DNA of 64,000 bases from Clostridia bacterium (GTDB taxonomy: Bacteria > Bacillota > Clostridia > Christensenellales > CAG-917), in contig JAFTSA010000004.1 of the NCBI GenBank assembly GCA_017461985.1, forward strand, positions 1 through 64,000, in the 5' to 3' direction. The notes under the pieces are model-generated. The model was not told where the DNA came from. It made no database searches and worked only from the letters and a program-made list of their open reading frames with translations. The position numbers and the translations under genes are program-made. Below are positions 1-64,000 of the stretch, piece after piece (position 1 is the first letter of the stretch; every line of letters begins with the position of its first letter).

Positions 1-375
1 CCTATGAGTGATGATAAGGATTTGACCGAATACTTATGGCCCATTGTTCGTGAAATGATTAAAACGGCTATTGAGAACAAGCAGAACTTAATTATTGAAG
101 GTTGCTATATTCCGTTCGATTGGCAAAAGGACTTTGAGCATGAATATCTTGAAAACATCAAATATTACTGTCTGGTAATGAGTGAGAAATATATCAAAAA
201 CCACTTTGCCGACATTAAGAAATATGCAAATGCCATTGAAAATCGTTTGGATGATGAATGGTGTACAATGGAGAGTGTGTTAGCAGACAATTTAGAAATG
301 TTAGCCCTTGCACAAGAGCATAATGTGAACTATATACTCATTGACGATAAGTACGAAATCAATATTGAGTTATAA
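1..375 (+). CDS. P-loop kinase-like protein, C-terminal part (5' end outside window)
   Basis: The reading frame is open to the window edge, so the first Met seen (position 4) need not be the start. The visible 124 residues contain IIEGCYIPFDW, typical of the middle of small P-loop kinases of the adenylate kinase/zeta-toxin-like superfamily, where a strand after the lid helices precedes an acidic helix. The Walker A motif expected at the N-terminus would lie outside the window and cannot be checked. The protein ends with a short strand (NYILIDDKYEI) as in related small-molecule kinases. Substrate is unknown. A good terminator follows at 463-495. Confidence 0.6.
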   Translation, partial: PMSDDKDLTEYLWPIVREMIKTAIENKQNLIIEGCYIPFDWQKDFEHEYLENIKYYCLVMSEKYIKNHFADIKKYANAIENRLDDEWCTMESVLADNLEMLALAQEHNVNYILIDDKYEINIEL

Positions 376-462
376 CGATAAATTCCAATTTGTCGGTCAG
401 TTTTAATGTACGCATTTGAGGTAAACCGTACGCGAATTGTATCAAAATAGGTATTTGCACAC

Positions 463-495
463 AAAACCATTAGGCACTGCCTGATGGTTTTTTTA
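463..495 (+). terminator. Rho-independent terminator
   Basis: A 12-bp stem (463-474 with 480-491, one G-T wobble, 5-base loop) reads AAAACCATTAGG...CCTGATGGTTTT and runs into a T tract. It ends the kinase-like gene. Confidence 0.85.
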
Positions 496-530
496 TCACC
501 CAATTTTATAGTGCACTGTAAATTTCGTTA

Positions 531-559
531 TTGATTTTCATCGTTGCCAGTGCTATATT
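531..559 (+). promoter_or_regulatory. Promoter of the VanZ-like gene, leaderless arrangement
   Basis: TTGATT at 531-536 and TATATT at 554-559 are separated by 17 bases, with an extended TGC before the -10. Only six bases lie between the -10 box and the ATG at 566, so transcription should start at or next to the start codon. No Shine-Dalgarno site can fit. Confidence 0.65.
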
Positions 560-565
560 GAAAGC

Positions 566-1147
566 ATGGAAATGGGAGAGAACAAAGGACAAAGAGTTTT
601 GAAGTGTCTTGTGGCAGTGGCATCGGCGATGTACTGTCTGTCTTTGGTGTGGGTGCTTTGGCTGAAATTTGCGGATGCAGAGCAACTTCTCATCAACTTC
701 AAAAACGTCAATTTGATCCCAGAAGAGGAGCTGTGGCTCCCTGACAAATATCTTTTCAAAGACCCCGAATTTTTGACAAGGCAAATCCTTGAAATTGTCC
801 TCAACTGCCTTGTTTTGTTCCCTCTTGGGGTAGGGCTCAACATCCTCACAGATGGCAAAAAAGTGTGGCTTCACGTCCTCATCTGCACGTTGTTTGCTGT
901 CACCATTGAGCTTGTCCAACGCTTCACCCTAATAGGCGGATTTTCGGTCATGGACATAGTCACCAACGTAGCAGGCTACTTTGTTGGCTGGGGGCTTTAC
1001 AAGCTTATTTTCAAAAGGTTGAAAGCCAAAACTCTCACGGTGATAGCCTTGGTCTGCATAGTATGTTTGACCGCCGTGCTCATCTACGCCGTTGTGTCCA
1101 TAGTCAGCATAAAAGACACTTTAAACCACATGTTCAGTCAACTTTAA
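566..1147 (+). CDS. VanZ-like membrane protein
   Basis: The 193-residue protein has about five hydrophobic segments (residues 11-33, 73-93, 101-117, 128-148, 156-179). The pattern NLIP (49-52), LNCLVLFPLGVGL (79-91), a conserved Glu in IELVQ (114-118) and SVMDIVTNVAGYFVGW (127-142) is the VanZ family signature. VanZ of Tn1546 gives low-level teicoplanin resistance, but most chromosomal homologues have no proven role, so resistance should not be assumed. The gene stands alone between two terminators. Its start is supported by a consensus promoter only six bases upstream of the ATG (leaderless); ATG at 572 is an alternative. Confidence 0.85.
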   Translation: MEMGENKGQRVLKCLVAVASAMYCLSLVWVLWLKFADAEQLLINFKNVNLIPEEELWLPDKYLFKDPEFLTRQILEIVLNCLVLFPLGVGLNILTDGKKVWLHVLICTLFAVTIELVQRFTLIGGFSVMDIVTNVAGYFVGWGLYKLIFKRLKAKTLTVIALVCIVCLTAVLIYAVVSIVSIKDTLNHMFSQL

Positions 1148-1184
1148 CCCTCGATTTTGAAAATTCTGCTAATTTTACAACAAT

Positions 1185-1213
1185 AAAAAGCGACCAAACG
1201 AGGTCGCTTTTTT
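1185..1213. terminator. Bidirectional terminator
   Basis: AAAAAGCGACC (1185-1195), a 6-base loop, then GGTCGCTTTTTT (1202-1213). The stem is A-rich on one side and T-rich on the other, so it can serve both the VanZ-like gene (+) and the convergent minus-strand sigma locus. Confidence 0.9.
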
Positions 1214-1221
1214 GGTGTGAA

Positions 1222-1785
1222 TTATATGTTGTCTCCAAGCAATCTGCCTAGAATATCTTTCCAAATATCTTCAGCTGAGTGGACAACCAAATAGTAATAG
1301 TGCGAGTCGGTTGCGTAGGACAAATATGTCTTGCCGTCTTTGCGTTGAATTCGTTGACCTTCAACATCTTCAAAGGGCGCTGTTTTTCTGTCGGGGATAT
1401 ACCTGTCGCCGAAGATGTTTTTGTAGTCTTGTCCAAAGTGTCTGCCGTAGGTGTTCTCGGTGTAAACCACAAGCAAATCAACCCTTACCCCGAAGAGAAT
1501 TGAGGACTCCTCAATGAAGATGATGTCATCGTTATACTTATATGTTTTCGCACCTATCACGGAGCAGTCAATTGTGCCAAAATTGAGGAGGTACGTTTCA
1601 CTTGTGTTGTTGAATTCTCGGATAGATGATATATCTTCAACCGCCATATCATCGAGGTGAATTTCGCTTGCTACACCCTTTATATACAACCCTAAATGGA
1701 AAATCCCTACACCTGCACCAAAGGCAAGCACGACAGAACAAATGACAATGATTGCAATCTTTCCGCTTTTAGACAACTTTTTCAT
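1222..1785 (-). CDS. Membrane-anchored protein, paralogue of the putative anti-sigma sensor at 3080
   Basis: This 187-residue protein has one N-terminal transmembrane segment (residues about 9-33) and an outward-facing domain. No named family was recognised. The ectodomain aligns along its length with that of the protein at 3080-3709: LDDMAVEDISSIREFN matches IDDMVIESILSIEEYN, the YKYNDDIIFIEE block matches YYYNEKLVIFEE, and GKTYLSYATDSHYYYLVVH matches GKTYIKFYCEKNIYYLIIH. It lacks the long cytoplasmic N-terminus of its paralogue. An AAGGAGAAATT Shine-Dalgarno site precedes the ATG. It is the last gene of the minus-strand ECF sigma locus. A role as a second sensor is inferred. Confidence 0.8.
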   Translation of the reverse strand: MKKLSKSGKIAIIVICSVVLAFGAGVGIFHLGLYIKGVASEIHLDDMAVEDISSIREFNNTSETYLLNFGTIDCSVIGAKTYKYNDDIIFIEESSILFGVRVDLLVVYTENTYGRHFGQDYKNIFGDRYIPDRKTAPFEDVEGQRIQRKDGKTYLSYATDSHYYYLVVHSAEDIWKDILGRLLGDNI

Positions 1786-1823
1786 AATTTCTCCTTTTGA
1801 TAACTATGTGAATTTGGTAATGG

Positions 1824-3023
1824 CTACGTTGTTATCCTATACATAGAACCGAACACACTATAACTTGTGTAATTTATGGTAGAAACAGAATAGTCTTCCC
1901 ATCCAAAATGTGCTAGGAATGAATAAAGAGCTCCACCAGTTCCGCCACTTTTATACCCATAAATAACAACGGCATGTTCCCCACCTTCTGGACCGATATT
2001 TCCGTCTGGGCTTGTTGCGTTGCCAAGATCTCCAAATAATATGCTAGGGGTATTATTGTCAATTAGATTTTTTAATGTAGTGCCGGAAAAAAACGGCGTA
2101 ATCATATCATAACTACCGAGATTATACCCATACCATGAAAAGTAATTATTCATAGTTTGTCTTATGGTAGTCGATGTAGATGAGCTGTTTCCTGATGGAG
2201 AGTGGGAAAATAATCTATCAGTTAGACCGCTTCCAGTAAAGTGCCTATTTATACCAGTTCCAGACATATATAACCAACCATCGTCCATACAATCTCTAAC
2301 AAAGGTGTCGTAATAGCCAATTAACATAGCAGCAGCGATGTATCCACAATATCCACCGCCTCGATATCCCATTTGGTCCAAGCTTGTTTTATACCTGAAA
2401 AAAGCACTATTATTTATACAAGTCCAAGTTGTGTTATAAAATGATACTCCCACAGTGCGAGTTGCTATACCATTATTAATGTAGTTTAAAGCATCAGCAT
2501 CTGAGTTAGAAACAAGATCTGAGTGCATTGTATCACAAATTGAAATCAAATTACTAGATGAAGATCGATTAATCTCCATAGGAAGGGTCTCTCCAGTTAT
2601 CGCGTGCATATATTTGCCGTTGGAAAGGACATAATAATATGTGGGGCCAGCATAATAGAGGTTAGAATTAAATTTGCTATATGGAGAAGGACTTGACGCG
2701 GAATATTCAACCATTGTTGCTGAAGCGTCGCACATAATCATGTATCCAGAAGGATGGCATTCGATTAGAGTATATGTATTTCCTGCGAAGTCCTGTAGAA
2801 GTTTCGTTCTATTTCTGAGAACATGTGCACCATACTCCAAATTCATGCCTTCAATGTTTTTATCAATAAATTCAAGCTTTCTCAATTGGATTGAAGATGA
2901 TTCTTGAGCACGTGCTAAGCTTGAAACAGGATAGAGATAAAAACTGGTGCATGTGGCTAATAGTAAAATTATTGCAAAAAGAATAAGTAGTTTCTTGTGT
3001 TTACATATAAAATTGGTTTTCAT
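1824..3023 (-). CDS. Secreted cysteine-peptidase-like protein (papain-like, C39/C10-type fold suspected)
   Basis: This 399-residue protein starts with a signal peptide (charged residues, hydrophobic stretch 12-33, likely cleavage near SSLARA). The C-terminal half has a papain-like arrangement: Cys226 in GGGYCGYIAAAMLIGYYD begins a helix, His350 lies in GGEHAVVIYGY, and an AHFGWEDY strand follows. These are the usual Cys and His positions in C39/C10-type peptidases and their relatives. The N-terminal half (about 40-190) is unassigned. The start has a strong AAGGAG site. It lies between two paralogous membrane sensors and downstream of an ECF sigma factor. Cleavage of one of those partners is possible but purely inferred. 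Confidence 0.75.
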   Translation of the reverse strand: MKTNFICKHKKLLILFAIILLLATCTSFYLYPVSSLARAQESSSIQLRKLEFIDKNIEGMNLEYGAHVLRNRTKLLQDFAGNTYTLIECHPSGYMIMCDASATMVEYSASSPSPYSKFNSNLYYAGPTYYYVLSNGKYMHAITGETLPMEINRSSSSNLISICDTMHSDLVSNSDADALNYINNGIATRTVGVSFYNTTWTCINNSAFFRYKTSLDQMGYRGGGYCGYIAAAMLIGYYDTFVRDCMDDGWLYMSGTGINRHFTGSGLTDRLFSHSPSGNSSSTSTTIRQTMNNYFSWYGYNLGSYDMITPFFSGTTLKNLIDNNTPSILFGDLGNATSPDGNIGPEGGEHAVVIYGYKSGGTGGALYSFLAHFGWEDYSVSTINYTSYSVFGSMYRITT

Positions 3024-3079
3024 AGGCTTCTCCTTGTAGATTTTTATTAAACTACAAATAGGAAAGCCGCTTTTTCGGT

Positions 3080-3709
3080 TTAATTGCGAAACTCACTAAA
3101 AATTTTTTTCCATACTCTGGTGTCAGTATCATGAATTATCAAATAATATATATTTTTTTCGCAATAAAATTTGATATATGTTTTACCGTTGAATAGCCCA
3201 ACAAAAAGTTCTTTATTGTCGCAACTTTCCCAGTTTCCATCTATTAGACCTCTACCACATTTTTCGGTTATTACATTAAAATGCAGTTGTTCAGACTTGT
3301 CGCTTATGTCAATCAACAACTCTACTTTTACACTATCTACCAAATACACTTCTTCGAATATCACTAATTTTTCATTGTAATAGTAAGCCTTTGTTAAGAT
3401 AGGATTGTCAAAATGTAGTATAGCAGTATCGTGGTTGAGATTATATTCTTCAATTGATAAAATAGATTCTATAACCATATCATCAATGGTCACAAATAAT
3501 GGGTCACCGCTGTTGGCAGGTATCATTGCAGGTATCATACCAAGCACCACAGCCACCACAATGACACAAGCAATAGGGGCAAGGATTCTTGCCAGTCTTG
3601 TGTTGACGCCTTTCTTTTTGGGCATATATGCCTTTGCATCTTGAAGCACACTCTTGTCGGGAGTGTCAAGGGCAGGGCTATTCAGGATTTTCTTTTCGTC
3701 TTTAAGCAT
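3080..3709 (-). CDS. Putative anti-sigma/sensor membrane protein
   Basis: The protein has 209 residues: a cytoplasmic N-terminus of about 40 residues, one transmembrane segment (about 42-63) and an extracytoplasmic domain of about 145 residues shared with the protein at 1222-1785. It starts 24 bases after the ECF sigma factor gene stop, in the usual place for a cognate anti-sigma factor. No HCC zinc-binding motif or known anti-sigma domain is visible, so the assignment rests on membrane topology and gene order. No clear Shine-Dalgarno site is seen, which suggests translational coupling to the sigma gene. Confidence 0.75.
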   Translation of the reverse strand: MLKDEKKILNSPALDTPDKSVLQDAKAYMPKKKGVNTRLARILAPIACVIVVAVVLGMIPAMIPANSGDPLFVTIDDMVIESILSIEEYNLNHDTAILHFDNPILTKAYYYNEKLVIFEEVYLVDSVKVELLIDISDKSEQLHFNVITEKCGRGLIDGNWESCDNKELFVGLFNGKTYIKFYCEKNIYYLIIHDTDTRVWKKIFSEFRN

Positions 3710-3733
3710 TGTTTACACTACAATTTTTCCGGT

Positions 3734-4261
3734 TTATTTTTCGGTATTAAGGTGTTGTTTCAGTTTTTTGCAAGTGCGTTTCAGCATATCGTGGGTGGTG
3801 GACAGAGGCTTTCCAAGTTTGTCCGCTATCTCTTGTATGCCGTAGCCCTCCCAATATCTTAGATAAATCAAGTCCTTTTCCTCATTTGACAGGGTGCTGA
3901 CGGCATTTTCAACAAGGATTGTGTCAAGCCACTCTGTGGAGAAATCCTTGTCCGCCACGTTTTCGGGGATAGGCTCAGTGAAGTTTCGTTCCTTCAAGTT
4001 GTGGTTGAGCGCGCCGTTTTTGACAATTTTGTATAGCCAGTTCAGTCCGTTTTGTTTCTTGTCAAAGGAGTCCGCGCTTTTCACCACTTTAAGATAGGTC
4101 TCACTGACCAAGTCTTCGGCATAGGATTTGTTGTAAAGATATTTCCTCGCCATAAACAAAAGCATACGTCCCGTGATGACAAAAAGTTCATCAAGGGCAT
4201 AGGTGTCGCCTTTTGCAATGCGCACAATGAGTTTGTTTATCTTTTCAACAAGTTTGTCCAT
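3734..4261 (-). CDS. ECF-type RNA polymerase sigma factor
   Basis: The 175-residue protein has sigma region 2 at about residues 24-89 (YAEDLVSETYLKVVKSAD is the -10 recognition helix area) and region 4 at about 118-171 (LSNEEKDLIYLRYWEGYGIQEIADKLG, then the helix-turn-helix). No region 1 or 3 is present, as expected for the ECF group. It should direct transcription of a small regulon, probably including its own operon of membrane sensors and the secreted peptidase-like protein. The promoter read here is an ordinary -35/-10 type rather than an obvious ECF type. The ATG lies six bases from the -10 box, so the mRNA is probably leaderless. Confidence 0.9.
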   Translation of the reverse strand: MDKLVEKINKLIVRIAKGDTYALDELFVITGRMLLFMARKYLYNKSYAEDLVSETYLKVVKSADSFDKKQNGLNWLYKIVKNGALNHNLKERNFTEPIPENVADKDFSTEWLDTILVENAVSTLSNEEKDLIYLRYWEGYGIQEIADKLGKPLSTTHDMLKRTCKKLKQHLNTEK

Positions 4262-4267
4262 ATTTCG

Positions 4268-4296
4268 ACTATATCACGGATGACATATCAAGTCAA
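4268..4296 (-). promoter_or_regulatory. Promoter of the ECF sigma gene, leaderless arrangement
   Basis: On the minus strand TTGACT (4291-4296) and TATAGT (4268-4273) are separated by 17 bases. The start codon begins six bases after the -10 box, at 4261. Confidence 0.65.
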
Positions 4297-4318
4297 TGAT
4301 GTATTTCGCAGGTAAGTC

Positions 4319-4347
4319 TTGCAAAATATGGGCATTTGTGCAATAAT
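4319..4347 (+). promoter_or_regulatory. Probable promoter of the GNAT gene
   Basis: TTGCAA at 4319-4324 and AATAAT at 4342-4347 with a 17-base spacer, upstream of a GAGGT site and the ATG at 4366. Confidence 0.5.
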
Positions 4348-4365
4348 AGTGAGGTATGAGGTTAT

Positions 4366-4893
4366 ATGGAATATCATATCTACAAATGTACAGATGAGGA
4401 CGTATTCGAGGTGGGCAAGGTGTATGACACCGTCACTGAATACCTTGAAAATCACGTCAACTACCCAAGGTGGGTGCACGGGGATTATCCCTCCCTCAAA
4501 AGCGCCCAAACCGCCCTTGAAAACGGCAGTCTTTACGCTGTCAAAAATGAGGGTGAAATCGTCTGCGCATTTGTCCTCAATGATGACCCTCAAGGGGACT
4601 ATTCAGTAGGGGACTGGAAAGAAGCTATCCCCGAGGGAGAATATATGGTCATACATTCCCTTGCAGTCCTTGACAAATGCTATGGTCAAGGGGTAGGGCA
4701 GAGAGTGGTCAAGTTTTGCCTTGACACTGCAAAGGAGAGGGGCTACAAGGGTGTCCGTGTTGACGTAGTGCCCGGCAATTTTCCTGCACGTAGACTCTAT
4801 GAAAAGATGGGCTTTACCTATGCTGGAGAAAAGGATTTGAAGCGTGGATTTGACCATATCCCCACCTTCCAACTTTTGGAGTATAATTTCTAA
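4366..4893 (+). CDS. GNAT family N-acetyltransferase
   Basis: The 175-residue protein shows the GNAT fold: the V/I-rich strand MVIHSLAVLDKCYG (94-107), the acetyl-CoA pyrophosphate loop GQGVGQRVV (108-116), and NFPARRLYEKMGF (138-150), the usual C-terminal motif. It transfers an acetyl group from acetyl-CoA to an amine, but the acceptor cannot be told. A GAGGT site lies upstream of the chosen ATG. The next gene, a C-S lyase fusion, starts 75 bases downstream and may be cotranscribed. Confidence 0.88.
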   Translation: MEYHIYKCTDEDVFEVGKVYDTVTEYLENHVNYPRWVHGDYPSLKSAQTALENGSLYAVKNEGEIVCAFVLNDDPQGDYSVGDWKEAIPEGEYMVIHSLAVLDKCYGQGVGQRVVKFCLDTAKERGYKGVRVDVVPGNFPARRLYEKMGFTYAGEKDLKRGFDHIPTFQLLEYNF

Positions 4894-4899
4894 ACAAAT

Positions 4900-4930
4900 G
4901 GTTTATCTTGTCAAAATGGCGTGATAAACC
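4900..4930. promoter_or_regulatory. Inverted repeat between the GNAT and C-S lyase genes
   Basis: GGTTTATC (4900-4907) and GATAAACC (4923-4930) are perfect inverted arms around a 15-base centre. There is no T tract, so it is not a terminator. It could be an operator or an mRNA hairpin ahead of the lyase gene. Confidence 0.45.
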
Positions 4931-4967
4931 TCAATTTATGATAAGACACAAAAACAAAGGACAAATT

Positions 4968-6743
4968 ATGAAGTACGATTTCACATCAATTCCTGACAGA
5001 TCAAACTGTGGCTCATCAAAATGGGATGCCGTTGGTGGCACTGTTGAAAACGTCCCTCTTTCAGTGGCGGATATGGAATTTCCCACCGCACCTGCAATCA
5101 AAGATGCGCTGAAAAATCTTGTTGAAAACACCATCTTAGGATACGCTTGCCCCACAGAGGAATACTTTGACGCCACAATTTCTTGGATGAAACGCCGTCA
5201 CAATTTTGACGTGAAAAAGGAGTGGTTTGTGTCCACCCCCGGCGTCATTCCTGCGCTGTCAATTTTGATTCAATCTGTCACAAAACCCGGTGACGCAATT
5301 TTGCTTCTCACCCCCGTCTATTATCCCTTTGATATGGTGACAATTTCAAACGGCAGACGCCTTGTATATAGTCGCCTCATCAACAAGGACGGAAGATATG
5401 AAATCGACTACGATGACCTGACCGAAAAGGCAAAGATGCCCGAGGTGAAAGCAATTCTCTTTTCAAACCCTCACAACCCTGTCAGCCGAGTTTGGACAAG
5501 AGAAGAACTTGAAAAAGTGGGCAACATCTGTTGTGATAACGGTGTTTTCATCATCAGTGACGAAATCCACAACGACCTCATTATGAAGGGTGTAGAGCAC
5601 ACCGTTTTTGCCAACGTCAGTGAAAGGATAAAAGATAATTGTGCCGTCTGCACCGCACCCTCAAAAACCTTCAATCTTGCAGGGGTGCAATGCTCAAATG
5701 CATTTATCCCCAACGACAAAATTAGAGCAAGAGTGAAGACCACCTCAATGCTCAATATGAATATGCACCTGAACATCTTTGCCTACGAGGCTTGCAAGGC
5801 GGCATACAACCACTGCGAGGACTGGCTTGATGAACTCCTCGACGTCATCAAGGACAACGCCAAATACGTGGAGGACTTTATGGCGGAGCATTATCCCGCA
5901 GTGAAATGCTCACCTCTTGAAGGCACTTATCTTCAATGGATTGACGTGAGAGGCCTTGGACTCACCCACGTGGAAATGAGGAAGGCTCTTGAAGAGGAAA
6001 AACTTTTCCTTGACAACGGTGAAATGTTTGGCGAATCTGGCAGGGGATATCAACGCATCAACTTGGCTTGCGCAAGAGAAACCCTTGAAAGAGCAATGGC
6101 ACATTTCAAGAGGGCAGTGGACAAAGTTTTGGCAGGTTGGAAAGAAGAGGGTAAGCCCTATCACAAGACCCTTAGTGTTGGCGACAAGGTGGAAGGATTC
6201 GTCTATGACACAACAGAAAATAGTGGGTTAGATCTCGCAAAAACAATCAAAAAGCCCACTCTCATCGCTTTCCTGCGTTTTGCTGAATGCGACCTTACAA
6301 AGGCTATGCTTTCTCTCCTCAAAAAGAGTTTCGCGGACCTGAGCGCAGAGGGCGTTGACGTGAAAGCAGTGGTGCAATCTTGCGCCGAAGACGTGAAGGC
6401 AAATTGCACCGATTGTCCCTTTGAAATCATAGCAGACGGAGAGGGAAAACTCTATGACCGATTCAACGTGTTTGAGTCAAATAGCGCAATGCAACTGGTG
6501 GCAGGGGACGAGCGTTTTGCTGAGCTCATTGATGGGGACGTCCGTCACCTCTATGACAACCCCTTGTTTGACACCTTTGCACCTTTGCTCATAGGCGGTG
6601 GTGAATATGGCACAAAGAGAGTTTTGCAACTGCCTGCATTTATTGGCATAGACACCGACATGACGGTGAAATTTGCTCACTACTCAAAGACGATAGGTGA
6701 TTTGCCAGAAGCCAAAGCAATCCTTGACGCCTTGAAAAAATAA
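4968..6743 (+). CDS. PatB/MalY-type PLP-dependent C-S lyase fused to a peroxiredoxin-like domain
   Basis: The first about 395 residues are a fold-type I aminotransferase of the MalY/PatB group, which cleaves cystathionine and other S-conjugates by beta-elimination. Visible signatures are MKYDFTSIPDR at the start, SNPHNPVSRVWTREEL, SDEIHNDL and the PLP Lys233 in SKTFNLAG. From about residue 402 a second domain begins with LSVGDKVEGFVYD and continues with IAFLRFAECDL, FEIIADGEGKLYDRFNV and QLPAFIGIDTD. This is the AhpC/TSA thioredoxin-fold pattern, keeping one Cys at the peroxidatic position (AEC). The start at 4968 is chosen because homology begins there and AAGGAC precedes it; a longer frame from 4908 has no support. 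The fusion is unusual and suggests sulfur release coupled to thiol or peroxide handling (inference). Confidence 0.85.
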   Translation: MKYDFTSIPDRSNCGSSKWDAVGGTVENVPLSVADMEFPTAPAIKDALKNLVENTILGYACPTEEYFDATISWMKRRHNFDVKKEWFVSTPGVIPALSILIQSVTKPGDAILLLTPVYYPFDMVTISNGRRLVYSRLINKDGRYEIDYDDLTEKAKMPEVKAILFSNPHNPVSRVWTREELEKVGNICCDNGVFIISDEIHNDLIMKGVEHTVFANVSERIKDNCAVCTAPSKTFNLAGVQCSNAFIPNDKIRARVKTTSMLNMNMHLNIFAYEACKAAYNHCEDWLDELLDVIKDNAKYVEDFMAEHYPAVKCSPLEGTYLQWIDVRGLGLTHVEMRKALEEEKLFLDNGEMFGESGRGYQRINLACARETLERAMAHFKRAVDKVLAGWKEEGKPYHKTLSVGDKVEGFVYDTTENSGLDLAKTIKKPTLIAFLRFAECDLTKAMLSLLKKSFADLSAEGVDVKAVVQSCAEDVKANCTDCPFEIIADGEGKLYDRFNVFESNSAMQLVAGDERFAELIDGDVRHLYDNPLFDTFAPLLIGGGEYGTKRVLQLPAFIGIDTDMTVKFAHYSKTIGDLPEAKAILDALKK

Positions 6744-6841
6744 TCAGGTCATAAAAAATAAACCGAAATACGCAAAAACATAAAATAAACCGCGCATTTC
6801 ATATAAAATTATATATAATTTCAAAAATAATACGAAATCGT

Positions 6842-6870
6842 TTGACAGATAGACTCAAATTTGTTAAATT
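6842..6870 (+). promoter_or_regulatory. Promoter of the L21-Prp-L27 operon
   Basis: TTGACA (6842-6847) and TAAATT (6865-6870) with a 17-base spacer. Transcription should begin near 6877, at the start of the L21 leader. Confidence 0.75.
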
Positions 6871-6871
6871 A

Positions 6872-6950
6872 TTCGTCGAGCCGCTCGAAAGTGGCGGAGA
6901 ACTGTTTCTTTGAAACGGCCACAACGGCGAGACTGGTTAGAGGAGGTAAA
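6872..6950 (+). ncRNA. L21 ribosomal protein leader (putative)
   Basis: The untranslated region between the promoter and rplU is rich in short stems and ends with GGCGAGACTGG then TTAGAGGAGG. This is close to the end of the L21 leader known from Bacillus-type genomes (GGCGAAAC-GG-AGAGGAGG as recalled). It would let L21 repress its own operon. A covariance-model search is needed to confirm the fold. Confidence 0.6.
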
Positions 6951-6953
6951 AAA

Positions 6954-7259
6954 ATGTACGCAATCGTAGAATGTGGTGGCAAGCAATACAAAGTCGAAAA
7001 AGACATGCTGGTCAAGGTTGAAAAGCTCGATGCAGAAGTCGGCGCAACAGTTGATCTCAAAGTGCTCATGCTCGCAAACGACGGTGTTGTCAAGGCAGGC
7101 GCAGACTGCAAAGATGCAAAAGTATCAGCAGTTGTCACACGTCAAGACAAACACGCAAAGATTTTGGTCGTTCACTACAAGCCCAAGAAACAAATCAGAA
7201 AGCGTCAAGGTCATCGTCAACCCTACACAGAGTTGAAAATTACCGCAATCGAAGGTTAA
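6954..7259 (+). CDS. rplU: 50S ribosomal protein L21
   Basis: The 101-residue protein has the L21 pattern MYAIVECGGKQYKVEKDM at the start and the basic tail (HYKPKKQIRKRQGHRQPYTELKI) that contacts 23S rRNA. Length is typical. The start at 6954 has AGGAGG at 6941-6946; the upstream open extension belongs to the leader RNA. It is the first gene of the conserved rplU-prp-rpmA operon. Confidence 0.97.
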   Translation: MYAIVECGGKQYKVEKDMLVKVEKLDAEVGATVDLKVLMLANDGVVKAGADCKDAKVSAVVTRQDKHAKILVVHYKPKKQIRKRQGHRQPYTELKITAIEG

Positions 7260-7265
7260 TTTGTT

Positions 7266-7595
7266 ATGACCAAGGTGAAGTTTTCAAGAAAGAACGGCAG
7301 ATTCGTAGCCGTTGAATGCAGTGGCCACAGCGACTATGCCGAGCACGGCATGGACATCGTATGTGCAGCACTGTCATCAGTGATCCAGACGGCGGTCCTT
7401 GGACTTATGCAAGTCGCAGGGATAGGAGTTGGATACGAGGTGGATGAAGAGAAGGGTTATCTCAAGGCCACTCTCCCAAAAGACGTATCACCCTCACAAG
7501 CCCACGATGCTGATGTCATCTTGAAGACTGCTTACTTAGGGGCGTCCGACCTCTATGAACAATTTTCGGACTACATTAACGTGGAGGTAGAATAA
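7266..7595 (+). CDS. prp: Ribosomal-processing cysteine protease Prp
   Basis: The 109-residue protein lies between L21 and L27 genes as in Bacillota. [19 protein letters not shown] carries the catalytic pair His21 and Cys33. Prp removes the N-terminal extension of L27, a step needed for ribosome assembly in Staphylococcus and probably here, since the L27 encoded two bases downstream carries such an extension. Confidence 0.95.
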
Positions 7596-7596
7596 T

Positions 7597-7881
7597 ATGT
7601 TTATTAGAATTCAATTATTCGCTCATAAAAAAGGTACAGGCTCATCTCACAACGGTCGTGAGAGTGCAGCAAAAAGATTGGGCCCCAAGCGTGCAGATGG
7701 TCAATTCGTTCTCGCAGGCAACATTCTTGTTCGCCAAAGAGGCACAAAGTTCCATCCTGGTAAGAATGTAGGCATCGGCAAGGATGACACACTCTTTGCA
7801 CTTGTTGACGGCACTGTCAAATTTGAGCGCACCGGAAAGGGTAAGAATTTTAGACAAGTTTCTGTTTACGCAGAAGAATAA
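7597..7881 (+). CDS. rpmA: 50S ribosomal protein L27 with cleavable N-terminal extension
   Basis: The 94-residue protein contains the L27 core [21 protein letters not shown], preceded by the extension MFIRIQLF. In Bacillota the extension (usually ending LQFF) is cut before A-x-KKG by Prp, exposing the N-terminus that reaches the peptidyl-transferase centre. Here the site reads QLF/AHKKG, a one-residue shorter aromatic motif. It follows prp by one base and ends before a strong terminator. Confidence 0.97.
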
Positions 7882-7889
7882 GACAATAC

Positions 7890-7920
7890 GCCGAGCGGAA
7901 ACGCTCGGCTTTTTTTCTTT
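7890..7920 (+). terminator. Rho-independent terminator of the ribosomal protein operon
   Basis: GCCGAGCG (7890-7897), GAAA tetraloop, CGCTCGGC (7902-7909), then a run of seven Ts. Confidence 0.95.
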
Positions 7921-8726
7921 TGGAAAAGTTTTTTATCCCGTCAACTCCAACCTTTGATCTCAAGCAAACCCTTGACTGCGGTCAAGTTTTTCGCTACGTG
8001 GAGAAGGACGGAATCTTTGATTTGAAAGCCTCGTCAGAGCATGCAATTTTCACCGAAGTAGAGGGTGGATGGCAAGTTGAATGCACTGATGCAGGTTTTT
8101 TTCAAAAATATCTTGATTTTGACACAAAGTATGATATAATACAGTCAAAAGTGGCTGATAAAGGTCTTGTTTCGTCAGCAATCGAGTTTGGCAAGGGTGT
8201 CCACATCCTCCGTCAAAACACCGTCGAAACAGTCTTTTCCTTCATCATTTCACAAAACAATCACATCCCACGCATCAAGGCCATCATTGAGCGCATCTGT
8301 GACGCTCTTGGCGAGGACAAAGGAGGCTACAAGGCTTTCCCCACGGTGGAGGCTCTTGCCTCAAAGGATGCCGATTGGTACGCCTCGATAGGGGCAGGTT
8401 ATAGAGCGGAGTATCTCTCCCTCACTGCCAAACGATTTATGACCGAGGGTGTGCCCGACTTCACCACTATGGACACGGACACCGCAAGGCAAGTGCTTCT
8501 TTCATACAAGGGCATTGGCAGGAAGGTGGCGGACTGTGTTTTGCTCTTCGGTTTAGGACGTATGGACGTTTTCCCAACGGACACTTGGATTGTCAAAATC
8601 TTCCAAGAGGAATACCCAAATGTGCCTGCCGACAAACTGGCAAAAATCCTTGTGGAAAGGTTTGGAGAGCACTCTGGCTACGTCCAACAATGGCTCTTTT
8701 ATTACAAGCGCGAAAAAAAAGTATAG
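7920..8726 (+). CDS. 8-oxoguanine DNA glycosylase (OGG family) / AlkA-like glycosylase
   Basis: The 268-residue protein has the OGG/AlkA layout: an N-terminal beta domain beginning FDLKQTLDCGQVFRY, then the helix-hairpin-helix glycosylase domain. SYKGIGRKVADCVLLF holds Lys202, at the Schiff-base position of OGG enzymes, and Asp221 lies in FPTDTWI. It excises oxidised purines and nicks at the abasic site. The start is uncertain: the first usable codon is TTG at 7920, at the very end of the preceding terminator, with no Shine-Dalgarno site, although FFIPSTPTFDL upstream of the homology looks native. Expression may depend on read-through or a leaderless start. Confidence 0.88.
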   Translation: MEKFFIPSTPTFDLKQTLDCGQVFRYVEKDGIFDLKASSEHAIFTEVEGGWQVECTDAGFFQKYLDFDTKYDIIQSKVADKGLVSSAIEFGKGVHILRQNTVETVFSFIISQNNHIPRIKAIIERICDALGEDKGGYKAFPTVEALASKDADWYASIGAGYRAEYLSLTAKRFMTEGVPDFTTMDTDTARQVLLSYKGIGRKVADCVLLFGLGRMDVFPTDTWIVKIFQEEYPNVPADKLAKILVERFGEHSGYVQQWLFYYKREKKV

Positions 8727-8752
8727 ACAAATCATAAATTATAGGTTAAAAT
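8724..8752 (+). promoter_or_regulatory. Promoter of the NYN-domain gene
   Basis: TAGACA (8724-8729) and TAAAAT (8747-8752) with a 17-base spacer, about 57 bases ahead of the ATG at 8810. Confidence 0.55.
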
Positions 8753-8809
8753 AATCATAAGAATAAATAAAACATCATTTGCGTCAATACGCAAGCAAGG
8801 AGAAAGATT

Positions 8810-9496
8810 ATGGCAGCAACCAAAAAATACGTAGTTCTTGCAGACATCGAAAGTGTCAGAGTTCCTTTCAGCGCATTTGCAGCCGCTCTTGAAGAACTTT
8901 CACGCATCGGCGAAATCGCAGGATGCAAATTCTATGGCTACTCAGCAAAACGTACCAAAGATTACGGCGAATTCATCCAAGAAAACAGCTACGATGCACT
9001 TTCAGCACTTCCCAGAAAGAGAAAGGGCAAGCTTGACCTCCGTCAAGTCATCGACGCAGCACGTCTTGCACAATTCCCCAATATTGATGGTTTCTTCCTC
9101 ATCTACGGCAATGGCGACATCACTCCCCTCATCGCATACCTCAAGGCATACGGCAAGGACGTTGTTGCAGGCGTAGTTGAACCCGACAAGAACAGCGTTC
9201 TCTGCAACAAGGTCATCACCCTCAACGCAAACGCAACCATTTCAAAGGTCCTTGATCACGGCTACAAGAAGGTGGCAGCACCCGCTCCTGCAAAGAAAGC
9301 TCCCGCAAGAAGAGTAGCAGAGCCCGCATATCAACCTGCACCTCAACCCGTCTACTATGCACCTCAACCTGCTCCCGCACCCGCACCTGCACCTGCACCC
9401 GCACCTGCACCTGCAAAGGACACCTCAGCAGAAGATGCACAATTCGCACTGCTTCTTGAACAATTCAACAAGATCATAGCAGGCACAGAAGAATAA
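8810..9496 (+). CDS. NYN (PIN-like) domain protein with Pro/Ala-rich linker
   Basis: The 228-residue protein has a PIN-like nuclease fold of the NYN/LabA type. Acidic positions are Asp12 (VLADIES), Asp76 and Asp82 (KGKLDLRQVIDAARLA) and Asp103 (LIYGNGDITPLIAYLKAYGK), matching the family pattern of Asp-Ile-Glu, Lys-x-x-Asp and Gly-Asp-x-Asp-Phe, although the third motif is degenerate (NGD). It probably binds or cuts RNA. Residues 155-200 form a linker of repeated Pro-Ala units encoded by tandem six-base repeats, followed by a short C-terminal helix (AQFALLLEQFNKII) that may bind a partner. AAGGAG precedes the ATG. Confidence 0.75.
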   Translation: MAATKKYVVLADIESVRVPFSAFAAALEELSRIGEIAGCKFYGYSAKRTKDYGEFIQENSYDALSALPRKRKGKLDLRQVIDAARLAQFPNIDGFFLIYGNGDITPLIAYLKAYGKDVVAGVVEPDKNSVLCNKVITLNANATISKVLDHGYKKVAAPAPAKKAPARRVAEPAYQPAPQPVYYAPQPAPAPAPAPAPAPAPAKDTSAEDAQFALLLEQFNKIIAGTEE

Positions 9497-9507
9497 GAAT
9501 CTTTATT

Positions 9508-9532
9508 TTGGCACGCCCTAGTGGCGTGCCAA
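9508..9532 (+). terminator. Hairpin/terminator after the NYN gene
   Basis: TTGGCACGCC (9508-9517), loop CTAGT, GGCGTGCCAA (9523-9532) form a perfect 10-bp stem. The T tract downstream is interrupted (ATCCTTGTTTTT), so termination may be partial. Confidence 0.65.
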
Positions 9533-9558
9533 ATCCTTGTTTTTCACCACACGTTTAG

Positions 9559-9590
9559 AAGACTCGCCTAGAAATAGGTGTGTTTGTCTT
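9559..9590 (+). ncRNA. Small structured element with GAAA tetraloop
   Basis: An outer stem AAGAC/GTCTT (9559-9563 with 9586-9590) encloses CGCCTA-GAAA-TAGGTG (9565-9580), a GNRA-capped hairpin. It lies between two terminators, so it is either the end of the upstream transcript or a short RNA. No own promoter was found. Confidence 0.3.
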
Positions 9591-9596
9591 GCGCTG

Positions 9597-9624
9597 AAAC
9601 GCTCGTTGGAGCGTTTTTTATTTT
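9597..9624 (+). terminator. Rho-independent terminator
   Basis: AAACGCTC (9597-9604), loop GTTG, GAGCGTTT (9609-9616) followed by TTTATTTT. Confidence 0.8.
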
Positions 9625-9667
9625 GCAAAAATACTGCCTAGAAATATTAAGAAATTTCCTATGACTA

Positions 9668-9696
9668 TTGAAAAGCCTATTGCCTTTTGATATAAT
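9668..9696 (+). promoter_or_regulatory. Promoter of the lplA-gcv operon, leaderless arrangement
   Basis: TTGAAA (9668-9673) and TATAAT (9691-9696), 17-base spacer, extended TGA before the -10. The ATG at 9704 follows after seven bases, leaving no room for a leader or a glycine riboswitch. Confidence 0.75.
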
Positions 9697-9703
9697 GTTA
9701 TCT

Positions 9704-10633
9704 ATGATAACAAATATCAAAATCTTCATCTCACCATCCACAGACGTCTTTTTCAATCAGGCAGTTGAAACAGATCTTTTCAACAAGGTCGAAGAGGGAG
9801 AATATCTCCTTTATCTGTGGCAAAATGATGGAGTTGTTGTCATAGGCAGAAACCAACGTGCAAAGGCGGAAGTTGACCTATCAGCCTTGCACTCTGACGG
9901 CAAAACTTTGGCAAGACGATTGTCAGGGGGTGGTGCGGTCTATCACGACAAAGGCAACCTCAATTTCACCTTCATTGCAAAAAGTGCGGACTTTGACAAG
10001 GACCGCAACAGAAAGATTATCCTCAGCGCACTGAAATCCCTAGGATTTGACGCCAACCTCACAGGCAGAAATGATATTGAGATTGACGGACACAAAATAA
10101 GTGGAAATGCTTATTACAAGTCAGGGGATATGGAATTTCATCACGGCACCTTGCTCATAAACTCAAAGGCGGAAGAGATTGCAAAATATCTTACCCCCAG
10201 TGCAGAAAAGTTTGAAGGAAAGTCAGTCCGCAGTGTGGTGTCAAGGGTGAAGAGCCTATGTGACTTCAAATCGGTCACCATAGATGAAGTCATCTCGGCA
10301 ATAGCAGTGCAGTTTCAAGAGGAATGCAAGGAGAGTTGCGAGGCAGGAGTTGTCACCGCCACCGATGAAAGCATAGCCTTTTTCAGTGACAAAGGTTGGA
10401 GATATGGTGACGACAGAGTTTTTGACAGATTTGTGAGGGCAACTTATGAAGGAAGCAAAGTCACACTGCACCTTGATTTTGAGGGCAACGTGGTGAAAGA
10501 TTGCCTTGTTGAAAGCGACAGTCTTGATTGCGATATAGAAAACAAAATTTCAAGAGAAATTTTGGGTAAGAATTTAGACATAGACAGCGGTGAAATCCTA
10601 GACCGCATAAAAGAGGAAATATATGGCGTATAA
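9704..10633 (+). CDS. lplA: Lipoate-protein ligase
   Basis: The 309-residue enzyme activates lipoate with ATP and attaches it to a lysine of lipoyl domains, here most likely GcvH encoded downstream. Signatures are the RRLSGGGAVYHD loop (71-82) and Lys131 in GRNDIEIDGHKISG. The C-terminal about 80 residues form the accessory domain of LplA. ATG at 9704 is chosen over an in-frame start at 9668 because the promoter -10 box lies between them. The stop overlaps the start of lpd by 11 bases, implying coupled translation. Confidence 0.92.
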   Translation: MITNIKIFISPSTDVFFNQAVETDLFNKVEEGEYLLYLWQNDGVVVIGRNQRAKAEVDLSALHSDGKTLARRLSGGGAVYHDKGNLNFTFIAKSADFDKDRNRKIILSALKSLGFDANLTGRNDIEIDGHKISGNAYYKSGDMEFHHGTLLINSKAEEIAKYLTPSAEKFEGKSVRSVVSRVKSLCDFKSVTIDEVISAIAVQFQEECKESCEAGVVTATDESIAFFSDKGWRYGDDRVFDRFVRATYEGSKVTLHLDFEGNVVKDCLVESDSLDCDIENKISREILGKNLDIDSGEILDRIKEEIYGV

Positions 10634-11948
10634 CCTTGTTGTAATTGGCGGTGGCCCTGCAGGCTACGTTGGTGCAATCCGTGCTTCAAAGCTAGGCATG
10701 AAAGTTGCCCTTGTTGAGAGAGACACCCTTGGTGGCACTTGTCTTAATCGTGGTTGCATCCCCACAAAAGCCCTTTTGCACTCCGCAGAAATCTATCACA
10801 GCGCAAAGGATTTTAGCGCTTTAGGTGTCAAGGTTACAGGTGTAGAATATGATGAAAAGGCGGTGTATGACCACAAAAACGCCGTGGTTGGCACACTTGT
10901 TGACGGCATACGCGCCCTCATCAAAGCAGGCAAGATTGACTTATACGAAGGTCAAGGCAGTTTTGCCAGTAGCCACACCGTCGTTGTGGGTGACGTCACT
11001 CTTGAAACAGACAACGTGCTTATTGCAACAGGCTCATCACCCCTTGTGCTTCCCATAAAGGGCATTGAAAATGCACTGACCTCTGACGACGTGTTGTCCG
11101 CACCTGTAGAGGGCAACAAAATTGCCATAATCGGTGGCGGTGTCATCGGCATGGAGTTTGCCTCATACTTCTCTAGTGTAGGCAAGGAAGTGGTTGTCAT
11201 TGAGGCAATGGACAAAATTCTCCCTGCCCTCAGCAAGGAAATATCCGTCCAACTTGGGGCATATATGAAGAAAAACGGCGTCACCATATTGACCTCATCA
11301 AAGGTGACCGAGATAGGCACGGACTATGTCCGTGTTGAAAAGGGCGGAGTGGAATCCGTCATAGAGTGCGACAAAACTATAGTCGCCATAGGCAGAAAGG
11401 CGAATATCTGCGGTCTGCACCTTGAAAATGCAGGAGTAGAGCACGATAGATTTGTCATGGTTGACGACAGATTCCAAACAAACGTAAAGGGTGTTTATGC
11501 AGTAGGTGACGTGATAGGTGGCATTCAACTTGCCCACTACGCATCTGCCAGCGCAATCACCGCCGTTGAAAATATGCTTGGCAAGGAAAACAGCACTGAC
11601 CTAAGTGTTGTGCCGTCCTGCGTATATACAACTCCCGAAATCGCCGTAGTAGGAGCAAAAGAGGGGGCAAAGACAGGCAAATTCCTTTTTGGAGCAAACG
11701 GACGCGCCCTCATCAACGGCCTTGACAGAGGCTACGTCAAAATCATAGCAGACGAAAATGACGTAGTCATTGGCGGTGAACTTTTTGGCAAAGGCGTCAC
11801 CGAAATGGTTGGTGAAATCGCTCTTGCCGTGCGAAATAAACTGACAATAGACCAAGTTGCAGGCACAATTCACCCCCACCCCACCGTGTACGAAAGTGTG
11901 GCAGAGGCCTGTGAAGATGTGTTGCACCTTGCAACCCACAAAAGATAA
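10623..11948 (+). CDS. lpd: Dihydrolipoyl dehydrogenase (glycine cleavage L-protein)
   Basis: The 441-residue flavoprotein reoxidises dihydrolipoyl-GcvH using NAD. It starts with the FAD-binding GGGPAGYVGAIRA loop, has the redox pair Cys40/Cys45 in GGTCLNRGCIPTKA, the NAD-binding IIGGGVIGMEFASYFSSVG, the VYAVGDVIGG FAD motif and the C-terminal active-site HPHPTVYESVAEA. It is a little shorter than the usual 460-470 residues and carries no lipoyl domain. Its position between lplA and gcvT shows it is the dedicated L-protein. Confidence 0.95.
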   Translation: MAYNLVVIGGGPAGYVGAIRASKLGMKVALVERDTLGGTCLNRGCIPTKALLHSAEIYHSAKDFSALGVKVTGVEYDEKAVYDHKNAVVGTLVDGIRALIKAGKIDLYEGQGSFASSHTVVVGDVTLETDNVLIATGSSPLVLPIKGIENALTSDDVLSAPVEGNKIAIIGGGVIGMEFASYFSSVGKEVVVIEAMDKILPALSKEISVQLGAYMKKNGVTILTSSKVTEIGTDYVRVEKGGVESVIECDKTIVAIGRKANICGLHLENAGVEHDRFVMVDDRFQTNVKGVYAVGDVIGGIQLAHYASASAITAVENMLGKENSTDLSVVPSCVYTTPEIAVVGAKEGAKTGKFLFGANGRALINGLDRGYVKIIADENDVVIGGELFGKGVTEMVGEIALAVRNKLTIDQVAGTIHPHPTVYESVAEACEDVLHLATHKR

Positions 11949-12049
11949 GCAACTCACAAAAAAGCACTCACAAGAGATAAAAAGCTCACAAGAGTGAACT
12001 CAATCCAAACAATCCTAAACCTACAAGAAATAATTTATAGGGGTAAAAT

Positions 12050-13129
12050 ATGGCAAAAAGAACTCCACTTTATGACAAGCACGTGGCACTTGGCGGAAAA
12101 ATCGTCGAGTTTGCTGGCTACGACCTTCCCGTACAATATTCAGGCGTCATTGCAGAGCACAACGCAGTGCGCAACGCAGTAGGACTCTTTGACGTATCAC
12201 ACATGGGCGAACTTTTGATTATGGGAGAGAAAGCAGAAGAAGCACTGAACGCAATCCTCACCAACGATATTCGCGGTATGTATGACGGTCAAGTGAGATA
12301 CTCCCTCCTCCCTAACGAAAAGGGTGGAGCAGTGGACGATATACTTGTATATCGTGAGGCATGGGACAAATTCTGGTTTGTTGTCAACGGCGCAAACGTA
12401 GAAAAGGACGCAGAGTGGGTGAGCACTCATCTCCCCGAATACGTTCACTTTGAAAACCTTTCAGACGCCATAGGACAAATTGCAGTGCAAGGCCCCAACG
12501 CTCTTGCCCTCATTGAAAACTTGGTGGATGGGGACAATATCCCTATGAAGAATTATTCCTTCAAATGGAATGTTAAAATTGGTGGCATTTGCACCTATCT
12601 TTCACGCACAGGCTACACCGGCGAAGACGGCTTTGAAGTTTATTGCAAGGCAGAGGACACCACAGCTCTCTATGATGTTTTGCTTGAAGCTGGAAAGGAT
12701 TTGGGCGTAATTCCTTGCGGACTTGGTGCAAGAGACACCCTCCGTCTTGAAGCAAGTATGCCTCTTTACGGCCACGAACTTGGTGACGATATCCCCGTCA
12801 ACGAGGTGGGTTTGGGCTTTGCAATCAAAATGGCAAAGGATGATTTCATTGGCAAAACCGCCCTTGAAAATCACACCCCTGAGTATGTCCGTCTTGGTGC
12901 AAAGGTTGTTGGCAAAGGCATTGTGAGAGAACACTGTGACGTCTACGCCGGTGATGAAAAGGTGGGTGTCAGCACCAGCGGAACACATTGTCCCACCCTT
13001 GGTTATCCCGTTTGTATGCTCCGTGTGAAAAAGGAATTCAAGGACGAAAAACTCTTTGCAGACGTCCGTGGCAGACGCATAGAACTTGAAGTCGTGCCTA
13101 TGCCTTTTTATAAACGCAACAAGCAATAA
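12050..13129 (+). CDS. gcvT: Aminomethyltransferase, glycine cleavage T-protein
   Basis: The 359-residue protein transfers the methylene group from aminomethyl-lipoyl-GcvH to tetrahydrofolate and releases ammonia. Motifs include GVIAEHNAVRNAVGLFDVSHMGE, the folate-contacting ILTNDI and SLLPNEKGGAVDDILVYR, and GYTGEDGFEVYC, with GLGARDTLRLEASMPLYGHE near residue 225-245. Length is typical. A GGGG element seven bases upstream supports the ATG. The 101 bases before it carry short direct repeats of the type CTCACAA. Confidence 0.97.
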   Translation: MAKRTPLYDKHVALGGKIVEFAGYDLPVQYSGVIAEHNAVRNAVGLFDVSHMGELLIMGEKAEEALNAILTNDIRGMYDGQVRYSLLPNEKGGAVDDILVYREAWDKFWFVVNGANVEKDAEWVSTHLPEYVHFENLSDAIGQIAVQGPNALALIENLVDGDNIPMKNYSFKWNVKIGGICTYLSRTGYTGEDGFEVYCKAEDTTALYDVLLEAGKDLGVIPCGLGARDTLRLEASMPLYGHELGDDIPVNEVGLGFAIKMAKDDFIGKTALENHTPEYVRLGAKVVGKGIVREHCDVYAGDEKVGVSTSGTHCPTLGYPVCMLRVKKEFKDEKLFADVRGRRIELEVVPMPFYKRNKQ

Positions 13130-13210
13130 TTCAACCGAAATCACAAAATAAATACTTTAAGTATAAAAAATAAACATATAAAACGTCATTTAGACAAAAT
13201 AGGAGTTGTT

Positions 13211-13561
13211 ATGGCAAAATTTACAAAAACTCACGAATGGGCAGAACTTGATGAAACAGTCACTATGGGCATTTCAAAATATGCCGCAGATGAACTTGGC
13301 GACATCGTCTATATTTCACTCCCCGAAGTAGGTCAAGCAGTTGTTGCAGGTGAACCTATGTGCGAAGTGGAATCAGTGAAGGCAGTCAGTGAAATCAACG
13401 CACCTGTCACAGGCACGGTTGTTGAAGTCAACACTGACCTTGAAGACAGCCCCGAACTCATCAACGAAGATGCAATGAGTGCTTGGATCTGCAAGATTGA
13501 AGCAACTGATATCCCTGCAGACTTGATGACCGAAGCAGAATACGACGCAATGGACAAATAG
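13211..13561 (+). CDS. gcvH: Glycine cleavage system H protein
   Basis: The 116-residue lipoyl carrier shuttles the aminomethyl group between P-, T- and L-proteins. Lys57 in EVESVKAVSE is the lipoylation site, which the LplA encoded at the head of the operon probably modifies. THEWAELDE near the start and the hydrophobic SAWICKIE strand near the end are family features. AGGAG lies upstream of the ATG. Confidence 0.97.
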   Translation: MAKFTKTHEWAELDETVTMGISKYAADELGDIVYISLPEVGQAVVAGEPMCEVESVKAVSEINAPVTGTVVEVNTDLEDSPELINEDAMSAWICKIEATDIPADLMTEAEYDAMDK

Positions 13562-13599
13562 TCCTTTAGGCTCACACAAAACAAACTAGTCAAAAAACT

Positions 13600-14895
13600 A
13601 TGGCAGACTATCTTTCACTTACTGATGCCGAAAAGAGAGCAATGCTTGACACCATCGGTGTGGACAAGGTGGACGACCTTTTTGAGGATATCCCCAACAA
13701 ACTGAGGTGCAAAAAGCTCAATCTCCCCGACGGCAAATCACAACAAGAAACCTACGCCTTTATGCGAGCACTGTCCAAGCGCAACCGCATATACGACAGC
13801 ATCTTCATGGGCGCAGGCAGCTATGACCACTATATACCCTCAGTGGTCAAGTCTATATGTTCAAGATCCGAGTTTGTCACCGCCTACACCCCCTACCAAG
13901 CGGAAATGTCACAGGGCATACTCCAAGCCATCTTTGAATATCAAACGATGATATGCAACTTGACTGGAATGGACGTCAGCAACGCCTCTCACTATTCAGG
14001 GGCAACCGCCGCTGCAGAGGGTTGCATTATGAGTGCAGACAAGGTGAAGAGGGTTGTCACCTTTGACAACATCAATCCTGACGTTATGGACGTCCTCAGC
14101 ACCTATCTTACCGCAAGAGGCATTGAACTTGTGGTCCTTGACAGCGTAGACGGCAAAGCAGTGCTCCCAGATGATATCGGTATAGTGGGCGCGGTTTACT
14201 GTGAAAACCCCAACTTCTACGGACTTATTGAGGACACAACCTCAATTGCAGTGACCTGCCACAACAACGGTGGCAAGTTTGTCCTTGGCATGAATCCTAT
14301 TGCTATGGGGCTTTTGAAGTCACCGAGAGAGCAAGGGGCAGACATCGCCATAGGCGAAGCCCAACCTCTAGGACTTCCTATGAGTTTTGGCGGACCATAC
14401 ATCGGCTTTATGGCAACCACTCAAAAGGAAATGCGCAAGATGCCCGGCAGAATTGTTGGTGAAACCGTGGATAGCGCGGGCAATCGTGCCTACGTGTTGA
14501 CGTTGCAAGCAAGAGAGCAACACATCCGCCGTGAAAGAGCCACCAGCAACATTTGCTCCAACCAAGCACTTTGTGCTCTCACTGTGTCAGTGTATCTTGC
14601 CTCTGTTGGAAGCGAAGGTCTCCGTCACGTGGCAAAAGCCTGCACCTCAAACGCCCACTACCTTGCAAACGGCCTTGTGGAGAAGGGAGCAAAACTCTGT
14701 TTCAACGGAGAGTTTTTCCACGAATTTGTCACCTTGACTGAGGGCAAAGCAGAAGAGATCATCACCGCCCTCAAAAAGGAAAATATCCTTGGCGGACTTC
14801 TCATTGATGCCGACACAATCCTCTGGTGTTGCACCGAAAAGGCAACCAAAGAGAGCATGGACAAGGTCATTGAAATCGTAGGAGGTGTCCTATGA
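13600..14895 (+). CDS. gcvPA: Glycine dehydrogenase (decarboxylating) subunit 1
   Basis: The 431-residue protein is the N-terminal half of P-protein, split into two subunits as in many Bacillota. It shows MGAGSYDHYIPSVVKSI, TAYTPYQAEMSQGILQ, EYQTMICNLTGMDVSNASHYSGATA and HIRRERATSNICSNQALCALT. Subunit 1 forms the heterotetramer with GcvPB and shapes the active site but lacks the PLP lysine. There is no good Shine-Dalgarno site. Its end overlaps gcvPB by four bases. Confidence 0.96.
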   Translation: MADYLSLTDAEKRAMLDTIGVDKVDDLFEDIPNKLRCKKLNLPDGKSQQETYAFMRALSKRNRIYDSIFMGAGSYDHYIPSVVKSICSRSEFVTAYTPYQAEMSQGILQAIFEYQTMICNLTGMDVSNASHYSGATAAAEGCIMSADKVKRVVTFDNINPDVMDVLSTYLTARGIELVVLDSVDGKAVLPDDIGIVGAVYCENPNFYGLIEDTTSIAVTCHNNGGKFVLGMNPIAMGLLKSPREQGADIAIGEAQPLGLPMSFGGPYIGFMATTQKEMRKMPGRIVGETVDSAGNRAYVLTLQAREQHIRRERATSNICSNQALCALTVSVYLASVGSEGLRHVAKACTSNAHYLANGLVEKGAKLCFNGEFFHEFVTLTEGKAEEIITALKKENILGGLLIDADTILWCCTEKATKESMDKVIEIVGGVL

Positions 14896-16313
14896 AAACA
14901 ATCTATGAAATCTCAAAAAGCGGAAAGAGAGCAGTGACTTTTGCACCTATCTCCGTCCCCGAATACACCCTTGACAGCACCCTCACAAGAGATGAATTGA
15001 ACCTGCCTTCCCTTGCAGAAGTGGACCTTGTCCGCCACTACACAGCCCTATCAAAGAGAGCCTTTGGCGTTGACGACGGCTTCTATCCTCTTGGCAGTTG
15101 CACCATGAAATACAACCCCAAAATCAACGAGGAAGTGGCATCTCTTGAAGGATTTGCATCAGTGCATCCTCGTCAAGATACTGACGAAATCCAAGGTTCA
15201 TTGGCACTTATGAGCACTTTAAGTGCCTATCTTGCAGAAATCACAGGTATGGATGCAGTCACACTGCAACCTTGTGCCGGTGCTCACGGCGAGTATCTTG
15301 GACTTCAACTCATCAAGAAATATCACGAGAAACGTGGTGATGTCAAGCGCACCAAAATTATTGTGCCTGACAGTGCCCACGGCACAAACCCTGCATCTGC
15401 ATCAATGGCAGGATTTGACATTGTGGCAGTGAAGTCAAACGATGAAAAGGGTGTTGACCTTGATGAACTGAGAGCCGTGGTCGGTGAAGACACCGCAGCC
15501 CTTATGCTCACCAACCCCACAACCCTTGGTCTCTTTGAAAAGAACATTGAAGAGATCAGCAAAATAGTCCACGAAGCAGGTGGTCTCCTTTACTACGATG
15601 GAGCAAACCTCAACGCAGTTATGGGCATTGTCCGCCCCGGGGATATGGGCTTTGACGTGGTGCACCTCAACCTCCACAAAACCTTTTCAACTCCTCACGG
15701 CGGTGGCGGTCCAGGCAGTGGTCCTGTTGGTTGCAAGAGTATGCTTGCACCTTATCTTCCCAACCCCGGTGTTGTCAAAACCGACAATGGATATGAATTT
15801 AGTTTCAGTGAGGACAGCGTAGGCAAGGTGACCGCATTTTACGGCAACTTCGGTGTGTACGTGAAGGCACTGGCATACATCGTCACTCTGGGCGCAGAGG
15901 GCTTGAAAGAAGCCTCAGAGACAGCAGTGCTCAACGCAAACTACTTGAAAGCACGCCTTGAAGACCTCTATCCCACCGAAAAGGGCAGACACTGCATGCA
16001 CGAGTTTGTTGTGTCCCTTGAAGATTTGAAGAAGGAGACAGGTGTCAGCGCAATGGACGTCGCAAAGGCAATGATTGACGGAGGAATCCATCCTCCCACC
16101 ATGTATTTTCCCTTGATTGTCCACGAAGCCCTTATGTTTGAGCCAACTGAAACAGAATCAAAGGACACTCTTGACGAAGCGGCAGACCTTCTCCGCAGTC
16201 TGTATGAGAAGGCACACACCTGTCCTGAGGAATTGCACACCGCACCTCATCACGCAGCAATCAAGCGTCCTGACGAAGTGAAGGCGGCAAGAAATCCCAT
16301 TCTTCGCGGTTAA
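14892..16313 (+). CDS. gcvPB: Glycine dehydrogenase (decarboxylating) subunit 2
   Basis: The 473-residue catalytic half of P-protein decarboxylates glycine and passes the aminomethyl group to GcvH. PLP binds Lys263 in VVHLNLHKTFSTPHGGGG. Other family blocks are GFYPLGSCTMKYNPK, LQPCAGAHGEYLGL, PDSAHGTNPASA and the C-terminal FEPTETESKDTLDEAADLL. AGGAGG within the end of gcvPA and the ATGA overlap indicate translational coupling. It is the last gene of the glycine cleavage operon. Confidence 0.97.
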   Translation: MKTIYEISKSGKRAVTFAPISVPEYTLDSTLTRDELNLPSLAEVDLVRHYTALSKRAFGVDDGFYPLGSCTMKYNPKINEEVASLEGFASVHPRQDTDEIQGSLALMSTLSAYLAEITGMDAVTLQPCAGAHGEYLGLQLIKKYHEKRGDVKRTKIIVPDSAHGTNPASASMAGFDIVAVKSNDEKGVDLDELRAVVGEDTAALMLTNPTTLGLFEKNIEEISKIVHEAGGLLYYDGANLNAVMGIVRPGDMGFDVVHLNLHKTFSTPHGGGGPGSGPVGCKSMLAPYLPNPGVVKTDNGYEFSFSEDSVGKVTAFYGNFGVYVKALAYIVTLGAEGLKEASETAVLNANYLKARLEDLYPTEKGRHCMHEFVVSLEDLKKETGVSAMDVAKAMIDGGIHPPTMYFPLIVHEALMFEPTETESKDTLDEAADLLRSLYEKAHTCPEELHTAPHHAAIKRPDEVKAARNPILRG

Positions 16314-16397
16314 AATAGTCCAAAAACAAAATTCGGTGTTTACACCGACAAAAAATCGTGATAAAATAAAATCAGCAAAAACCTCGGAGGTATATTT

Positions 16398-16625
16398 ATG
16401 GCAAAAAAAGGTAAGAAAGATTATTTTGGTCTTCCCTACGTGGCAAGCGTTATCCTTGCAATCATCCCCTTCACAGCATGGCTCTTTGGTGCAATCACCA
16501 GACTTCTTGAAGGCAAAATCGTGGCAGGAATCCTTCGCCTCATCGGCCTTGGATTTATCATGTGGATCCTTGACATCGTGTTCATGATCACAAAGAAACA
16601 AATCTGCCGTATCCTCAACGTCTAA
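16398..16625 (+). CDS. Small two-helix membrane protein
   Basis: The 75-residue protein has a basic N-terminus (MAKKGKKDYF), a transmembrane segment at about 14-33 and a second at about 43-66, ending with a positively charged tail. No family was recognised with confidence; it resembles short proteins with a tandem helix and basic caps. GGAGG lies just upstream of the ATG. It sits 84 bases after gcvPB with no terminator between them, so read-through from the gcv operon is possible. Confidence 0.75.
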   Translation: MAKKGKKDYFGLPYVASVILAIIPFTAWLFGAITRLLEGKIVAGILRLIGLGFIMWILDIVFMITKKQICRILNV

Positions 16626-16626
16626 A

Positions 16627-16791
16627 ATGATAATTTTAGAAAGCGAACAAAAGCAATTTGACGACAAAAAGCAAGCGGTGAACACCCTTGCTTTTTGCCA
16701 TTATCCCGTCACGATTGTGATAGACGGAGACACTCGCACTTTCTGGTCCTTTGACGAGGCAAGAGAGTGGGTTGAATCCACCGCAAAATGA
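16627..16791 (+). CDS. 54-residue hypothetical protein
   Basis: A short frame starts one base after the preceding stop and encodes 54 residues beginning MIILESEQKQFDDKK and ending DEAREWVESTAK. It has a soluble alpha/beta look: VTIVIDGDTRTFWSFDEA suggests a two-strand hairpin then a helix. Codon use matches its neighbours. The position directly behind the small membrane protein suggests translational coupling. No known family was recognised. Confidence 0.6.
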   Translation: MIILESEQKQFDDKKQAVNTLAFCHYPVTIVIDGDTRTFWSFDEAREWVESTAK

Positions 16792-16828
16792 TGATAGGAT
16801 ATTCAGAAATTGAATAAAAATTCAAAAT

Positions 16829-16837
16829 GGGGGGGGG
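16829..16837 (+). repeat. Homopolymeric G9 tract upstream of the lipoprotein gene
   Basis: Nine consecutive Gs lie 23 bases before the chosen ATG at 16861. Such tracts can change length by slippage and so alter expression of surface genes. An upstream in-frame TTG at 16810 would put the tract inside the coding region. Confidence 0.6.
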
Positions 16838-16860
16838 TAGAGATACTCCCTCGTATTTTT

Positions 16861-19392
16861 ATGAAAAACATATTTAGAACACCTGTTTTTAAGATCTTTG
16901 CACTGGCAATTTTGGTTGCAATTTTGTGTTTGACAGTGGTCGCTTGTGACCCCAAACCTACTCCTCCTAGTCATTATTTGCCAGATTATCCTGATGGAGC
17001 AACTGTGCTCACCAAGGAGAATTTTGAGCAATATTTTGACGTGAAAGTGCACACAGATTGCACCTTTGACTTTTCAACAAGCGGTGACGATCTAGTATTC
17101 CCCAAGGCGACCACTTACGTCGCTTTCGTTGCCAAAAACGGATTTTTAGACGTAGCGTGCGAAGTCAAATACACCGTCAATACAAAAGTCTTTCAGTCAA
17201 GCTATGCAGCGACGAAATATTCCGTTGTGATGGAGGAGCAGACGCTTATCCTTCACGAAACGGATTATCAAAACAAGGCGTACACTTTGATATCAGGTCA
17301 ACCCTCTTATTATGAGTTTAAGGTTGAAAGTGGCACGGACAATATCACAATCAATTCAGTGGAAGGCTACGTCATCTTGGGAGATAACTACACTCCCACT
17401 GACTACGAAAAACTGCTGGAAAGTGATTATGCAAACTCCGAATCCATAAAAGAAGCATTAGAAGGGGAGATCAACGACTTGGCAATGGGCATAGCTATGG
17501 GCACAACAAAAACCTATGGCATGAGTGCAAAGTCCGGTTTCACCTTTAAGTCTGTTTACGGAAGCGACCGCAACTTGTCAAATTCAGTGCGTAGCACTAT
17601 AAAGGCAGACGTAGAAAATTATAGATATGCCCATGACGGAGAAGTTTATTACTATAACCGAGACGATGGCAAAATCTATCATCAATACTACAACAAGTTC
17701 GGGCTTATCGTAGAAGAAGTGCTGCCTTGGGAAGTCAGCGATATGCTGAACGAGATGATTCCTCCCCTTGATGGGTTACTTGATGAAAATGCAGTATACG
17801 TCAATCGTGATGGAGTGTTTTACGCATACACCACTTTAAGCGATATGGCAGACGGCGAGTATAAGGACACATTTGTCCAGTCATTTGATGCCCTTGAAAT
17901 TGACTGCAATCTAGACAAGGTGTATGTGACCTACACCTATGATTTTTCCGATGGTTTCTTCTTTGAAATCAAGGTAGAACACAAGGACATAAAGCAAGAT
18001 GAATACGTGGACAACAGTTTGTACATCAATTTGAGCGTGTTTGACGTCAATGAGGTTTCCGTTGAAATCTACTCCGAAGAGGACTCAAAGTTTGCTCTTG
18101 CCACTGACATAGAGCATGCAATGGAATTCAAACTCGGTATGGTGACAGTAAACAGCACCACCGAGACCTTTGAATACGTCATCTCACAGGACAAATATGA
18201 AGACAATCAACGCATTGACAACTATCTCCCTGTCCTCGTCACCGAAGGTGGAATTTACACCTTTACAAGTCTCAACAGCGGACAGCCTTTGACCACCACA
18301 ATATACGATGCAGAAGGTGGCATTCATTACGAAAGATACTTCGCGCCCGGAGTCTACTTTATTCAAAATGTTTATGTACCCTATGGCAAAACCACTTTGA
18401 CCATGGAAGTTGACTGTGTTGTTCTTGACGACTATGGCGACATTGAATCTCCCACACCCATAGACGGCAATGCGTTCACCGCCAACCTTGAAAGAGTGGG
18501 TGATATGCAAGCATTCAGCTTCACACCGACAGAATCTGGCATATACGAGTTTACCCCCACTGAAAGCGGTTTTGACGTGGCGATCCTTGTTTACGATGGT
18601 GATCTTGTTGATCAAGGCTACGCCATCTACACCGCATCAAACTACCTTACTTGTTCTCTCAATGCAGGTGAAACCTACGTGTTCGAGGTCAAATATCAAT
18701 ATGGCGAAACCGAAGACGCTGTTTACGAGGGTGTTTTGACCTTTGTGGGCAATCCGTCAAGGGAGCCCCAAGCATTGACCACTGAAATGCAGGAATACTT
18801 TGTTGGCAATGGCGAATTCAAGTTTTATTTTGATGTTGAAATCCCCGGTTATTACGCCCTTGAATTTGAGCATATCGCAGGTGTAGAGCCTTCTGGATAC
18901 TCAGTTGACGACAGCGAAGGTGAATATTACAACAAGACCGTCACCATTGACAACGCAACATACTACGTGCTAGAAAAGGGGAGATATTATTTCAATCTTT
19001 ATGGCGGCGGAACAAGACAATATTTCAAAGGCAACGTGAGAATTTTGTTGTTTAGAGAAGGGGTGCAAGAAGAAAGATTCATCACACTTTCTGATGATGA
19101 ATACACCACGTTGACCGTCAATTTGCCCACAAACAATTCATACGTTGAATACGTTTTTACAGTGAGCGAGGAATGCAGCTTGTTTAGATATGGCTACAAC
19201 TGCACTCTCTACAAGGAAAACGGCACAACAGTTGTCGGTGGCAGATATACGGTAGATATTGCTTTTGATGTGACAAACGTTGTTGAGTCCACACTCACCC
19301 CGGGCACGTATATCTTGAGAGTTGCCAACTATTCATCGGGGGATGAAATTGAAGCCACCGTATATGTCCGCCTTCAATACCAAACTGAATAA
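16861..19392 (+). CDS. Large lipoprotein with PPC-like beta domain
   Basis: The 843-residue protein has a lipoprotein signal peptide: hydrophobic residues 11-26 and Cys29 in LTVVACDPKPTPP, so it should be anchored to the outer face of the membrane. The rest is rich in Tyr, Asp, Glu and beta-strand patterns. Around residues 535-630 the segment MQAFSFTPTESGIYEFTPTESGFDVAILVYDGDL...LNAGETYVFEV looks like a bacterial pre-peptidase C-terminal (PPC) type domain, and weaker similar segments follow. No catalytic motif was seen. A long N-terminal frame extension from TTG 16810 lacks signal-peptide logic and is not used. Confidence 0.8.
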   Translation: MKNIFRTPVFKIFALAILVAILCLTVVACDPKPTPPSHYLPDYPDGATVLTKENFEQYFDVKVHTDCTFDFSTSGDDLVFPKATTYVAFVAKNGFLDVACEVKYTVNTKVFQSSYAATKYSVVMEEQTLILHETDYQNKAYTLISGQPSYYEFKVESGTDNITINSVEGYVILGDNYTPTDYEKLLESDYANSESIKEALEGEINDLAMGIAMGTTKTYGMSAKSGFTFKSVYGSDRNLSNSVRSTIKADVENYRYAHDGEVYYYNRDDGKIYHQYYNKFGLIVEEVLPWEVSDMLNEMIPPLDGLLDENAVYVNRDGVFYAYTTLSDMADGEYKDTFVQSFDALEIDCNLDKVYVTYTYDFSDGFFFEIKVEHKDIKQDEYVDNSLYINLSVFDVNEVSVEIYSEEDSKFALATDIEHAMEFKLGMVTVNSTTETFEYVISQDKYEDNQRIDNYLPVLVTEGGIYTFTSLNSGQPLTTTIYDAEGGIHYERYFAPGVYFIQNVYVPYGKTTLTMEVDCVVLDDYGDIESPTPIDGNAFTANLERVGDMQAFSFTPTESGIYEFTPTESGFDVAILVYDGDLVDQGYAIYTASNYLTCSLNAGETYVFEVKYQYGETEDAVYEGVLTFVGNPSREPQALTTEMQEYFVGNGEFKFYFDVEIPGYYALEFEHIAGVEPSGYSVDDSEGEYYNKTVTIDNATYYVLEKGRYYFNLYGGGTRQYFKGNVRILLFREGVQEERFITLSDDEYTTLTVNLPTNNSYVEYVFTVSEECSLFRYGYNCTLYKENGTTVVGGRYTVDIAFDVTNVVESTLTPGTYILRVANYSSGDEIEATVYVRLQYQTE

Positions 19393-19450
19393 ATGAACGG
19401 AAAATGCGCGTGGTCAACTCGTTGCAACTCAAAACTCACAAATCACAATT

Positions 19451-19485
19451 AAAAAAAGGACTGCGATTGCAGTCCTTTTTGTTTT
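19451..19485. terminator. Bidirectional terminator
   Basis: AAAGGACTGC (19455-19464), loop GATT, GCAGTCCTTT (19469-19478), flanked by A and T runs on either side. It serves both the lipoprotein gene (+) and bipA (-). Confidence 0.9.
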
Positions 19486-19518
19486 GTCTTTTTTTGTTTT
19501 GTTGGGTTAGAATGCCGA

Positions 19519-21348
<1,830 letters not shown>

Positions 21349-21427
21349 AATATCCTGCTTCCAGTGCTTGAAATGAATTTTCTGTGCTTTGTTCTTGGGT
21401 CTCGCGCCTGTGCGATAGCCTTTGCGT

Positions 21428-21456
21428 ATGATACCACAATGAGAGGACTTTGGCAA
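21428..21456 (-). promoter_or_regulatory. Promoter of typA
   Basis: On the minus strand TTGCCA (21451-21456) and TATCAT (21428-21433) with 17-base spacing. Its -35 box overlaps the inverted repeat at 21454-21474. Confidence 0.65.
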
Positions 21457-21474
21457 ATAGTTTGCAACTATTTG
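21454..21474. promoter_or_regulatory. Perfect 9-bp inverted repeat between divergent genes (operator candidate)
   Basis: CAAATAGTT (21454-21462), three bases, AACTATTTG (21466-21474). It overlaps the typA -35 box and lies upstream of the serine dehydratase promoter, a typical place for a shared operator. Confidence 0.5.
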
Positions 21475-21534
21475 GAAAATTTGAAAAAAATGAATTATTG
21501 ACTTTTCACTATGGACTTGCCGAAATGGTTGTGC

Positions 21535-21540
21535 TATAAT
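21535..21540 (+). promoter_or_regulatory. Extended -10 promoter of the serine dehydratase gene
   Basis: TGCTATAAT (extended -10; TATAAT at 21535-21540). A TTGACT at 21498 is too far for a -35. Predicted start near 21547 leaves only about eight bases before the ATG at 21555. Confidence 0.55.
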
Positions 21541-21554
21541 TAATGCGATGCCTT

Positions 21555-22766
21555 ATGAAAAGTCTTAAAGAACTCTACAAAACCGGCCGTGGGCCCTCAT
21601 CATCCCACACGATAGGCCCTGAAAAAGCAGCAAAACTGTTTGAGCAAAAATATCCAGATGCAGAAAGCTATCTGGTGGTGCTTTATGGCTCTCTCGCCCT
21701 CACCGGCAAAGGCCACGGCACAAACACCGTCTTGGAAAAGACCTTCACCAAACCCGTCAAGGTCATCTTTGACAAGGAAACGATGGACGTCCCTCACCCC
21801 AACACTATGGATATGTACGCAATGGTAGGGGATGAAGAGCAAGGACACTGGCGTGTATGCAGTGTTGGCGGCGGAGCAATCGAGATTGAGGGCGAAGCCT
21901 CATACGTCCCTGAGGAAGTCTATCCCCACAACTCCTATGAAGAAATACGCAAGTATTGCGAGGAAAACGACATCACCATCCCCGAATACGTAGAAAGATT
22001 TGAGGGTGAAGAGATATGGGATTTCCTTGATGAAATCTGGCACCAAATGCAAAAATCCATCAAGGCAGGTCTCAAAGCCACCGGCATATTGCCCGGAGGT
22101 CTTGGCACTGAAAGAAAGGCAAGAATGCTGTATCGTCAAAAGCATATAGACGAAAGCCCCGAAACAAGAGAGAATCGTCTTGTATGCTCCTACGCCTTTG
22201 CAGTCAGTGAGGAAAATGCAGCCGGCGAGCCCATCGTCACCGCTCCCACTTGTGGTGCTTGTGGCATTGTGCCTGCAGTGCTGCAATATCTTCTTGACAG
22301 ACACTCTTACTCAAACAAGGACATTTTGCGAGCCCTTGCAACCGCAGGAATAATAGGCAACCTCATCAAACACAACGCCTCAATTTCAGGGGCAGAATGT
22401 GGCTGTCAAGCAGAGGTTGGCTCTGCCTGTTGTATGGCAGCAGCAGGTGCAGCGGAGCTTTACGGCATGGACTTTGACCAAATTGAATACGCCGCAGAAG
22501 TTGCAATGGAGCACCACCTTGGACTGACCTGTGATCCCATCGGAGGCCTCGTTCAAATACCTTGCATTGAACGCAATGCAGTTGCAGCAATGAGAGCACT
22601 CAACGCCGTGTCTCTTGCCAACTTCTTGACCTCGTCACGTATGATCTCATTTGACACCGTCATCGACACGATGTATCAAACTGGCAAGGACCTCAGGAGC
22701 GAGTATCGTGAGACCAGTGAAGGTGGTCTTGCCAAGATGTATTATAAATCCTTCAGTTGCGATTAA
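21555..22766 (+). CDS. sdaA: L-serine dehydratase, single-chain iron-sulfur type
   Basis: The 403-residue enzyme deaminates L-serine to pyruvate with a 4Fe-4S cluster. The N-terminal beta domain opens with KELYKTGRGPSSSHTIGPEKA, and the alpha domain contains APTCGACGIVPA, ECGCQAEVGSACCMAAA and LTCDPIGGLVQIPC, which carry the cluster cysteines. It is shorter than the roughly 450-residue enteric SdaA. Start at 21555 rather than 21543 because the promoter -10 ends at 21540. With the gcv operon and serA/serC nearby it links glycine and serine use to pyruvate. Confidence 0.94.
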   Translation: MKSLKELYKTGRGPSSSHTIGPEKAAKLFEQKYPDAESYLVVLYGSLALTGKGHGTNTVLEKTFTKPVKVIFDKETMDVPHPNTMDMYAMVGDEEQGHWRVCSVGGGAIEIEGEASYVPEEVYPHNSYEEIRKYCEENDITIPEYVERFEGEEIWDFLDEIWHQMQKSIKAGLKATGILPGGLGTERKARMLYRQKHIDESPETRENRLVCSYAFAVSEENAAGEPIVTAPTCGACGIVPAVLQYLLDRHSYSNKDILRALATAGIIGNLIKHNASISGAECGCQAEVGSACCMAAAGAAELYGMDFDQIEYAAEVAMEHHLGLTCDPIGGLVQIPCIERNAVAAMRALNAVSLANFLTSSRMISFDTVIDTMYQTGKDLRSEYRETSEGGLAKMYYKSFSCD

Positions 22767-22790
22767 AAGCACTTTATCCGTCAAAAACCG

Positions 22791-22811
22791 AGGGTTAAAC
22801 CCTTTATTTTG
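22791..22811 (+). terminator. Weak terminator
   Basis: AGGGT (22791-22795), loop TAA, ACCCT, then TTATTTT, 24 bases after the serine dehydratase stop. Confidence 0.5.
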
Positions 22812-22820
22812 ACAATACAC

Positions 22821-22871
22821 GACAAGAATTTCAAATGCAGTGGACTTAAACTCACTGCGTTTTTTCTTGTC
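22821..22871 (+). terminator. Nested-stem terminator
   Basis: Inner stem GCAGTG/CACTGC (22837-22842 with 22853-22858) is followed by GTTTTTTC. An outer stem GACAAGAA/TTCTTGTC (22821-22828 with 22864-22871) encloses it. The rest of 22767-23070 holds no gene that can be supported. Confidence 0.65.
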
Positions 22872-23074
22872 AAAAACACCTAGACAGCCACCTAGAAACT
22901 GCACCTTGTTTCATCGTAAAACCGCCAGTTGCTTTGCTCTAAAACAACACACATTTCACCGCCAAAACATTGCAAGTGCAACACAATAGCAACTCAAAAC
23001 CAAAGGATGTTTTCCCCTCAAAAACCAGTGATTTTCCCACCACAAAATCAACGCTAGAATTAAATCAAAATTAA

Positions 23075-23092
23075 AATTGTTAGTTTACGAAC
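23075..23092 (+). promoter_or_regulatory. Operator 1 of the MarR-ABC operon
   Basis: AATTGTTAGTTTACGAAC is an inverted copy (17 of 18 bases) of operator 2 at 23141-23158. Each copy contains the imperfect palindrome GTTaGTTTACgAAC. It sits 16 bases upstream of the -35 box. Confidence 0.75.
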
Positions 23093-23108
23093 TTTTTTCT
23101 AAAATCTG

Positions 23109-23137
23109 TTGACACCTACACCCGTGAGGAATATAAT
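23109..23137 (+). promoter_or_regulatory. Consensus promoter of the MarR-ABC exporter operon
   Basis: TTGACA (23109-23114), 17 bases, TATAAT (23132-23137): a full consensus promoter, framed by two operator copies. Strong promoter plus two operators implies tight repression released by a ligand. Confidence 0.85.
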
Positions 23138-23140
23138 ATT

Positions 23141-23158
23141 GTTCGTCAACTAACAATT
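23141..23158 (+). promoter_or_regulatory. Operator 2 of the MarR-ABC operon
   Basis: GTTCGTCAACTAACAATT lies three bases after the -10 box and covers the transcription start. It is the near-perfect inverted copy of operator 1. Confidence 0.75.
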
Positions 23159-23225
23159 TCACCCGCTTTGGCATACACTGATTTACTTATTGACAAATTC
23201 AAATGAAAACCATGGGTAGGTATTT

Positions 23226-23681
23226 ATGGAAGAAAACAAAGTTATAGTGGCAAGGGACATCAAGTGCCTTTCAAACCTTTTGAGAAGAGTGCACTGCTCA
23301 TCGCCTTTCCTAAAGGAATGCGAAAACCTCACTGGCATGCACAGCTACGTTTTGGGATATCTTAGACGTGAGTGTGAAAAGAGGGACGTATTCCAAAAGG
23401 ACGTGGAGGCAGTATTTGAGATGCGTCGTAGCACCGCCAGTGAAATCCTGAAACTTATGGAAAAGAACGGACTCATCACTCGTCAGCCCCTAGAGAGTGA
23501 CGCCCGCCTCAAAAAGATTATATTGACTGACAAAGCAATGGAAGTCAGCAGAGGCGTTGAAAAGTCCTTCAAGGAAACTGAGGAAAAACTGAAAGAGGGC
23601 ATAACCCCCGAGGAACTTGAAAACTTTTACGTGGTCTATGACAAGATCAAGGCAAATCTTGCAAATATGCTGGCAAAATAA
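23226..23681 (+). CDS. MarR family transcriptional regulator
   Basis: The 151-residue protein has the MarR winged-helix layout: an N-terminal dimer helix, the recognition area VFEMRRSTASEILKLMEKNGLITRQ (about 65-89), the wing ESDARLKKIILTDKA and C-terminal dimer helices. It probably represses its own operon by binding the two operators around the promoter at 23109-23137 and responds to a substrate of the ABC exporter encoded next. GGTAGG precedes the ATG. Confidence 0.92.
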   Translation: MEENKVIVARDIKCLSNLLRRVHCSSPFLKECENLTGMHSYVLGYLRRECEKRDVFQKDVEAVFEMRRSTASEILKLMEKNGLITRQPLESDARLKKIILTDKAMEVSRGVEKSFKETEEKLKEGITPEELENFYVVYDKIKANLANMLAK

Positions 23682-23716
23682 TTGAAATTTGTAGGCGCAT
23701 ACGCGCAGAGGAATAT

Positions 23717-25555
23717 ATGGAAAAGAAAAAAGAAAACAAAAAAATAAGCAGAAAGGCATTAAATCAGTTTTTGACCTGTGTCAGTGATTACAAGACACCG
23801 TCAATTCTTGCAGCCCTGCTTGTTGCCATTGAGGTTGTTTTTGACGTGTTCATCCCCATTGTCATGTCGCAAATCCTCAACGTAGGCATGAGGGAGGGCG
23901 CAACCGAGTTCACCTTCTGTCTTGAAATGGCAGGCACAAGCACCCCCGTATTTACGCTGTACGACCGCACCACCTTCATAGTTGTATGCGGAGCAGTGAT
24001 GGTTGTGATGGCGCTTCTTGCCCTAGTATGCGGTATGCTCAGCGGAAAATTTGCCGCCCAAGCCGCCACAGGCTTTGGCATGAACATCCGCCGTACGCTG
24101 TTTGACAAGATAGAGCAATTCAGTTTTGCCAACCTTGATCACTACAACACAGCATCAATCGTCACAAGACTGACCACAGACGTCAACAACATTCAATTTG
24201 CATATATGATGATTGTCCGCACAATGGTGCGCTCGCCCTTTATGCTGGTGATGGCGTTGACCATGGCAATCCTCATCCAACCCACCTTGTCCATAGCATT
24301 TGCAATCGCACTGCCCATACTGGCCCTTGGCATAGGCGTTGGCGTGACGATTGTGTTCCCTCGTTTTGAGAAGATGCTGAAAAAGTACGACCACCTCAAC
24401 GAGGCAACCCAAGAGAACTTGGTTGGCATCCGTGCAGTCAAAGCCTTTGTGAGAGCGGACTACGAAATAGACCGTTTCAAGAAGGTCAGTGCAGCAGCAC
24501 AAAAACTTCAAATAAGCGCAGAAAAAATAATCATCACAGCATTCCCATTGATGAATATTTTGGTATACGCTTGCATAATCGCAATAGTTTGGCTTGGCGG
24601 AAACAACATCATTGCAGGCAAAATGGCAGTGGGTGATTTGTCCGCATTCCTCAACTTCGTTATGCAGATTATGATGTCACTGATGATGATTGCAATCATC
24701 TTCATCAACATAGTTATGTGCCGTGCATCAATGCAACGTATCGGTGAAATCTTTGATGAAGTCATCGATATTACGGACAAAGAAGACGCTCTTGACATCA
24801 CCCCTGCAGACGGCAGCATTGACTTTGACAATGTAGACTTTTCATACAGCAACAACCCTGACGTTTTGAACCTTGAAAACATCGACCTCCACATAAAGAG
24901 CGGTGAAACAATCGGCATCATCGGTGGCACAGGCAGTGCAAAAACCACTCTCGTCCAACTCATCCCTCGCCTTTACGACACCTTTGATGGAGAGGTGAAA
25001 GTCGGTGGAGTAAACGTCAAGGACTACAAACTTGACAACCTTAGAAACAGCATTGGTATGGTGCTTCAAAAGAACGTTTTGTTCAGTGGCACAATAAGAG
25101 AAAACCTCCTTTGGGGCAACCCCGATGCCACCGAAGAAGAGATAATTCACGCAACCAAAGTTGCCCAAGCCCACGACTTCATTATGTCCTTCCCCGACGG
25201 CTATGAAACCGAACTTGGACAAGGTGGCGTAAACGTGTCTGGCGGACAGAAACAAAGGTTAACAATAGCAAGAGCGCTACTTAAACACCCGAAAATAATG
25301 ATTTTGGACGATTCAACCTCCGCAGTTGACACCGCCACAGACGCTTCAATCAGAGCAGGACTCAAAGAAGAATTTGGTGACACAACCGTCATCATCATTG
25401 CTCAACGTATTGCCTCCGTTGAAGAAGCGGATCGCATCATCATTATGAACAACGGACGCATTGACGCCATCGGCTCACATGAGGAACTTTTGGCATCCAA
25501 CCCTGTCTATCAAGACATCTACAACTCTCAAAAGGGAGGTGACATCGATGGCTAA
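23717..25555 (+). CDS. ABC exporter half-transporter A (degenerate nucleotide site)
   Basis: The 612-residue protein has six transmembrane helices (about 1-330) and an ATPase domain. Its Walker A reads GGTGSAKT (403-410), with Ala where the last Gly is normal, and its Walker B reads ILDDST with Asp532 in place of the catalytic Glu. The signature motif NVSGGQKQRL is intact. This pattern marks the subunit that supplies the degenerate Walker B in heterodimeric exporters (TM287/288, BmrCD class). It overlaps its partner gene by eight bases and would pump drugs, lipids or peptides outward. The substrate is unknown. Confidence 0.94.
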   Translation: MEKKKENKKISRKALNQFLTCVSDYKTPSILAALLVAIEVVFDVFIPIVMSQILNVGMREGATEFTFCLEMAGTSTPVFTLYDRTTFIVVCGAVMVVMALLALVCGMLSGKFAAQAATGFGMNIRRTLFDKIEQFSFANLDHYNTASIVTRLTTDVNNIQFAYMMIVRTMVRSPFMLVMALTMAILIQPTLSIAFAIALPILALGIGVGVTIVFPRFEKMLKKYDHLNEATQENLVGIRAVKAFVRADYEIDRFKKVSAAAQKLQISAEKIIITAFPLMNILVYACIIAIVWLGGNNIIAGKMAVGDLSAFLNFVMQIMMSLMMIAIIFINIVMCRASMQRIGEIFDEVIDITDKEDALDITPADGSIDFDNVDFSYSNNPDVLNLENIDLHIKSGETIGIIGGTGSAKTTLVQLIPRLYDTFDGEVKVGGVNVKDYKLDNLRNSIGMVLQKNVLFSGTIRENLLWGNPDATEEEIIHATKVAQAHDFIMSFPDGYETELGQGGVNVSGGQKQRLTIARALLKHPKIMILDDSTSAVDTATDASIRAGLKEEFGDTTVIIIAQRIASVEEADRIIIMNNGRIDAIGSHEELLASNPVYQDIYNSQKGGDIDG

Positions 25556-27506
25556 GAAAATGAAGAATATGGAAAAGGATATGAGAAAAGGCGGAAAGCG
25601 CATTGTGGCAAAGAGCCCTATGAAGGCACTGAAGCGTGTTCTCACTTATCTCAAGCCCTACAAAGCCCGTTTGGCAGTGGCACTTGCATGTTTGATCGGT
25701 CACGTCTTCACAAGCGTTGGAGGTACTTTCCTCCTCAGCGTTGTGGTTGACCAATACATCCTTCCTCTTGCCTACAAAGCAGGGGTGATCACCGCCGCAA
25801 CTTATGCCGCACGTGCAGCCGTTGTCACCACCACGGACTTTGCAATTATGGTAGGCATTATGGCAGCAGTTTACGTCTGCGGAGCACTGATGCACTATTT
25901 GTATAATTATTCAGTCACATACATCACAACCAAAGTTCTCCAAAACGTCCGTGATAGTCTTTTCGTCAAGATGCAATCCCTTCCTATCAAGTATTTTGAC
26001 ACCCACACCCACGGCGAATTGATGAGCCTTTTCACCAACGACACAGACACTCTCCGCGAGTTGTTGTCAGGTGCACTGCCCAACATCATTTCACAATCCA
26101 TGACGGTCATAGGCATCTTTGTGATGATGATGGTCATAAGCCCCGTGCTGACACTGTGCATAATAGTTATGATAGTGGTTGGTATGGTAGTCACCAAATA
26201 TATCGCAGGCAAGAGCGGAAAGCACTTTGTACGCCAACAAAAAGAGGTAGGCGCACTGAACGGCTTTGTTGAAGAGCATATCGAAGGCCTGAAAGTGGTC
26301 AAGGTGTTCTGCCACGAAACCCAAGAAATCAAGGACTTTGCCGACAGAAACAGCGCACTGGGCTTTGCCTCACGGAAGGCACACACCTACGCCAACGTGC
26401 TTATGCCTATCATGGGCAACCTTGGCTACGTCAACTACGCCCTCACAGCGGTTGTAGGCACGATTATGGCAACCACAGGATTCCTTGGCATGACTTGGGG
26501 CGGACTGGTGTCCTTCTTGCAATACTCACGTCAATTCAACGCACCCATCTCACAAATGGCGCAACAAGTCAACGGCATTATGATGGCGCTTGCAGGTGCA
26601 GAGCGTATCTTTGATCTTCTAGATCAAGAGGAAGAGAGCGATGAAGGCTACGTCACCCTTGTCAACGCAAGAGAGGACGAAGAGGGCAACATCATCGAGT
26701 GCGCCGAGTACACAGGCATCTGGGCATGGAAACACTACCACAAGGCAGATGACACCACCACCTACGTCAAGTGGCAAGGTGAAGTTGAGTTTGAAAACGT
26801 CACCTTTGGCTACGTGCCCGAAAAGACCGTGCTGAAAAACGTGTATATGGAAGCAAAACCCGGTCAAAAGATAGCCCTTGTTGGCTCAACCGGTGCAGGC
26901 AAAACCACCATCACCAACCTTATCAACCGCTTCTACGACGTCACAGAGGGCAAGATAAGATACGACAACATCAACATCACCAAGATCAAGAAAGACGATC
27001 TCCGTCACTCAATGGCAATGGTGCTTCAAGACACCCACCTCTTCACAGGCACAGTCCGTGACAACATAAGATTCGGCAAACTTGACGCCACCGATGAGGA
27101 AGTGGAAAACGCCGCAAAACTTGCCAACGCCCACTATTTCATCTCTCACTTGCCCGAGGGCTACGACACAATGCTCAGTGGTGACGGCGCAAATCTTTCT
27201 CAAGGACAAAGACAACTCCTTGCCATAGCAAGAGCAGCAGTAGCCAACCCTCCCGTGCTTATTCTTGACGAAGCAACGAGCAGCATCGACACCCACACCG
27301 AGAAGCTGATCAGTGAGGGTATGGACAAGCTTATGCAGGGCAGAACAGTGTTTATCATAGCCCACAGATTGTCCACCGTCCGCAACGCAGATATGATATT
27401 GGTGCTTGAACACGGCGAAATCATTGAAAGAGGCAACCACGAGGAACTTTTGCAGTTGAAGGGCAGATATCATCAATTGTATACTGGCGCAATCGAACTC
27501 GACTAA
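25548..27506 (+). CDS. ABC exporter half-transporter B (canonical catalytic site)
   Basis: The 652-residue partner has a charged N-terminus, six transmembrane helices and an ATPase domain with a standard Walker A (GSTGAGKTT), signature NLSQGQRQLL and Walker B with catalytic Glu (LILDEATSSID). An insert of about 55 residues between the last helix and the ATPase domain (EDEEGNIIECAEYTGIWAWKHYH) is longer than usual. Start at 25548 has GGGAGGTGA upstream and overlaps gene A; an earlier in-frame ATG at 25461 lies inside gene A and has no support. Confidence 0.94.
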   Translation: MAKKMKNMEKDMRKGGKRIVAKSPMKALKRVLTYLKPYKARLAVALACLIGHVFTSVGGTFLLSVVVDQYILPLAYKAGVITAATYAARAAVVTTTDFAIMVGIMAAVYVCGALMHYLYNYSVTYITTKVLQNVRDSLFVKMQSLPIKYFDTHTHGELMSLFTNDTDTLRELLSGALPNIISQSMTVIGIFVMMMVISPVLTLCIIVMIVVGMVVTKYIAGKSGKHFVRQQKEVGALNGFVEEHIEGLKVVKVFCHETQEIKDFADRNSALGFASRKAHTYANVLMPIMGNLGYVNYALTAVVGTIMATTGFLGMTWGGLVSFLQYSRQFNAPISQMAQQVNGIMMALAGAERIFDLLDQEEESDEGYVTLVNAREDEEGNIIECAEYTGIWAWKHYHKADDTTTYVKWQGEVEFENVTFGYVPEKTVLKNVYMEAKPGQKIALVGSTGAGKTTITNLINRFYDVTEGKIRYDNINITKIKKDDLRHSMAMVLQDTHLFTGTVRDNIRFGKLDATDEEVENAAKLANAHYFISHLPEGYDTMLSGDGANLSQGQRQLLAIARAAVANPPVLILDEATSSIDTHTEKLISEGMDKLMQGRTVFIIAHRLSTVRNADMILVLEHGEIIERGNHEELLQLKGRYHQLYTGAIELD

Positions 27507-27834
27507 AAACGCGCTATTTGGCACAATAAAAAAGCACTCGTGTTGAGTGCTTTTTTTTACTAATTGTGTGCGAACTCCTCTAAGCATATGTCCCCCTTCC
27601 TCATGTGTTTCCCCCTTCTGCCTACGGCAGAGCCCTACGGGCAGGGCAACACTCGGCTCTCGCACATTCAGCGACGTCGTCTCATTATGCCACTTGTCGC
27701 TTTGGTGCAAAAAAACAGAGCGCACCAGCGACTGCGTACAAATTCTGGTGCTCGGCGCTCCCTTCCTCGTCGCCGCTGCTCCTCGCGTTCCGTCTTCGAA
27801 CAAGTGAGTGCTTGTATAAGTACGCAACAAACAT
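27503..27834 (+). repeat. Dispersed structured repeat, copy A
   Basis: The sequence from the stop codon of the exporter gene onward matches copy B at 52106-52490: CTAAAAACGCGCTATTTGGC, then a terminator with an AAAAGCACTC stem, then a block opening GTCCCCCTTCCTCA, two TAC-loop hairpins (CTGCC-TAC-GGCAG, GCCC-TAC-GGGC), a GGTGC...GCACC hairpin, and the end CAAGTGAGTGCTTGTATAAG. The conserved part is non-coding: short frames through it differ between copies. Origin and function are unknown. Confidence 0.75.
27528..27558 (+). terminator. Rho-independent terminator of the exporter operon
   Basis: AAAAAAGCACTC (27528-27539), loop GTGTT, GAGTGCTTTTTTTT. It is part of repeat copy A. Confidence 0.9.
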
Positions 27835-28101
27835 CACTGAAAAAGCAACGGCAAAATTTCCGTTGATTTTTCAATTACCCCTGGAAAAAGTGGGTTTTTT
27901 GGCGTTTTTTTGCTTTTTTGAGGTCGTAAAAGTTTGGGACGGAAACCCTATCGGCGGCAGTAAGCCACCGCCCTAACACAAGCAAAACAGTGAGCCAAAC
28001 TACACCCAAAAATGAGGCAAATTTTTTGCCCTCACAAAGCCTGTTGCCTTGGGAAAAACATAACTTTTTTAACTTTTTTTCAAAAAAATCCAATAAAAGT
28101 C
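27835..28101. other. Intergenic stretch without a recognised gene
   Basis: This T- and A-rich stretch holds small hairpins such as GGCGG...CCGCC near 27952-27971 and TGAGGCAA...GCCCTCA (28013-28034), but no frame with ribosome site and coding character on either strand. It separates repeat copy A from the promoter of the giant gene. Confidence 0.5.
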
Positions 28102-28130
28102 TTGCCAGAATTGTACATATAATATAAAAT
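28102..28130 (+). promoter_or_regulatory. Promoter of the giant surface-protein operon
   Basis: TTGCCA (28102-28107) and TAAAAT (28125-28130) with a 17-base spacer. It gives a leader of about 170 bases filled with hairpins. Confidence 0.6.
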
Positions 28131-28157
28131 GTAAAAAGATTATTCTCTCCAAATTTC

Positions 28158-28291
28158 GGTTGGGTGCGTCAATCGGGCGCACCGCAACCTAGTATCCCAG
28201 CCGAAGGCGGATACAACTTGCAAAGCAATCATAACGTGCGCAAGCACTCACAACTCTAAACTTAAAAGCAAAACTTTCTCCCTGCGAGAAA
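28158..28291 (+). repeat. Hairpin array in the 5' leader of the giant gene
   Basis: Five hairpins follow one another: GGTTGGGTGCG with CGCACC-g-CAACC (28158-28189), GCC-GAA-GGC (28200-28208), TTGC-AAA-GCAA (28218-28228), GTGC-GCAA-GCAC (28236-28247) and TTTCTC-CCTGC-GAGAAA (28275-28291). The middle ones are joined by ATACAAC, TCATAAC and TCACAAC, fitting WYAYAAC. Related arrays occur at 50537 and 52545. It could control mRNA stability, translation or attenuation of the giant gene. Confidence 0.75.
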
Positions 28292-28306
28292 TCATACAAA
28301 GGCAAT

Positions 28307-31300
28307 ATGAACACAACAAGAAAGGAAAGATTCATCCAAAAAGCAACCCGCCTCACCGTAAAGGTGTTGCTTTTCAGTCTTCTCCTTTCTCTTTTTTTAT
28401 ACGCGTGTATAGGTGCAGGCGCTGACGCTCCCACAGGCGTCGCTGAAGCAACCGCAGGCGATTATTATTCCACAACTGGTGGAGATATTGTTCTCAAAAA
28501 AGAGGCACTTTCTGCAGGATATTTTACTCTCGATGAGACTTGGGGAACTTCATCTTATTCATCATACTGGAACTATAGTTACAGCAATGGCAATTACATT
28601 TCCTATTCTCCTGGCATTTGTGACGGTAATGGTGCGGGCATTAAGGCAATTAGTGACAATGTAAAAAACGGATATAACACGAATTCCGCATATGCATATA
28701 TCAATCTTGTTGCACCTGCAAACGTGACAATCGAGAGTGTGACTGTTAAAGTCGATATTTATGCACGATCCGATGGTTCAAACTGGTTGTCATCTGCTGA
28801 CCACTCAACAAAAGCAAACTTTGATATTGTAGGTATCAGTAAAACAACTAGTGTTGCACAAACCACGGCAGAAGAATATGGGGATAGAGATGGAACAAAC
28901 TCGTCTTCAATAACAACTGGTGTGACACATACGGAAACATTTTCTAATGGTCAGTCTATTCAATTGCGCCTCACTGGAACTTATTACAAAGAAGCTGGTT
29001 CTGTTCAAAAGAATGAAGTTCAACACTGGGCTCAGGCAAAGAATATTTCTATTTCAGTCACTGGCTACTATAATGTAACAGTCAACACTCAAGGAAGTGG
29101 AACTATCGCTGCTAGTGATGCAAGTGGTGCATCTTATTCAGGCACAACTGCGAAGTTTACAAAGACATCTGACTCCATCAAGTTTACTGCAACCCCTACA
29201 GACAGCAAATATGTTTTCACTGGTTGGTCAGACGGCAACATAGACAATCCTAGGACATTCACTGGTGCAGGTGTGACTCCTGGTGGCACATACACGGCAA
29301 TCTTTGAAGAAAGAGCGATTGTCGCTTATGACGCCAATGGTGGCGTTGGCACTGAGGCGTGGACTACTGAAACGAAATACACCACAATAACATTGCGAAC
29401 TGACTGCCCATACACACGAGACGGTTATTATTTTGTTGGGTGGGGCACAAGTGCAAGTTCGACTACGCCAGTGACAAGTGTGACAACTGGTGCTGGAGGA
29501 GAAACCACAAGAGTTTATGCCATTTGGAAAGGCATCAACTATACCATAACTTATGACGCTAATGGTGGCACTGGCTCTGTAGGACAAACCACAGGTACGT
29601 TCAATGGCGGCGATGCACCGCTGGCAGCCAATTCATTCGTCAGGACTGACCGCTTCTTTATGGGCTGGGATGTTGACGCAAATGCAACTTCAACTCCAAA
29701 TTGGCTCATCGGCACACACCCAAATTATAGTGTTGCCAAAGCCACAATGGGTTCATATTTGACTGCACTGCAAAACGGTAATATCAAAACCAGCAGTGTT
29801 TCATTCACAATGTACGCCATTTGGACACCTGCACTGGAATTTGGCAGTTATTCAGGCAGAACAGGCAAGTGGGGCACGGAAGGCAATCCCTATGTCATAA
29901 GAAATACAACACATCTCAACAATTTGAGAAATATTGTCAACGGAAATGCAAATGCAACAGGAAGCACCACGGGTTCATCTTTGGCGCGTTATACAAATCC
30001 TCAAGCAACTTCGCACAATTACTCAGGTGCATTTTTCGAGTTGGCGGCTTCTTTGGATATCGGAGGAGGAACGGTCAATCCTATAGGAACAAGCACCAAC
30101 AATTTTAGAGGAACTTTTGATGGCCTCAACAACACAATAAGCAATTATAGTATTCCTGCCGGTCAATACGGTGGGCTTTTTGGCTATATCAATGGAGCAA
30201 CCCTCAAAAACTTTACTGTAAGACCCGGCACAATCAATGGTGACGCCACGGACAAGGGCGCTGTGGTTGGTTATATGACAGGGTCCACGCTTTCAGGCAT
30301 AACCACTTCAGGTGGTGCTGTTTGGGGGCATGGTTACACGGGTGGCATAGTTGGTCGCGCCGAGGGCACAAGCTCCATCATCAATTGCACAAACCTGGGC
30401 ACTATTGTCTACAACAATGGCTCGACTGCTGGCACAGGTGGCATTTTGGGTTATGCAAATGGCACAATCACTGTCACTGGTTGCAAAAACTATGGCACAA
30501 CCAGCCCCACATCTGCCAACAACAACACAACGTACAACGTGTATTTCTCCAACGATACAGCCCGTGATGGTTGGGGAGGAATTGTCGGATATTCCAACAG
30601 TATGCTCACCCTTTCGGGTTGTGAAAACAGAGCAAGCTTGATTTGGAAACAAAACAATGCCGGTCACGACAATTTCTACGCAATCGGCGGAATTGTTGGC
30701 AAAATGAACAATGGCTTGATTTCAAGTTCCAAAAACTTTGGCAATATCGAAGGCGGAAAACTCACAGGTGGCATTGTTGGTGAAGTCATTGGCGGAGCAA
30801 CCGTGTCACAATGTTACAATGCAGGCGCCGTTCAGACCTGGAGTTTTGGCAAATATACATATTATAACGGCGATGGCGCATACGTGGGTGGCATCGCAGG
30901 CGCATCGCGCGGTACTATAGAATATTGTTATTCAATCGGTTCAGTCACCGACAATTCCGGCAAGGGTTTTGCTGGCGGCATCGCCGCAGCAACAGAAGGA
31001 AACATCAACTATTGCTATAGTGTTGCAACCATCTCTTCATCAGTAGGCACTGGCGTTGGCAACTTGCTTGGACACTCACCCAGTGTTGTCAACGTTGGCA
31101 CCAGTTGGGCATTCTTCTCAGGCGCAGTGCCTTCAACCAGCAACACATGTGAGCTTAATGGTTCAACTTGGACTCGCGGCAGAGCAGCAGTTTTGCCGTC
31201 TTCTATTGCGACAGCAAGCATACCCTCGGTGGTTGTTCCCGCTCTTGGAAACGTTGCTTACTCCTCTTGGGAGCAAATCACAGAGTATAAGTTTGATGGG

Positions 31301-34300
31301 TTTGGCCTCACTTTCACAACCAACGCAAACAGCTTCGTTCAAGCAGTCAACCTCACCACCAGCAAGGTGGCAGGCACTACACCCATTGAGGCTTCATTTG
31401 TCAGTTCATCAACATCAATTAACGGAACAACAAGCACTTCTGTCAGCAACCAAGTCACTCTCAGCATGGGCTTCAGTGCCAACATAGACAATAGCCATGC
31501 AGGTCTTTATATTGACCCCGGCAAAGCAATAGGGGCATCCATAAATTCAAAGACTTATGATGCAACAAGCGAGGCTCCTGTTCTTGGAACTGGCAACGCA
31601 GGAAGCCAAGCAAGATTCCTTTATTATCATGGTGGCAAGTGGCAAACAACTGCACCCACAAATGCTGGAACATATAGTGTGGCAGTTGAAGTCATTTCAA
31701 ATGGTGGTGTCATCGGCAGACAAACAGGACTCAGCTACACCATCAACAAGAGAACATTGACAGTGACTCTTGAGATGTCTGGTGGTTGGGCTGCATACAC
31801 GTACAATGCGGCTCACCAAGGCGTGACTTTTGTCAAGGTTGAAAATCTCCCCACCGCGCTGACAAATGCACAAAAGGAAAACGTATTCCAAGTGACATCT
31901 GATGGGACAAATAGTGTCACCTTGAGTAAAGTACATGGTTCTGGAACATTGCAATATAATGTAAGCGATGCAGTCAATGTCGGCAGTTATAGCGTCAATA
32001 TCACACTCAGTGACACTTCAAACTATACGCTTACAGGACGTGCTGCTGGATCATATAGTTGGACAATTAGCAAGAGAGAACTTACTCTGACCGCAACGTT
32101 TGAAAATAACCAAAATCTGTTTTCTTACGAATATTCTGCTGGACATCAAGGTGTAAACCAACTGCAGATTTCAAATTTCCCCACAAATTCAGGCAATCAA
32201 AACATTGTCACAGTTGAAACACTTTCGGGGTCAACCAAACCTACCGTAAGCCAAAAGACACAGAATCCTCTTGTTTACAGCATATCCGGTGCAAAGGACG
32301 TTGGCAACTATGGTTTTGTTGTCACCCTAATAGATACCCACAACTACACCCTAAAATATGGTTCAACAACCAGCGCAACCCACAACTTCTCTTGGGCAAT
32401 CACTCCCAAGAATTTGGCAGACAGCGATATAAATCCTAATTTCAGCCAACCTGATTTGGAATACACAGGCGAGGAAAAGGATGCAGGGTATACTGTCAAG
32501 TGGGCAGCAGGCAGTGGTGCAGGCAATGGCGCAAATGATAGTGGTGCTGAAATTACACTACTCAAGAACAACGACTTCACTGCATCATACAATGGTGTCG
32601 ATCGTGTCAATGTCACTGGTCAAGCAATCGTCATCACCATAACCGGCAAGGGCAACTATACTGGCACACGCACATTCTCTTATACAATCGTTCCTTATGA
32701 TCTCGTTGCGCACATTTTGACCACACGAGATGCTTTCATCTATTACGGCGGCACAGCATTTGGCGCTCCTTCAAGAAATGAAACTTACGGATGGGATATG
32801 TATCCTTTCGTAAATCTAACCGACTCAAATGGCTATGCAGCCCTTGACGCAGGCATCACTTCGGATGCACAAATTTATGACATTGTTTATTCTGCCGAAA
32901 GATTCAAACTGGTCACCAATCTCGGACAATTAAATCCCAATCTCATCACCGCAGAAACAACGTTGACGGATGGTGAGGTTTTCGACAGCATAAATGCTGC
33001 CACAGGCGTGTCAAGTTTGACCACAATCACATGGAGAGGCACACAAAATTACACAGGCACAATCACCGTCAAATTTGTTGTTGTCAACAGCGACTTTGGC
33101 GCAGTTTCACCTGCGGATCGCAATGGTGACGGCAAGGTTGAAAGCGAGTGGGGCAGTGTGGACAATCCTTACGTCATCAGCCACTGGATCCACCTCCTTA
33201 GACTCAGTGAAATCGTCAACGGCAACAGCGATCCTATCAATAGTGTCCGTGGCATGGGCGTCAACGAAAATAATGCAAGCGCCAATGTGGTTGCATCAGA
33301 TATATTCTATTCTGCCCACAATGCAGACGGAACAATCAAGAGATCATATTTCTTGATGAATTCCGATATTGACATTCCAGAGTATGTTTCCTTCAATCCT
33401 ATTGGTGGCGTCACATTCTCCTCCGCAAAGAAAGACGCATTCAACAATGACGTGACACTGTCATATTTTGGTGGCGTGTTCAACGGTTATGAGGCTGGTG
33501 CAAACAGAACTTACACCATCAATCTTAGAGATCATCTCAACGATGATTACACACTGCTTTCTGAAAACTTTAGAGCCGGCGGAGAAGATGTGGACAATCT
33601 CTTTGACGGCAACACCGCAACCAAGCTTTGTTATGACAACGGAAGCGGAAGCGCAACATTCATCATCGAAATCAGCAATCCTAGATACCTCCGCGGTTTC
33701 TATTGGGCAACAGCCAACGATACATTCCACACCAGCTATACATCTAGAAACCCCTACAATTTCCAAATTTGGGGTTCAAATGATAATTCCACATGGACAC
33801 AACTGATCAATATCAGCAAAGATAATTGGGTTGGAGAAAACTTTACTTATTCAGAAAACGTAAACTTCACCAACCCCGGTGCATATCGCTATGTCAAAGT
33901 GACCGTACGCAACAAGTCAAACAGTGGCCTCTTACAACTTTCAGAGTTTGGTGTTTATTCTGACTATGTTGGTCTGTTTGGCGTTGTCAAGGGCAATGTA
34001 ATCAACAATACAGCTGCTCATGCAGAAGTCAACAACGTCGTCATCACAACCACATCAGCCATTGAAGGAAATGACTATGTTGGTTCACTTATCGGCAAGG
34101 CAGACAGTTACGTGCGCGTTGATTATACCTATAAATCAGGAAATGCGTTGATAACAAGTCAATATAACAACACAATTGCCATCAACGGCGCAAACTACGT
34201 CGGTGGTGTTGTGGGCTACCTTGGTCTTGGCAGTGAAATGTACGGCGAATTTGTCAACAATGCAAATGTCAGCGGATCAAGCTACGTTGGCGGCATCATC

Positions 34301-37300
34301 GGTCAAATTATGGCAGGCGCAGGCCGTCAAGGCACAGGCGCAAACGCAGGCACCTATTATCTTGGTGAATACACCATTGACGGAGTCAAACGTGTATCAT
34401 CAATGACCAACTACGGCTCAGTGGTTGGCTCACAAGCATACACAGGTGGTGTCATAGGTGCAATGACTCAAAACAACGTAGCACCTTATGACGGAGTCAT
34501 CACCGTTTTCGAGCCTACGTTCATCCGCAACGAAGCCAACGTCACAGGTCAAACCGTTGTTGGTGGTCTTGTTGGACGCATTGAATTGAACAACGCGATC
34601 CGTCTCATCAACACCGAGGACGAAGGCCAAGCAAATTGGTCATACAACGGCAACATTGACAGCACTGTCTATGAAATCACCACAAACACCAGTTATGCAG
34701 GCGGTTTGTTTGGCGTGTTGAGCACAATGGGACACCAAATTGAAAGTGTGTTCTCAACGGCAGTGGTCAAGACTTCAGTTGACTACTCATTAATCAACGA
34801 AGGCAACTATATCGGCGGTCTCGTTGGCTATATGAACGGTGGTACGTTCAGATATTCATTCGTATCCCTCCCTGGCAACCAAAACGTGGACACAACCACG
34901 GATATGGTCCGAGGCGACAAATATGTTGGCGGTCTTGTTGGCAATATGGCACTGGGAACTTTGGACACTTGTTACGTCCAAGGCTTCATGTATGACAACA
35001 ACCTTACCACCGCAAGGGGCGGTGTTGCAGGCGTTGCCGCAACAGTTGCAACCATCAAGGACACTTGGGCGCTCTATCTCACAGCAGATCCTACGTACCA
35101 AAGTGTCCCTGCCAACGCATACGGCAACTATATCCTCTCATTCTGCAGCAGTAGTGACGGCGCAATGAACGCATACATTGACGAAATGTTCGTCTTTGCA
35201 GGCCTCATCTCTGACGGCGCAGTTTCAAGAGCCCACGCAACAGGCTCAGCAGGCGAAATCGAAGCAAAGAAGGGAAGCATCTCTCTCGGCATCGCTCTGC
35301 CCAGTGTTGGCACAATCACAGGCTACGACCAAAAGGCACAAGTTGTGTTCTACGACGGCAGTGGCTATGAAGATCCCTTCGAACACGCCTTTGAAGCCGC
35401 AGCAAACGACAGCAATGAACAAAACCTTTTCCTCCGTCTGAGTGCATCAACAGAGGGCAGTGTCATCATTGCAAAGACAAGCGTCCGCTTTGGCAGTATT
35501 TCAAACTACACCAACAGCACCGCTTGGGAAGAGAAGTATCTCTACATCGGCAAGACAGGTCTGTACAAGGTTGACGTGGTGGATCATCCCGACGACGACG
35601 GCAACTATCACAGAGGCAGTTATCAAACCTCTTACAGTTTCGACTATTCCGCAACAGGCAACTACGTCAAGACTTCAAGAGATTTGACTTTCCAATACGC
35701 AAAATATTCAGCAGTTGCACCTCGTGTCATCGCATCAGTTGCAGACTGGAACGCATTTGCAACCGACGTCAAAAATTCAGGCGTAGGCGGGCTTAGACAA
35801 TACGTCAAACTTGCCAACAACATCACAGTCACCCAATCAAACCTTGCAGGCAGAGAAAGCACGGACGACATCAGTGCGCACAACTTCCAGGGCACCTTTG
35901 ACGGTGACGGATATACCATTACAATCAACATTAACGGAGCAAACGCAGCATCACGCAATGAACTTGGCTTGTTCCCTCAAGCAGGCAATGCAACCTTCAA
36001 GAACTTGACCATCAAGGGCACTTGGACCAACCTTGGCAACGACTGTGGAGCATTTGTTGGACACGCACGAGGATGGCTCACCTTTGAAAACTGCATTTCA
36101 GACGTTGATATGTCAGGCAACGGACACAGCCACGGCGGTATTCTTGGCTCAACAAGTGCGCAAACCAAGTATGACTACACCTTTATTGCATGCGTCAACC
36201 TTGGCGATATTACGTCATACGAAAGTGGCAGTCAGGCATACGGTGTCGGTGGCATCATCGGCAATGTTTGGAATGGCTATCGTGACAGTGGCAACGACAG
36301 TTATTCCAGCACATTTGGTTCACAACCCATAATCCGCCTTGACTCATGCCGTAATGCAGGCAACATAATGGCATCATACAACGTTGGTGGCATCATTGGC
36401 AGAACAGGTGGCGCAACAGAAATCATCAGCTGTGGTAATACAGGCAACATTGAGGCGCTTTGTGAAGGCACGCCCTCAGCACCTTTAGCAACAAATAGTA
36501 TTTCCAAAGATGGTAGTGCTGGTGGTATCATAGGTCTTGTTGGTGGCTCTGGTTATGCTGACGTTTACGCATCATACAACACTGGCACAGTCCACGCATG
36601 GGGCAACAAAGCCGGTGGCATCATGGGTTCAGACACTGAATATACAACTCAATCACACGTCACCAAGGTGTACTATTGCTATAACACGGGAACGGTTAGC
36701 ACAGGTGGCAAGAAATTTGCCGTATTCAATTGGGCAGGCGTTGAAATTTTTGGAGTCATGATTGGTGATCCTTCACTTTCTGATAATGGAACGTACACAA
36801 TTGTAGCTCTTGGCTCTGGTCAATGGTGGGGTGTCAACTGTGGTGGTATTCTTGGCACTGCAGTCAATTCAGATATAAGGTACTGTTACAATGCTGGCGA
36901 TATCGTTGTGCGAGGAGCATCTGGTGAAGTAGGAACATGGCACGGACGTGTCGGTGGTATTGTTGGCATGGTTGACGGAACCACAACCTATATCCGCAAT
37001 AGCTACAACGTTGGCGATATCAAGGTTGAATCACGTGGTGCAAGCAATGACAGACCTAAATATGCTGGAGGTATCGTTGGATATTTCAAGGTTGTTGAAG
37101 GCACCGAAGCAAACATATTTGACTGCTACTCACTTAAGTGGCAAATTCAATGGCAAAACGACAGTGGCAACTACAAACGCTATCATATTGGTGGATACAA
37201 TCACAGTGGTATAAGCATTGGTGGAGATCAATACGATACTGATACCTATGCATCAAGTGGTGGCGCAGGACACGTGCTTTCTTCTGTTGCAGAACTCACT

Positions 37301-40300
37301 GCAATGATGAAGAGTAATGAAGAAATCAGCACCAACTCCGTCAACAGTTTGAACGGTTCATCTGAGAGTGACGCAGGTGTGCTCATCAACAACGACATCA
37401 AGAGTGGCAATTACCCCGGCTGGATTTTCTTGCCTGGTTGCTTGCCTCAACTTTCAATGTTTGCAGTTGACACTCAAAACGGCCTTGCAATGACCTCTCT
37501 CGGCTACGGCAGAAATAACCTTGGAGAATTTGTCCAACAAGTGGCAGGCAGTGAGTTCAACCCTTACGTCATCAAGGACGGCATAGACCTCCTCGGCGTT
37601 ATGGCACTTACCTCAGCAAAGGGCGGAAATTCAACCTTTGGTTTTGACGGCAAGTTCATTGAATTTGCAAATGGCACAAACAACCTTGCAGGAGACGTTT
37701 GTACGTATATTCAATTGCCCACCAGCGATGTCAACAGTGGCAATGACTACGTGTTCTATGACGGCTCAACCAAGAAGAAAGGCAAGAGTTATCACCTCTA
37801 TGACCGTGGTGCAAACGGACTCCATAACGGAACGCTGTCCACGTCAGATGCAACGATTTCAGCATCTAACAAGACTGCTCCCGCAACGAGTGTCTACGCA
37901 ACCAATCAAGAAAGCAGTGGCAACTTCACGCTGAATTCAAGCAATGCATATGCAACTTGGAAGGCACGCAACTATGGTTATAACGGCTCTTGGACGTCAA
38001 ACGTGGGATACGGCACAACCAACTGGAATCCCATCGGCTATCTGGGAGATAGCTCTGTCACGTCAGGCGGCAAAACCTATTATCGTGATTTCCGCGGACA
38101 TATTACAGGTGACCTCGGCGACGGCACCAATGCTGAAATAAGAGACATCAACTCCTATTATGGCTTTAATAGAACCAACGTTTACGCTGGTCTGTTTGGT
38201 GTTGTCCGCAACGCACACGTTGAAAACATCACCGTCACCGGCACAATTCACGCAGACACATTGAACGACAATGGTATAATATCTGCAGGTATCGTTGCAA
38301 AGGCTCTCGACAACTCCTATATCAGCGGACTGCAAGCAGGCACCGCAGGCACCGCAGGCACCGAACCACGTTCTCTCACCGTAAAGACTGGTCCTAATGG
38401 CGGAGCAGGCTACACCGGCGGTATCGTTGGCATGGCAGACAGTGGAGCAACAGGCAATCGTCTCACCATTGCCGATTCAGTTGTCATCAATGCAAGCATA
38501 AAAGGTTTCAAGGATTCTATCGGTGGCATTATCGGTTATTCAGTTGGCGCAGATGCGTCTTCATTCACTGATATCATAGGTTGCCACGTAGTGGGCGCTC
38601 ACATAGAGTCCACTGCTTCCGAAAAGAAACTTCTTGGTGGCATTGTTGGCGCACAAGGCGCAACAGGAGCGTTGACAGTTTCTGGATGCCACGTTGGCAC
38701 AGAGGGCAACACACCTGCTGATCTTGACAGCGAAAGCAGTTATGGAGTAGTCATCAAAGGCGACCACTCCTTCGGTGGTATCATTTCCTTCGCAGAAGCA
38801 GGAGCAGGATGCGCCAACGCATTTATCGATTGTTACGTCTGGGAAGACGTTCTCATCAAGAGATACAACGACAACAACGAAACGGACAAAGGCTATGGCA
38901 CCGCAATCGGAGGCATCGTAGGCTACGTCAGCGACGACGCGGCGGGCTATGCAACGTTCCGTGGTGAAATAGAGTTCCACGGCACTATCAACGTAAGTGG
39001 CTTTGACAACGTACAAAACGTAGGTGGCGTGGTCGGTTATATGGGCAGTTCAGCCCGAATGGAACAATGCTTTGTGACGGTGGCTGGCACTATCGATGCA
39101 GAGAGTTGTTCAAATGCAGACAGCATAGGTGGGTTTGCAGGCATTTCAAAGGGTGTTGCTCTTGACGGCATTTTCACAATCGCGCCCAGTCTTTTGACAG
39201 ACACTGCCGACAACGTCGGTGGCTTCATCGGTCTCAACGACGGTGACACCTACATTACAAGAACAACCACCATCGAAACCGGTGGTCAAATTAAAGCCCA
39301 CTACAACGTCGGTGGCTTCATCGGCGCAAACGCAGAGGGAAGCGCACTCCACATGGGCGCAGCCGAATACAAAGGCACTGTGTATGGTGAAGACGGTGAC
39401 AAAGCAAGCATCACACTCGGCGCTTCAGTTGACGGACAGAGATACATCGGCGGATTCCTCGGCTACAACAATGGCAAGGTCTTTGGTGAACATTGCTTGG
39501 TCACCAACACCGGCGCAGTTGGCACAAATGACAGCAGTAAGGGCACCAGTCTTGACGATACGGTGGACTGCATCGGAGGTGTCTTTGGCGACAACTCCTC
39601 CAACGGCGACATCAATATCAGCGCTGACGCAACTTTCATCAACAACGGTCAAGTTGGACATGAAGATCACGCTGTAGCATATCAAGAATTCGTGGGCGGT
39701 GTCCTCGGCGTTGCACTGGGTGACATCACCAATGAGGGCACCCTTGGCAATACAGGTTCTGTGTATGGCTATCAATATGTCGGTGGTGCAATTGGCGGTC
39801 TTGTTAGGGGCGTTATCAGTGGCGAACTTTCCAACGGCAACGATGTTGTCCTCCATGCAACAGCAGAGAGCGAAGCCCTCGTGGCAAGCGATGAAGCAGT
39901 GTCAACGGCAGCCACAGGCAGTTCAAGTGTTAAGGCAGTTGTCAACGTGGGCGGTGTTATCGGCGTCATCATGCAAGGCGCAACCATTTCAGGCGCAACC
40001 TTGACCAACTACGGCTCAGTCACCTCCACAGGCGACAGCTACAACGTGTCCAACTTGGGTGGTGCAATCGGCCTCAACTACGGCATCATTGAAAACTCTG
40101 AATTCTACAACTACGGCAAAATCAAGGCAAAGAACTTCGCAGGTGGTGCAATCGGCGTCAACGACGGCACAATCAGGAATTCAGACTTTGTCAACTCAGC
40201 AACAATCACCTTCACCGGCGACACCGCTCTCGGTGGAGCAGTGGGCTATATCACAAACAACTACACAACACACGGCACAACAGCATACTATCCTGACAAT

Positions 40301-43300
40301 CCTGCATTGTCAGCGTATGAATACAACGACAGCACTCGCAACTTCTCAACCGTCACTGATTCATACTTCGGTTATGAATCAATTGACAACAGCAAAGTGG
40401 TTGTGCAAGCAACCGGCGTTGATCCTTATGCCTTTAATGCCAATGATGATGCAGATTCAGCCTTTGCTGCACAGGGCGGTCTTGGTGGTGTCTTCGGCGC
40501 AATCAACTCTGACGATATGAAAGCATCAGGCGGATGGTCAGGCAACACCTTCTTCGTCTATGGCGACGTGTACGGCGGTGTGTTCAAGAGCAATGATGAT
40601 GACGGCGGTGTTTACGTTGACGATGCAACAACACCTTTCACCAACCAAAACTTCGGCGGTACTGTCCAAGCAGTTGGTGGCGTTATCGGCGCAATTGAAG
40701 TGTCATACATCTCAATCCACAACATGCTCATCTACAAGTCCAACGTTGGTGGCTTGAGAAGAGTTGGTGGTGTGGTTGGCTTCAACGGCAACGCAAACAG
40801 CACCGAAGGTGCTGGCGCAGCAGTTGACAACTGCTACAACGTTTACGGCAACGTCATCGGCACAAGCACGTCTGTCAGAAAGGTCACCGACTCTCAAATC
40901 GAAGTTGGCACAATCACAGTCAACTATGAAGACGTCGGCGGTATCGTTGGTTATATTCCCACAGACCCCAACGTTGTCACAGGCGAGGCATACGATCCCA
41001 AGACCAACGCCAGCTATTGGATCAAGTCCTACGCAAACGAATTGTTGCAGAACTCCAATCCTGACAACATAACAGAAACCCTCGACAAGGCAAGCACTTG
41101 GACGGAGTTCCTGTCATACGCAGATTACTCCAACAACGTGGACGAACTTGATGCCAACGGCAATCCCATCCACTTGGTTGGCGAAATCGACACTTGGGAC
41201 AAGTATTTCGCAGCAAATCCCGGCTTGTACGTCCAAAATGCAAACGGCGACTGGGGTTCATATAGCGAAGAAAGTGTCACTATCAAATATAACACTGGCA
41301 CCTTGGAGACAGGTTATTACTATCTGTTTGCAGACGACTCCGCATCCTTCACAGATCACCCAGAAGGTGTTGTGGTTGACCATGAAAACTCAACTGATCC
41401 TCTTGACAAGCCTTATTCATCCAACGAAAGCTTGAACTACTGGCTCATCATCGTTGGCTCAGCAAAGAGAGCACAACAACCTGACGGCACCTACTACAAT
41501 GAATATGCGTCTGATTCAGTCCACGAAAACGTGGGCGGAGCAGTCAAGGCTGGATATATCTATTCAACCGCATATGCTTCCACAAAGAACGGATTCTACC
41601 TCTACGTCAAGGACCAAGGCAACGCAACCACCCTCAACGGCGAAGGCGACAAGATTTATATCTCATCTGACGCAAACACCGCAGGCAACATTATGATCTT
41701 CTACAAGGAAGTCGTTCCCTACAACAACTTTGTCTACAACGGATATGAAAGATATGCCCAACTTGTGGACATCAACTTCTCAGAAGATCAACCCACCGAA
41801 GGTGTCGGCGAAGAAAATATTAACAATTACTTCGGCAAGTACTACTACACCTTCAACGGCACAGTGCCAGGAGAAGACGGCATCGGCATCAACCGTGCAA
41901 CCAATGCAGGCAGCCACGACCTCAAGGCAACCATTTGGACGGTTGACAGCAAGGGTAAACCTATCACTCTCGGCTCAGTTGACTCAACAATAGATGGTGC
42001 AGACCAATATAAGTGGTCCATCAAGAAGAGAAATATTGAGGTAGACTTCGACACACAATCACCTCACATTGTTGACACCAAGAATAATGAAGATCCTGCC
42101 GACGCATTCCGTTTCGACAACACCTTCTCACACTACATCAAATTTACAGTGTCAAATATTGCAATCGACGTAGATGAAGACGTTTCAAGCGGTGAAAAGA
42201 TTATGGAAATCATCAACAAGATTGTCACACCCAAGTACTCATTCAACGGTGGCAGTGAATCATCACTTGTTGACCTTAAAGAAGGCAGTGTCGTTCCTGA
42301 AATTCAAGTGCCTCAAAACAGCGAAGTCGCCAACGTGTCATTCTATGCAGTGGGCGCAAACTCAACCTCAGGCAGCAAGAACGACACCGACAACTGCTAC
42401 GTTTATGCCACAGATGAATACAAGAACATAGGCAGTGTCAAGCTGTACAGCGCAACCTACATCGTCTATTTCAAGAAGGCTGGCTCACACAAGGTTTCTG
42501 TGACAGCAACAGACACCAACCATAGAGCATCATCAAGCGACAACAAGACAGTGTCCGTTGACAAGCGTGAACTGAAACTTGAAGTCAACACCTCAGAAAA
42601 CAACTGGAAGACAGTTTACACCTTCGACGGCGGAAAGAACTGGCAAGGTGTCACCTCAGTTGTCATCAGCAACTTCATTGCAGGCACCCTTGACGACAAG
42701 ACGGATTACATCACAACCACAGGCTCAACGGAAGGCCTCAGCAACGGCAAGAACAATGGGAATGCCGACGAGCACATTGTTGTTGACGCATCTGCAAACA
42801 CAATCACAGTAAACTTCTACGCCAACGACGCTGCAAGCTACAACGCAGTTGTAGAACTGGCAGCTCTGTTCAAGGACAGCTATTACTTCGTGTTCAAGGG
42901 CACGGAAATCGGCACTTTGAGCAGTGGCACAGAGCCTTCAAAGTGGAATGTGGGTTGGACAATCAATCCTTACACAATTGTTGCACAAGCAGACGGCATC
43001 AGCGGTGGCACGTACGTCTATGACGGCACCATCCATGCAGTCAAGATTGCATCTGGTGACGACAGCATCACCGGCGGTGTTGAAGGAGCACCTGAAACGG
43101 TTGAAGTGTCAATCGATGTCAATATGACTGACTCCGTAGGAAACAGCATTTCACAAGCCTGCAACGTTGGCACATATACAGCAACCATCGAAGCAGCTTC
43201 TGGTGTGGCAGGCGTAGGCAAGGTCATTGCAGAAAGCTCATCCAAGTCATCTGCATCCATCAATAACTACGTCATTGAGTTCTCATTGAAGGAAGGCAGC

Positions 43301-46300
43301 AACCTTACCGCAACCATCACCATTACACCTTGCCCCATTGAAGTAAACTGGAAAAACGTGTTCAACAACAAGGCAGGCAACGGCTACGTCTATGACGGCA
43401 ACACAAACGGACCCGTCATCGGCAGTTTGACGGTGGGCGAAGTAGAAAAGGCCTTCTCAAACGGCAAGGCAGAAGGCGTCACCAAGGATGAATCAATTTC
43501 ATTGTCTGTTGGCTACACTGTTGAAAAGAACGCATCAACAAGTGTCACAGCCTACACCAAGGACTTCAAGGTGACAGGCACCAACGCAGTTGGTGATGCA
43601 CTTGCAAGCAACTACACCTTTGTTGGTGGTGCTGGATATGACGAAGGCGAAGACAGAGTCGAAAAGACCTTCTCAAGAGCAAAATCAATCGTTTACGTCG
43701 ATGTCACTGTCGAGAACATCCCCGACAAGGTCTTTGACAACACAACCAACGTTGGCACAATCACTTATGACCATACAGTTCGTTCAACCAACAGCTCAAA
43801 GACTTGCTCAGTCACTGGCAGATCACTTACAGGCAAGTTCAGCGATGCAAACGTTGGATCAAACAAGACGGTCAACTTGACCTTCAGTGCAAGCCTTTCA
43901 GACACAACCAACTTTGAATGGGCAAGCACCAAGTATAACATCACAGGCGTCAAGACGGCAGATATAACTGCAAGACCTCTTTATATCCAACTGAACAACG
44001 GCGCAAACGGAAGCATCTACAAGACCTATGACAACAGCACCTTGTATGCATCAGTCACCTCAGATTCAGGTGACGAAAAGCAAAGCACCGGCATTCAATG
44101 GCGTACAGGCAGAGGTATCTTGGTCAGTAATTTCTGCACAAGCGACATCACGGTCACAGCATCATTCCTTGAAGTTGATCAAAAGAACAGAAGTGACTTC
44201 AATGCATACGTCAACGATATCTACAAGGATACCAATGGTGAATACGTCATCGGTGGCACAAGCGCCACAGACACCTCCTACAAGATGCTCAGATTCGTTT
44301 TGAGTGGAGAAGGCAGCACCAACTACTATATTGCTCAAATCACCGACAAGAGTGGCAACGTCCTCAAGAGCAACGCAAACACAGGTCTTACAACCCTTGA
44401 CATCGTTGACACAGCAGAGGACAACGTCAGCATCGTCATCAAGAAGGCATCAGTGAAGGTGAACTACTCCAACACCTCACAAAGCTATGCAAATGCTGAC
44501 AACACCTACAACACCAACTGGAATGAAGTGACAGGTCAAATTTCAACCAGCAAGTACAAGAATTTGGCAGACGTCCACGTTGAAAATGGTTGGATGTATG
44601 ACGAAAACGGTGATGCCGCGGTCTATAAGAAATACACTCGTATTGCAGGCTCAGCAACAAGCCCTCGTTTGGGCGCAACCCTCACCAGTGCTGACGGCAA
44701 GCACTTGTGCTTGACCCTCCGCAACCAACCCACCCTCATCATCGGCTACTTCGTTGAAAAGAAAGGCGGATATGAGATCGGTTCAATGGCAGGTTTGCTC
44801 ATCGCAAGCGAATACTTCAAGAACAACTTCAACACAAGTGATGAAAAGGGCTATGACTATATCCAAACCGAAATTCCTTTCAGCAAGGATGACATAATCA
44901 GTGGTCACTCGTCATTGCACCTCAAAGTGCCCGAAAATGTTTACACTCAAATCGCAAACAACGAAATCACCACGTGGGAACAACTGCTTGCAGCAGTGCC
45001 CGAATATGATCCTAGAGGATATACACACGAAAACGTTGAATACGAAGGGGCAAACTACTATCTCAGTCTCCTCGATGATTTGGACGACGTGACAGATGAA
45101 TACTTGAAGGCAGCACTGCAATCACAACTTGACTCCTTCGAGTTCGTGTATGAACTCATCAATGCATCAGGTGAAGCAGTGGAGTCAGAAACATTGCACC
45201 TTGTCTGGTGGGTACCTGTTGAAGTCAAAGACACCCGCTCATACAACTCATTCATCCTTGTTGACAACATTGATGCAATCCTCACCGATGCAGACATCGA
45301 TATGCTCACAGGTGCATTTGGCAGCAACTATGGTGTGGGCAAGACCTATCTTCCCAACGTGGTCTTTGCCGAAGCAGGCAGTGTGGTCATCTTCAACGGT
45401 CCTATCTTTGATTACTCAACTGACAAGGACGACAACAAAGTTGGATTCAACGGCATCTTTGACGGCGACGGATATTCAATCGATCATCTTACAATCGCAT
45501 ACGTTGTCACAGAAACGTCCCACAACAACGTTGGTATGTTCGCAGAAGTCAGCGGAGAAGGCAGTCAAGTGACAAAGGTCAACCTCCGCAACCTCAATAT
45601 CCAAGTCATCGACACAACCGCATCCGCCAAGGTCATCAACGTTGGTGGTGTGGCAGGCAAGTTTGCTGCATCAACGGTTATGGAAGACGTGACAGTCCAC
45701 GGCACAATCTCAGTGAAGTCAACTCTTGGCACGGTCTATGCAGGCGGTGTCATCGGCAGTGACAGCACTGGCTACGTTGACGGTGGCGTGTCTAAGGTCA
45801 TTGACGGCGCAATCGTTGTGGCAACGGTGAGAGCAGAAGGTGCAATCGCAGTTGCAGGCGGTGTCATCGGCATTATGAACGAAGTCAACACAACTCTCAC
45901 CGACGTAGTGTCACTGAGCGAAGTGTACGCAGAGGGTGCAAACACCTACGCAAACGGCTTCGTTGGACAATATGCAAAACTGGTGGATGGCAACGCATCA
46001 TACGATCAAGACGGCATCGACTACGCACCTTTGAACAGCACTGGCAAGACCTCTGCATATATGAACAGCGTCTTTGAAATCAGTGCAGACGGCACATACA
46101 CAAGAATCGCAGGCGGTGTGCCCTATGACACCCTCTACGTCGGAAGCACATCAATCTTTATCGAGAGCGGAGCACCTGGCGGATATGTTGTGTATCCCAC
46201 TTCAGATCAAAAAGATAGTAAGCCCGAATCAAATACTTACGATGTGATAAATGAATATCTTGCTGGCAGTGAAACTAACGCTAGAGAAAGCATGCGTCTT

Positions 46301-46726
46301 AGAGATATCGTGGACACCTATGTCCTCGGCTATGAACTCACAAAGACAACGGTTGGCGAAATTGCCACTTATGCAAAGGCAACCACCTCTAAGTACGTTG
46401 GCGAAGCGAACGGCGTAGCATACAGCACAGATCCCGACACAAAAGCCAAACCCATCAACATTGCATATCAACAACACCTGAACCTCATCCGCATGTTCAA
46501 CTATATGAACTTCACGTTGAACAAGGACGTCACCATGTACACAGGATACAAGCTCTATATGGTTGACGAGGCATTCACAGGTACGATAGAGTCAAATGGA
46601 CACGAGGTCAACGTCCGCAGTTCAGAATCCAACAAGGACTTTGTGGATGACGATGACGACGACACAACCTATCCTCAATTCTTCGCATATCAAGACGTAA
46701 ACTTTACCTGGCTCAAAAAGGACTAA
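28307..46726 (+). CDS. Giant secreted mosaic protein, 6139 residues (InlB-type, GLUG-like, MBG-like, discoidin-like regions)
   Basis: One uninterrupted frame. A signal peptide (hydrophobic 16-33; Cys34 in FLYACIGAG is a poor lipobox) leads to a beta region, three InlB-B/Listeria-Bacteroides-type repeats (about 254-505; TYDANGG, GYYFVGWG, VYAIW), GLUG-like repeats (about 515-965; GGIVGY.., GGLFGY..), MBG-like repeats (about 1075-1598; NAGTYSVAVEV...SYTINKRTLTV), a calcium-loop-like DRNGDGKVESEW at 1604, more GLUG-like repeats with an embedded F5/8-C-like domain (about 1745-1885), a long GLUG-like tract (about 2470-4230), a second MBG-like tract (about 4470-5385) and a final GLUG-like part. No LPXTG, C-terminal helix or SLH domain is seen; the end is Asp-rich. 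Likely adhesin or matrix scaffold. AAAGG precedes the ATG. Confidence 0.9.
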   Translation: MNTTRKERFIQKATRLTVKVLLFSLLLSLFLYACIGAGADAPTGVAEATAGDYYSTTGGDIVLKKEALSAGYFTLDETWGTSSYSSYWNYSYSNGNYISYSPGICDGNGAGIKAISDNVKNGYNTNSAYAYINLVAPANVTIESVTVKVDIYARSDGSNWLSSADHSTKANFDIVGISKTTSVAQTTAEEYGDRDGTNSSSITTGVTHTETFSNGQSIQLRLTGTYYKEAGSVQKNEVQHWAQAKNISISVTGYYNVTVNTQGSGTIAASDASGASYSGTTAKFTKTSDSIKFTATPTDSKYVFTGWSDGNIDNPRTFTGAGVTPGGTYTAIFEERAIVAYDANGGVGTEAWTTETKYTTITLRTDCPYTRDGYYFVGWGTSASSTTPVTSVTTGAGGETTRVYAIWKGINYTITYDANGGTGSVGQTTGTFNGGDAPLAANSFVRTDRFFMGWDVDANATSTPNWLIGTHPNYSVAKATMGSYLTALQNGNIKTSSVSFTMYAIWTPALEFGSYSGRTGKWGTEGNPYVIRNTTHLNNLRNIVNGNANATGSTTGSSLARYTNPQATSHNYSGAFFELAASLDIGGGTVNPIGTSTNNFRGTFDGLNNTISNYSIPAGQYGGLFGYINGATLKNFTVRPGTINGDATDKGAVVGYMTGSTLSGITTSGGAVWGHGYTGGIVGRAEGTSSIINCTNLGTIVYNNGSTAGTGGILGYANGTITVTGCKNYGTTSPTSANNNTTYNVYFSNDTARDGWGGIVGYSNSMLTLSGCENRASLIWKQNNAGHDNFYAIGGIVGKMNNGLISSSKNFGNIEGGKLTGGIVGEVIGGATVSQCYNAGAVQTWSFGKYTYYNGDGAYVGGIAGASRGTIEYCYSIGSVTDNSGKGFAGGIAAATEGNINYCYSVATISSSVGTGVGNLLGHSPSVVNVGTSWAFFSGAVPSTSNTCELNGSTWTRGRAAVLPSSIATASIPSVVVPALGNVAYSSWEQITEYKFDGFGLTFTTNANSFVQAVNLTTSKVAGTTPIEASFVSSSTSINGTTSTSVSNQVTLSMGFSANIDNSHAGLYIDPGKAIGASINSKTYDATSEAPVLGTGNAGSQARFLYYHGGKWQTTAPTNAGTYSVAVEVISNGGVIGRQTGLSYTINKRTLTVTLEMSGGWAAYTYNAAHQGVTFVKVENLPTALTNAQKENVFQVTSDGTNSVTLSKVHGSGTLQYNVSDAVNVGSYSVNITLSDTSNYTLTGRAAGSYSWTISKRELTLTATFENNQNLFSYEYSAGHQGVNQLQISNFPTNSGNQNIVTVETLSGSTKPTVSQKTQNPLVYSISGAKDVGNYGFVVTLIDTHNYTLKYGSTTSATHNFSWAITPKNLADSDINPNFSQPDLEYTGEEKDAGYTVKWAAGSGAGNGANDSGAEITLLKNNDFTASYNGVDRVNVTGQAIVITITGKGNYTGTRTFSYTIVPYDLVAHILTTRDAFIYYGGTAFGAPSRNETYGWDMYPFVNLTDSNGYAALDAGITSDAQIYDIVYSAERFKLVTNLGQLNPNLITAETTLTDGEVFDSINAATGVSSLTTITWRGTQNYTGTITVKFVVVNSDFGAVSPADRNGDGKVESEWGSVDNPYVISHWIHLLRLSEIVNGNSDPINSVRGMGVNENNASANVVASDIFYSAHNADGTIKRSYFLMNSDIDIPEYVSFNPIGGVTFSSAKKDAFNNDVTLSYFGGVFNGYEAGANRTYTINLRDHLNDDYTLLSENFRAGGEDVDNLFDGNTATKLCYDNGSGSATFIIEISNPRYLRGFYWATANDTFHTSYTSRNPYNFQIWGSNDNSTWTQLINISKDNWVGENFTYSENVNFTNPGAYRYVKVTVRNKSNSGLLQLSEFGVYSDYVGLFGVVKGNVINNTAAHAEVNNVVITTTSAIEGNDYVGSLIGKADSYVRVDYTYKSGNALITSQYNNTIAINGANYVGGVVGYLGLGSEMYGEFVNNANVSGSSYVGGIIGQIMAGAGRQGTGANAGTYYLGEYTIDGVKRVSSMTNYGSVVGSQAYTGGVIGAMTQNNVAPYDGVITVFEPTFIRNEANVTGQTVVGGLVGRIELNNAIRLINTEDEGQANWSYNGNIDSTVYEITTNTSYAGGLFGVLSTMGHQIESVFSTAVVKTSVDYSLINEGNYIGGLVGYMNGGTFRYSFVSLPGNQNVDTTTDMVRGDKYVGGLVGNMALGTLDTCYVQGFMYDNNLTTARGGVAGVAATVATIKDTWALYLTADPTYQSVPANAYGNYILSFCSSSDGAMNAYIDEMFVFAGLISDGAVSRAHATGSAGEIEAKKGSISLGIALPSVGTITGYDQKAQVVFYDGSGYEDPFEHAFEAAANDSNEQNLFLRLSASTEGSVIIAKTSVRFGSISNYTNSTAWEEKYLYIGKTGLYKVDVVDHPDDDGNYHRGSYQTSYSFDYSATGNYVKTSRDLTFQYAKYSAVAPRVIASVADWNAFATDVKNSGVGGLRQYVKLANNITVTQSNLAGRESTDDISAHNFQGTFDGDGYTITININGANAASRNELGLFPQAGNATFKNLTIKGTWTNLGNDCGAFVGHARGWLTFENCISDVDMSGNGHSHGGILGSTSAQTKYDYTFIACVNLGDITSYESGSQAYGVGGIIGNVWNGYRDSGNDSYSSTFGSQPIIRLDSCRNAGNIMASYNVGGIIGRTGGATEIISCGNTGNIEALCEGTPSAPLATNSISKDGSAGGIIGLVGGSGYADVYASYNTGTVHAWGNKAGGIMGSDTEYTTQSHVTKVYYCYNTGTVSTGGKKFAVFNWAGVEIFGVMIGDPSLSDNGTYTIVALGSGQWWGVNCGGILGTAVNSDIRYCYNAGDIVVRGASGEVGTWHGRVGGIVGMVDGTTTYIRNSYNVGDIKVESRGASNDRPKYAGGIVGYFKVVEGTEANIFDCYSLKWQIQWQNDSGNYKRYHIGGYNHSGISIGGDQYDTDTYASSGGAGHVLSSVAELTAMMKSNEEISTNSVNSLNGSSESDAGVLINNDIKSGNYPGWIFLPGCLPQLSMFAVDTQNGLAMTSLGYGRNNLGEFVQQVAGSEFNPYVIKDGIDLLGVMALTSAKGGNSTFGFDGKFIEFANGTNNLAGDVCTYIQLPTSDVNSGNDYVFYDGSTKKKGKSYHLYDRGANGLHNGTLSTSDATISASNKTAPATSVYATNQESSGNFTLNSSNAYATWKARNYGYNGSWTSNVGYGTTNWNPIGYLGDSSVTSGGKTYYRDFRGHITGDLGDGTNAEIRDINSYYGFNRTNVYAGLFGVVRNAHVENITVTGTIHADTLNDNGIISAGIVAKALDNSYISGLQAGTAGTAGTEPRSLTVKTGPNGGAGYTGGIVGMADSGATGNRLTIADSVVINASIKGFKDSIGGIIGYSVGADASSFTDIIGCHVVGAHIESTASEKKLLGGIVGAQGATGALTVSGCHVGTEGNTPADLDSESSYGVVIKGDHSFGGIISFAEAGAGCANAFIDCYVWEDVLIKRYNDNNETDKGYGTAIGGIVGYVSDDAAGYATFRGEIEFHGTINVSGFDNVQNVGGVVGYMGSSARMEQCFVTVAGTIDAESCSNADSIGGFAGISKGVALDGIFTIAPSLLTDTADNVGGFIGLNDGDTYITRTTTIETGGQIKAHYNVGGFIGANAEGSALHMGAAEYKGTVYGEDGDKASITLGASVDGQRYIGGFLGYNNGKVFGEHCLVTNTGAVGTNDSSKGTSLDDTVDCIGGVFGDNSSNGDINISADATFINNGQVGHEDHAVAYQEFVGGVLGVALGDITNEGTLGNTGSVYGYQYVGGAIGGLVRGVISGELSNGNDVVLHATAESEALVASDEAVSTAATGSSSVKAVVNVGGVIGVIMQGATISGATLTNYGSVTSTGDSYNVSNLGGAIGLNYGIIENSEFYNYGKIKAKNFAGGAIGVNDGTIRNSDFVNSATITFTGDTALGGAVGYITNNYTTHGTTAYYPDNPALSAYEYNDSTRNFSTVTDSYFGYESIDNSKVVVQATGVDPYAFNANDDADSAFAAQGGLGGVFGAINSDDMKASGGWSGNTFFVYGDVYGGVFKSNDDDGGVYVDDATTPFTNQNFGGTVQAVGGVIGAIEVSYISIHNMLIYKSNVGGLRRVGGVVGFNGNANSTEGAGAAVDNCYNVYGNVIGTSTSVRKVTDSQIEVGTITVNYEDVGGIVGYIPTDPNVVTGEAYDPKTNASYWIKSYANELLQNSNPDNITETLDKASTWTEFLSYADYSNNVDELDANGNPIHLVGEIDTWDKYFAANPGLYVQNANGDWGSYSEESVTIKYNTGTLETGYYYLFADDSASFTDHPEGVVVDHENSTDPLDKPYSSNESLNYWLIIVGSAKRAQQPDGTYYNEYASDSVHENVGGAVKAGYIYSTAYASTKNGFYLYVKDQGNATTLNGEGDKIYISSDANTAGNIMIFYKEVVPYNNFVYNGYERYAQLVDINFSEDQPTEGVGEENINNYFGKYYYTFNGTVPGEDGIGINRATNAGSHDLKATIWTVDSKGKPITLGSVDSTIDGADQYKWSIKKRNIEVDFDTQSPHIVDTKNNEDPADAFRFDNTFSHYIKFTVSNIAIDVDEDVSSGEKIMEIINKIVTPKYSFNGGSESSLVDLKEGSVVPEIQVPQNSEVANVSFYAVGANSTSGSKNDTDNCYVYATDEYKNIGSVKLYSATYIVYFKKAGSHKVSVTATDTNHRASSSDNKTVSVDKRELKLEVNTSENNWKTVYTFDGGKNWQGVTSVVISNFIAGTLDDKTDYITTTGSTEGLSNGKNNGNADEHIVVDASANTITVNFYANDAASYNAVVELAALFKDSYYFVFKGTEIGTLSSGTEPSKWNVGWTINPYTIVAQADGISGGTYVYDGTIHAVKIASGDDSITGGVEGAPETVEVSIDVNMTDSVGNSISQACNVGTYTATIEAASGVAGVGKVIAESSSKSSASINNYVIEFSLKEGSNLTATITITPCPIEVNWKNVFNNKAGNGYVYDGNTNGPVIGSLTVGEVEKAFSNGKAEGVTKDESISLSVGYTVEKNASTSVTAYTKDFKVTGTNAVGDALASNYTFVGGAGYDEGEDRVEKTFSRAKSIVYVDVTVENIPDKVFDNTTNVGTITYDHTVRSTNSSKTCSVTGRSLTGKFSDANVGSNKTVNLTFSASLSDTTNFEWASTKYNITGVKTADITARPLYIQLNNGANGSIYKTYDNSTLYASVTSDSGDEKQSTGIQWRTGRGILVSNFCTSDITVTASFLEVDQKNRSDFNAYVNDIYKDTNGEYVIGGTSATDTSYKMLRFVLSGEGSTNYYIAQITDKSGNVLKSNANTGLTTLDIVDTAEDNVSIVIKKASVKVNYSNTSQSYANADNTYNTNWNEVTGQISTSKYKNLADVHVENGWMYDENGDAAVYKKYTRIAGSATSPRLGATLTSADGKHLCLTLRNQPTLIIGYFVEKKGGYEIGSMAGLLIASEYFKNNFNTSDEKGYDYIQTEIPFSKDDIISGHSSLHLKVPENVYTQIANNEITTWEQLLAAVPEYDPRGYTHENVEYEGANYYLSLLDDLDDVTDEYLKAALQSQLDSFEFVYELINASGEAVESETLHLVWWVPVEVKDTRSYNSFILVDNIDAILTDADIDMLTGAFGSNYGVGKTYLPNVVFAEAGSVVIFNGPIFDYSTDKDDNKVGFNGIFDGDGYSIDHLTIAYVVTETSHNNVGMFAEVSGEGSQVTKVNLRNLNIQVIDTTASAKVINVGGVAGKFAASTVMEDVTVHGTISVKSTLGTVYAGGVIGSDSTGYVDGGVSKVIDGAIVVATVRAEGAIAVAGGVIGIMNEVNTTLTDVVSLSEVYAEGANTYANGFVGQYAKLVDGNASYDQDGIDYAPLNSTGKTSAYMNSVFEISADGTYTRIAGGVPYDTLYVGSTSIFIESGAPGGYVVYPTSDQKDSKPESNTYDVINEYLAGSETNARESMRLRDIVDTYVLGYELTKTTVGEIATYAKATTSKYVGEANGVAYSTDPDTKAKPINIAYQQHLNLIRMFNYMNFTLNKDVTMYTGYKLYMVDEAFTGTIESNGHEVNVRSSESNKDFVDDDDDDTTYPQFFAYQDVNFTWLKKD

Positions 46727-46739
46727 CCCGCGCGGTTAG
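46723..46739 (+). promoter_or_regulatory. Intercistronic hairpin after the giant gene
   Basis: CTAACC-CGCGC-GGTTAG forms a perfect 6-bp stem that includes the stop codon of the giant gene. No T tract follows, so it probably protects or separates mRNA segments rather than ending transcription. Confidence 0.5.
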
Positions 46740-46752
46740 ATGACTGAAAACT

Positions 46753-47694
46753 ATGGCAAAAGAAGGCAAAAAGTTCAATAAAAAACTTGCATTGACGGTG
46801 GCAATACCGGCACTGGTTATGGCTGTAATAATTGCAGTCATAGGTGTGTCATTTGCTTGGTTCACCGACAGTGTCACTGCCGAAATCGCAACCATCAATC
46901 TTTCGGTTGCGGAAATGTTTGTCATGGAATTCGTCCTTGACGAACAAACCTTGACAAACCCTGAAACTATGCAAAATTACATCTATGAAGGGCAGACCGC
47001 CTATGATAATGCTGGCATGCTTGTTACAGATGTTCATGCAAACGAGCAACTCGGTATTACGACAGGTGCAAGTTATGTTTCATACATGAATGACAAAGCA
47101 TTTGTTGCTCCATTCAGCCTCCGTCTTGACACAGAAGGATACAAGGTCGCGTTCAGTTGTAAGATCACCAATGTCAGCATTTCCAACTCAAGCAGTCAAA
47201 ACATATCTCCAATCGTTTTGCCCACGGACAATGATACCAAGGATGATTTGACCGACGATTTGACAGAAGAAGACATTAAGCTTGGATTTACGTGGTATAT
47301 TAAGAATTCTAAAAATAGTCTCTATACTCCATTCGGAACGATACCCAACATCGTTTACACACGCGAGGATACAATTGAGCCAGCGTTGGATATTGAAAAT
47401 TGGTCAGTGCCTGTTTTGAATGAAAACTTTGTGGCATCTCACGACGGCAGTGAAGGCTACAATTACACATTCAATATAGTGTTTGCACCTGAAATCCTTT
47501 ATTGGCAACAATATGGATCAGTTGATGTCTATAATCAAACTGCGGAACAAATTTATGGAGACGCCAACGAAGATGGTGGATTTAGATCAACCAAGTGGAA
47601 TGCGATCAACAAATACTCCTCCCAGGTGTATTCTGGCTCGACCTATAAGTTTACCGTCGTGTTAACGGTTGACTCAGTGGTGAAGGTAGGATAG
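46753..47694 (+). CDS. Secreted SipW/TasA-type protein 1
   Basis: This 313-residue protein has a long hydrophobic N-terminal segment (about 14-35) followed at once by SFAWFTDSVTAEIATINLSV. A helix ending in A-W-F-x-D before a beta-rich secreted domain is the hallmark of TasA/camelysin-like proteins processed by SipW-type signal peptidases. A GDANEDGGFRS segment near the C-terminus looks like half a calcium-binding loop. No exact family was recognised in the body. It starts 26 bases after the giant gene stop with no Shine-Dalgarno site, so it is probably cotranscribed. Confidence 0.8.
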   Translation: MAKEGKKFNKKLALTVAIPALVMAVIIAVIGVSFAWFTDSVTAEIATINLSVAEMFVMEFVLDEQTLTNPETMQNYIYEGQTAYDNAGMLVTDVHANEQLGITTGASYVSYMNDKAFVAPFSLRLDTEGYKVAFSCKITNVSISNSSSQNISPIVLPTDNDTKDDLTDDLTEEDIKLGFTWYIKNSKNSLYTPFGTIPNIVYTREDTIEPALDIENWSVPVLNENFVASHDGSEGYNYTFNIVFAPEILYWQQYGSVDVYNQTAEQIYGDANEDGGFRSTKWNAINKYSSQVYSGSTYKFTVVLTVDSVVKVG

Positions 47695-47696
47695 AA

Positions 47697-48527
47697 ATGA
47701 AAAAGACTTCAATACTTCTTGCATCTTCCATAATGATTCTTGCTGTTATCGTGGCAATAGTGGGCGTCACTGCCGCTTGGTTTGGCAATCAATACACCTA
47801 CAACGGAGCAGTTGAAGTCTCTTCTCATAACCCCGACAACAACGCAATTATCGTCCCTGACAGCACAAGTCCGTTGCCTACAGGAGAAAGTGCAACACTT
47901 GCTCCTGCACGCATTAAGAGGGGGTATGTCCTTGAAGACGTGTTTGGCGAAGGCGGATACGACAACATAGATGTCACCAAGCCTAACGATGCATTGGAGA
48001 CAACAGCAGTGCCAGTCACAGTCACTTTTGACTTTGTCTACAATGGTGCACCTTCAAACACTGACGGAATAACTTCAAAAATGCAAATAGAACTCGTTTC
48101 TGTTACACTTGCAAATCCATTGCAAGAAGTGGATTTTGACGGAGATGGAGACAAAGATGAGGCAGATAAGGAAGCATTCCAGGCTGCCCTTGTAAACTAT
48201 CGTGATGAATTTGCTCTCTCAATGTTCATTACCACAACTGACAGCAGTGTCATGATGTTCACAAATAGCGATGGTCAAACTCTCTACACTCAAAAGACAA
48301 AGGAAGTAAAAGAGGATGACACCACCGTCACGATCACTTATTATGAACTGAACGATGACTATTACATTGCTGACGACAACAATCATAGAGTGACTTTTAA
48401 TATGATTCCTGTCACTCACACCCTAAATGCGACCATCTATTTCATCCACGTTGATGAAGAGACTCCTCCCGAACTTATAAACGCACAATTGTTCCTCAAT
48501 TTTAAGGTTACGTTTGTTGCATCATAA
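47697..48527 (+). CDS. Secreted SipW/TasA-type protein 2 with calcium-loop motif
   Basis: The 276-residue protein begins with a hydrophobic segment (about 5-23) followed by VGVTAAWFGNQYTYNGAVEVSS, the same A-W-F pattern as its neighbour. The body is beta-rich. DFDGDGDKDEADKEAFQAAL fits an EF-hand/dockerin-type calcium loop followed by a helix, but only one copy is present, so this is not a complete dockerin. GGTAGGAT lies just upstream of the ATG, two bases after the previous stop. Fibre subunit or adaptor is inferred from the N-terminus. Confidence 0.8.
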   Translation: MKKTSILLASSIMILAVIVAIVGVTAAWFGNQYTYNGAVEVSSHNPDNNAIIVPDSTSPLPTGESATLAPARIKRGYVLEDVFGEGGYDNIDVTKPNDALETTAVPVTVTFDFVYNGAPSNTDGITSKMQIELVSVTLANPLQEVDFDGDGDKDEADKEAFQAALVNYRDEFALSMFITTTDSSVMMFTNSDGQTLYTQKTKEVKEDDTTVTITYYELNDDYYIADDNNHRVTFNMIPVTHTLNATIYFIHVDEETPPELINAQLFLNFKVTFVAS

Positions 48528-48533
48528 TTTGAT

Positions 48534-49199
48534 ATGAAAAACAAAAAAATAATGATTATTGCACTCGTAGTTCTTTTAGTCGGTGCTGTGGCGGTTGCCA
48601 CAGGGCTTACTGCTGCATACTGGGTTGGGGCAGAAGGCGACAGCGAAATTGCTCCCCAAACAGATACAACAGATTGGAACTATTGGAGCAAATACTTCAT
48701 TTATGAAGCCATCAAAGAAAACAATAATACCGTTGGATATAAGATCGTAGGCTTTGAGGGTGCAGTCCTTGAGAATGTAATCATTCCACGTATAGCGCGC
48801 GGTGGCAGACTTAAAAATGCAGATGGCACATACAGTGAAATCGTGGACTCAGCTCTTGTAAAAATTGTTGGCAATAGCATCTTCGCAAATACTACGGACA
48901 AGGCTATTCCCACAAGCATCACACTTCCAACTACAGTTGCAGTTGAGCCTGGTGCATTTATAGGACTCGTCAATTTGATTTCAATTAAAGTTGTGTCTGT
49001 ATTAGGCGAAGATAACGTTATTTATGACAATTCAATTGAGATAGGAACAATGGCATTTTTTGGCTGTGATAAAGTAGAAAGATTTATTGCCGCAACAGAT
49101 ATCCAGTTTACGACAGATGCAAATGCAAGTGGCATGAGTTTTGATGCGCTCAAAACCGCCACTGGACTTCCTGCTGACCTTACTCGTTCTGCTTCGTAA
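48534..49199 (+). CDS. Secreted protein 3 with SipW-like N-terminus and BspA-type leucine-rich repeats
   Basis: The 221-residue protein has a hydrophobic segment (about 6-24) followed by TGLTAAYWVGAEGD, a variant of the A-W-F pattern. From about residue 75 it shows BspA-type leucine-rich repeat spacing: VKIVGNSIFANTTDKAIPTSITLP, then AFIGLVNLISIKV, then IGTMAFFGCDKVERFIAA. Such repeats are common in surface proteins of gut Bacillota and Trichomonas and mediate binding. No strong Shine-Dalgarno site; it starts six bases after the previous stop. Confidence 0.8.
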   Translation: MKNKKIMIIALVVLLVGAVAVATGLTAAYWVGAEGDSEIAPQTDTTDWNYWSKYFIYEAIKENNNTVGYKIVGFEGAVLENVIIPRIARGGRLKNADGTYSEIVDSALVKIVGNSIFANTTDKAIPTSITLPTTVAVEPGAFIGLVNLISIKVVSVLGEDNVIYDNSIEIGTMAFFGCDKVERFIAATDIQFTTDANASGMSFDALKTATGLPADLTRSAS

Positions 49200-49239
49200 A
49201 ACGGCGTTAAACCGCACAAATTAAAGGATAAAACCCATT

Positions 49240-50445
49240 ATGAAACAAAAAGTTGAAAAAAAGAAAGTTGCTCCCATCAAGATTTTGATGGGACTTTTTG
49301 TCCCTTTCATCCTTCTCACCATCTTCTTTTCGGTGCTTTTGAACGATGCCACCGTTGACGTAGGCACGGGCGCAACTGACGGCAAATACGCCTCAGTGTT
49401 GTCAGGGATTGACGGAATTGTGGAGGCAAATCCTCGTCTTGTTGACATTGCAATGCTTGCTTCTCACGACGCAGTCACTGACAAACTTTCTCCCGACAGC
49501 CCTATGGATTATCACGACCGCCCCACAGTGCTTGGCAAGCTTGACCCTATCACCAGCGGTTTTCAATATCGTTTTGGCAAGACACAAGCCGTAGGCCTTG
49601 ACGTCCAACTTAGACAAGGGGCAAGAATGTTCCACATCAAGTACACGGACTATGAGGGCACTTGGTACGCAACCCACGCCCACCTGTCAGACACCATCGA
49701 GGCATACGTTATGCAAGTGCTTCATTATCTTGCATCTCCAGAGGCAAAGGGCGAAATCGTCATCTTGTTGTGGCACCCTATGTATTTTGGAGAGGGAGTC
49801 ACCTTGGACACCTTCCACCACTGGCTTGCAGGGGTGAAACTTGACGGCAAGAGCCTTTACGACTATGTCCACTACGGCACTACAAACACCTTTGATGAAG
49901 AGGGCAAACCAGGCGTGAGAATAGGTGACCTCCGCTACAATGACCTTACGCTCAATGGCACCGCCCCCGGCGTTGTAATGTTTGACCGCAGAGAGGGCAC
50001 ACGCTTTTATGAAGACGGTATGGAAGGCACTTTCACCGATGAATATATGGGCAAATTCTTTGATATGGACGCAAACGCCACCCACGTATGGCACAGCCGT
50101 ATTGGTCAAGACACCCTCATTGAAAAGATAAACGCCCAAGCAAAGATAGTTGAAGAAAGTGATCAGTGGGACAACAAACTTCGTATGAATCAAACTCAAG
50201 CATCCTTCTCGGCCGGCGGATTCAGTGATATCTTCATCGACATCGGCGCATGGAGTTTGCTCCGTTTTGCAAAGGACTACAACGTCGCCCTAGTCAACCA
50301 CGAAAACTTTGATTATTGGCTCAGTGTTATGCCTGTCTTCCAAGTTGACTTTGTCAACAGCAACTATGGTGACTTCAACAACTTAGTCAACCAAAAGATA
50401 ATCGCCTACAACACCACCCTAGTCAACTCAATCTTGAACGCATAA
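49240..50445 (+). CDS. Membrane-anchored PI-PLC-like phosphodiesterase
   Basis: The 401-residue protein has an N-terminal membrane anchor (about 13-34) and a PI-PLC X-type barrel. His76 in IAMLASHDAVTD matches the first catalytic His (usually SHN), and YATHAHLSDTIEAYV (143-157) matches the strand with the second His. The usual Asp of the R-x-x-D strand is replaced by FH in GARMFHIKY, so activity is not certain. Substrates in this superfamily are phosphatidylinositol or other glycerophospho-head groups. AAAGGA precedes the ATG, and the operon ends just downstream. Confidence 0.85.
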   Translation: MKQKVEKKKVAPIKILMGLFVPFILLTIFFSVLLNDATVDVGTGATDGKYASVLSGIDGIVEANPRLVDIAMLASHDAVTDKLSPDSPMDYHDRPTVLGKLDPITSGFQYRFGKTQAVGLDVQLRQGARMFHIKYTDYEGTWYATHAHLSDTIEAYVMQVLHYLASPEAKGEIVILLWHPMYFGEGVTLDTFHHWLAGVKLDGKSLYDYVHYGTTNTFDEEGKPGVRIGDLRYNDLTLNGTAPGVVMFDRREGTRFYEDGMEGTFTDEYMGKFFDMDANATHVWHSRIGQDTLIEKINAQAKIVEESDQWDNKLRMNQTQASFSAGGFSDIFIDIGAWSLLRFAKDYNVALVNHENFDYWLSVMPVFQVDFVNSNYGDFNNLVNQKIIAYNTTLVNSILNA

Positions 50446-50463
50446 AATAAATGATTAAAAGTG

Positions 50464-50492
50464 AAACCTGCACTGGGAAGTGCAGGTTTTTT
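50464..50492 (+). terminator. Rho-independent terminator of the surface-protein operon
   Basis: AAACCTGCACT (50464-50474), loop GGGA, AGTGCAGGTTT (50479-50489) and further Ts: a perfect 11-bp stem. Confidence 0.95.
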
Positions 50493-50536
50493 ATTAGTGT
50501 TTTGGCGGAAGTGGGGATTCGTGAAATAGCGAGTGG

Positions 50537-50628
50537 TCAAACTTGTTTGAGAGAGCGAGCGCCAGCCCCGTAGGGGGTTCGTAGGCGGAACGCCTCACAA
50601 TGGCTACATTGTGAAAGACCTTCGCGAA
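50537..50628. repeat. Hairpin array between convergent terminators
   Basis: Consecutive hairpins: TCAAAC-TT-GTTTGA (50537-50550), CCCC-GTA-GGGG (50566-50576), AGGCG-GAA-CGCCT (50583-50595), TCACAATG-GCTA-CATTGTGA (50595-50614) and the palindrome TTCGCGAA (50621-50628). Small GTA/GAA loops resemble the other two arrays. The seven-base spacer is not kept here. Confidence 0.65.
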
Positions 50629-50630
50629 AG

Positions 50631-50659
50631 AAAAAACCCTACACTTTGTGCAGGGTTTT
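50631..50659 (-). terminator. Terminator of tRNA-Ser
   Basis: On the minus strand AAAACCCT-g-CAC-aaa-GTG-t-AGGGTTTTTT directly follows the tRNA 3' end. Confidence 0.85.
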
Positions 50660-50747
50660 GGCGGAAGCGGAGGGATTCGAACCCCCGTGGGCTTGCACCC
50701 AAACGGTTTTCAAGACCGCCTCGTTATGACCACTTCGATACGCTTCC
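50659..50747 (-). tRNA. tRNA-Ser (anticodon TGA)
   Basis: On the minus strand the acceptor stem GGAAGCG pairs with CGCTTCC, the anticodon loop is CTTGAAA (anticodon TGA, reading UCA), a long variable arm marks class II serine tRNA (GGGTGCAAGCCC), the T loop is GGTTCGAATCC, and CCA is encoded. Length with CCA is 89. Confidence 0.96.
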
Positions 50748-50786
50748 AAATATTTAGTTGAACTGAATATCAAATCCAGCCTTGTT

Positions 50787-50815
50787 AGTATATCAATATT
50801 GCAGTCTGTTGTCAA
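50787..50815 (-). promoter_or_regulatory. Promoter of tRNA-Ser
   Basis: On the minus strand TTGACA (50810-50815) and TATACT (50787-50792), 17-base spacer, 40 bases before the mature tRNA 5' end. Confidence 0.85.
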
Positions 50816-50867
50816 CTTAATAAAGAAAATAGCCAAGAAAATTAGAAAAAACATAATTTTTGCAAAA

Positions 50868-50899
50868 ACAAAACCCACTCGATTGAGTGGGTTTTTTGT
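50868..50899. terminator. Terminator of the mgtC-like gene
   Basis: AAAACCCACTC (50870-50880), loop GATT, GAGTGGGTTTT (50885-50895). A and T runs on either side allow use on both strands; the mgtC-like gene on the minus strand ends 16 bases away. Confidence 0.85.
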
Positions 50900-50914
50900 T
50901 GGGGTTGGGGAGGA

Positions 50915-51616
50915 TTATTCCTCGTTGCGCTCGATTGAGAGCAAGTGGTCGGGATTGTTGCGGATGAGGCTGTTCATCACGTCAACAGAGAATGGGGCGT
51001 TGGTGGTCACTTCAACGGTTGCAATCAGTTTTCCGTCCACTGTCTTCACCTTGTATGACGCCACTTTAGGTGAGCCCAATTCGTGAACAATCTTGTTGAG
51101 GACGTCATCGGTCTCAATCCAAATCTGCATTTTGATGACAGAGAGGTGAGGGGTGCGGAAAGCCCTGATAGGCAAGTGGAAGACGATTTGCAACACAAGG
51201 ATAAGAAGGGTTGCTGAGACGCCGACCACGATGAAACCTGAGCCGATTGCCATACCGATGGCGGCAGTTGCCCACACGCCAGCAGCGGTTGTAAGGCCGT
51301 ACATGACGTCACGGCGGTACATGATGATGCCTGCGCCGAGGAAACCGATGCCGGTGACAACTTGAGATGCGATACGGCTAGGGTCACCACTTGCGCCAGT
51401 TTCATTGAACATGGCTGTGGTCATATATTTTGAGATGATCATAAACAGGCAAGCGGCCATACACACGATTGCGTGGGTGCGGATGCCTGCTTCCTTACTG
51501 CGTGTCTTTCTTTCGACACCGATTACGACACCGCAGAGAATGGATGCAACAAGGCGGACGATAAAGTGCCAAACCTCACCATTCCAGTCTACGATGTTGA
51601 CTGCGGAAAGCAACAT
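50915..51616 (-). CDS. MgtC/SapB family membrane protein
   Basis: The 233-residue protein has the MgtC/SapB N-terminal membrane domain, with VASILCGVVIGVERKTRSKEAGIRTHAIVCMAACLFMIIS and GIGFLGAGIIMYRRD as family blocks, and a C-terminal ACT-like cytoplasmic domain of about 80 residues (VIKMQIWIETDDVLNKIVHELG...). The family is linked to magnesium homeostasis and regulation of ATP synthase or transport, but the exact role of non-pathogen members is unclear. Start at 51616 is preferred over 51658 because GGAGG lies upstream of it. Confidence 0.92.
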   Translation of the reverse strand: MLLSAVNIVDWNGEVWHFIVRLVASILCGVVIGVERKTRSKEAGIRTHAIVCMAACLFMIISKYMTTAMFNETGASGDPSRIASQVVTGIGFLGAGIIMYRRDVMYGLTTAAGVWATAAIGMAIGSGFIVVGVSATLLILVLQIVFHLPIRAFRTPHLSVIKMQIWIETDDVLNKIVHELGSPKVASYKVKTVDGKLIATVEVTTNAPFSVDVMNSLIRNNPDHLLSIERNEE

Positions 51617-51656
51617 AATTTTCCTCCAATAAATGAAACGCTGTTTTAATGTATTC

Positions 51657-51684
51657 ATTATACACGAAAAAAATGAAATGTCAA
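51657..51684 (-). promoter_or_regulatory. Promoter of the mgtC-like gene
   Basis: On the minus strand TTGACA (51679-51684) and TATAAT (51657-51662) with a 16-base spacer, about 40 bases upstream of the ATG. Confidence 0.7.
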
Positions 51685-51773
51685 TAGGCGGATTTTTCTG
51701 GGGGCGTCATTTGACACAAAACGACATTCTAACAGGCGATTTTGAAAGATAAAGTCTGCGTTGTGAAAGGGTA

Positions 51774-51802
51774 TTGACTTTTTTAGGTTTTTGTAGGATA
51801 AT
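51774..51802 (+). promoter_or_regulatory. Promoter of the Dabb gene
   Basis: TTGACT (51774-51779) and GATAAT (51797-51802) with a 17-base spacer, just before a GAGGTG ribosome site. Confidence 0.65.
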
Positions 51803-51818
51803 CATATAGAGGTGAATT

Positions 51819-52109
51819 ATGATAAAGCATATCGTTTGTTTCAAACTTGAAAATCCCACAGCAGAACTCCTTGCAAAGACCAAGGACATCCTTTTGTCAA
51901 TGGAGGGCAACGTCCCCGAAGTACGCTCAATCGAAGTAGGTCTTGACCTGTTGCACTCACCGAGAAGCTACGACGTCATCCTGCAAGTTGTAGTTGATGA
52001 CCTGACCTCCCTTGACAGCTATCAAAAAGACCCCTATCACTGCGACGTTGTCAAAACACATATGCACGCGGTGGCTTCTAGCTCTATCGCATTAGACTAC
52101 GAAATCTAA
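51819..52109 (+). CDS. Dabb (stress-responsive alpha/beta barrel) protein
   Basis: The 96-residue protein is a dimeric alpha/beta-barrel domain protein. MIKHIVCFKLENPTAE at the start, VRSIEVGLDLLHSPRSYDVILQVVVDDLTSLDSYQKDPYH in the middle and HMHAVASSSIALDYEI at the end are typical. Members are stress-related or act as small-molecule enzymes, and no specific function can be assigned here. The gene has its own promoter, GAGGTG site and terminator. Its stop codon is the first part of repeat copy B. Confidence 0.9.
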   Translation: MIKHIVCFKLENPTAELLAKTKDILLSMEGNVPEVRSIEVGLDLLHSPRSYDVILQVVVDDLTSLDSYQKDPYHCDVVKTHMHAVASSSIALDYEI

Positions 52110-52490
52110 AAACGCGCTATTTGGCGAATAGCATTGTCAAAAAAGCACTCCAAATGGAGTGCTTTTTATTGCTAAAAAGTGCTTAATCACCTAAGCGAAT
52201 GTCCCCCTTCCTCACGTGTTTCCCCCTTCTGCCTACGGCAGAGCCCTACGGGCAGGGACACACTCGGCTCTCGCACATTAGGGATATACCACTCATTATG
52301 CCGCTCGTTGTGTTGGTGCAAAAAATCACAGCGCACCCACAACTTCGCACCCTCGTCTGGTGCGACGCGATTGACGGCTCTGCCGTAGCAATACGCTCTT
52401 CCGTTCCTTACAGCGGCGCTCCCTTTCTCGGCGCCGCTGCGCCTCGCGTTTCGTCACGCAACAAGTGAGTGCTTGTATAAGAACGCAAAA
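52106..52490 (+). repeat. Dispersed structured repeat, copy B
   Basis: It matches copy A (27503-27834) from the stop codon of the upstream gene to GTGAGTGCTTGTATAAG, with the same order of parts. Relative to copy A it carries an extra segment of about 55 bases near 52345-52400. It holds a perfect 9-bp hairpin CAGCGGCGC...GCGCCGCTG (near 52411-52439) where copy A has only GGCG...CGCC. Both copies keep the GGTGC...GCACC hairpin. Confidence 0.75.
52139..52170 (+). terminator. Terminator of the Dabb gene
   Basis: AAAAAAGCACTCC, loop AAAT, GGAGTGCTTTTT; part of repeat copy B. Confidence 0.9.
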
Positions 52491-52544
52491 AATGGGCAAA
52501 GTGCAAAATTAATCCACAACTGCGAACAAAGTGAGCAATATCAC

Positions 52545-52627
52545 TTGCCGTAGGCAAATATAACTGCGAAGCAATATAACTTCTTGCTTGCAAGAAATAT
52601 AACTTTGCAAAATGCATATTTTGCAAA
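52545..52627. repeat. Hairpin array with constant ATATAAC spacer
   Basis: Four hairpins are separated three times by exactly ATATAAC: TTGCC-GTA-GGCAA (52545-52557), TGC-GAA-GCA (52565-52573), TTCTTGC-TT-GCAAGAA (52581-52596) and TTTGCAAAAT-GCAT-ATTTTGCAAA (52604-52627). It lies between copy B of the dispersed repeat and the terminator of the SPFH gene. Confidence 0.8.
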
Positions 52628-52629
52628 AT

Positions 52630-52660
52630 AAAAAAGCACTCCCTTTGGAGTGCTTTTTAT
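52630..52660. terminator. Terminator of the SPFH gene
   Basis: AAAAAGCACTCC (52631-52642), loop CTTT, GGAGTGCTTTTT (52647-52658), symmetric A and T runs; serves the convergent minus-strand gene. Confidence 0.9.
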
Positions 52661-52680
52661 CTATTGCAGTTCAATTGCAA

Positions 52681-53601
52681 CTAGTCGTTATCCTTTTTGA
52701 TGATGGTCTTTGTGACGGTGGTTTTCTTCACGGGAGTTTCGGGCATATTGCTCACTTCACTCATTGCGGTCACAAGGCCAGAAATGTTGGCAATATCTGT
52801 AGGCACAACGATTTTGGTTGCATTGCCTTTGGCAAGAGCCTTCAATGCTTCAAAGCTTTGCAGTGTCACGTATGCTTGGTCAGGATGAGCATCAATGATC
52901 ATTCTGATTGCGGTTGCTTGACCTTCTGCTTCGGTGATGAGTGCTTCCTTCTTTGCTTCTGCTCTAAGGATTGCAGATGCCTTTTCACCTTCTGCCACCA
53001 AGATGCTACTGCGTTTTTCACCTTCTGCTTTCAAGATTGCTTCACGGCGTTCACGTTCAGCACGCATTTGTTTTTCCATTGCATCTTGAATATCTTTGGG
53101 AGGAAGGATGTTTTTCAGTTCAACGCGGTTGACTTTGATTCCCCAAGGGTCGGTTGCTTGGTCGAGGATGACGCAGAGTTTTGCGTTGACGGTATCACGT
53201 GAAGTGAGGGTTTCGTCCAATTCCAAATCGCCGACGATATTACGAAGGGTTGTTGCGGTCAAGTTTTCAAGAGCGCTACGAGGGTGTTCTACACCATAGG
53301 TGTAGAGTTTGGGGTCAGTCACCTTATAGTACACAACTGTGTCGATGTGCATTGTGACGTTATCCTTGGTGATGACGGGTTGAGGAGGGAAGTCCGCCAC
53401 TTGTTCCTTGAGGCTGATTCTATTTGAGATTCTATCCACAAAGGGGATGATGAGGTGGATACCGCTTTCCATAGTGCGGCGATATTTACCCAGACGCTCC
53501 ACCGTATATGCGTGTGCGTGCTTGACGATTTTGATTGCCAGTGCAAAATATATGATTGCAAGGCCGGCGATGACGATAAATGCGATAAGTGCAGGATGCA
53601 T
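52681..53601 (-). CDS. SPFH/stomatin-like membrane protein (QmcA type)
   Basis: The 306-residue protein has one N-terminal membrane segment (about 4-24), the SPFH domain (VERLGKYRRTMESGIHLIIPFVDRI ... DNVTMHIDTVVYYKVTDP) and a long coiled coil rich in Ala/Glu/Lys (about 180-235, MRAERERREAILKAEGEK). Such proteins form large membrane rings that organise microdomains and regulate membrane proteases such as FtsH. No NfeD-type partner is seen next to it. AGGAGGT lies five bases before the ATG. Confidence 0.93.
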   Translation of the reverse strand: MHPALIAFIVIAGLAIIYFALAIKIVKHAHAYTVERLGKYRRTMESGIHLIIPFVDRISNRISLKEQVADFPPQPVITKDNVTMHIDTVVYYKVTDPKLYTYGVEHPRSALENLTATTLRNIVGDLELDETLTSRDTVNAKLCVILDQATDPWGIKVNRVELKNILPPKDIQDAMEKQMRAERERREAILKAEGEKRSSILVAEGEKASAILRAEAKKEALITEAEGQATAIRMIIDAHPDQAYVTLQSFEALKALAKGNATKIVVPTDIANISGLVTAMSEVSNMPETPVKKTTVTKTIIKKDND

Positions 53602-53643
53602 AGTTGACCTCCTATAAACTTAGTTTACACAATGATTATTGTA

Positions 53644-54648
53644 TTATGCAACACCGTGATAGGTGAAGCCTTTTCCTGAAACGTCTCTTGCCTTTGTGAT
53701 GTAGACAAATGCTTCAGGGTCGTGTTTTGCGATGATTTCCTTGACTTGGTTGATTTGTTTTTTACGCACAACGCAGACCAGCATATCGTGCTCCACACCG
53801 GTGTAGAAACCTGCTGCATGGACAAGAGTGCATCCACGATGGAGTTTCTCTGTGATTTCCAAAGCGATTTCATCGTGGTGGTCTGACACGATATTGAAGA
53901 CGATTGAGGAGTGCAAACCAGATTGAATGACGTCAGCGATTTCCGCACCCGTAAATAGGGACACAGCGGAGTAGAGGATAGGTGACAACACCGATGTTGT
54001 GATGACCTCTGCGCCAAGGCTCATATCAAGGCCGATAAAGCCGAGAGAGCCTGATGCTACAACAACAATCAAATCGCAAGCAAGGATGAGCCATTGCACG
54101 TCTGCCACAGGGTTAAACTTATAAATAAGTTTACCAATGATGTCAGTTCCACCCATTGAGGAGTTGTAGCGGAGGATGAAACCAAGGCAAACGCCACTGC
54201 CCACACCGCCTGCTGCTGCGGCAAGAAGGTTCAAAGCACTTGCTGAGCCGATTGCTTTGTACACGGGGAAGTCCACCACGTCAAGGACGCCCATCCACAT
54301 TGAGTGCAAGCCAACTGCGATGATTGTGTAGAAGCAGAACTTCTTGTCAAGGAAGAAAAAGCTTGCGATGAAGAGAGGCACGTTGAGGAGCATACTTGTG
54401 ACAGCGGGGTTAAGCCAGGTGTCAGCAAGATGAGGGTTGAAGGGGTGGACTGCATTGTAGATGATTGATGCAATGCCTGTCACGCCACCGGGAGCGAATC
54501 CGTTGGGCACGACAAACATATAGGTGGCAAATGAGCGGATGAAAGCAAGCAGGTTGAGCATAAAGATCAACTTGCAAAAGTTTTTCACGTCTTTGCCTGT
54601 TATTTTGATGTTTTTGATATTCTTGAAAGATTCCTTGATGGATTTCAT
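53644..54648 (-). CDS. YitT family membrane protein
   Basis: The 334-residue protein has several transmembrane helices (about 25-240), with VVPNGFAPGGVTGIASIIYN and the duplicated GVCLGFILRYNSSMGGTDIIGKL loop typical of YitT, and a C-terminal DUF2179 domain (GCTLVHAAGFYTGVEHDMLVCVV...). The role of YitT proteins is not established. No Shine-Dalgarno site is visible. It starts 23 bases after the stop of the GH3 gene, suggesting cotranscription. Confidence 0.92.
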   Translation of the reverse strand: MKSIKESFKNIKNIKITGKDVKNFCKLIFMLNLLAFIRSFATYMFVVPNGFAPGGVTGIASIIYNAVHPFNPHLADTWLNPAVTSMLLNVPLFIASFFFLDKKFCFYTIIAVGLHSMWMGVLDVVDFPVYKAIGSASALNLLAAAAGGVGSGVCLGFILRYNSSMGGTDIIGKLIYKFNPVADVQWLILACDLIVVVASGSLGFIGLDMSLGAEVITTSVLSPILYSAVSLFTGAEIADVIQSGLHSSIVFNIVSDHHDEIALEITEKLHRGCTLVHAAGFYTGVEHDMLVCVVRKKQINQVKEIIAKHDPEAFVYITKARDVSGKGFTYHGVA

Positions 54649-54671
54649 AGCTTTATCGTTGCGAGTAGTAG

Positions 54672-57107
54672 TTATCTGTTTTTCTTCTTAAAGCCACGGC
54701 AGAATTTTTTGAATCCGCCCTTTGTTCCATTGCACATATCAACGATGCCGTCCACGGACATTTGTGACACAAGACCGCCGGTGAAACCGCTGAAACTTCT
54801 AAGGGGCATATCCTTGACAGATTGAGTGATCATATCGGGGTTTTCAGTGCCGATTGCCACAAATTGACTGCCAAACACAAGGAGGTTGTAGAGGAATTTG
54901 CCAAAGCCGGTGCAGGAGATTTGAGTGATACTGCTGTCGATGGTGAACTCACCTCTTTCATAAGGCTTGTTTTCAACGAGGGGTTTGCCGTAGAGATATT
55001 CAAATTGTTCTGCGGGGATACGCTTCTTTTCTGCCTCTGCCTCGGTGCTGTAGTAGTAATTTGCTTTTTCACGATAGTCGGGCACAGGTGCATCGGGGTT
55101 TGCGCTTGTGACGTTGACTGTTCCAGTCAAGCGGATATCCTTTGATGATGCGCCCACGAGGATGTTGAAGTCACCGCTTTCCACGTGCCAGTCGTTGATG
55201 AGCACGTTGTAGTATGCAAATGAACGGCTGTCGAGAGTGAAGGTGACGGTGGTTTCTTCACCTGCTTCAAGGAAGACTTTCTTGAAGCCCTTCAATTCCT
55301 TGACAGGGCGGAAGATGGTGCTTTCAACGTCTTGGACGTAAAGTTGTACAACTTCTGCGCCAGCTCTGTCACCGGTGTTCTTCACCTTGAGGGTGACTGT
55401 CAAACCGTCGTTTTCGTTGATAGCAGCACTTGAAAGAGTGAGGTCGCTGTATTCAAAAGTGGTGTATGAGAGGCCGTGACCGAAGGGGAATTGCACTTGC
55501 TTGTTGGCTGTGTCGAAATAGCGGTAGCCAACGTAGATGCTTTCACGATATTCCACTGTGCGAGGTCCCATAGGGAAGTATCTTGACACGATGTTGTCGT
55601 GGTTGCGGTAGGGGAAGGTTTCAGCAAGTTTACCGCTGGGGTTGACGAGACCGTACACAAGGTTGTAGGTTGCTTCGCCACCGGCTTGACCGCCAAGATA
55701 GACGTTGAGGATTGCCTTTGCCTTGTCCACCCACTTTGACACCTTGATAGGTGAGCCACAAGCGGTGACAACGATGAGGTTTTCATTGACCTTTGCCAGT
55801 TCTTCCATAAGGACATTGTGTGATTCGGGCAGGTTGATATGCTTACGGTCGAAGCCTTCGCTTTCGTATGCGTCGGTGAGGCCGATGAACACAAGGACTA
55901 CGTCCTTGCCCTTTGCCACTTTCACTGCTTCCTTGATGAGTTTTTCTTTGTAGCCGTCGCCCTTCAATGAATAGCCCTCTGCGTATTCATACTTTTGACC
56001 TGCGTTGTCCATTGCTTCAAGGAAGGACACGGTCTTGGGGGGATTGATATGGCTTGAACCTGAGCCTTGATAGCGGAGATTCTTTGCAAGAGCACCGATG
56101 ACTGCCACGCTTTGATCCTTGTTGATAGGAAGGGCATTGTTGTCGTTTTTGAGGAGGACTGCGCCACCTTCTGCGGCACGTCTAGCAAGGGAGTGGTGTG
56201 CTTCGAGGTTTTGAGGAGCATTGTCAGTTTCACTTGCTTTGCACTTGTCTGCAAATTTCAGCATACGGAGGACAACTTTGTCAAGATCTGTTTCGTCAAG
56301 TGTGCCGTCTTGGACAGCCTTGATGATATGGCGGTCGTTCATACCCTTGTTGCCGGGCATTTCAAGGTCGTTGCCTGCCTTGATTGATTCAACGCGGTCG
56401 TTCATTGCGCCCCAGTCGCTGACCACGATACCTTCATATCCCCATTCGTCACGGAGAATATCATTGAGCATACGCTTGTGGTCGGTGAGGTGCTTTCCTT
56501 CAAGGCAGTTGTAGGAACTCATTATTGTTGAGGGTTGTTCAGTTTTGACAATATGTTCAAACGCGGAGAGATAGATTTCACGGAGAGCACGTTCATCAAC
56601 CAAGGTGTCGATGCTCATACGGAGATATTCTTGGTTGTTGGCGCAGAAGTGTTTCACTGACACGCCGATGCCGTTCTTTTGGACACCGTGGACAAATGAT
56701 GCACCCATTCTTCCTGCAAGGAAGGGGTCTTCTGAGAAGTATTCAAAGTTTCTTCCACAGAGGGGGCTACGCTTGATATTGACGCCGGGGCCGAGGACGG
56801 TGCTGACCTTCAGTGCTTTTGCTTCTTCAGCGATTGCAGAGCCAACTTCTTCAATGAGGTCAGTATCCCATGATGATGCGGTGGTGACTGCAGGGGGGAA
56901 GCAGGTTGCAGTTTCTGCGGGCTTCATAACGTTTGTGCCTGCGTTTTGTTTTTCTTTGCGGATTCCGTGAGGGCCATCGGACATCCACACTGAAGGGACG
57001 TCAAGTCTTTCGATGGGCTTAGTCTTCCAGAAGGTAAGACCGGAGCAAAGGGAAGCCTTTTCTTCCAAGGTCATTTGCTTCAAAATTGCTTGATAATCTC
57101 TTTCCAT
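54672..57107 (-). CDS. Glycoside hydrolase family 3 beta-glucosidase-like enzyme
   Basis: The 811-residue protein has the GH3 N-terminal barrel, the C-terminal alpha/beta domain and a fibronectin-III-like domain. The catalytic nucleophile is Asp231 in GIVVSDWGAMNDR; substrate loop blocks are MSDGPHGIRKE and GPGVNIKRSPLCGRNFEYFSEDP. The FPFGHGLSYTTFEYS motif starts the Fn3-like domain, and a further about 140-residue tail is common in clostridial members. No signal peptide, so it acts inside the cell on imported oligosaccharides. Start at 57107 is chosen because GTGGAG lies eight bases upstream; ATG at 57131 has no such site. Confidence 0.93.
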   Translation of the reverse strand: MERDYQAILKQMTLEEKASLCSGLTFWKTKPIERLDVPSVWMSDGPHGIRKEKQNAGTNVMKPAETATCFPPAVTTASSWDTDLIEEVGSAIAEEAKALKVSTVLGPGVNIKRSPLCGRNFEYFSEDPFLAGRMGASFVHGVQKNGIGVSVKHFCANNQEYLRMSIDTLVDERALREIYLSAFEHIVKTEQPSTIMSSYNCLEGKHLTDHKRMLNDILRDEWGYEGIVVSDWGAMNDRVESIKAGNDLEMPGNKGMNDRHIIKAVQDGTLDETDLDKVVLRMLKFADKCKASETDNAPQNLEAHHSLARRAAEGGAVLLKNDNNALPINKDQSVAVIGALAKNLRYQGSGSSHINPPKTVSFLEAMDNAGQKYEYAEGYSLKGDGYKEKLIKEAVKVAKGKDVVLVFIGLTDAYESEGFDRKHINLPESHNVLMEELAKVNENLIVVTACGSPIKVSKWVDKAKAILNVYLGGQAGGEATYNLVYGLVNPSGKLAETFPYRNHDNIVSRYFPMGPRTVEYRESIYVGYRYFDTANKQVQFPFGHGLSYTTFEYSDLTLSSAAINENDGLTVTLKVKNTGDRAGAEVVQLYVQDVESTIFRPVKELKGFKKVFLEAGEETTVTFTLDSRSFAYYNVLINDWHVESGDFNILVGASSKDIRLTGTVNVTSANPDAPVPDYREKANYYYSTEAEAEKKRIPAEQFEYLYGKPLVENKPYERGEFTIDSSITQISCTGFGKFLYNLLVFGSQFVAIGTENPDMITQSVKDMPLRSFSGFTGGLVSQMSVDGIVDMCNGTKGGFKKFCRGFKKKNR

Positions 57108-57179
57108 AAATTTCTCCACGTAAGTATTCATTATGTAGGTGTGCGAGGGTACGCCCGCGCGTTTATCCTATACGAAATC

Positions 57180-57208
57180 AGTATAACATAGTAAAAATGC
57201 AATTTCAA
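57180..57208 (-). promoter_or_regulatory. Promoter of the GH3-yitT operon
   Basis: On the minus strand TTGAAA (57203-57208) and TATACT (57180-57185) with a 17-base spacer. The leader of about 65 bases contains a GC-rich inverted repeat (GGGCG and near matches) that might bind a regulator. Confidence 0.65.
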
Positions 57209-57344
57209 CATATTTTTTCTTAAAGCCGTAAACGGCTTATAGAAAAATCTAGGGTTTAGCGGTTGAAATAGGCGTATGAAGTGGCGGAAATGTTTTTTTG
57301 GCGGCGGAAAACAAAAAAATCTTTCATCTTGAGAAAAAAAGTTG

Positions 57345-57350
57345 TATAAT
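57345..57350 (+). promoter_or_regulatory. Possible -10 box of the second sigma locus
   Basis: TATAAT with a weak TTTCAT at 57322-57327 (17-base spacer), 41 bases before the sigma gene start. Confidence 0.4.
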
Positions 57351-57391
57351 TTGTGTAACCAATTTCGATTTCAATCGTTTATTAGGTGAGT

Positions 57392-57871
57392 ATGAAGAAA
57401 GAAGCCCTTGAAAACCTTTTCAAAAAGTATTACAACGAAGCAAAACTCTACGTTTTGTCGCTGTGTCACGACCAAACTTTGGCGGATGACATAGTGTCCG
57501 AAGCGTTCTACAAAGCCTTCGTTTCAATTGATGAAGAAAAGGATTCCTTCAAATATTGGCTTCTCAAAGTGTGCAGAAATTGTTATTTCGACTACGTGAG
57601 AAAAAACAAGAAAAACGTGGAACTTGACTCTGATATGAGATGTGACGACGACCCTGCCGACCAACTCATCAAAGCGGAGGAGTATAGGGCACTATATCAC
57701 GCACTCTCCCTTCTTCAACCCAACTACAAAGAAGTGCTTGTGTTGTACTATTTTGAAGGTATGTCCGTGAAGGAAATCTCCGCCATCACAGGGGATAGCA
57801 CGGACAGCGTCAAAGTGACCATGCATAGAGCACGACAAAAATTGAAATCATTATTGGAGGCCAGAATATGA
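57392..57871 (+). CDS. ECF-type RNA polymerase sigma factor
   Basis: The 159-residue protein has sigma region 2 (about 5-70, with DQTLADDIVSEAFYKAFVS) and region 4 (about 100-154, LLQPNYKEVLVLYYFEGMSVKEISAITGDSTDSVKVTMHRARQKL). It overlaps the next gene by four bases (ATGA), the usual coupling to an anti-sigma factor. AGGTGA lies just before the ATG; a GTG two codons upstream overlaps that ribosome site and is less likely. Confidence 0.92.
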   Translation: MKKEALENLFKKYYNEAKLYVLSLCHDQTLADDIVSEAFYKAFVSIDEEKDSFKYWLLKVCRNCYFDYVRKNKKNVELDSDMRCDDDPADQLIKAEEYRALYHALSLLQPNYKEVLVLYYFEGMSVKEISAITGDSTDSVKVTMHRARQKLKSLLEARI

Positions 57872-58461
57872 ACTACGAAGAAGCATTCAAAAACTATGAA
57901 AACGGCACAGCCACCGAAGAAGAAAAGGCATTTGTCAAAGCCGAACTTGAAAAGGCAAAAGCACTGTCAAGTATCATCGACGACGACAAAGTGGTTGAAA
58001 CACCGTCTCCCATTGCAGAGGCAGACGTTGAAGAAATCAAGACCGCCAAAAAACAATTCAAAATCAAGCATTTGCTCTTTGCTCTCGGCGCAGTGGCAAT
58101 GCTCATCGCAATGGTAGGCGCAATTCTCGGCGGTGTGTTTGGCTATGCCGCATCAAGTGCCAAAAAGCAAATGGCAGTAAATGAAACAAAAGCAGTTGAA
58201 ATCGGCAGAGCAGAACTTCTTGATTGGCTCAACGATATGCGCAGTGACACCAACAACCAACTTGGACTCCCTGCAGGCACACTTATGTACACCATTGAAG
58301 AAATCCGCTCAGAGGGCGTTGACGTTGACTTCAACTATGAACTTCCTCTTGACGAAAGTTATTACGTCTACAAGGTTGAGTTTGAAGCCCGCGACACAGA
58401 CTACAAGGTGGTCATCGACAGCCGTGACGGAAAAGTTATCCACATAAGAATAGAGGATTAA
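57868..58461 (+). CDS. Putative anti-sigma factor with PepSY-like outer domain
   Basis: The 197-residue protein has a cytoplasmic part of about 65 residues that can bind the sigma factor, one transmembrane helix (68-95) and an outer domain (about 105-197) whose end, YYVYKVEFEARDTDYKVVIDSRDGKVIHIRIED, looks like a PepSY-type fold. No zinc-binding HCC motif. Four-base overlap with the sigma gene and topology support the anti-sigma call. It does not resemble the sensors of the first ECF locus in sequence. Confidence 0.82.
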   Translation: MNYEEAFKNYENGTATEEEKAFVKAELEKAKALSSIIDDDKVVETPSPIAEADVEEIKTAKKQFKIKHLLFALGAVAMLIAMVGAILGGVFGYAASSAKKQMAVNETKAVEIGRAELLDWLNDMRSDTNNQLGLPAGTLMYTIEEIRSEGVDVDFNYELPLDESYYVYKVEFEARDTDYKVVIDSRDGKVIHIRIED

Positions 58462-58522
58462 CCTGTTTAGAATATCGGTTTTTCAAACCAAAACGCCAAA
58501 ATCACAACTTAATCACAAAACC

Positions 58523-58560
58523 AAAAGCACGGCAAAAATTAATGTCGTGCTTTTCTTTTT
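58523..58560 (+). terminator. Rho-independent terminator
   Basis: AAAAGCACG (58523-58531), 14-base loop, CGTGCTTTT (58546-58554), then CTTTTT. Confidence 0.8.
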
Positions 58561-58640
58561 GCGGATTTTGTCGCTTTATTTATCCTGAAAATCAAGGGGC
58601 TTTTGATTATAAATATTTCCTCTTTGCATAAAATAGGGGT

Positions 58641-59345
58641 ATGTGGTCAAACGTCATCAGCATAGACAAATGCTTTTCAAAAGAGATAGATTACCTTATT
58701 GCCAGTGTAAAAAAAGTGAGAGATTTGTCCTATGCCATTGAGGAAAGCAAGGACAGAATTTGGATATATCTTGCCTCCCTTTGTGAAAAGAGTGTAGAGA
58801 TTGAAGAAAAGATAATTTGTCTTGTTGAAGACGTCATATTGACATATATGAAAACAAGGTTTTTCCTTGAAAGACTGCCCTCGTTTTTGATGACACACCC
58901 CACTTGCTCGCTCATATGCTCACTTGTACATTTTGACAGGCGTTATGAGGAAAATATGCTTCGTAGGGCAGTGGCAGAAACGGCGGATTTCAACGTGGAC
59001 GGCATCTACAATTTTCGTCTTCAAGAGTTGAAACAAAACTGGGAGGAAGTGTCCTCGCTTGCCTCACGGCTTATGAATTCCACTGACGGCGACACCTATG
59101 ACGTTGCATCTTTCATCACCTCAACAGAGGGCGCAAAAAACCGTATCGCCATTGAAAGGGGCAGAGTGTTCAACGTGACCGAAAAAAGAGAAGTGAAAGT
59201 CCTCAACGTTTTTGATGAAAACGAGCATAACCTAATTATGGCGGTGATAGGTGAAAGTCCTGAGGAAATCGTCATAGAAGACACCCCCTTGTCAAAAGAG
59301 ATGTATGACACCTTGAAGCATATAGCCGTTGTGTACAAAAACTAA
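58641..59345 (+). CDS. YtxC-like protein (putative sporulation-related)
   Basis: The 234-residue soluble protein is mostly helical. The central FNVDGIYNFRLQELKQNWEEVSSLASRLM resembles the conserved block of YtxC-like proteins, found in spore-forming Bacillota and of unknown mechanism, and the C-terminal half has a beta pattern (EVKVLNVFD). The assignment is by recalled similarity only. The upstream TAAAAT (58629-58634) ends six bases before the ATG, and GGGG lies between them, so either leaderless or short-leader translation is possible. Confidence 0.65.
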   Translation: MWSNVISIDKCFSKEIDYLIASVKKVRDLSYAIEESKDRIWIYLASLCEKSVEIEEKIICLVEDVILTYMKTRFFLERLPSFLMTHPTCSLICSLVHFDRRYEENMLRRAVAETADFNVDGIYNFRLQELKQNWEEVSSLASRLMNSTDGDTYDVASFITSTEGAKNRIAIERGRVFNVTEKREVKVLNVFDENEHNLIMAVIGESPEEIVIEDTPLSKEMYDTLKHIAVVYKN

Positions 59346-59350
59346 AAATC

Positions 59351-59381
59351 AACAAAAAAAGCCGTGCCCCAGCACGGCTTT
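59351..59381 (-). terminator. Terminator of serA
   Basis: AAAGCCGTGC (59358-59367), loop CCCA, GCACGGCTTT (59372-59381); the T run falls on the minus strand. Confidence 0.85.
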
Positions 59382-59412
59382 CACTTGGTTAGAATGCCAC
59401 TTTTTTATTTGT

Positions 59413-60495
59413 TTAGAAAACTTTTCTCCATTTGATTGAGTCAGCAAAATTGTTTGTGTCGAGTTCATCATCGCAGTCAATGATGGTGTATCTCAAACCG
59501 TTTTTCACTGCACTGACTCCGCCATATTCTTTGTCCTCAACTGAAATCACGGTGTATCTATGTTTCTTTGTAGGCTCAATTGAAATGTTGGGCAGATTGA
59601 CTGAGTTGATCACGTTGCCTTTTTCCAGATATTCAATGAGGCTTTCACTTGCCATAACTGCGCAGTTTTCTTCGGATTCCTCTGTTGATGCACCAAGGTG
59701 AGGGATTGCAGTGATTTTGTCATCACCAAGGGCCTCAAAAGTGGGGAAGTCCACAACGTAGGCACGGACCTTTCCTTCACCAAGGGCAGTCTTCACGTCG
59801 TCTAGGTTGACAAGTTCTGCACGGGCGGAATTTATGATGATGACGCCGTCTTTCATCAAAGCAAATTTGTCCGCATTGAGAGTATGTTTTGTTTCGGGTT
59901 TGTAGGGGATATGGATGGACACAAAGTCCGCCTCTTTCACCGCATCATCAAGGTTGTCAAAGACCTTCACAAATGGCACTTCGGTGTCAAAAACTTGGTG
60001 ATGTCTAGGGGCGTATGCCACCACTTTCATGCCAAGAGCGTGAGCGGAGGATGCAACCTTTCTGCCTATTGCACCAAGTCCAAGGACAGCAAGAGTTTTG
60101 TCCAAAATCTCAGTGCCCACAAATTTTGACTTGCCTTTTTCCACTTGTTTTGTCACGTCGTCACCGGTGAGAGTTTGCGCCCAAGTCATAGCGGGGAATA
60201 GGTTTCTTGCCGCCATAATCATTGATGCAATGACAAGCTCCTTCACTCCGTTTGCGTTTGCGCCGGGGGTGTTGAAGACGCAGACACCACATTTTGCATA
60301 CTCTCCGTGAGGTATGTTGTTGACGCCGGCTCCAGCCCGTGCCACAGCAATGACACTGTCAGGAAGAGCCCACTCATTCATATTGAAAGAGCGCACAAGT
60401 ATGGCAGTGGGATTGTCGCTTTCTGCGGTGAGATTGTAGTTGTGCAACACGTCGTTTGCCTTTGTTGATATAGGGTTAAGTTTCAATATATCCAT
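59413..60495 (-). CDS. serA: D-3-phosphoglycerate dehydrogenase
   Basis: The 360-residue NAD-dependent dehydrogenase catalyses the first step of serine synthesis. It has VARAGAGVNNIP in the substrate domain, the NAD loop VLGLGAIGRKVASSAHALGMKVVAY and the catalytic region INSARAELVNLDDVKTAL ... HLGASTEESEENC. Its about 45-residue tail is shorter than the ACT domains of many SerA proteins, so classical serine feedback through ACT is doubtful. ATG at 60495 is preferred over an upstream TTG at 60522; neither has a ribosome site. It lies just downstream of serC on the same strand. Confidence 0.92.
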   Translation of the reverse strand: MDILKLNPISTKANDVLHNYNLTAESDNPTAILVRSFNMNEWALPDSVIAVARAGAGVNNIPHGEYAKCGVCVFNTPGANANGVKELVIASMIMAARNLFPAMTWAQTLTGDDVTKQVEKGKSKFVGTEILDKTLAVLGLGAIGRKVASSAHALGMKVVAYAPRHHQVFDTEVPFVKVFDNLDDAVKEADFVSIHIPYKPETKHTLNADKFALMKDGVIIINSARAELVNLDDVKTALGEGKVRAYVVDFPTFEALGDDKITAIPHLGASTEESEENCAVMASESLIEYLEKGNVINSVNLPNISIEPTKKHRYTVISVEDKEYGGVSAVKNGLRYTIIDCDDELDTNNFADSIKWRKVF

Positions 60496-60635
60496 AGTTT
60501 TTAGGGTTTGTTTTAGACTCAATTATTTTTGTTTATTCACACAATCAATGGTTTATTGTCGACTTTTGACACAATAAACGCTTTGCCACGTGATTATTTC
60601 ATTTTTGTTTGTCCCAGCAATTTTGTTGAAACTTG

Positions 60636-61709
60636 TCAACTGTTTGCCTTTTCAAAACGCTTCATAAAGTCGATGAGTGCCTCAACGCCTTCAACGGGCA
60701 TTGCGTTGTAGATTGATGCTCTCATGCCACCAACCAGTTTGTGACCTTTCAAGGACACAAGACCTTCCGCCTCTGCCTCTTTGATGAATTTTGCGTTCAG
60801 TTCATCGGTGGGTGCGACAAAGGGCACGTTCATGATTGACCTGTATTCCTTGTCAACACTGTTGGTGTAGAAGGGTGTGCTGTCAATATAGTCGTACAGC
60901 ATCTTTGCTTTTCTGCGGTTGATTTCTTCGATGGCTTTCACACCACCCATATCTTTCAATCTGCGGAGGTTCAGCATCATCACGTAGATTGCCCAGCAGG
61001 GAGGAGTGTTGTAGAGGCTGTTGTTGTCCACCTGTGTGCGATATTTCAGCATAGTAGGGCAGATGGGCATTTCGTTGCCGAGAAGGTCCTTTCTCACAAT
61101 GACCAGAGTGACACCAGCAGGGGCAAGATTCTTTTGCGCACCGGCGTAGATGAGACCGTATTTTGACACGTCGATTTCCTCACTCATTATGCAAGATGAC
61201 ATATCTGACACAATGGGCAAATGGGTGTCGGGCAGAGCAGGGAATTTCGTGCCGAAAATGGTGTTGTTTTCGGTGATATGCACGTAGTCTGCGTCAGGAC
61301 GGAAGTCCTCACGGGTTGTCCTAGGGATATAGGTGAATTTTTTGTCCTCACTGGATGCAACGGTCTTGATATCACCATACTTGCCTGCCTCTTTGAAAGC
61401 CTTTTTTGCAAAGTTGCCTGTGACGATATAGTCCGCTTTGCCGTTTTTCAAAAGATTCAAAGGCACGGCCTCAAACTGAGTTGAAGCACCACCTTGCACC
61501 AAGATGATGGCGTAGTCATCAGGCACGTTCATAAGTTCGCGTACAAGAGCGAGACACTCGTTGTTGATTTCGTCATACCACTTACTTCTGTGGCTCATTT
61601 CCATGACGCTCATACCCGAGCCCTTGTAGTCTGCGATGTTTTGACCTGCCAGTTCGATGACTTCCGTGGGCAGAGTTGAAGGCCCAGCGGAGAAGTTGAA
61701 TACTCTCAT
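60636..61709 (-). CDS. serC: Phosphoserine aminotransferase
   Basis: The 357-residue PLP enzyme converts 3-phosphohydroxypyruvate and glutamate to phosphoserine. It begins RVFNFSAGPSTLPTEV, has the phosphate-binding GGASTQFEAVPLNLL, and PLP Lys193 in YAGAQKNLAPAGVT. GGGGAAAATT precedes the ATG. The gap to serA is 140 bases without a terminator. No phosphoserine phosphatase gene is visible in the window. Confidence 0.96.
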   Translation of the reverse strand: MRVFNFSAGPSTLPTEVIELAGQNIADYKGSGMSVMEMSHRSKWYDEINNECLALVRELMNVPDDYAIILVQGGASTQFEAVPLNLLKNGKADYIVTGNFAKKAFKEAGKYGDIKTVASSEDKKFTYIPRTTREDFRPDADYVHITENNTIFGTKFPALPDTHLPIVSDMSSCIMSEEIDVSKYGLIYAGAQKNLAPAGVTLVIVRKDLLGNEMPICPTMLKYRTQVDNNSLYNTPPCWAIYVMMLNLRRLKDMGGVKAIEEINRRKAKMLYDYIDSTPFYTNSVDKEYRSIMNVPFVAPTDELNAKFIKEAEAEGLVSLKGHKLVGGMRASIYNAMPVEGVEALIDFMKRFEKANS

Positions 61710-61896
61710 AATTTTCCCCTTTCAAAAATTGATTTTTGTATGGATATTATACAATTCACTAGTGCAAAAGTAAATAGTCACCTTGAAAATAAAGCCCAAA
61801 ACAAGGACATTTTTGAAGATTTTTGTTGGAAAATTTTGAAAACGACAGAAAGAAAACTCACAAATCCTTATAGGCGGATATTTTTGTGCAGTCAAG

Positions 61897-61925
61897 TTGC
61901 AATAAGCCACGATGTATGCTATAAT
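61897..61925 (+). promoter_or_regulatory. Promoter of the ribonuclease J gene
   Basis: TTGCAA (61897-61902) and TATAAT (61920-61925), 17-base spacer, extended TGC. The leader then folds ACACGG-GCGCGA-CCGTGT (61955-61972) before an AGAGGA ribosome site, perhaps an autoregulation target for RNase J. Confidence 0.75.
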
Positions 61926-61991
61926 AAACTGCTAGTTATAATTATATGCGTAATACACGGGCGCGACCGTGTGGACTTATAGAGGAAAAAT

Positions 61992-63620
61992 ATGGCAAAA
62001 ACAGTACGAGTCGTTTTTCTTGGCGGTGTTGGCGAAATTGGCAAAAATATGACCGCCATTGAGTATGATGACGACATTATCATCGTGGACTGCGGGGTTG
62101 AGTTTCCCCGAGACGACAGTCCTGGAATAGACGCAATAATCCCTGACGTCACTTATATAAGAGAAAATCTCCACAAACTTCGTGGCGTAGTTTTGACACA
62201 CGGTCACGAGGACCATATCGGCGCACTGCCGTACTATGCAGAGGAGTTTGACACCCCCATCTACGGCACAGCCCTGACCCTTGGTCTTCTTTCAAGAAAA
62301 ATGCAGGAGAAAAACGTGCCTGCAAGGATGAAAGAGGTCAAGGAGGGTGACAGAGTCACCCTTGGTTGCTTCACGGTGGAGTTTATCAAGGTGGCACACT
62401 CAATGGCAGGTGCTTGCGCACTGTCAATCACAACACCTCTTGGTGTCATTTTTGTCACCGGTGACTACAAAATTGACCGTAGCCCCATTGACAACAAAAA
62501 GACAAACCTTAAACGCATAAAAGAGATAGGCGACAAGGGTGTTATGCTGATGCTTGGTGAAAGCACCAACGTAGAAAGAAAGGGGCACTCCACCTCAGAA
62601 AAAATCGTAGGTCAAGGTCTTGACCACATTTTCAGTGAAAACCCTGACAAGCGCATTGTCATATCCTGTTTTTCATCAAGCAACTACCGTGTGCAACAGA
62701 TTTTGTGGCTGGCAGAGAAGTACAAGCGCAAAGTCTATCTTGCAGGCAGAAGTATGAAGAGCATAGTTGACGTGGCGTCAAAGGTGGGTGAGTTGAAAAT
62801 CCCCAAAGGCGTCATAGTTGACGGCGTAGGCAACACCAAGCCTGAAAAACTTGTTATTATCGCAACAGGCACACAGGGTGAGCCGGACAGCGCACTTTCA
62901 AAACTTTCAAAGGACGACTTCGGCAAGGGCATATCTCTTGGCGAAAAGGACGTGGTTGTGCTTTCATCAACCCCTATCCCCGGCAACGAGAAGTCAGTGT
63001 ATCAAGTCATCAACAACCTGTTCCGTCAAGGGGCAAAAGTGGTGTATGACTCTATGAACGACGTCCACGTTTCAGGCCACGCCTATGAAGATGAACTTCG
63101 CACTATGCTTGAAACTGTTCGTCCCAGATTCTTTATGCCCGTGCACGGTGAATATCGTCATCAATACAAGCACGTAGAGTTGGCGGTTGAAAGTGGCGTA
63201 CCCGTGAAAAACACCGCAATCCCCAACGTAGGTGAGGTGTGGGGAGTCAACCACAACAGCCTTCGTCAACACTCCAACGTCACCGCAGGCAACGTGTACG
63301 TTGACGGCGACATTATCGAGGACGGAAACGGCATTGTCCGTGATAGACGCAGTCTTGCTGAATACGGCATCCTCATCGTCCTTGTAGGCTACAACAACAA
63401 AACCCACAGCATTGACGGGGATATTGAGATTATCCCTCGAGGCGTCAACGTGACTGATGAAAAGCGTCTTGACATAATCCGCGCCATCAACAAAGCGGTC
63501 AGTGAGGACGAAAGTCACAACTTATTTGAAATTACGGGAGCAGTGAAAAAGGCTGTTCGCAAGCAATTCTATCGCGACAGACAATTCCCAATCGTAGTTC
63601 CCGTGGTTATAGAGGACTGA
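61992..63620 (+). CDS. rnj: Ribonuclease J
   Basis: The 542-residue metallo-beta-lactamase/beta-CASP nuclease degrades and matures RNA with 5'-exo and endo activity. The zinc site HGHEDHIGALPYY (His70, His72, Asp74, His75), the DCGVEFP strand, the beta-CASP LGESTNVERKGHS and ISCFSSSNYRVQQI blocks and FMPVHGEYRHQYKH are present. It ends without the long C-terminal extension of some homologues. The next gene starts two bases after its stop. Confidence 0.96.
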   Translation: MAKTVRVVFLGGVGEIGKNMTAIEYDDDIIIVDCGVEFPRDDSPGIDAIIPDVTYIRENLHKLRGVVLTHGHEDHIGALPYYAEEFDTPIYGTALTLGLLSRKMQEKNVPARMKEVKEGDRVTLGCFTVEFIKVAHSMAGACALSITTPLGVIFVTGDYKIDRSPIDNKKTNLKRIKEIGDKGVMLMLGESTNVERKGHSTSEKIVGQGLDHIFSENPDKRIVISCFSSSNYRVQQILWLAEKYKRKVYLAGRSMKSIVDVASKVGELKIPKGVIVDGVGNTKPEKLVIIATGTQGEPDSALSKLSKDDFGKGISLGEKDVVVLSSTPIPGNEKSVYQVINNLFRQGAKVVYDSMNDVHVSGHAYEDELRTMLETVRPRFFMPVHGEYRHQYKHVELAVESGVPVKNTAIPNVGEVWGVNHNSLRQHSNVTAGNVYVDGDIIEDGNGIVRDRRSLAEYGILIVLVGYNNKTHSIDGDIEIIPRGVNVTDEKRLDIIRAINKAVSEDESHNLFEITGAVKKAVRKQFYRDRQFPIVVPVVIED

Positions 63621-63621
63621 T

Positions 63622-64000
63622 ATGCACAGAAAGCCTATAATTCTCATTTTGACAAGCCGTGATGAAAGGGCAGGTCTTTCCAAAAACCTTGCAGACTCCA
63701 TCAAAAAAATCGGCACGCACAACGTGGTTGTCATCAGCGATGACAAGTATAGTTCTAGACAAAAGACCTCAAGGCTTGACAGACTTGTACAAATGCAAGA
63801 GGACTATCAACAAATCCTTGTGGAGAAATCCCGCAAGATAAAGTCAGGCAAGAAAGGAGTGAAATCGGGCAGAGCATTCCGCATTTCAAACGCAGTCAAA
63901 CGCTATCGTCCGGAACTTGTCCTTGCAGTGACACCCTACGCCTATTTCGCCCTCACCGAAGCAAAGAGAAAGGCAGGTTTTTCAACTGCAATCTTTTACG
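63622..64000 (+). CDS. Unknown protein, N-terminal part (glycosyltransferase-like start)
   Basis: The frame runs off the window after 126 residues. It begins MHRKPIILILTSRDERAGLSKNLADSIKK, a strand-loop-helix as in GT-B glycosyltransferases, and continues with a basic linker and YRPELVLAVTPYAYFALTEAKRKAGFSTAIFY. The second block resembles the N-lobe of processive diacylglycerol glucosyltransferases and MurG-like enzymes, but this is a weak match. Only one base separates its ATG from the ribonuclease J stop, so the two are cotranscribed. Confidence 0.65.
   Translation, partial: MHRKPIILILTSRDERAGLSKNLADSIKKIGTHNVVVISDDKYSSRQKTSRLDRLVQMQEDYQQILVEKSRKIKSGKKGVKSGRAFRISNAVKRYRPELVLAVTPYAYFALTEAKRKAGFSTAIFY

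Follow-up and report, generated by a model that had tools for sequence, protein, structure and literature searches.

Do a giant open reading frame and the smaller genes that follow it on the same strand encode the parts of one extracellular structure? This question is raised by a locus of an uncultured gut Clostridia bacterium located in the window (the whole stretch of 64,000 nucleotides that was analysed), where the first-pass annotation had proposed a dedicated module of five genes: a giant secreted protein, three small proteins of the SipW/TasA type and a phosphodiesterase-like membrane protein. The genome carrying the window has a size of 1.41 Mb and is 98.5% complete. Comparisons with related genomes were performed at two levels, the family searches covering 43 genomes and the order searches 396 genomes.

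Layout of the operon and architecture of the giant protein

The five open reading frames were confirmed on the plus strand; they encode proteins of 6139, 313, 276, 221 and 401 amino acids and are separated, in gene order, by gaps of 26, 2, 6 and 40 bp. A strong intrinsic terminator formed by a 12-bp stem and a T run (50463 to 50490, plus strand) closes the operon after the last gene, and the tRNA-Ser gene located past it is on the opposite strand. A consensus scan also detected a promoter-like site, TTGCCA-17-TAAAAT, about 175 nt upstream of the giant gene (28102 to 28130, plus strand, 10/12 matches). Since the number of promoter-like sites in the region is near chance (three seen, 1.3 expected) and a second, weaker terminator-like stem is present within the last gene (P0004), the initial description of five same-strand genes between one promoter and one terminator stands for the frames, the strand and the terminator, and a single transcript for the five genes is plausible, not proven.

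The flanks of the operon contain copies of an interspersed non-coding repeat of ~240 bp, which matches the genome at ~30 places and also occurs in two congeners. One copy is located just 5′ of the giant operon (27588 to 27827), another at 52199 to 52488, and a third at 143462 to 143701 of contig C2 of the same genome (G000), between the first SipW gene and the AAA gene of a cluster described below. With ~30 copies genome-wide, this repeat is unlikely to be a specific regulatory tie between the operon and that cluster. A Gut-1 RNA (RF01706; 52533 to 52605, minus strand, 53.2 bits) adjoins one of the repeat copies. Elsewhere in the window, an ORF of 860 amino acids (16810 to 19392) has no Pfam or NCBIfam match.

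The giant gene (28307 to 46726, plus strand) encodes a 6139-residue protein with an N-terminal hydrophobic export signal, in agreement with its earlier description as an extremely large secreted protein. The Listeria-Bacteroides repeat (Flg_new, PF09479) was found in two stretches, one of them at residues ~339-405 (29321 to 29521, plus strand, Pfam E 2.7e-12), and the corresponding NCBIfam model TIGR02543 scores above its cut-off. GLUG-repeat blocks, delimited by Pfam and by a regular expression, are present at residues ~621-860, 1965-2207, 2647-2920 and 3293-4210 (30167 to 40951, plus strand); the Pfam model (PF07581) reaches 23.9 bits in one piece of the protein, for a cut-off of 20.5, and 40 of the 43 GLUG-like core motifs recognised by the regular expression lie inside this interval. 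The GLUG blocks probably form a beta-solenoid stalk, with other segments between them. Two additional putative domains score under their curated cut-offs, i.e., an F5/8 type C (galactose-binding-like) segment at residues 1764-1865 (33596 to 33901, plus strand, PF22633 E 8e-5) and a YDG-like domain at residues ~5133-5208 (43703 to 43930, plus strand, Pfam E 2.8e-4 to 0.0012). A single-sequence PDB search with the middle part of the giant returned nothing useful. Unlike sortase-anchored giant adhesins, which carry an LPXTG-type sorting signal, this protein has no LPxTG or similar motif anywhere in its 6139 residues according to a motif search, and no membrane segment is visible at its C-terminus in the translation.

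Three small exported proteins

The gene following the giant encodes P0001 (313 amino acids, 46753 to 47694, plus strand; family A2), a predicted beta-rich protein with a SipW-type signal ending in AWFTD. With the curated model of SipW signals, TIGR04088, it scores above the threshold (19.9 bits for a cut-off of 19), and a search of its own genome with this model detects only P0001. The signal of P0002 (276 amino acids, 47697 to 48527, plus strand; family A3), also predicted to be beta-rich, ends in AAWFGN, and that of P0003 (221 amino acids, 48534 to 49199, plus strand; family A4) in AAYWVG; both proteins score under the TIGR04088 cut-off, though their motifs sit at the same place. The A-W-F-x-D N-terminus attributed to all three small proteins in the first-pass annotation thus applies to P0001, and P0002 and P0003 carry AWFGN and AYWVG instead. 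The available text of a study of TasA (PMC10269814) reports that E. coli signal peptidase is inefficient on this protein, which would explain the AWF/AYW signature.

The AlphaFold model of P0001 is of moderate quality (pTM 0.70) and beta-rich. In a comparison with the PDB, TasA (5of2) ranked first with values that are not significant (E 0.04, probability 0.35, TM 0.23/0.33), so that the resemblance of the predicted fold to TasA is at most suggestive. The model of P0002, also of moderate quality (pTM 0.67), contains many strands and gave no significant match in the fold search; weak hits to generic beta-sandwich folds, among them a domain of a clostridial enterotoxin, were discarded as not significant. 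At the sequence level, P0001 reaches 14.4 bits against the TasA/camelysin family PF12389, below the cut-off of 22.5, and this Peptidase_M73/camelysin family has no match in the genome at E<=0.001. No sequence relative of P0001 or P0002 was detected in the PDB, and single-sequence PDB searches with P0001 and P0004 gave nothing useful. Once their signal peptides were removed, neither P0001 nor P0002 matched the TasA-like proteins of these genomes, a label that denotes position and N-terminus and not proven homology. A match between the profiles of families A2 and A3 was rejected as well, as it is due to the shared signal peptide and disappears on the mature regions. From these sequence comparisons, P0001 and P0002 each represent a new family.

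The signal of P0003 is followed by a leucine-rich-repeat (LRR) domain of the BspA type. Its family profile matches BspA-type LRR structures with high significance (PDB 4gt6, E 7e-32, plus other LRR structures), the single sequence being under the Pfam cut-off for the LRR_5/BspA repeat. By its family profile, P0003 is a BspA-type leucine-rich-repeat protein and is not TasA-like. The proteins first described as three of the SipW/TasA type are therefore TasA-like in part at most: one is an LRR protein and the mature regions of the two others lack a TasA sequence match. A reading of P0001 to P0004 as a defence system was discarded, PADLOC giving no match.

Conservation of the module, the C-terminal core and the PI-PLC-like neighbour

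Among the 396 genomes searched for the order, full-length relatives of P0001 and of P0002 are present in the same 11. These 11 genomes also contain the C-terminal core of the giant, which was detected in one more (G015), where the contig ends inside the giant gene. With the members that the family searches alone recovered, the carriers of the module number 15, distributed among three genera (g1, g3 and g9); those relatives that bear a name are Clostridia MAGs obtained from the colon of sheep, the rumen and reticulum of water buffalo, and the gut of rabbit. The grouping noticed in the first-pass annotation recurs in these genomes: the gene order giant-P0001-P0002-P0003 and the strand are kept in the three genera where contigs allow, with identities to the window proteins of about 23-35% outside the genus, and core-bearing giants never occur without the small genes, barring the contig end in G015 and the location of giant and small genes on separate contigs in G018. 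A diverged module with the same gene order is also present in another family (f24). This identical co-occurrence, the order conserved across genera and the version in another family make it well supported, from sequence comparison, that the giant and the three small genes are a genuine conserved module. It is improbable, in our opinion, that these genes encode a co-expressed surface set, an adhesin and unrelated exported proteins with no physical assembly: P0003 is indeed a common kind of surface LRR protein and the physical assembly is a putative one, but such a set would not account easily for strict co-occurrence and conserved order at 23-35% identity, kept even where most of the giant has been lost.

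Other GLUG giants exist without the small genes, and several such cases led us to reject a general association of GLUG giants with these genes. In other loci, GLUG giants of up to ~8,000 amino acids are followed by a protein of ~1200-1300 amino acids and then by a P0003-like LRR gene. The proteins of ~1200-1300 amino acids (2029 to 5670 in locus L149, 8223 to 12077 in L152 and 2833 to 6486 in L161) have a signal and a C-terminal membrane segment, and could correspond to an alternative anchor arrangement.

Intact homologues of the giant in other genomes are open frames of 5963-7192 codons. The conserved part of the protein is its C-terminal ~470 residues, within the core that alignment A5 and a profile search place at residues 5630-6139 (45194 to 46723, plus strand). 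In three genomes (G011, G013 and G019), the gene encodes a mini version of 582-594 amino acids, which can be aligned with the window giant at residues ~5640-6100 only. The three genomes branch together as a single clade (100% support) within the giant carriers, and the simplest reading is that this clade lost ~5,500 repeat residues and retained the core along with all three small genes. Because the core and the three genes survive the loss of the repeats, the C-terminal core is most likely the part of the giant that works with the small proteins.

The last gene of the operon encodes P0004 (401 amino acids, 49240 to 50445, plus strand), a PI-PLC-like protein with an N-terminal membrane anchor. 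The family profile (A1) matches bacterial PI-PLC structures (2plc/1aod) with an E value of 1e-6 over part of the X domain, in agreement with the first-pass identification of a PI-PLC-like enzyme; the Pfam model PF00388 remains below its cut-off (E 0.046 at best, in 3 of 23 family members). With regard to the catalytic residues of PI-PLC, two histidines with Arg and Asp partners, His76, Arg129 and His146 are invariant in the 23 sequences of the family, Asp77 is replaced by Gly in several of them, and a Lys apparently occupies the place of an Arg of the solved enzymes, as judged from the alignment and not from superposition on a structure. By comparison with bacterial PI-PLCs, P0004 thus shares similarity to the X-domain profile and differs by its membrane anchor and by this apparent Lys for Arg. 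We conclude from the profile that P0004 is a real distant relative of PI-PLC and a candidate enzyme.

Homologues of P0004 are present in 29 of the 43 genomes of the family, mostly away from the module; they are linked to it only in g1 and g9, and the module lacks a linked PLC gene in g3. In g3, the PLC gene often forms a small cluster with genes for a macro-domain-like protein and for an uncharacterised membrane protein; four of these loci (L044, L045, L048 and L062) also have a TasA-like AWF gene within a few kb. Judged by its distribution, P0004 is an optional accessory neighbour and not a structural part of the module, and its role as a core component is ruled out, being unlinked in most relatives. 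The five-gene module first claimed is consequently reduced to the giant and the three small genes, with a joint function that we infer, and the phosphodiesterase is not obligate. We also regard as very improbable that the functional output of the locus is P0004, as an enzyme that cleaves lipids or GPI and is held or presented on the cell surface by the giant and the small proteins; the shared operon in g1, the linkage in g9 and the real distant homology to PI-PLC agree with such a role, but many genomes have the PLC and no module, and in g3 the module has no linked PLC.

The SipW cluster and a proposed surface assembly

The genome carrying the window encodes, at 137.7-149.1 kb of contig C2, two SipW-like peptidases (142558 to 143445 and 148395 to 149147, both above the TIGR02228 cut-off), an AAA ATPase, a DUF2357 protein and two TATYAWF (TasA-like) proteins. 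This cluster is located ~95 kb from the giant operon, not within it. The arrangement SipW, AAA ATPase, DUF2357 and second SipW gene (142558 to 149147 of C2, i.e., 6559 to 13148 of locus L033) is found order-wide. Its AAA ATPase is McrB-like and matches the PADLOC candidate PDC-M26A (E 4e-36); the presence of such an ATPase pair next to a secretion peptidase was unexpected.

Several observations link the module to this cluster. In the f24 locus L151, the module is directly followed by TasA-like, SipW, AAA, DUF2357 and second SipW genes, and in family f5 the three small families are encoded 3′ of the SipW/AAA/DUF2357 genes, no such giant being seen within the examined stretch. Profile comparisons restricted to mature regions paired the small proteins with their SipW-cluster counterparts at 82% and 76% for P0001, 89% for P0002 and 98-99% for P0003, versus about 1% or less for control pairs. 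On mature regions, P0001 and P0002 match the f24 genes of L134/L151 only weakly (14% and 4%), so that the correspondence with this family rests on position and on P0003. A SipW-like gene is present in 14 of the 15 module carriers, and the SipW-linked AAA gene in 11/15 carriers versus 9/28 non-carriers (Fisher p 0.013, a guide only since related genomes are not independent). The linked AAA gene was undetected in carriers G013, G015 and G018 and is thus not essential to the module.

We somewhat favour the reading that the giant and P0001 to P0003 are parts of one SipW-dependent extracellular assembly, in which the giant would be docked by its C-terminal core. The SipW-type peptidase encoded ~95 kb away with the two TasA-like proteins would process P0001, P0002 and the LRR protein P0003, and the processed proteins would assemble into a small base, or complex of minor subunits, whose members might be held together by donor strands in the manner of TasA/TapA; a TasA-like fibre might carry this base. 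As a putative GLUG adhesin of more than 600 kDa, probably a beta-solenoid, the giant would dock on the base through the conserved core, its long repeat region serving as a variable adhesive stalk, and P0004 would be a co-directional accessory outside the structure. We infer the SipW processing, the physical complex, the fibre, the docking and the adhesion by analogy; the role of P0001 to P0003 as processed minor or base subunits, in particular, is suggested by the known SipW systems, in which small beta-sandwich subunits are processed and polymerise, the fibre being initiated or assisted by minor subunits (PMC9674648, PMC10151520, PMC7395162, PMC13082335). Several findings weigh against this reading: P0002 and P0003 stay under the cut-off of the SipW signal model, P0001 and P0002 lack sequence relatives in the PDB, the fold resemblance of P0001 to TasA is below significance, SipW is encoded outside the operon, giant and small genes are on different contigs in G018, the linked AAA gene was undetected in three carriers, and the correspondence of P0001 and P0002 with the f24 genes is weak.

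The three small proteins might alternatively remain unpolymerised at the membrane or wall through their N-terminal segments and provide a docking station for the C-terminal core in place of a sortase anchor, so that the giant alone would be adhesive. We consider this rather unlikely, yet a rival to be taken seriously, given that the giant lacks LPXTG and a visible C-terminal membrane segment, ends in a conserved core that outlasts, with the three genes, the loss of the stalk, and has GLUG counterparts in L149, L152 and L161 whose following protein, with its signal and membrane segment, is a possible alternative anchor. The SipW signal of P0001 argues against an anchor of this kind, as it marks secreted, cleaved fibre proteins in known systems (PMC9674648, PMC10269814), and so does the location of the small families beside TasA-like genes in other genomes.

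The assembly that we favour can be compared with several described systems. It shares with the tapA-sipW-tasA operon of B. subtilis (PMC9674648, PMC10151520) a SipW-type signal on small exported proteins, of which P0001 exceeds the cut-off of the model, and the presence of SipW and TasA-like genes in the genome, and possibly the logic of minor subunit and major fibre; it differs by the giant, absent from that operon, by the lack of a TasA sequence match in P0001 and P0002, by the LRR subunit and by the distance of ~95 kb to SipW. The sipW-bsaABCRSD biofilm operon of C. perfringens (PMC7395162), another member of the Clostridia, also combines a SipW-dependent extracellular polymer with accessory exported proteins, but it includes a two-component system and no giant or LRR subunit is described, the comparison being based on the operon description only. 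The CapP-TasA-CalY filaments of B. cereus (PMC13082335) are likewise a sortase-independent, multi-component extracellular assembly, for which no giant is described, their small proteins being compared by description only. Giant surface proteins of 3000-8000 amino acids with beta-solenoid regions are known in the 1.5-Mb genome of Apilactobacillus kunkeei (PMC12863079), but in the available text of that report their neighbours are other giants and no SipW-type partners are mentioned. The module thus resembles SipW/TasA systems, yet from the sequence matches it fails the homology test with TasA and is not classed as a TasA member. We found no paper in the open-access literature describing the combination of a giant, SipW-type small proteins and an LRR protein. 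The gene order, maintained even in genomes whose giant is reduced to one-tenth of its size, suggests a cell-surface structure of a kind not yet described, with a relationship to the biofilm-fibre systems already known. More tentatively, it may represent an undescribed class of SipW-dependent surface organelle of uncultured gut Clostridia, composed of a solenoid protein of more than 600 kDa on a SipW-processed base of three subunits, including an LRR protein, and functionally tied to the SipW/AAA-ATPase/DUF2357 cluster.

SipW systems are known mainly from the biofilms of Bacillus and C. perfringens. The natural mini versions of ~590 amino acids, which retain the core and all three partners, make the proposed interaction testable with small proteins. 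The present locus represents a SipW-linked module that is conserved among Clostridia MAGs of the sheep, water buffalo and rabbit gut, with a giant as regular partner and an LRR subunit, and this module suggests that very large adhesins may be mounted on the cell surface in a sortase-free manner.
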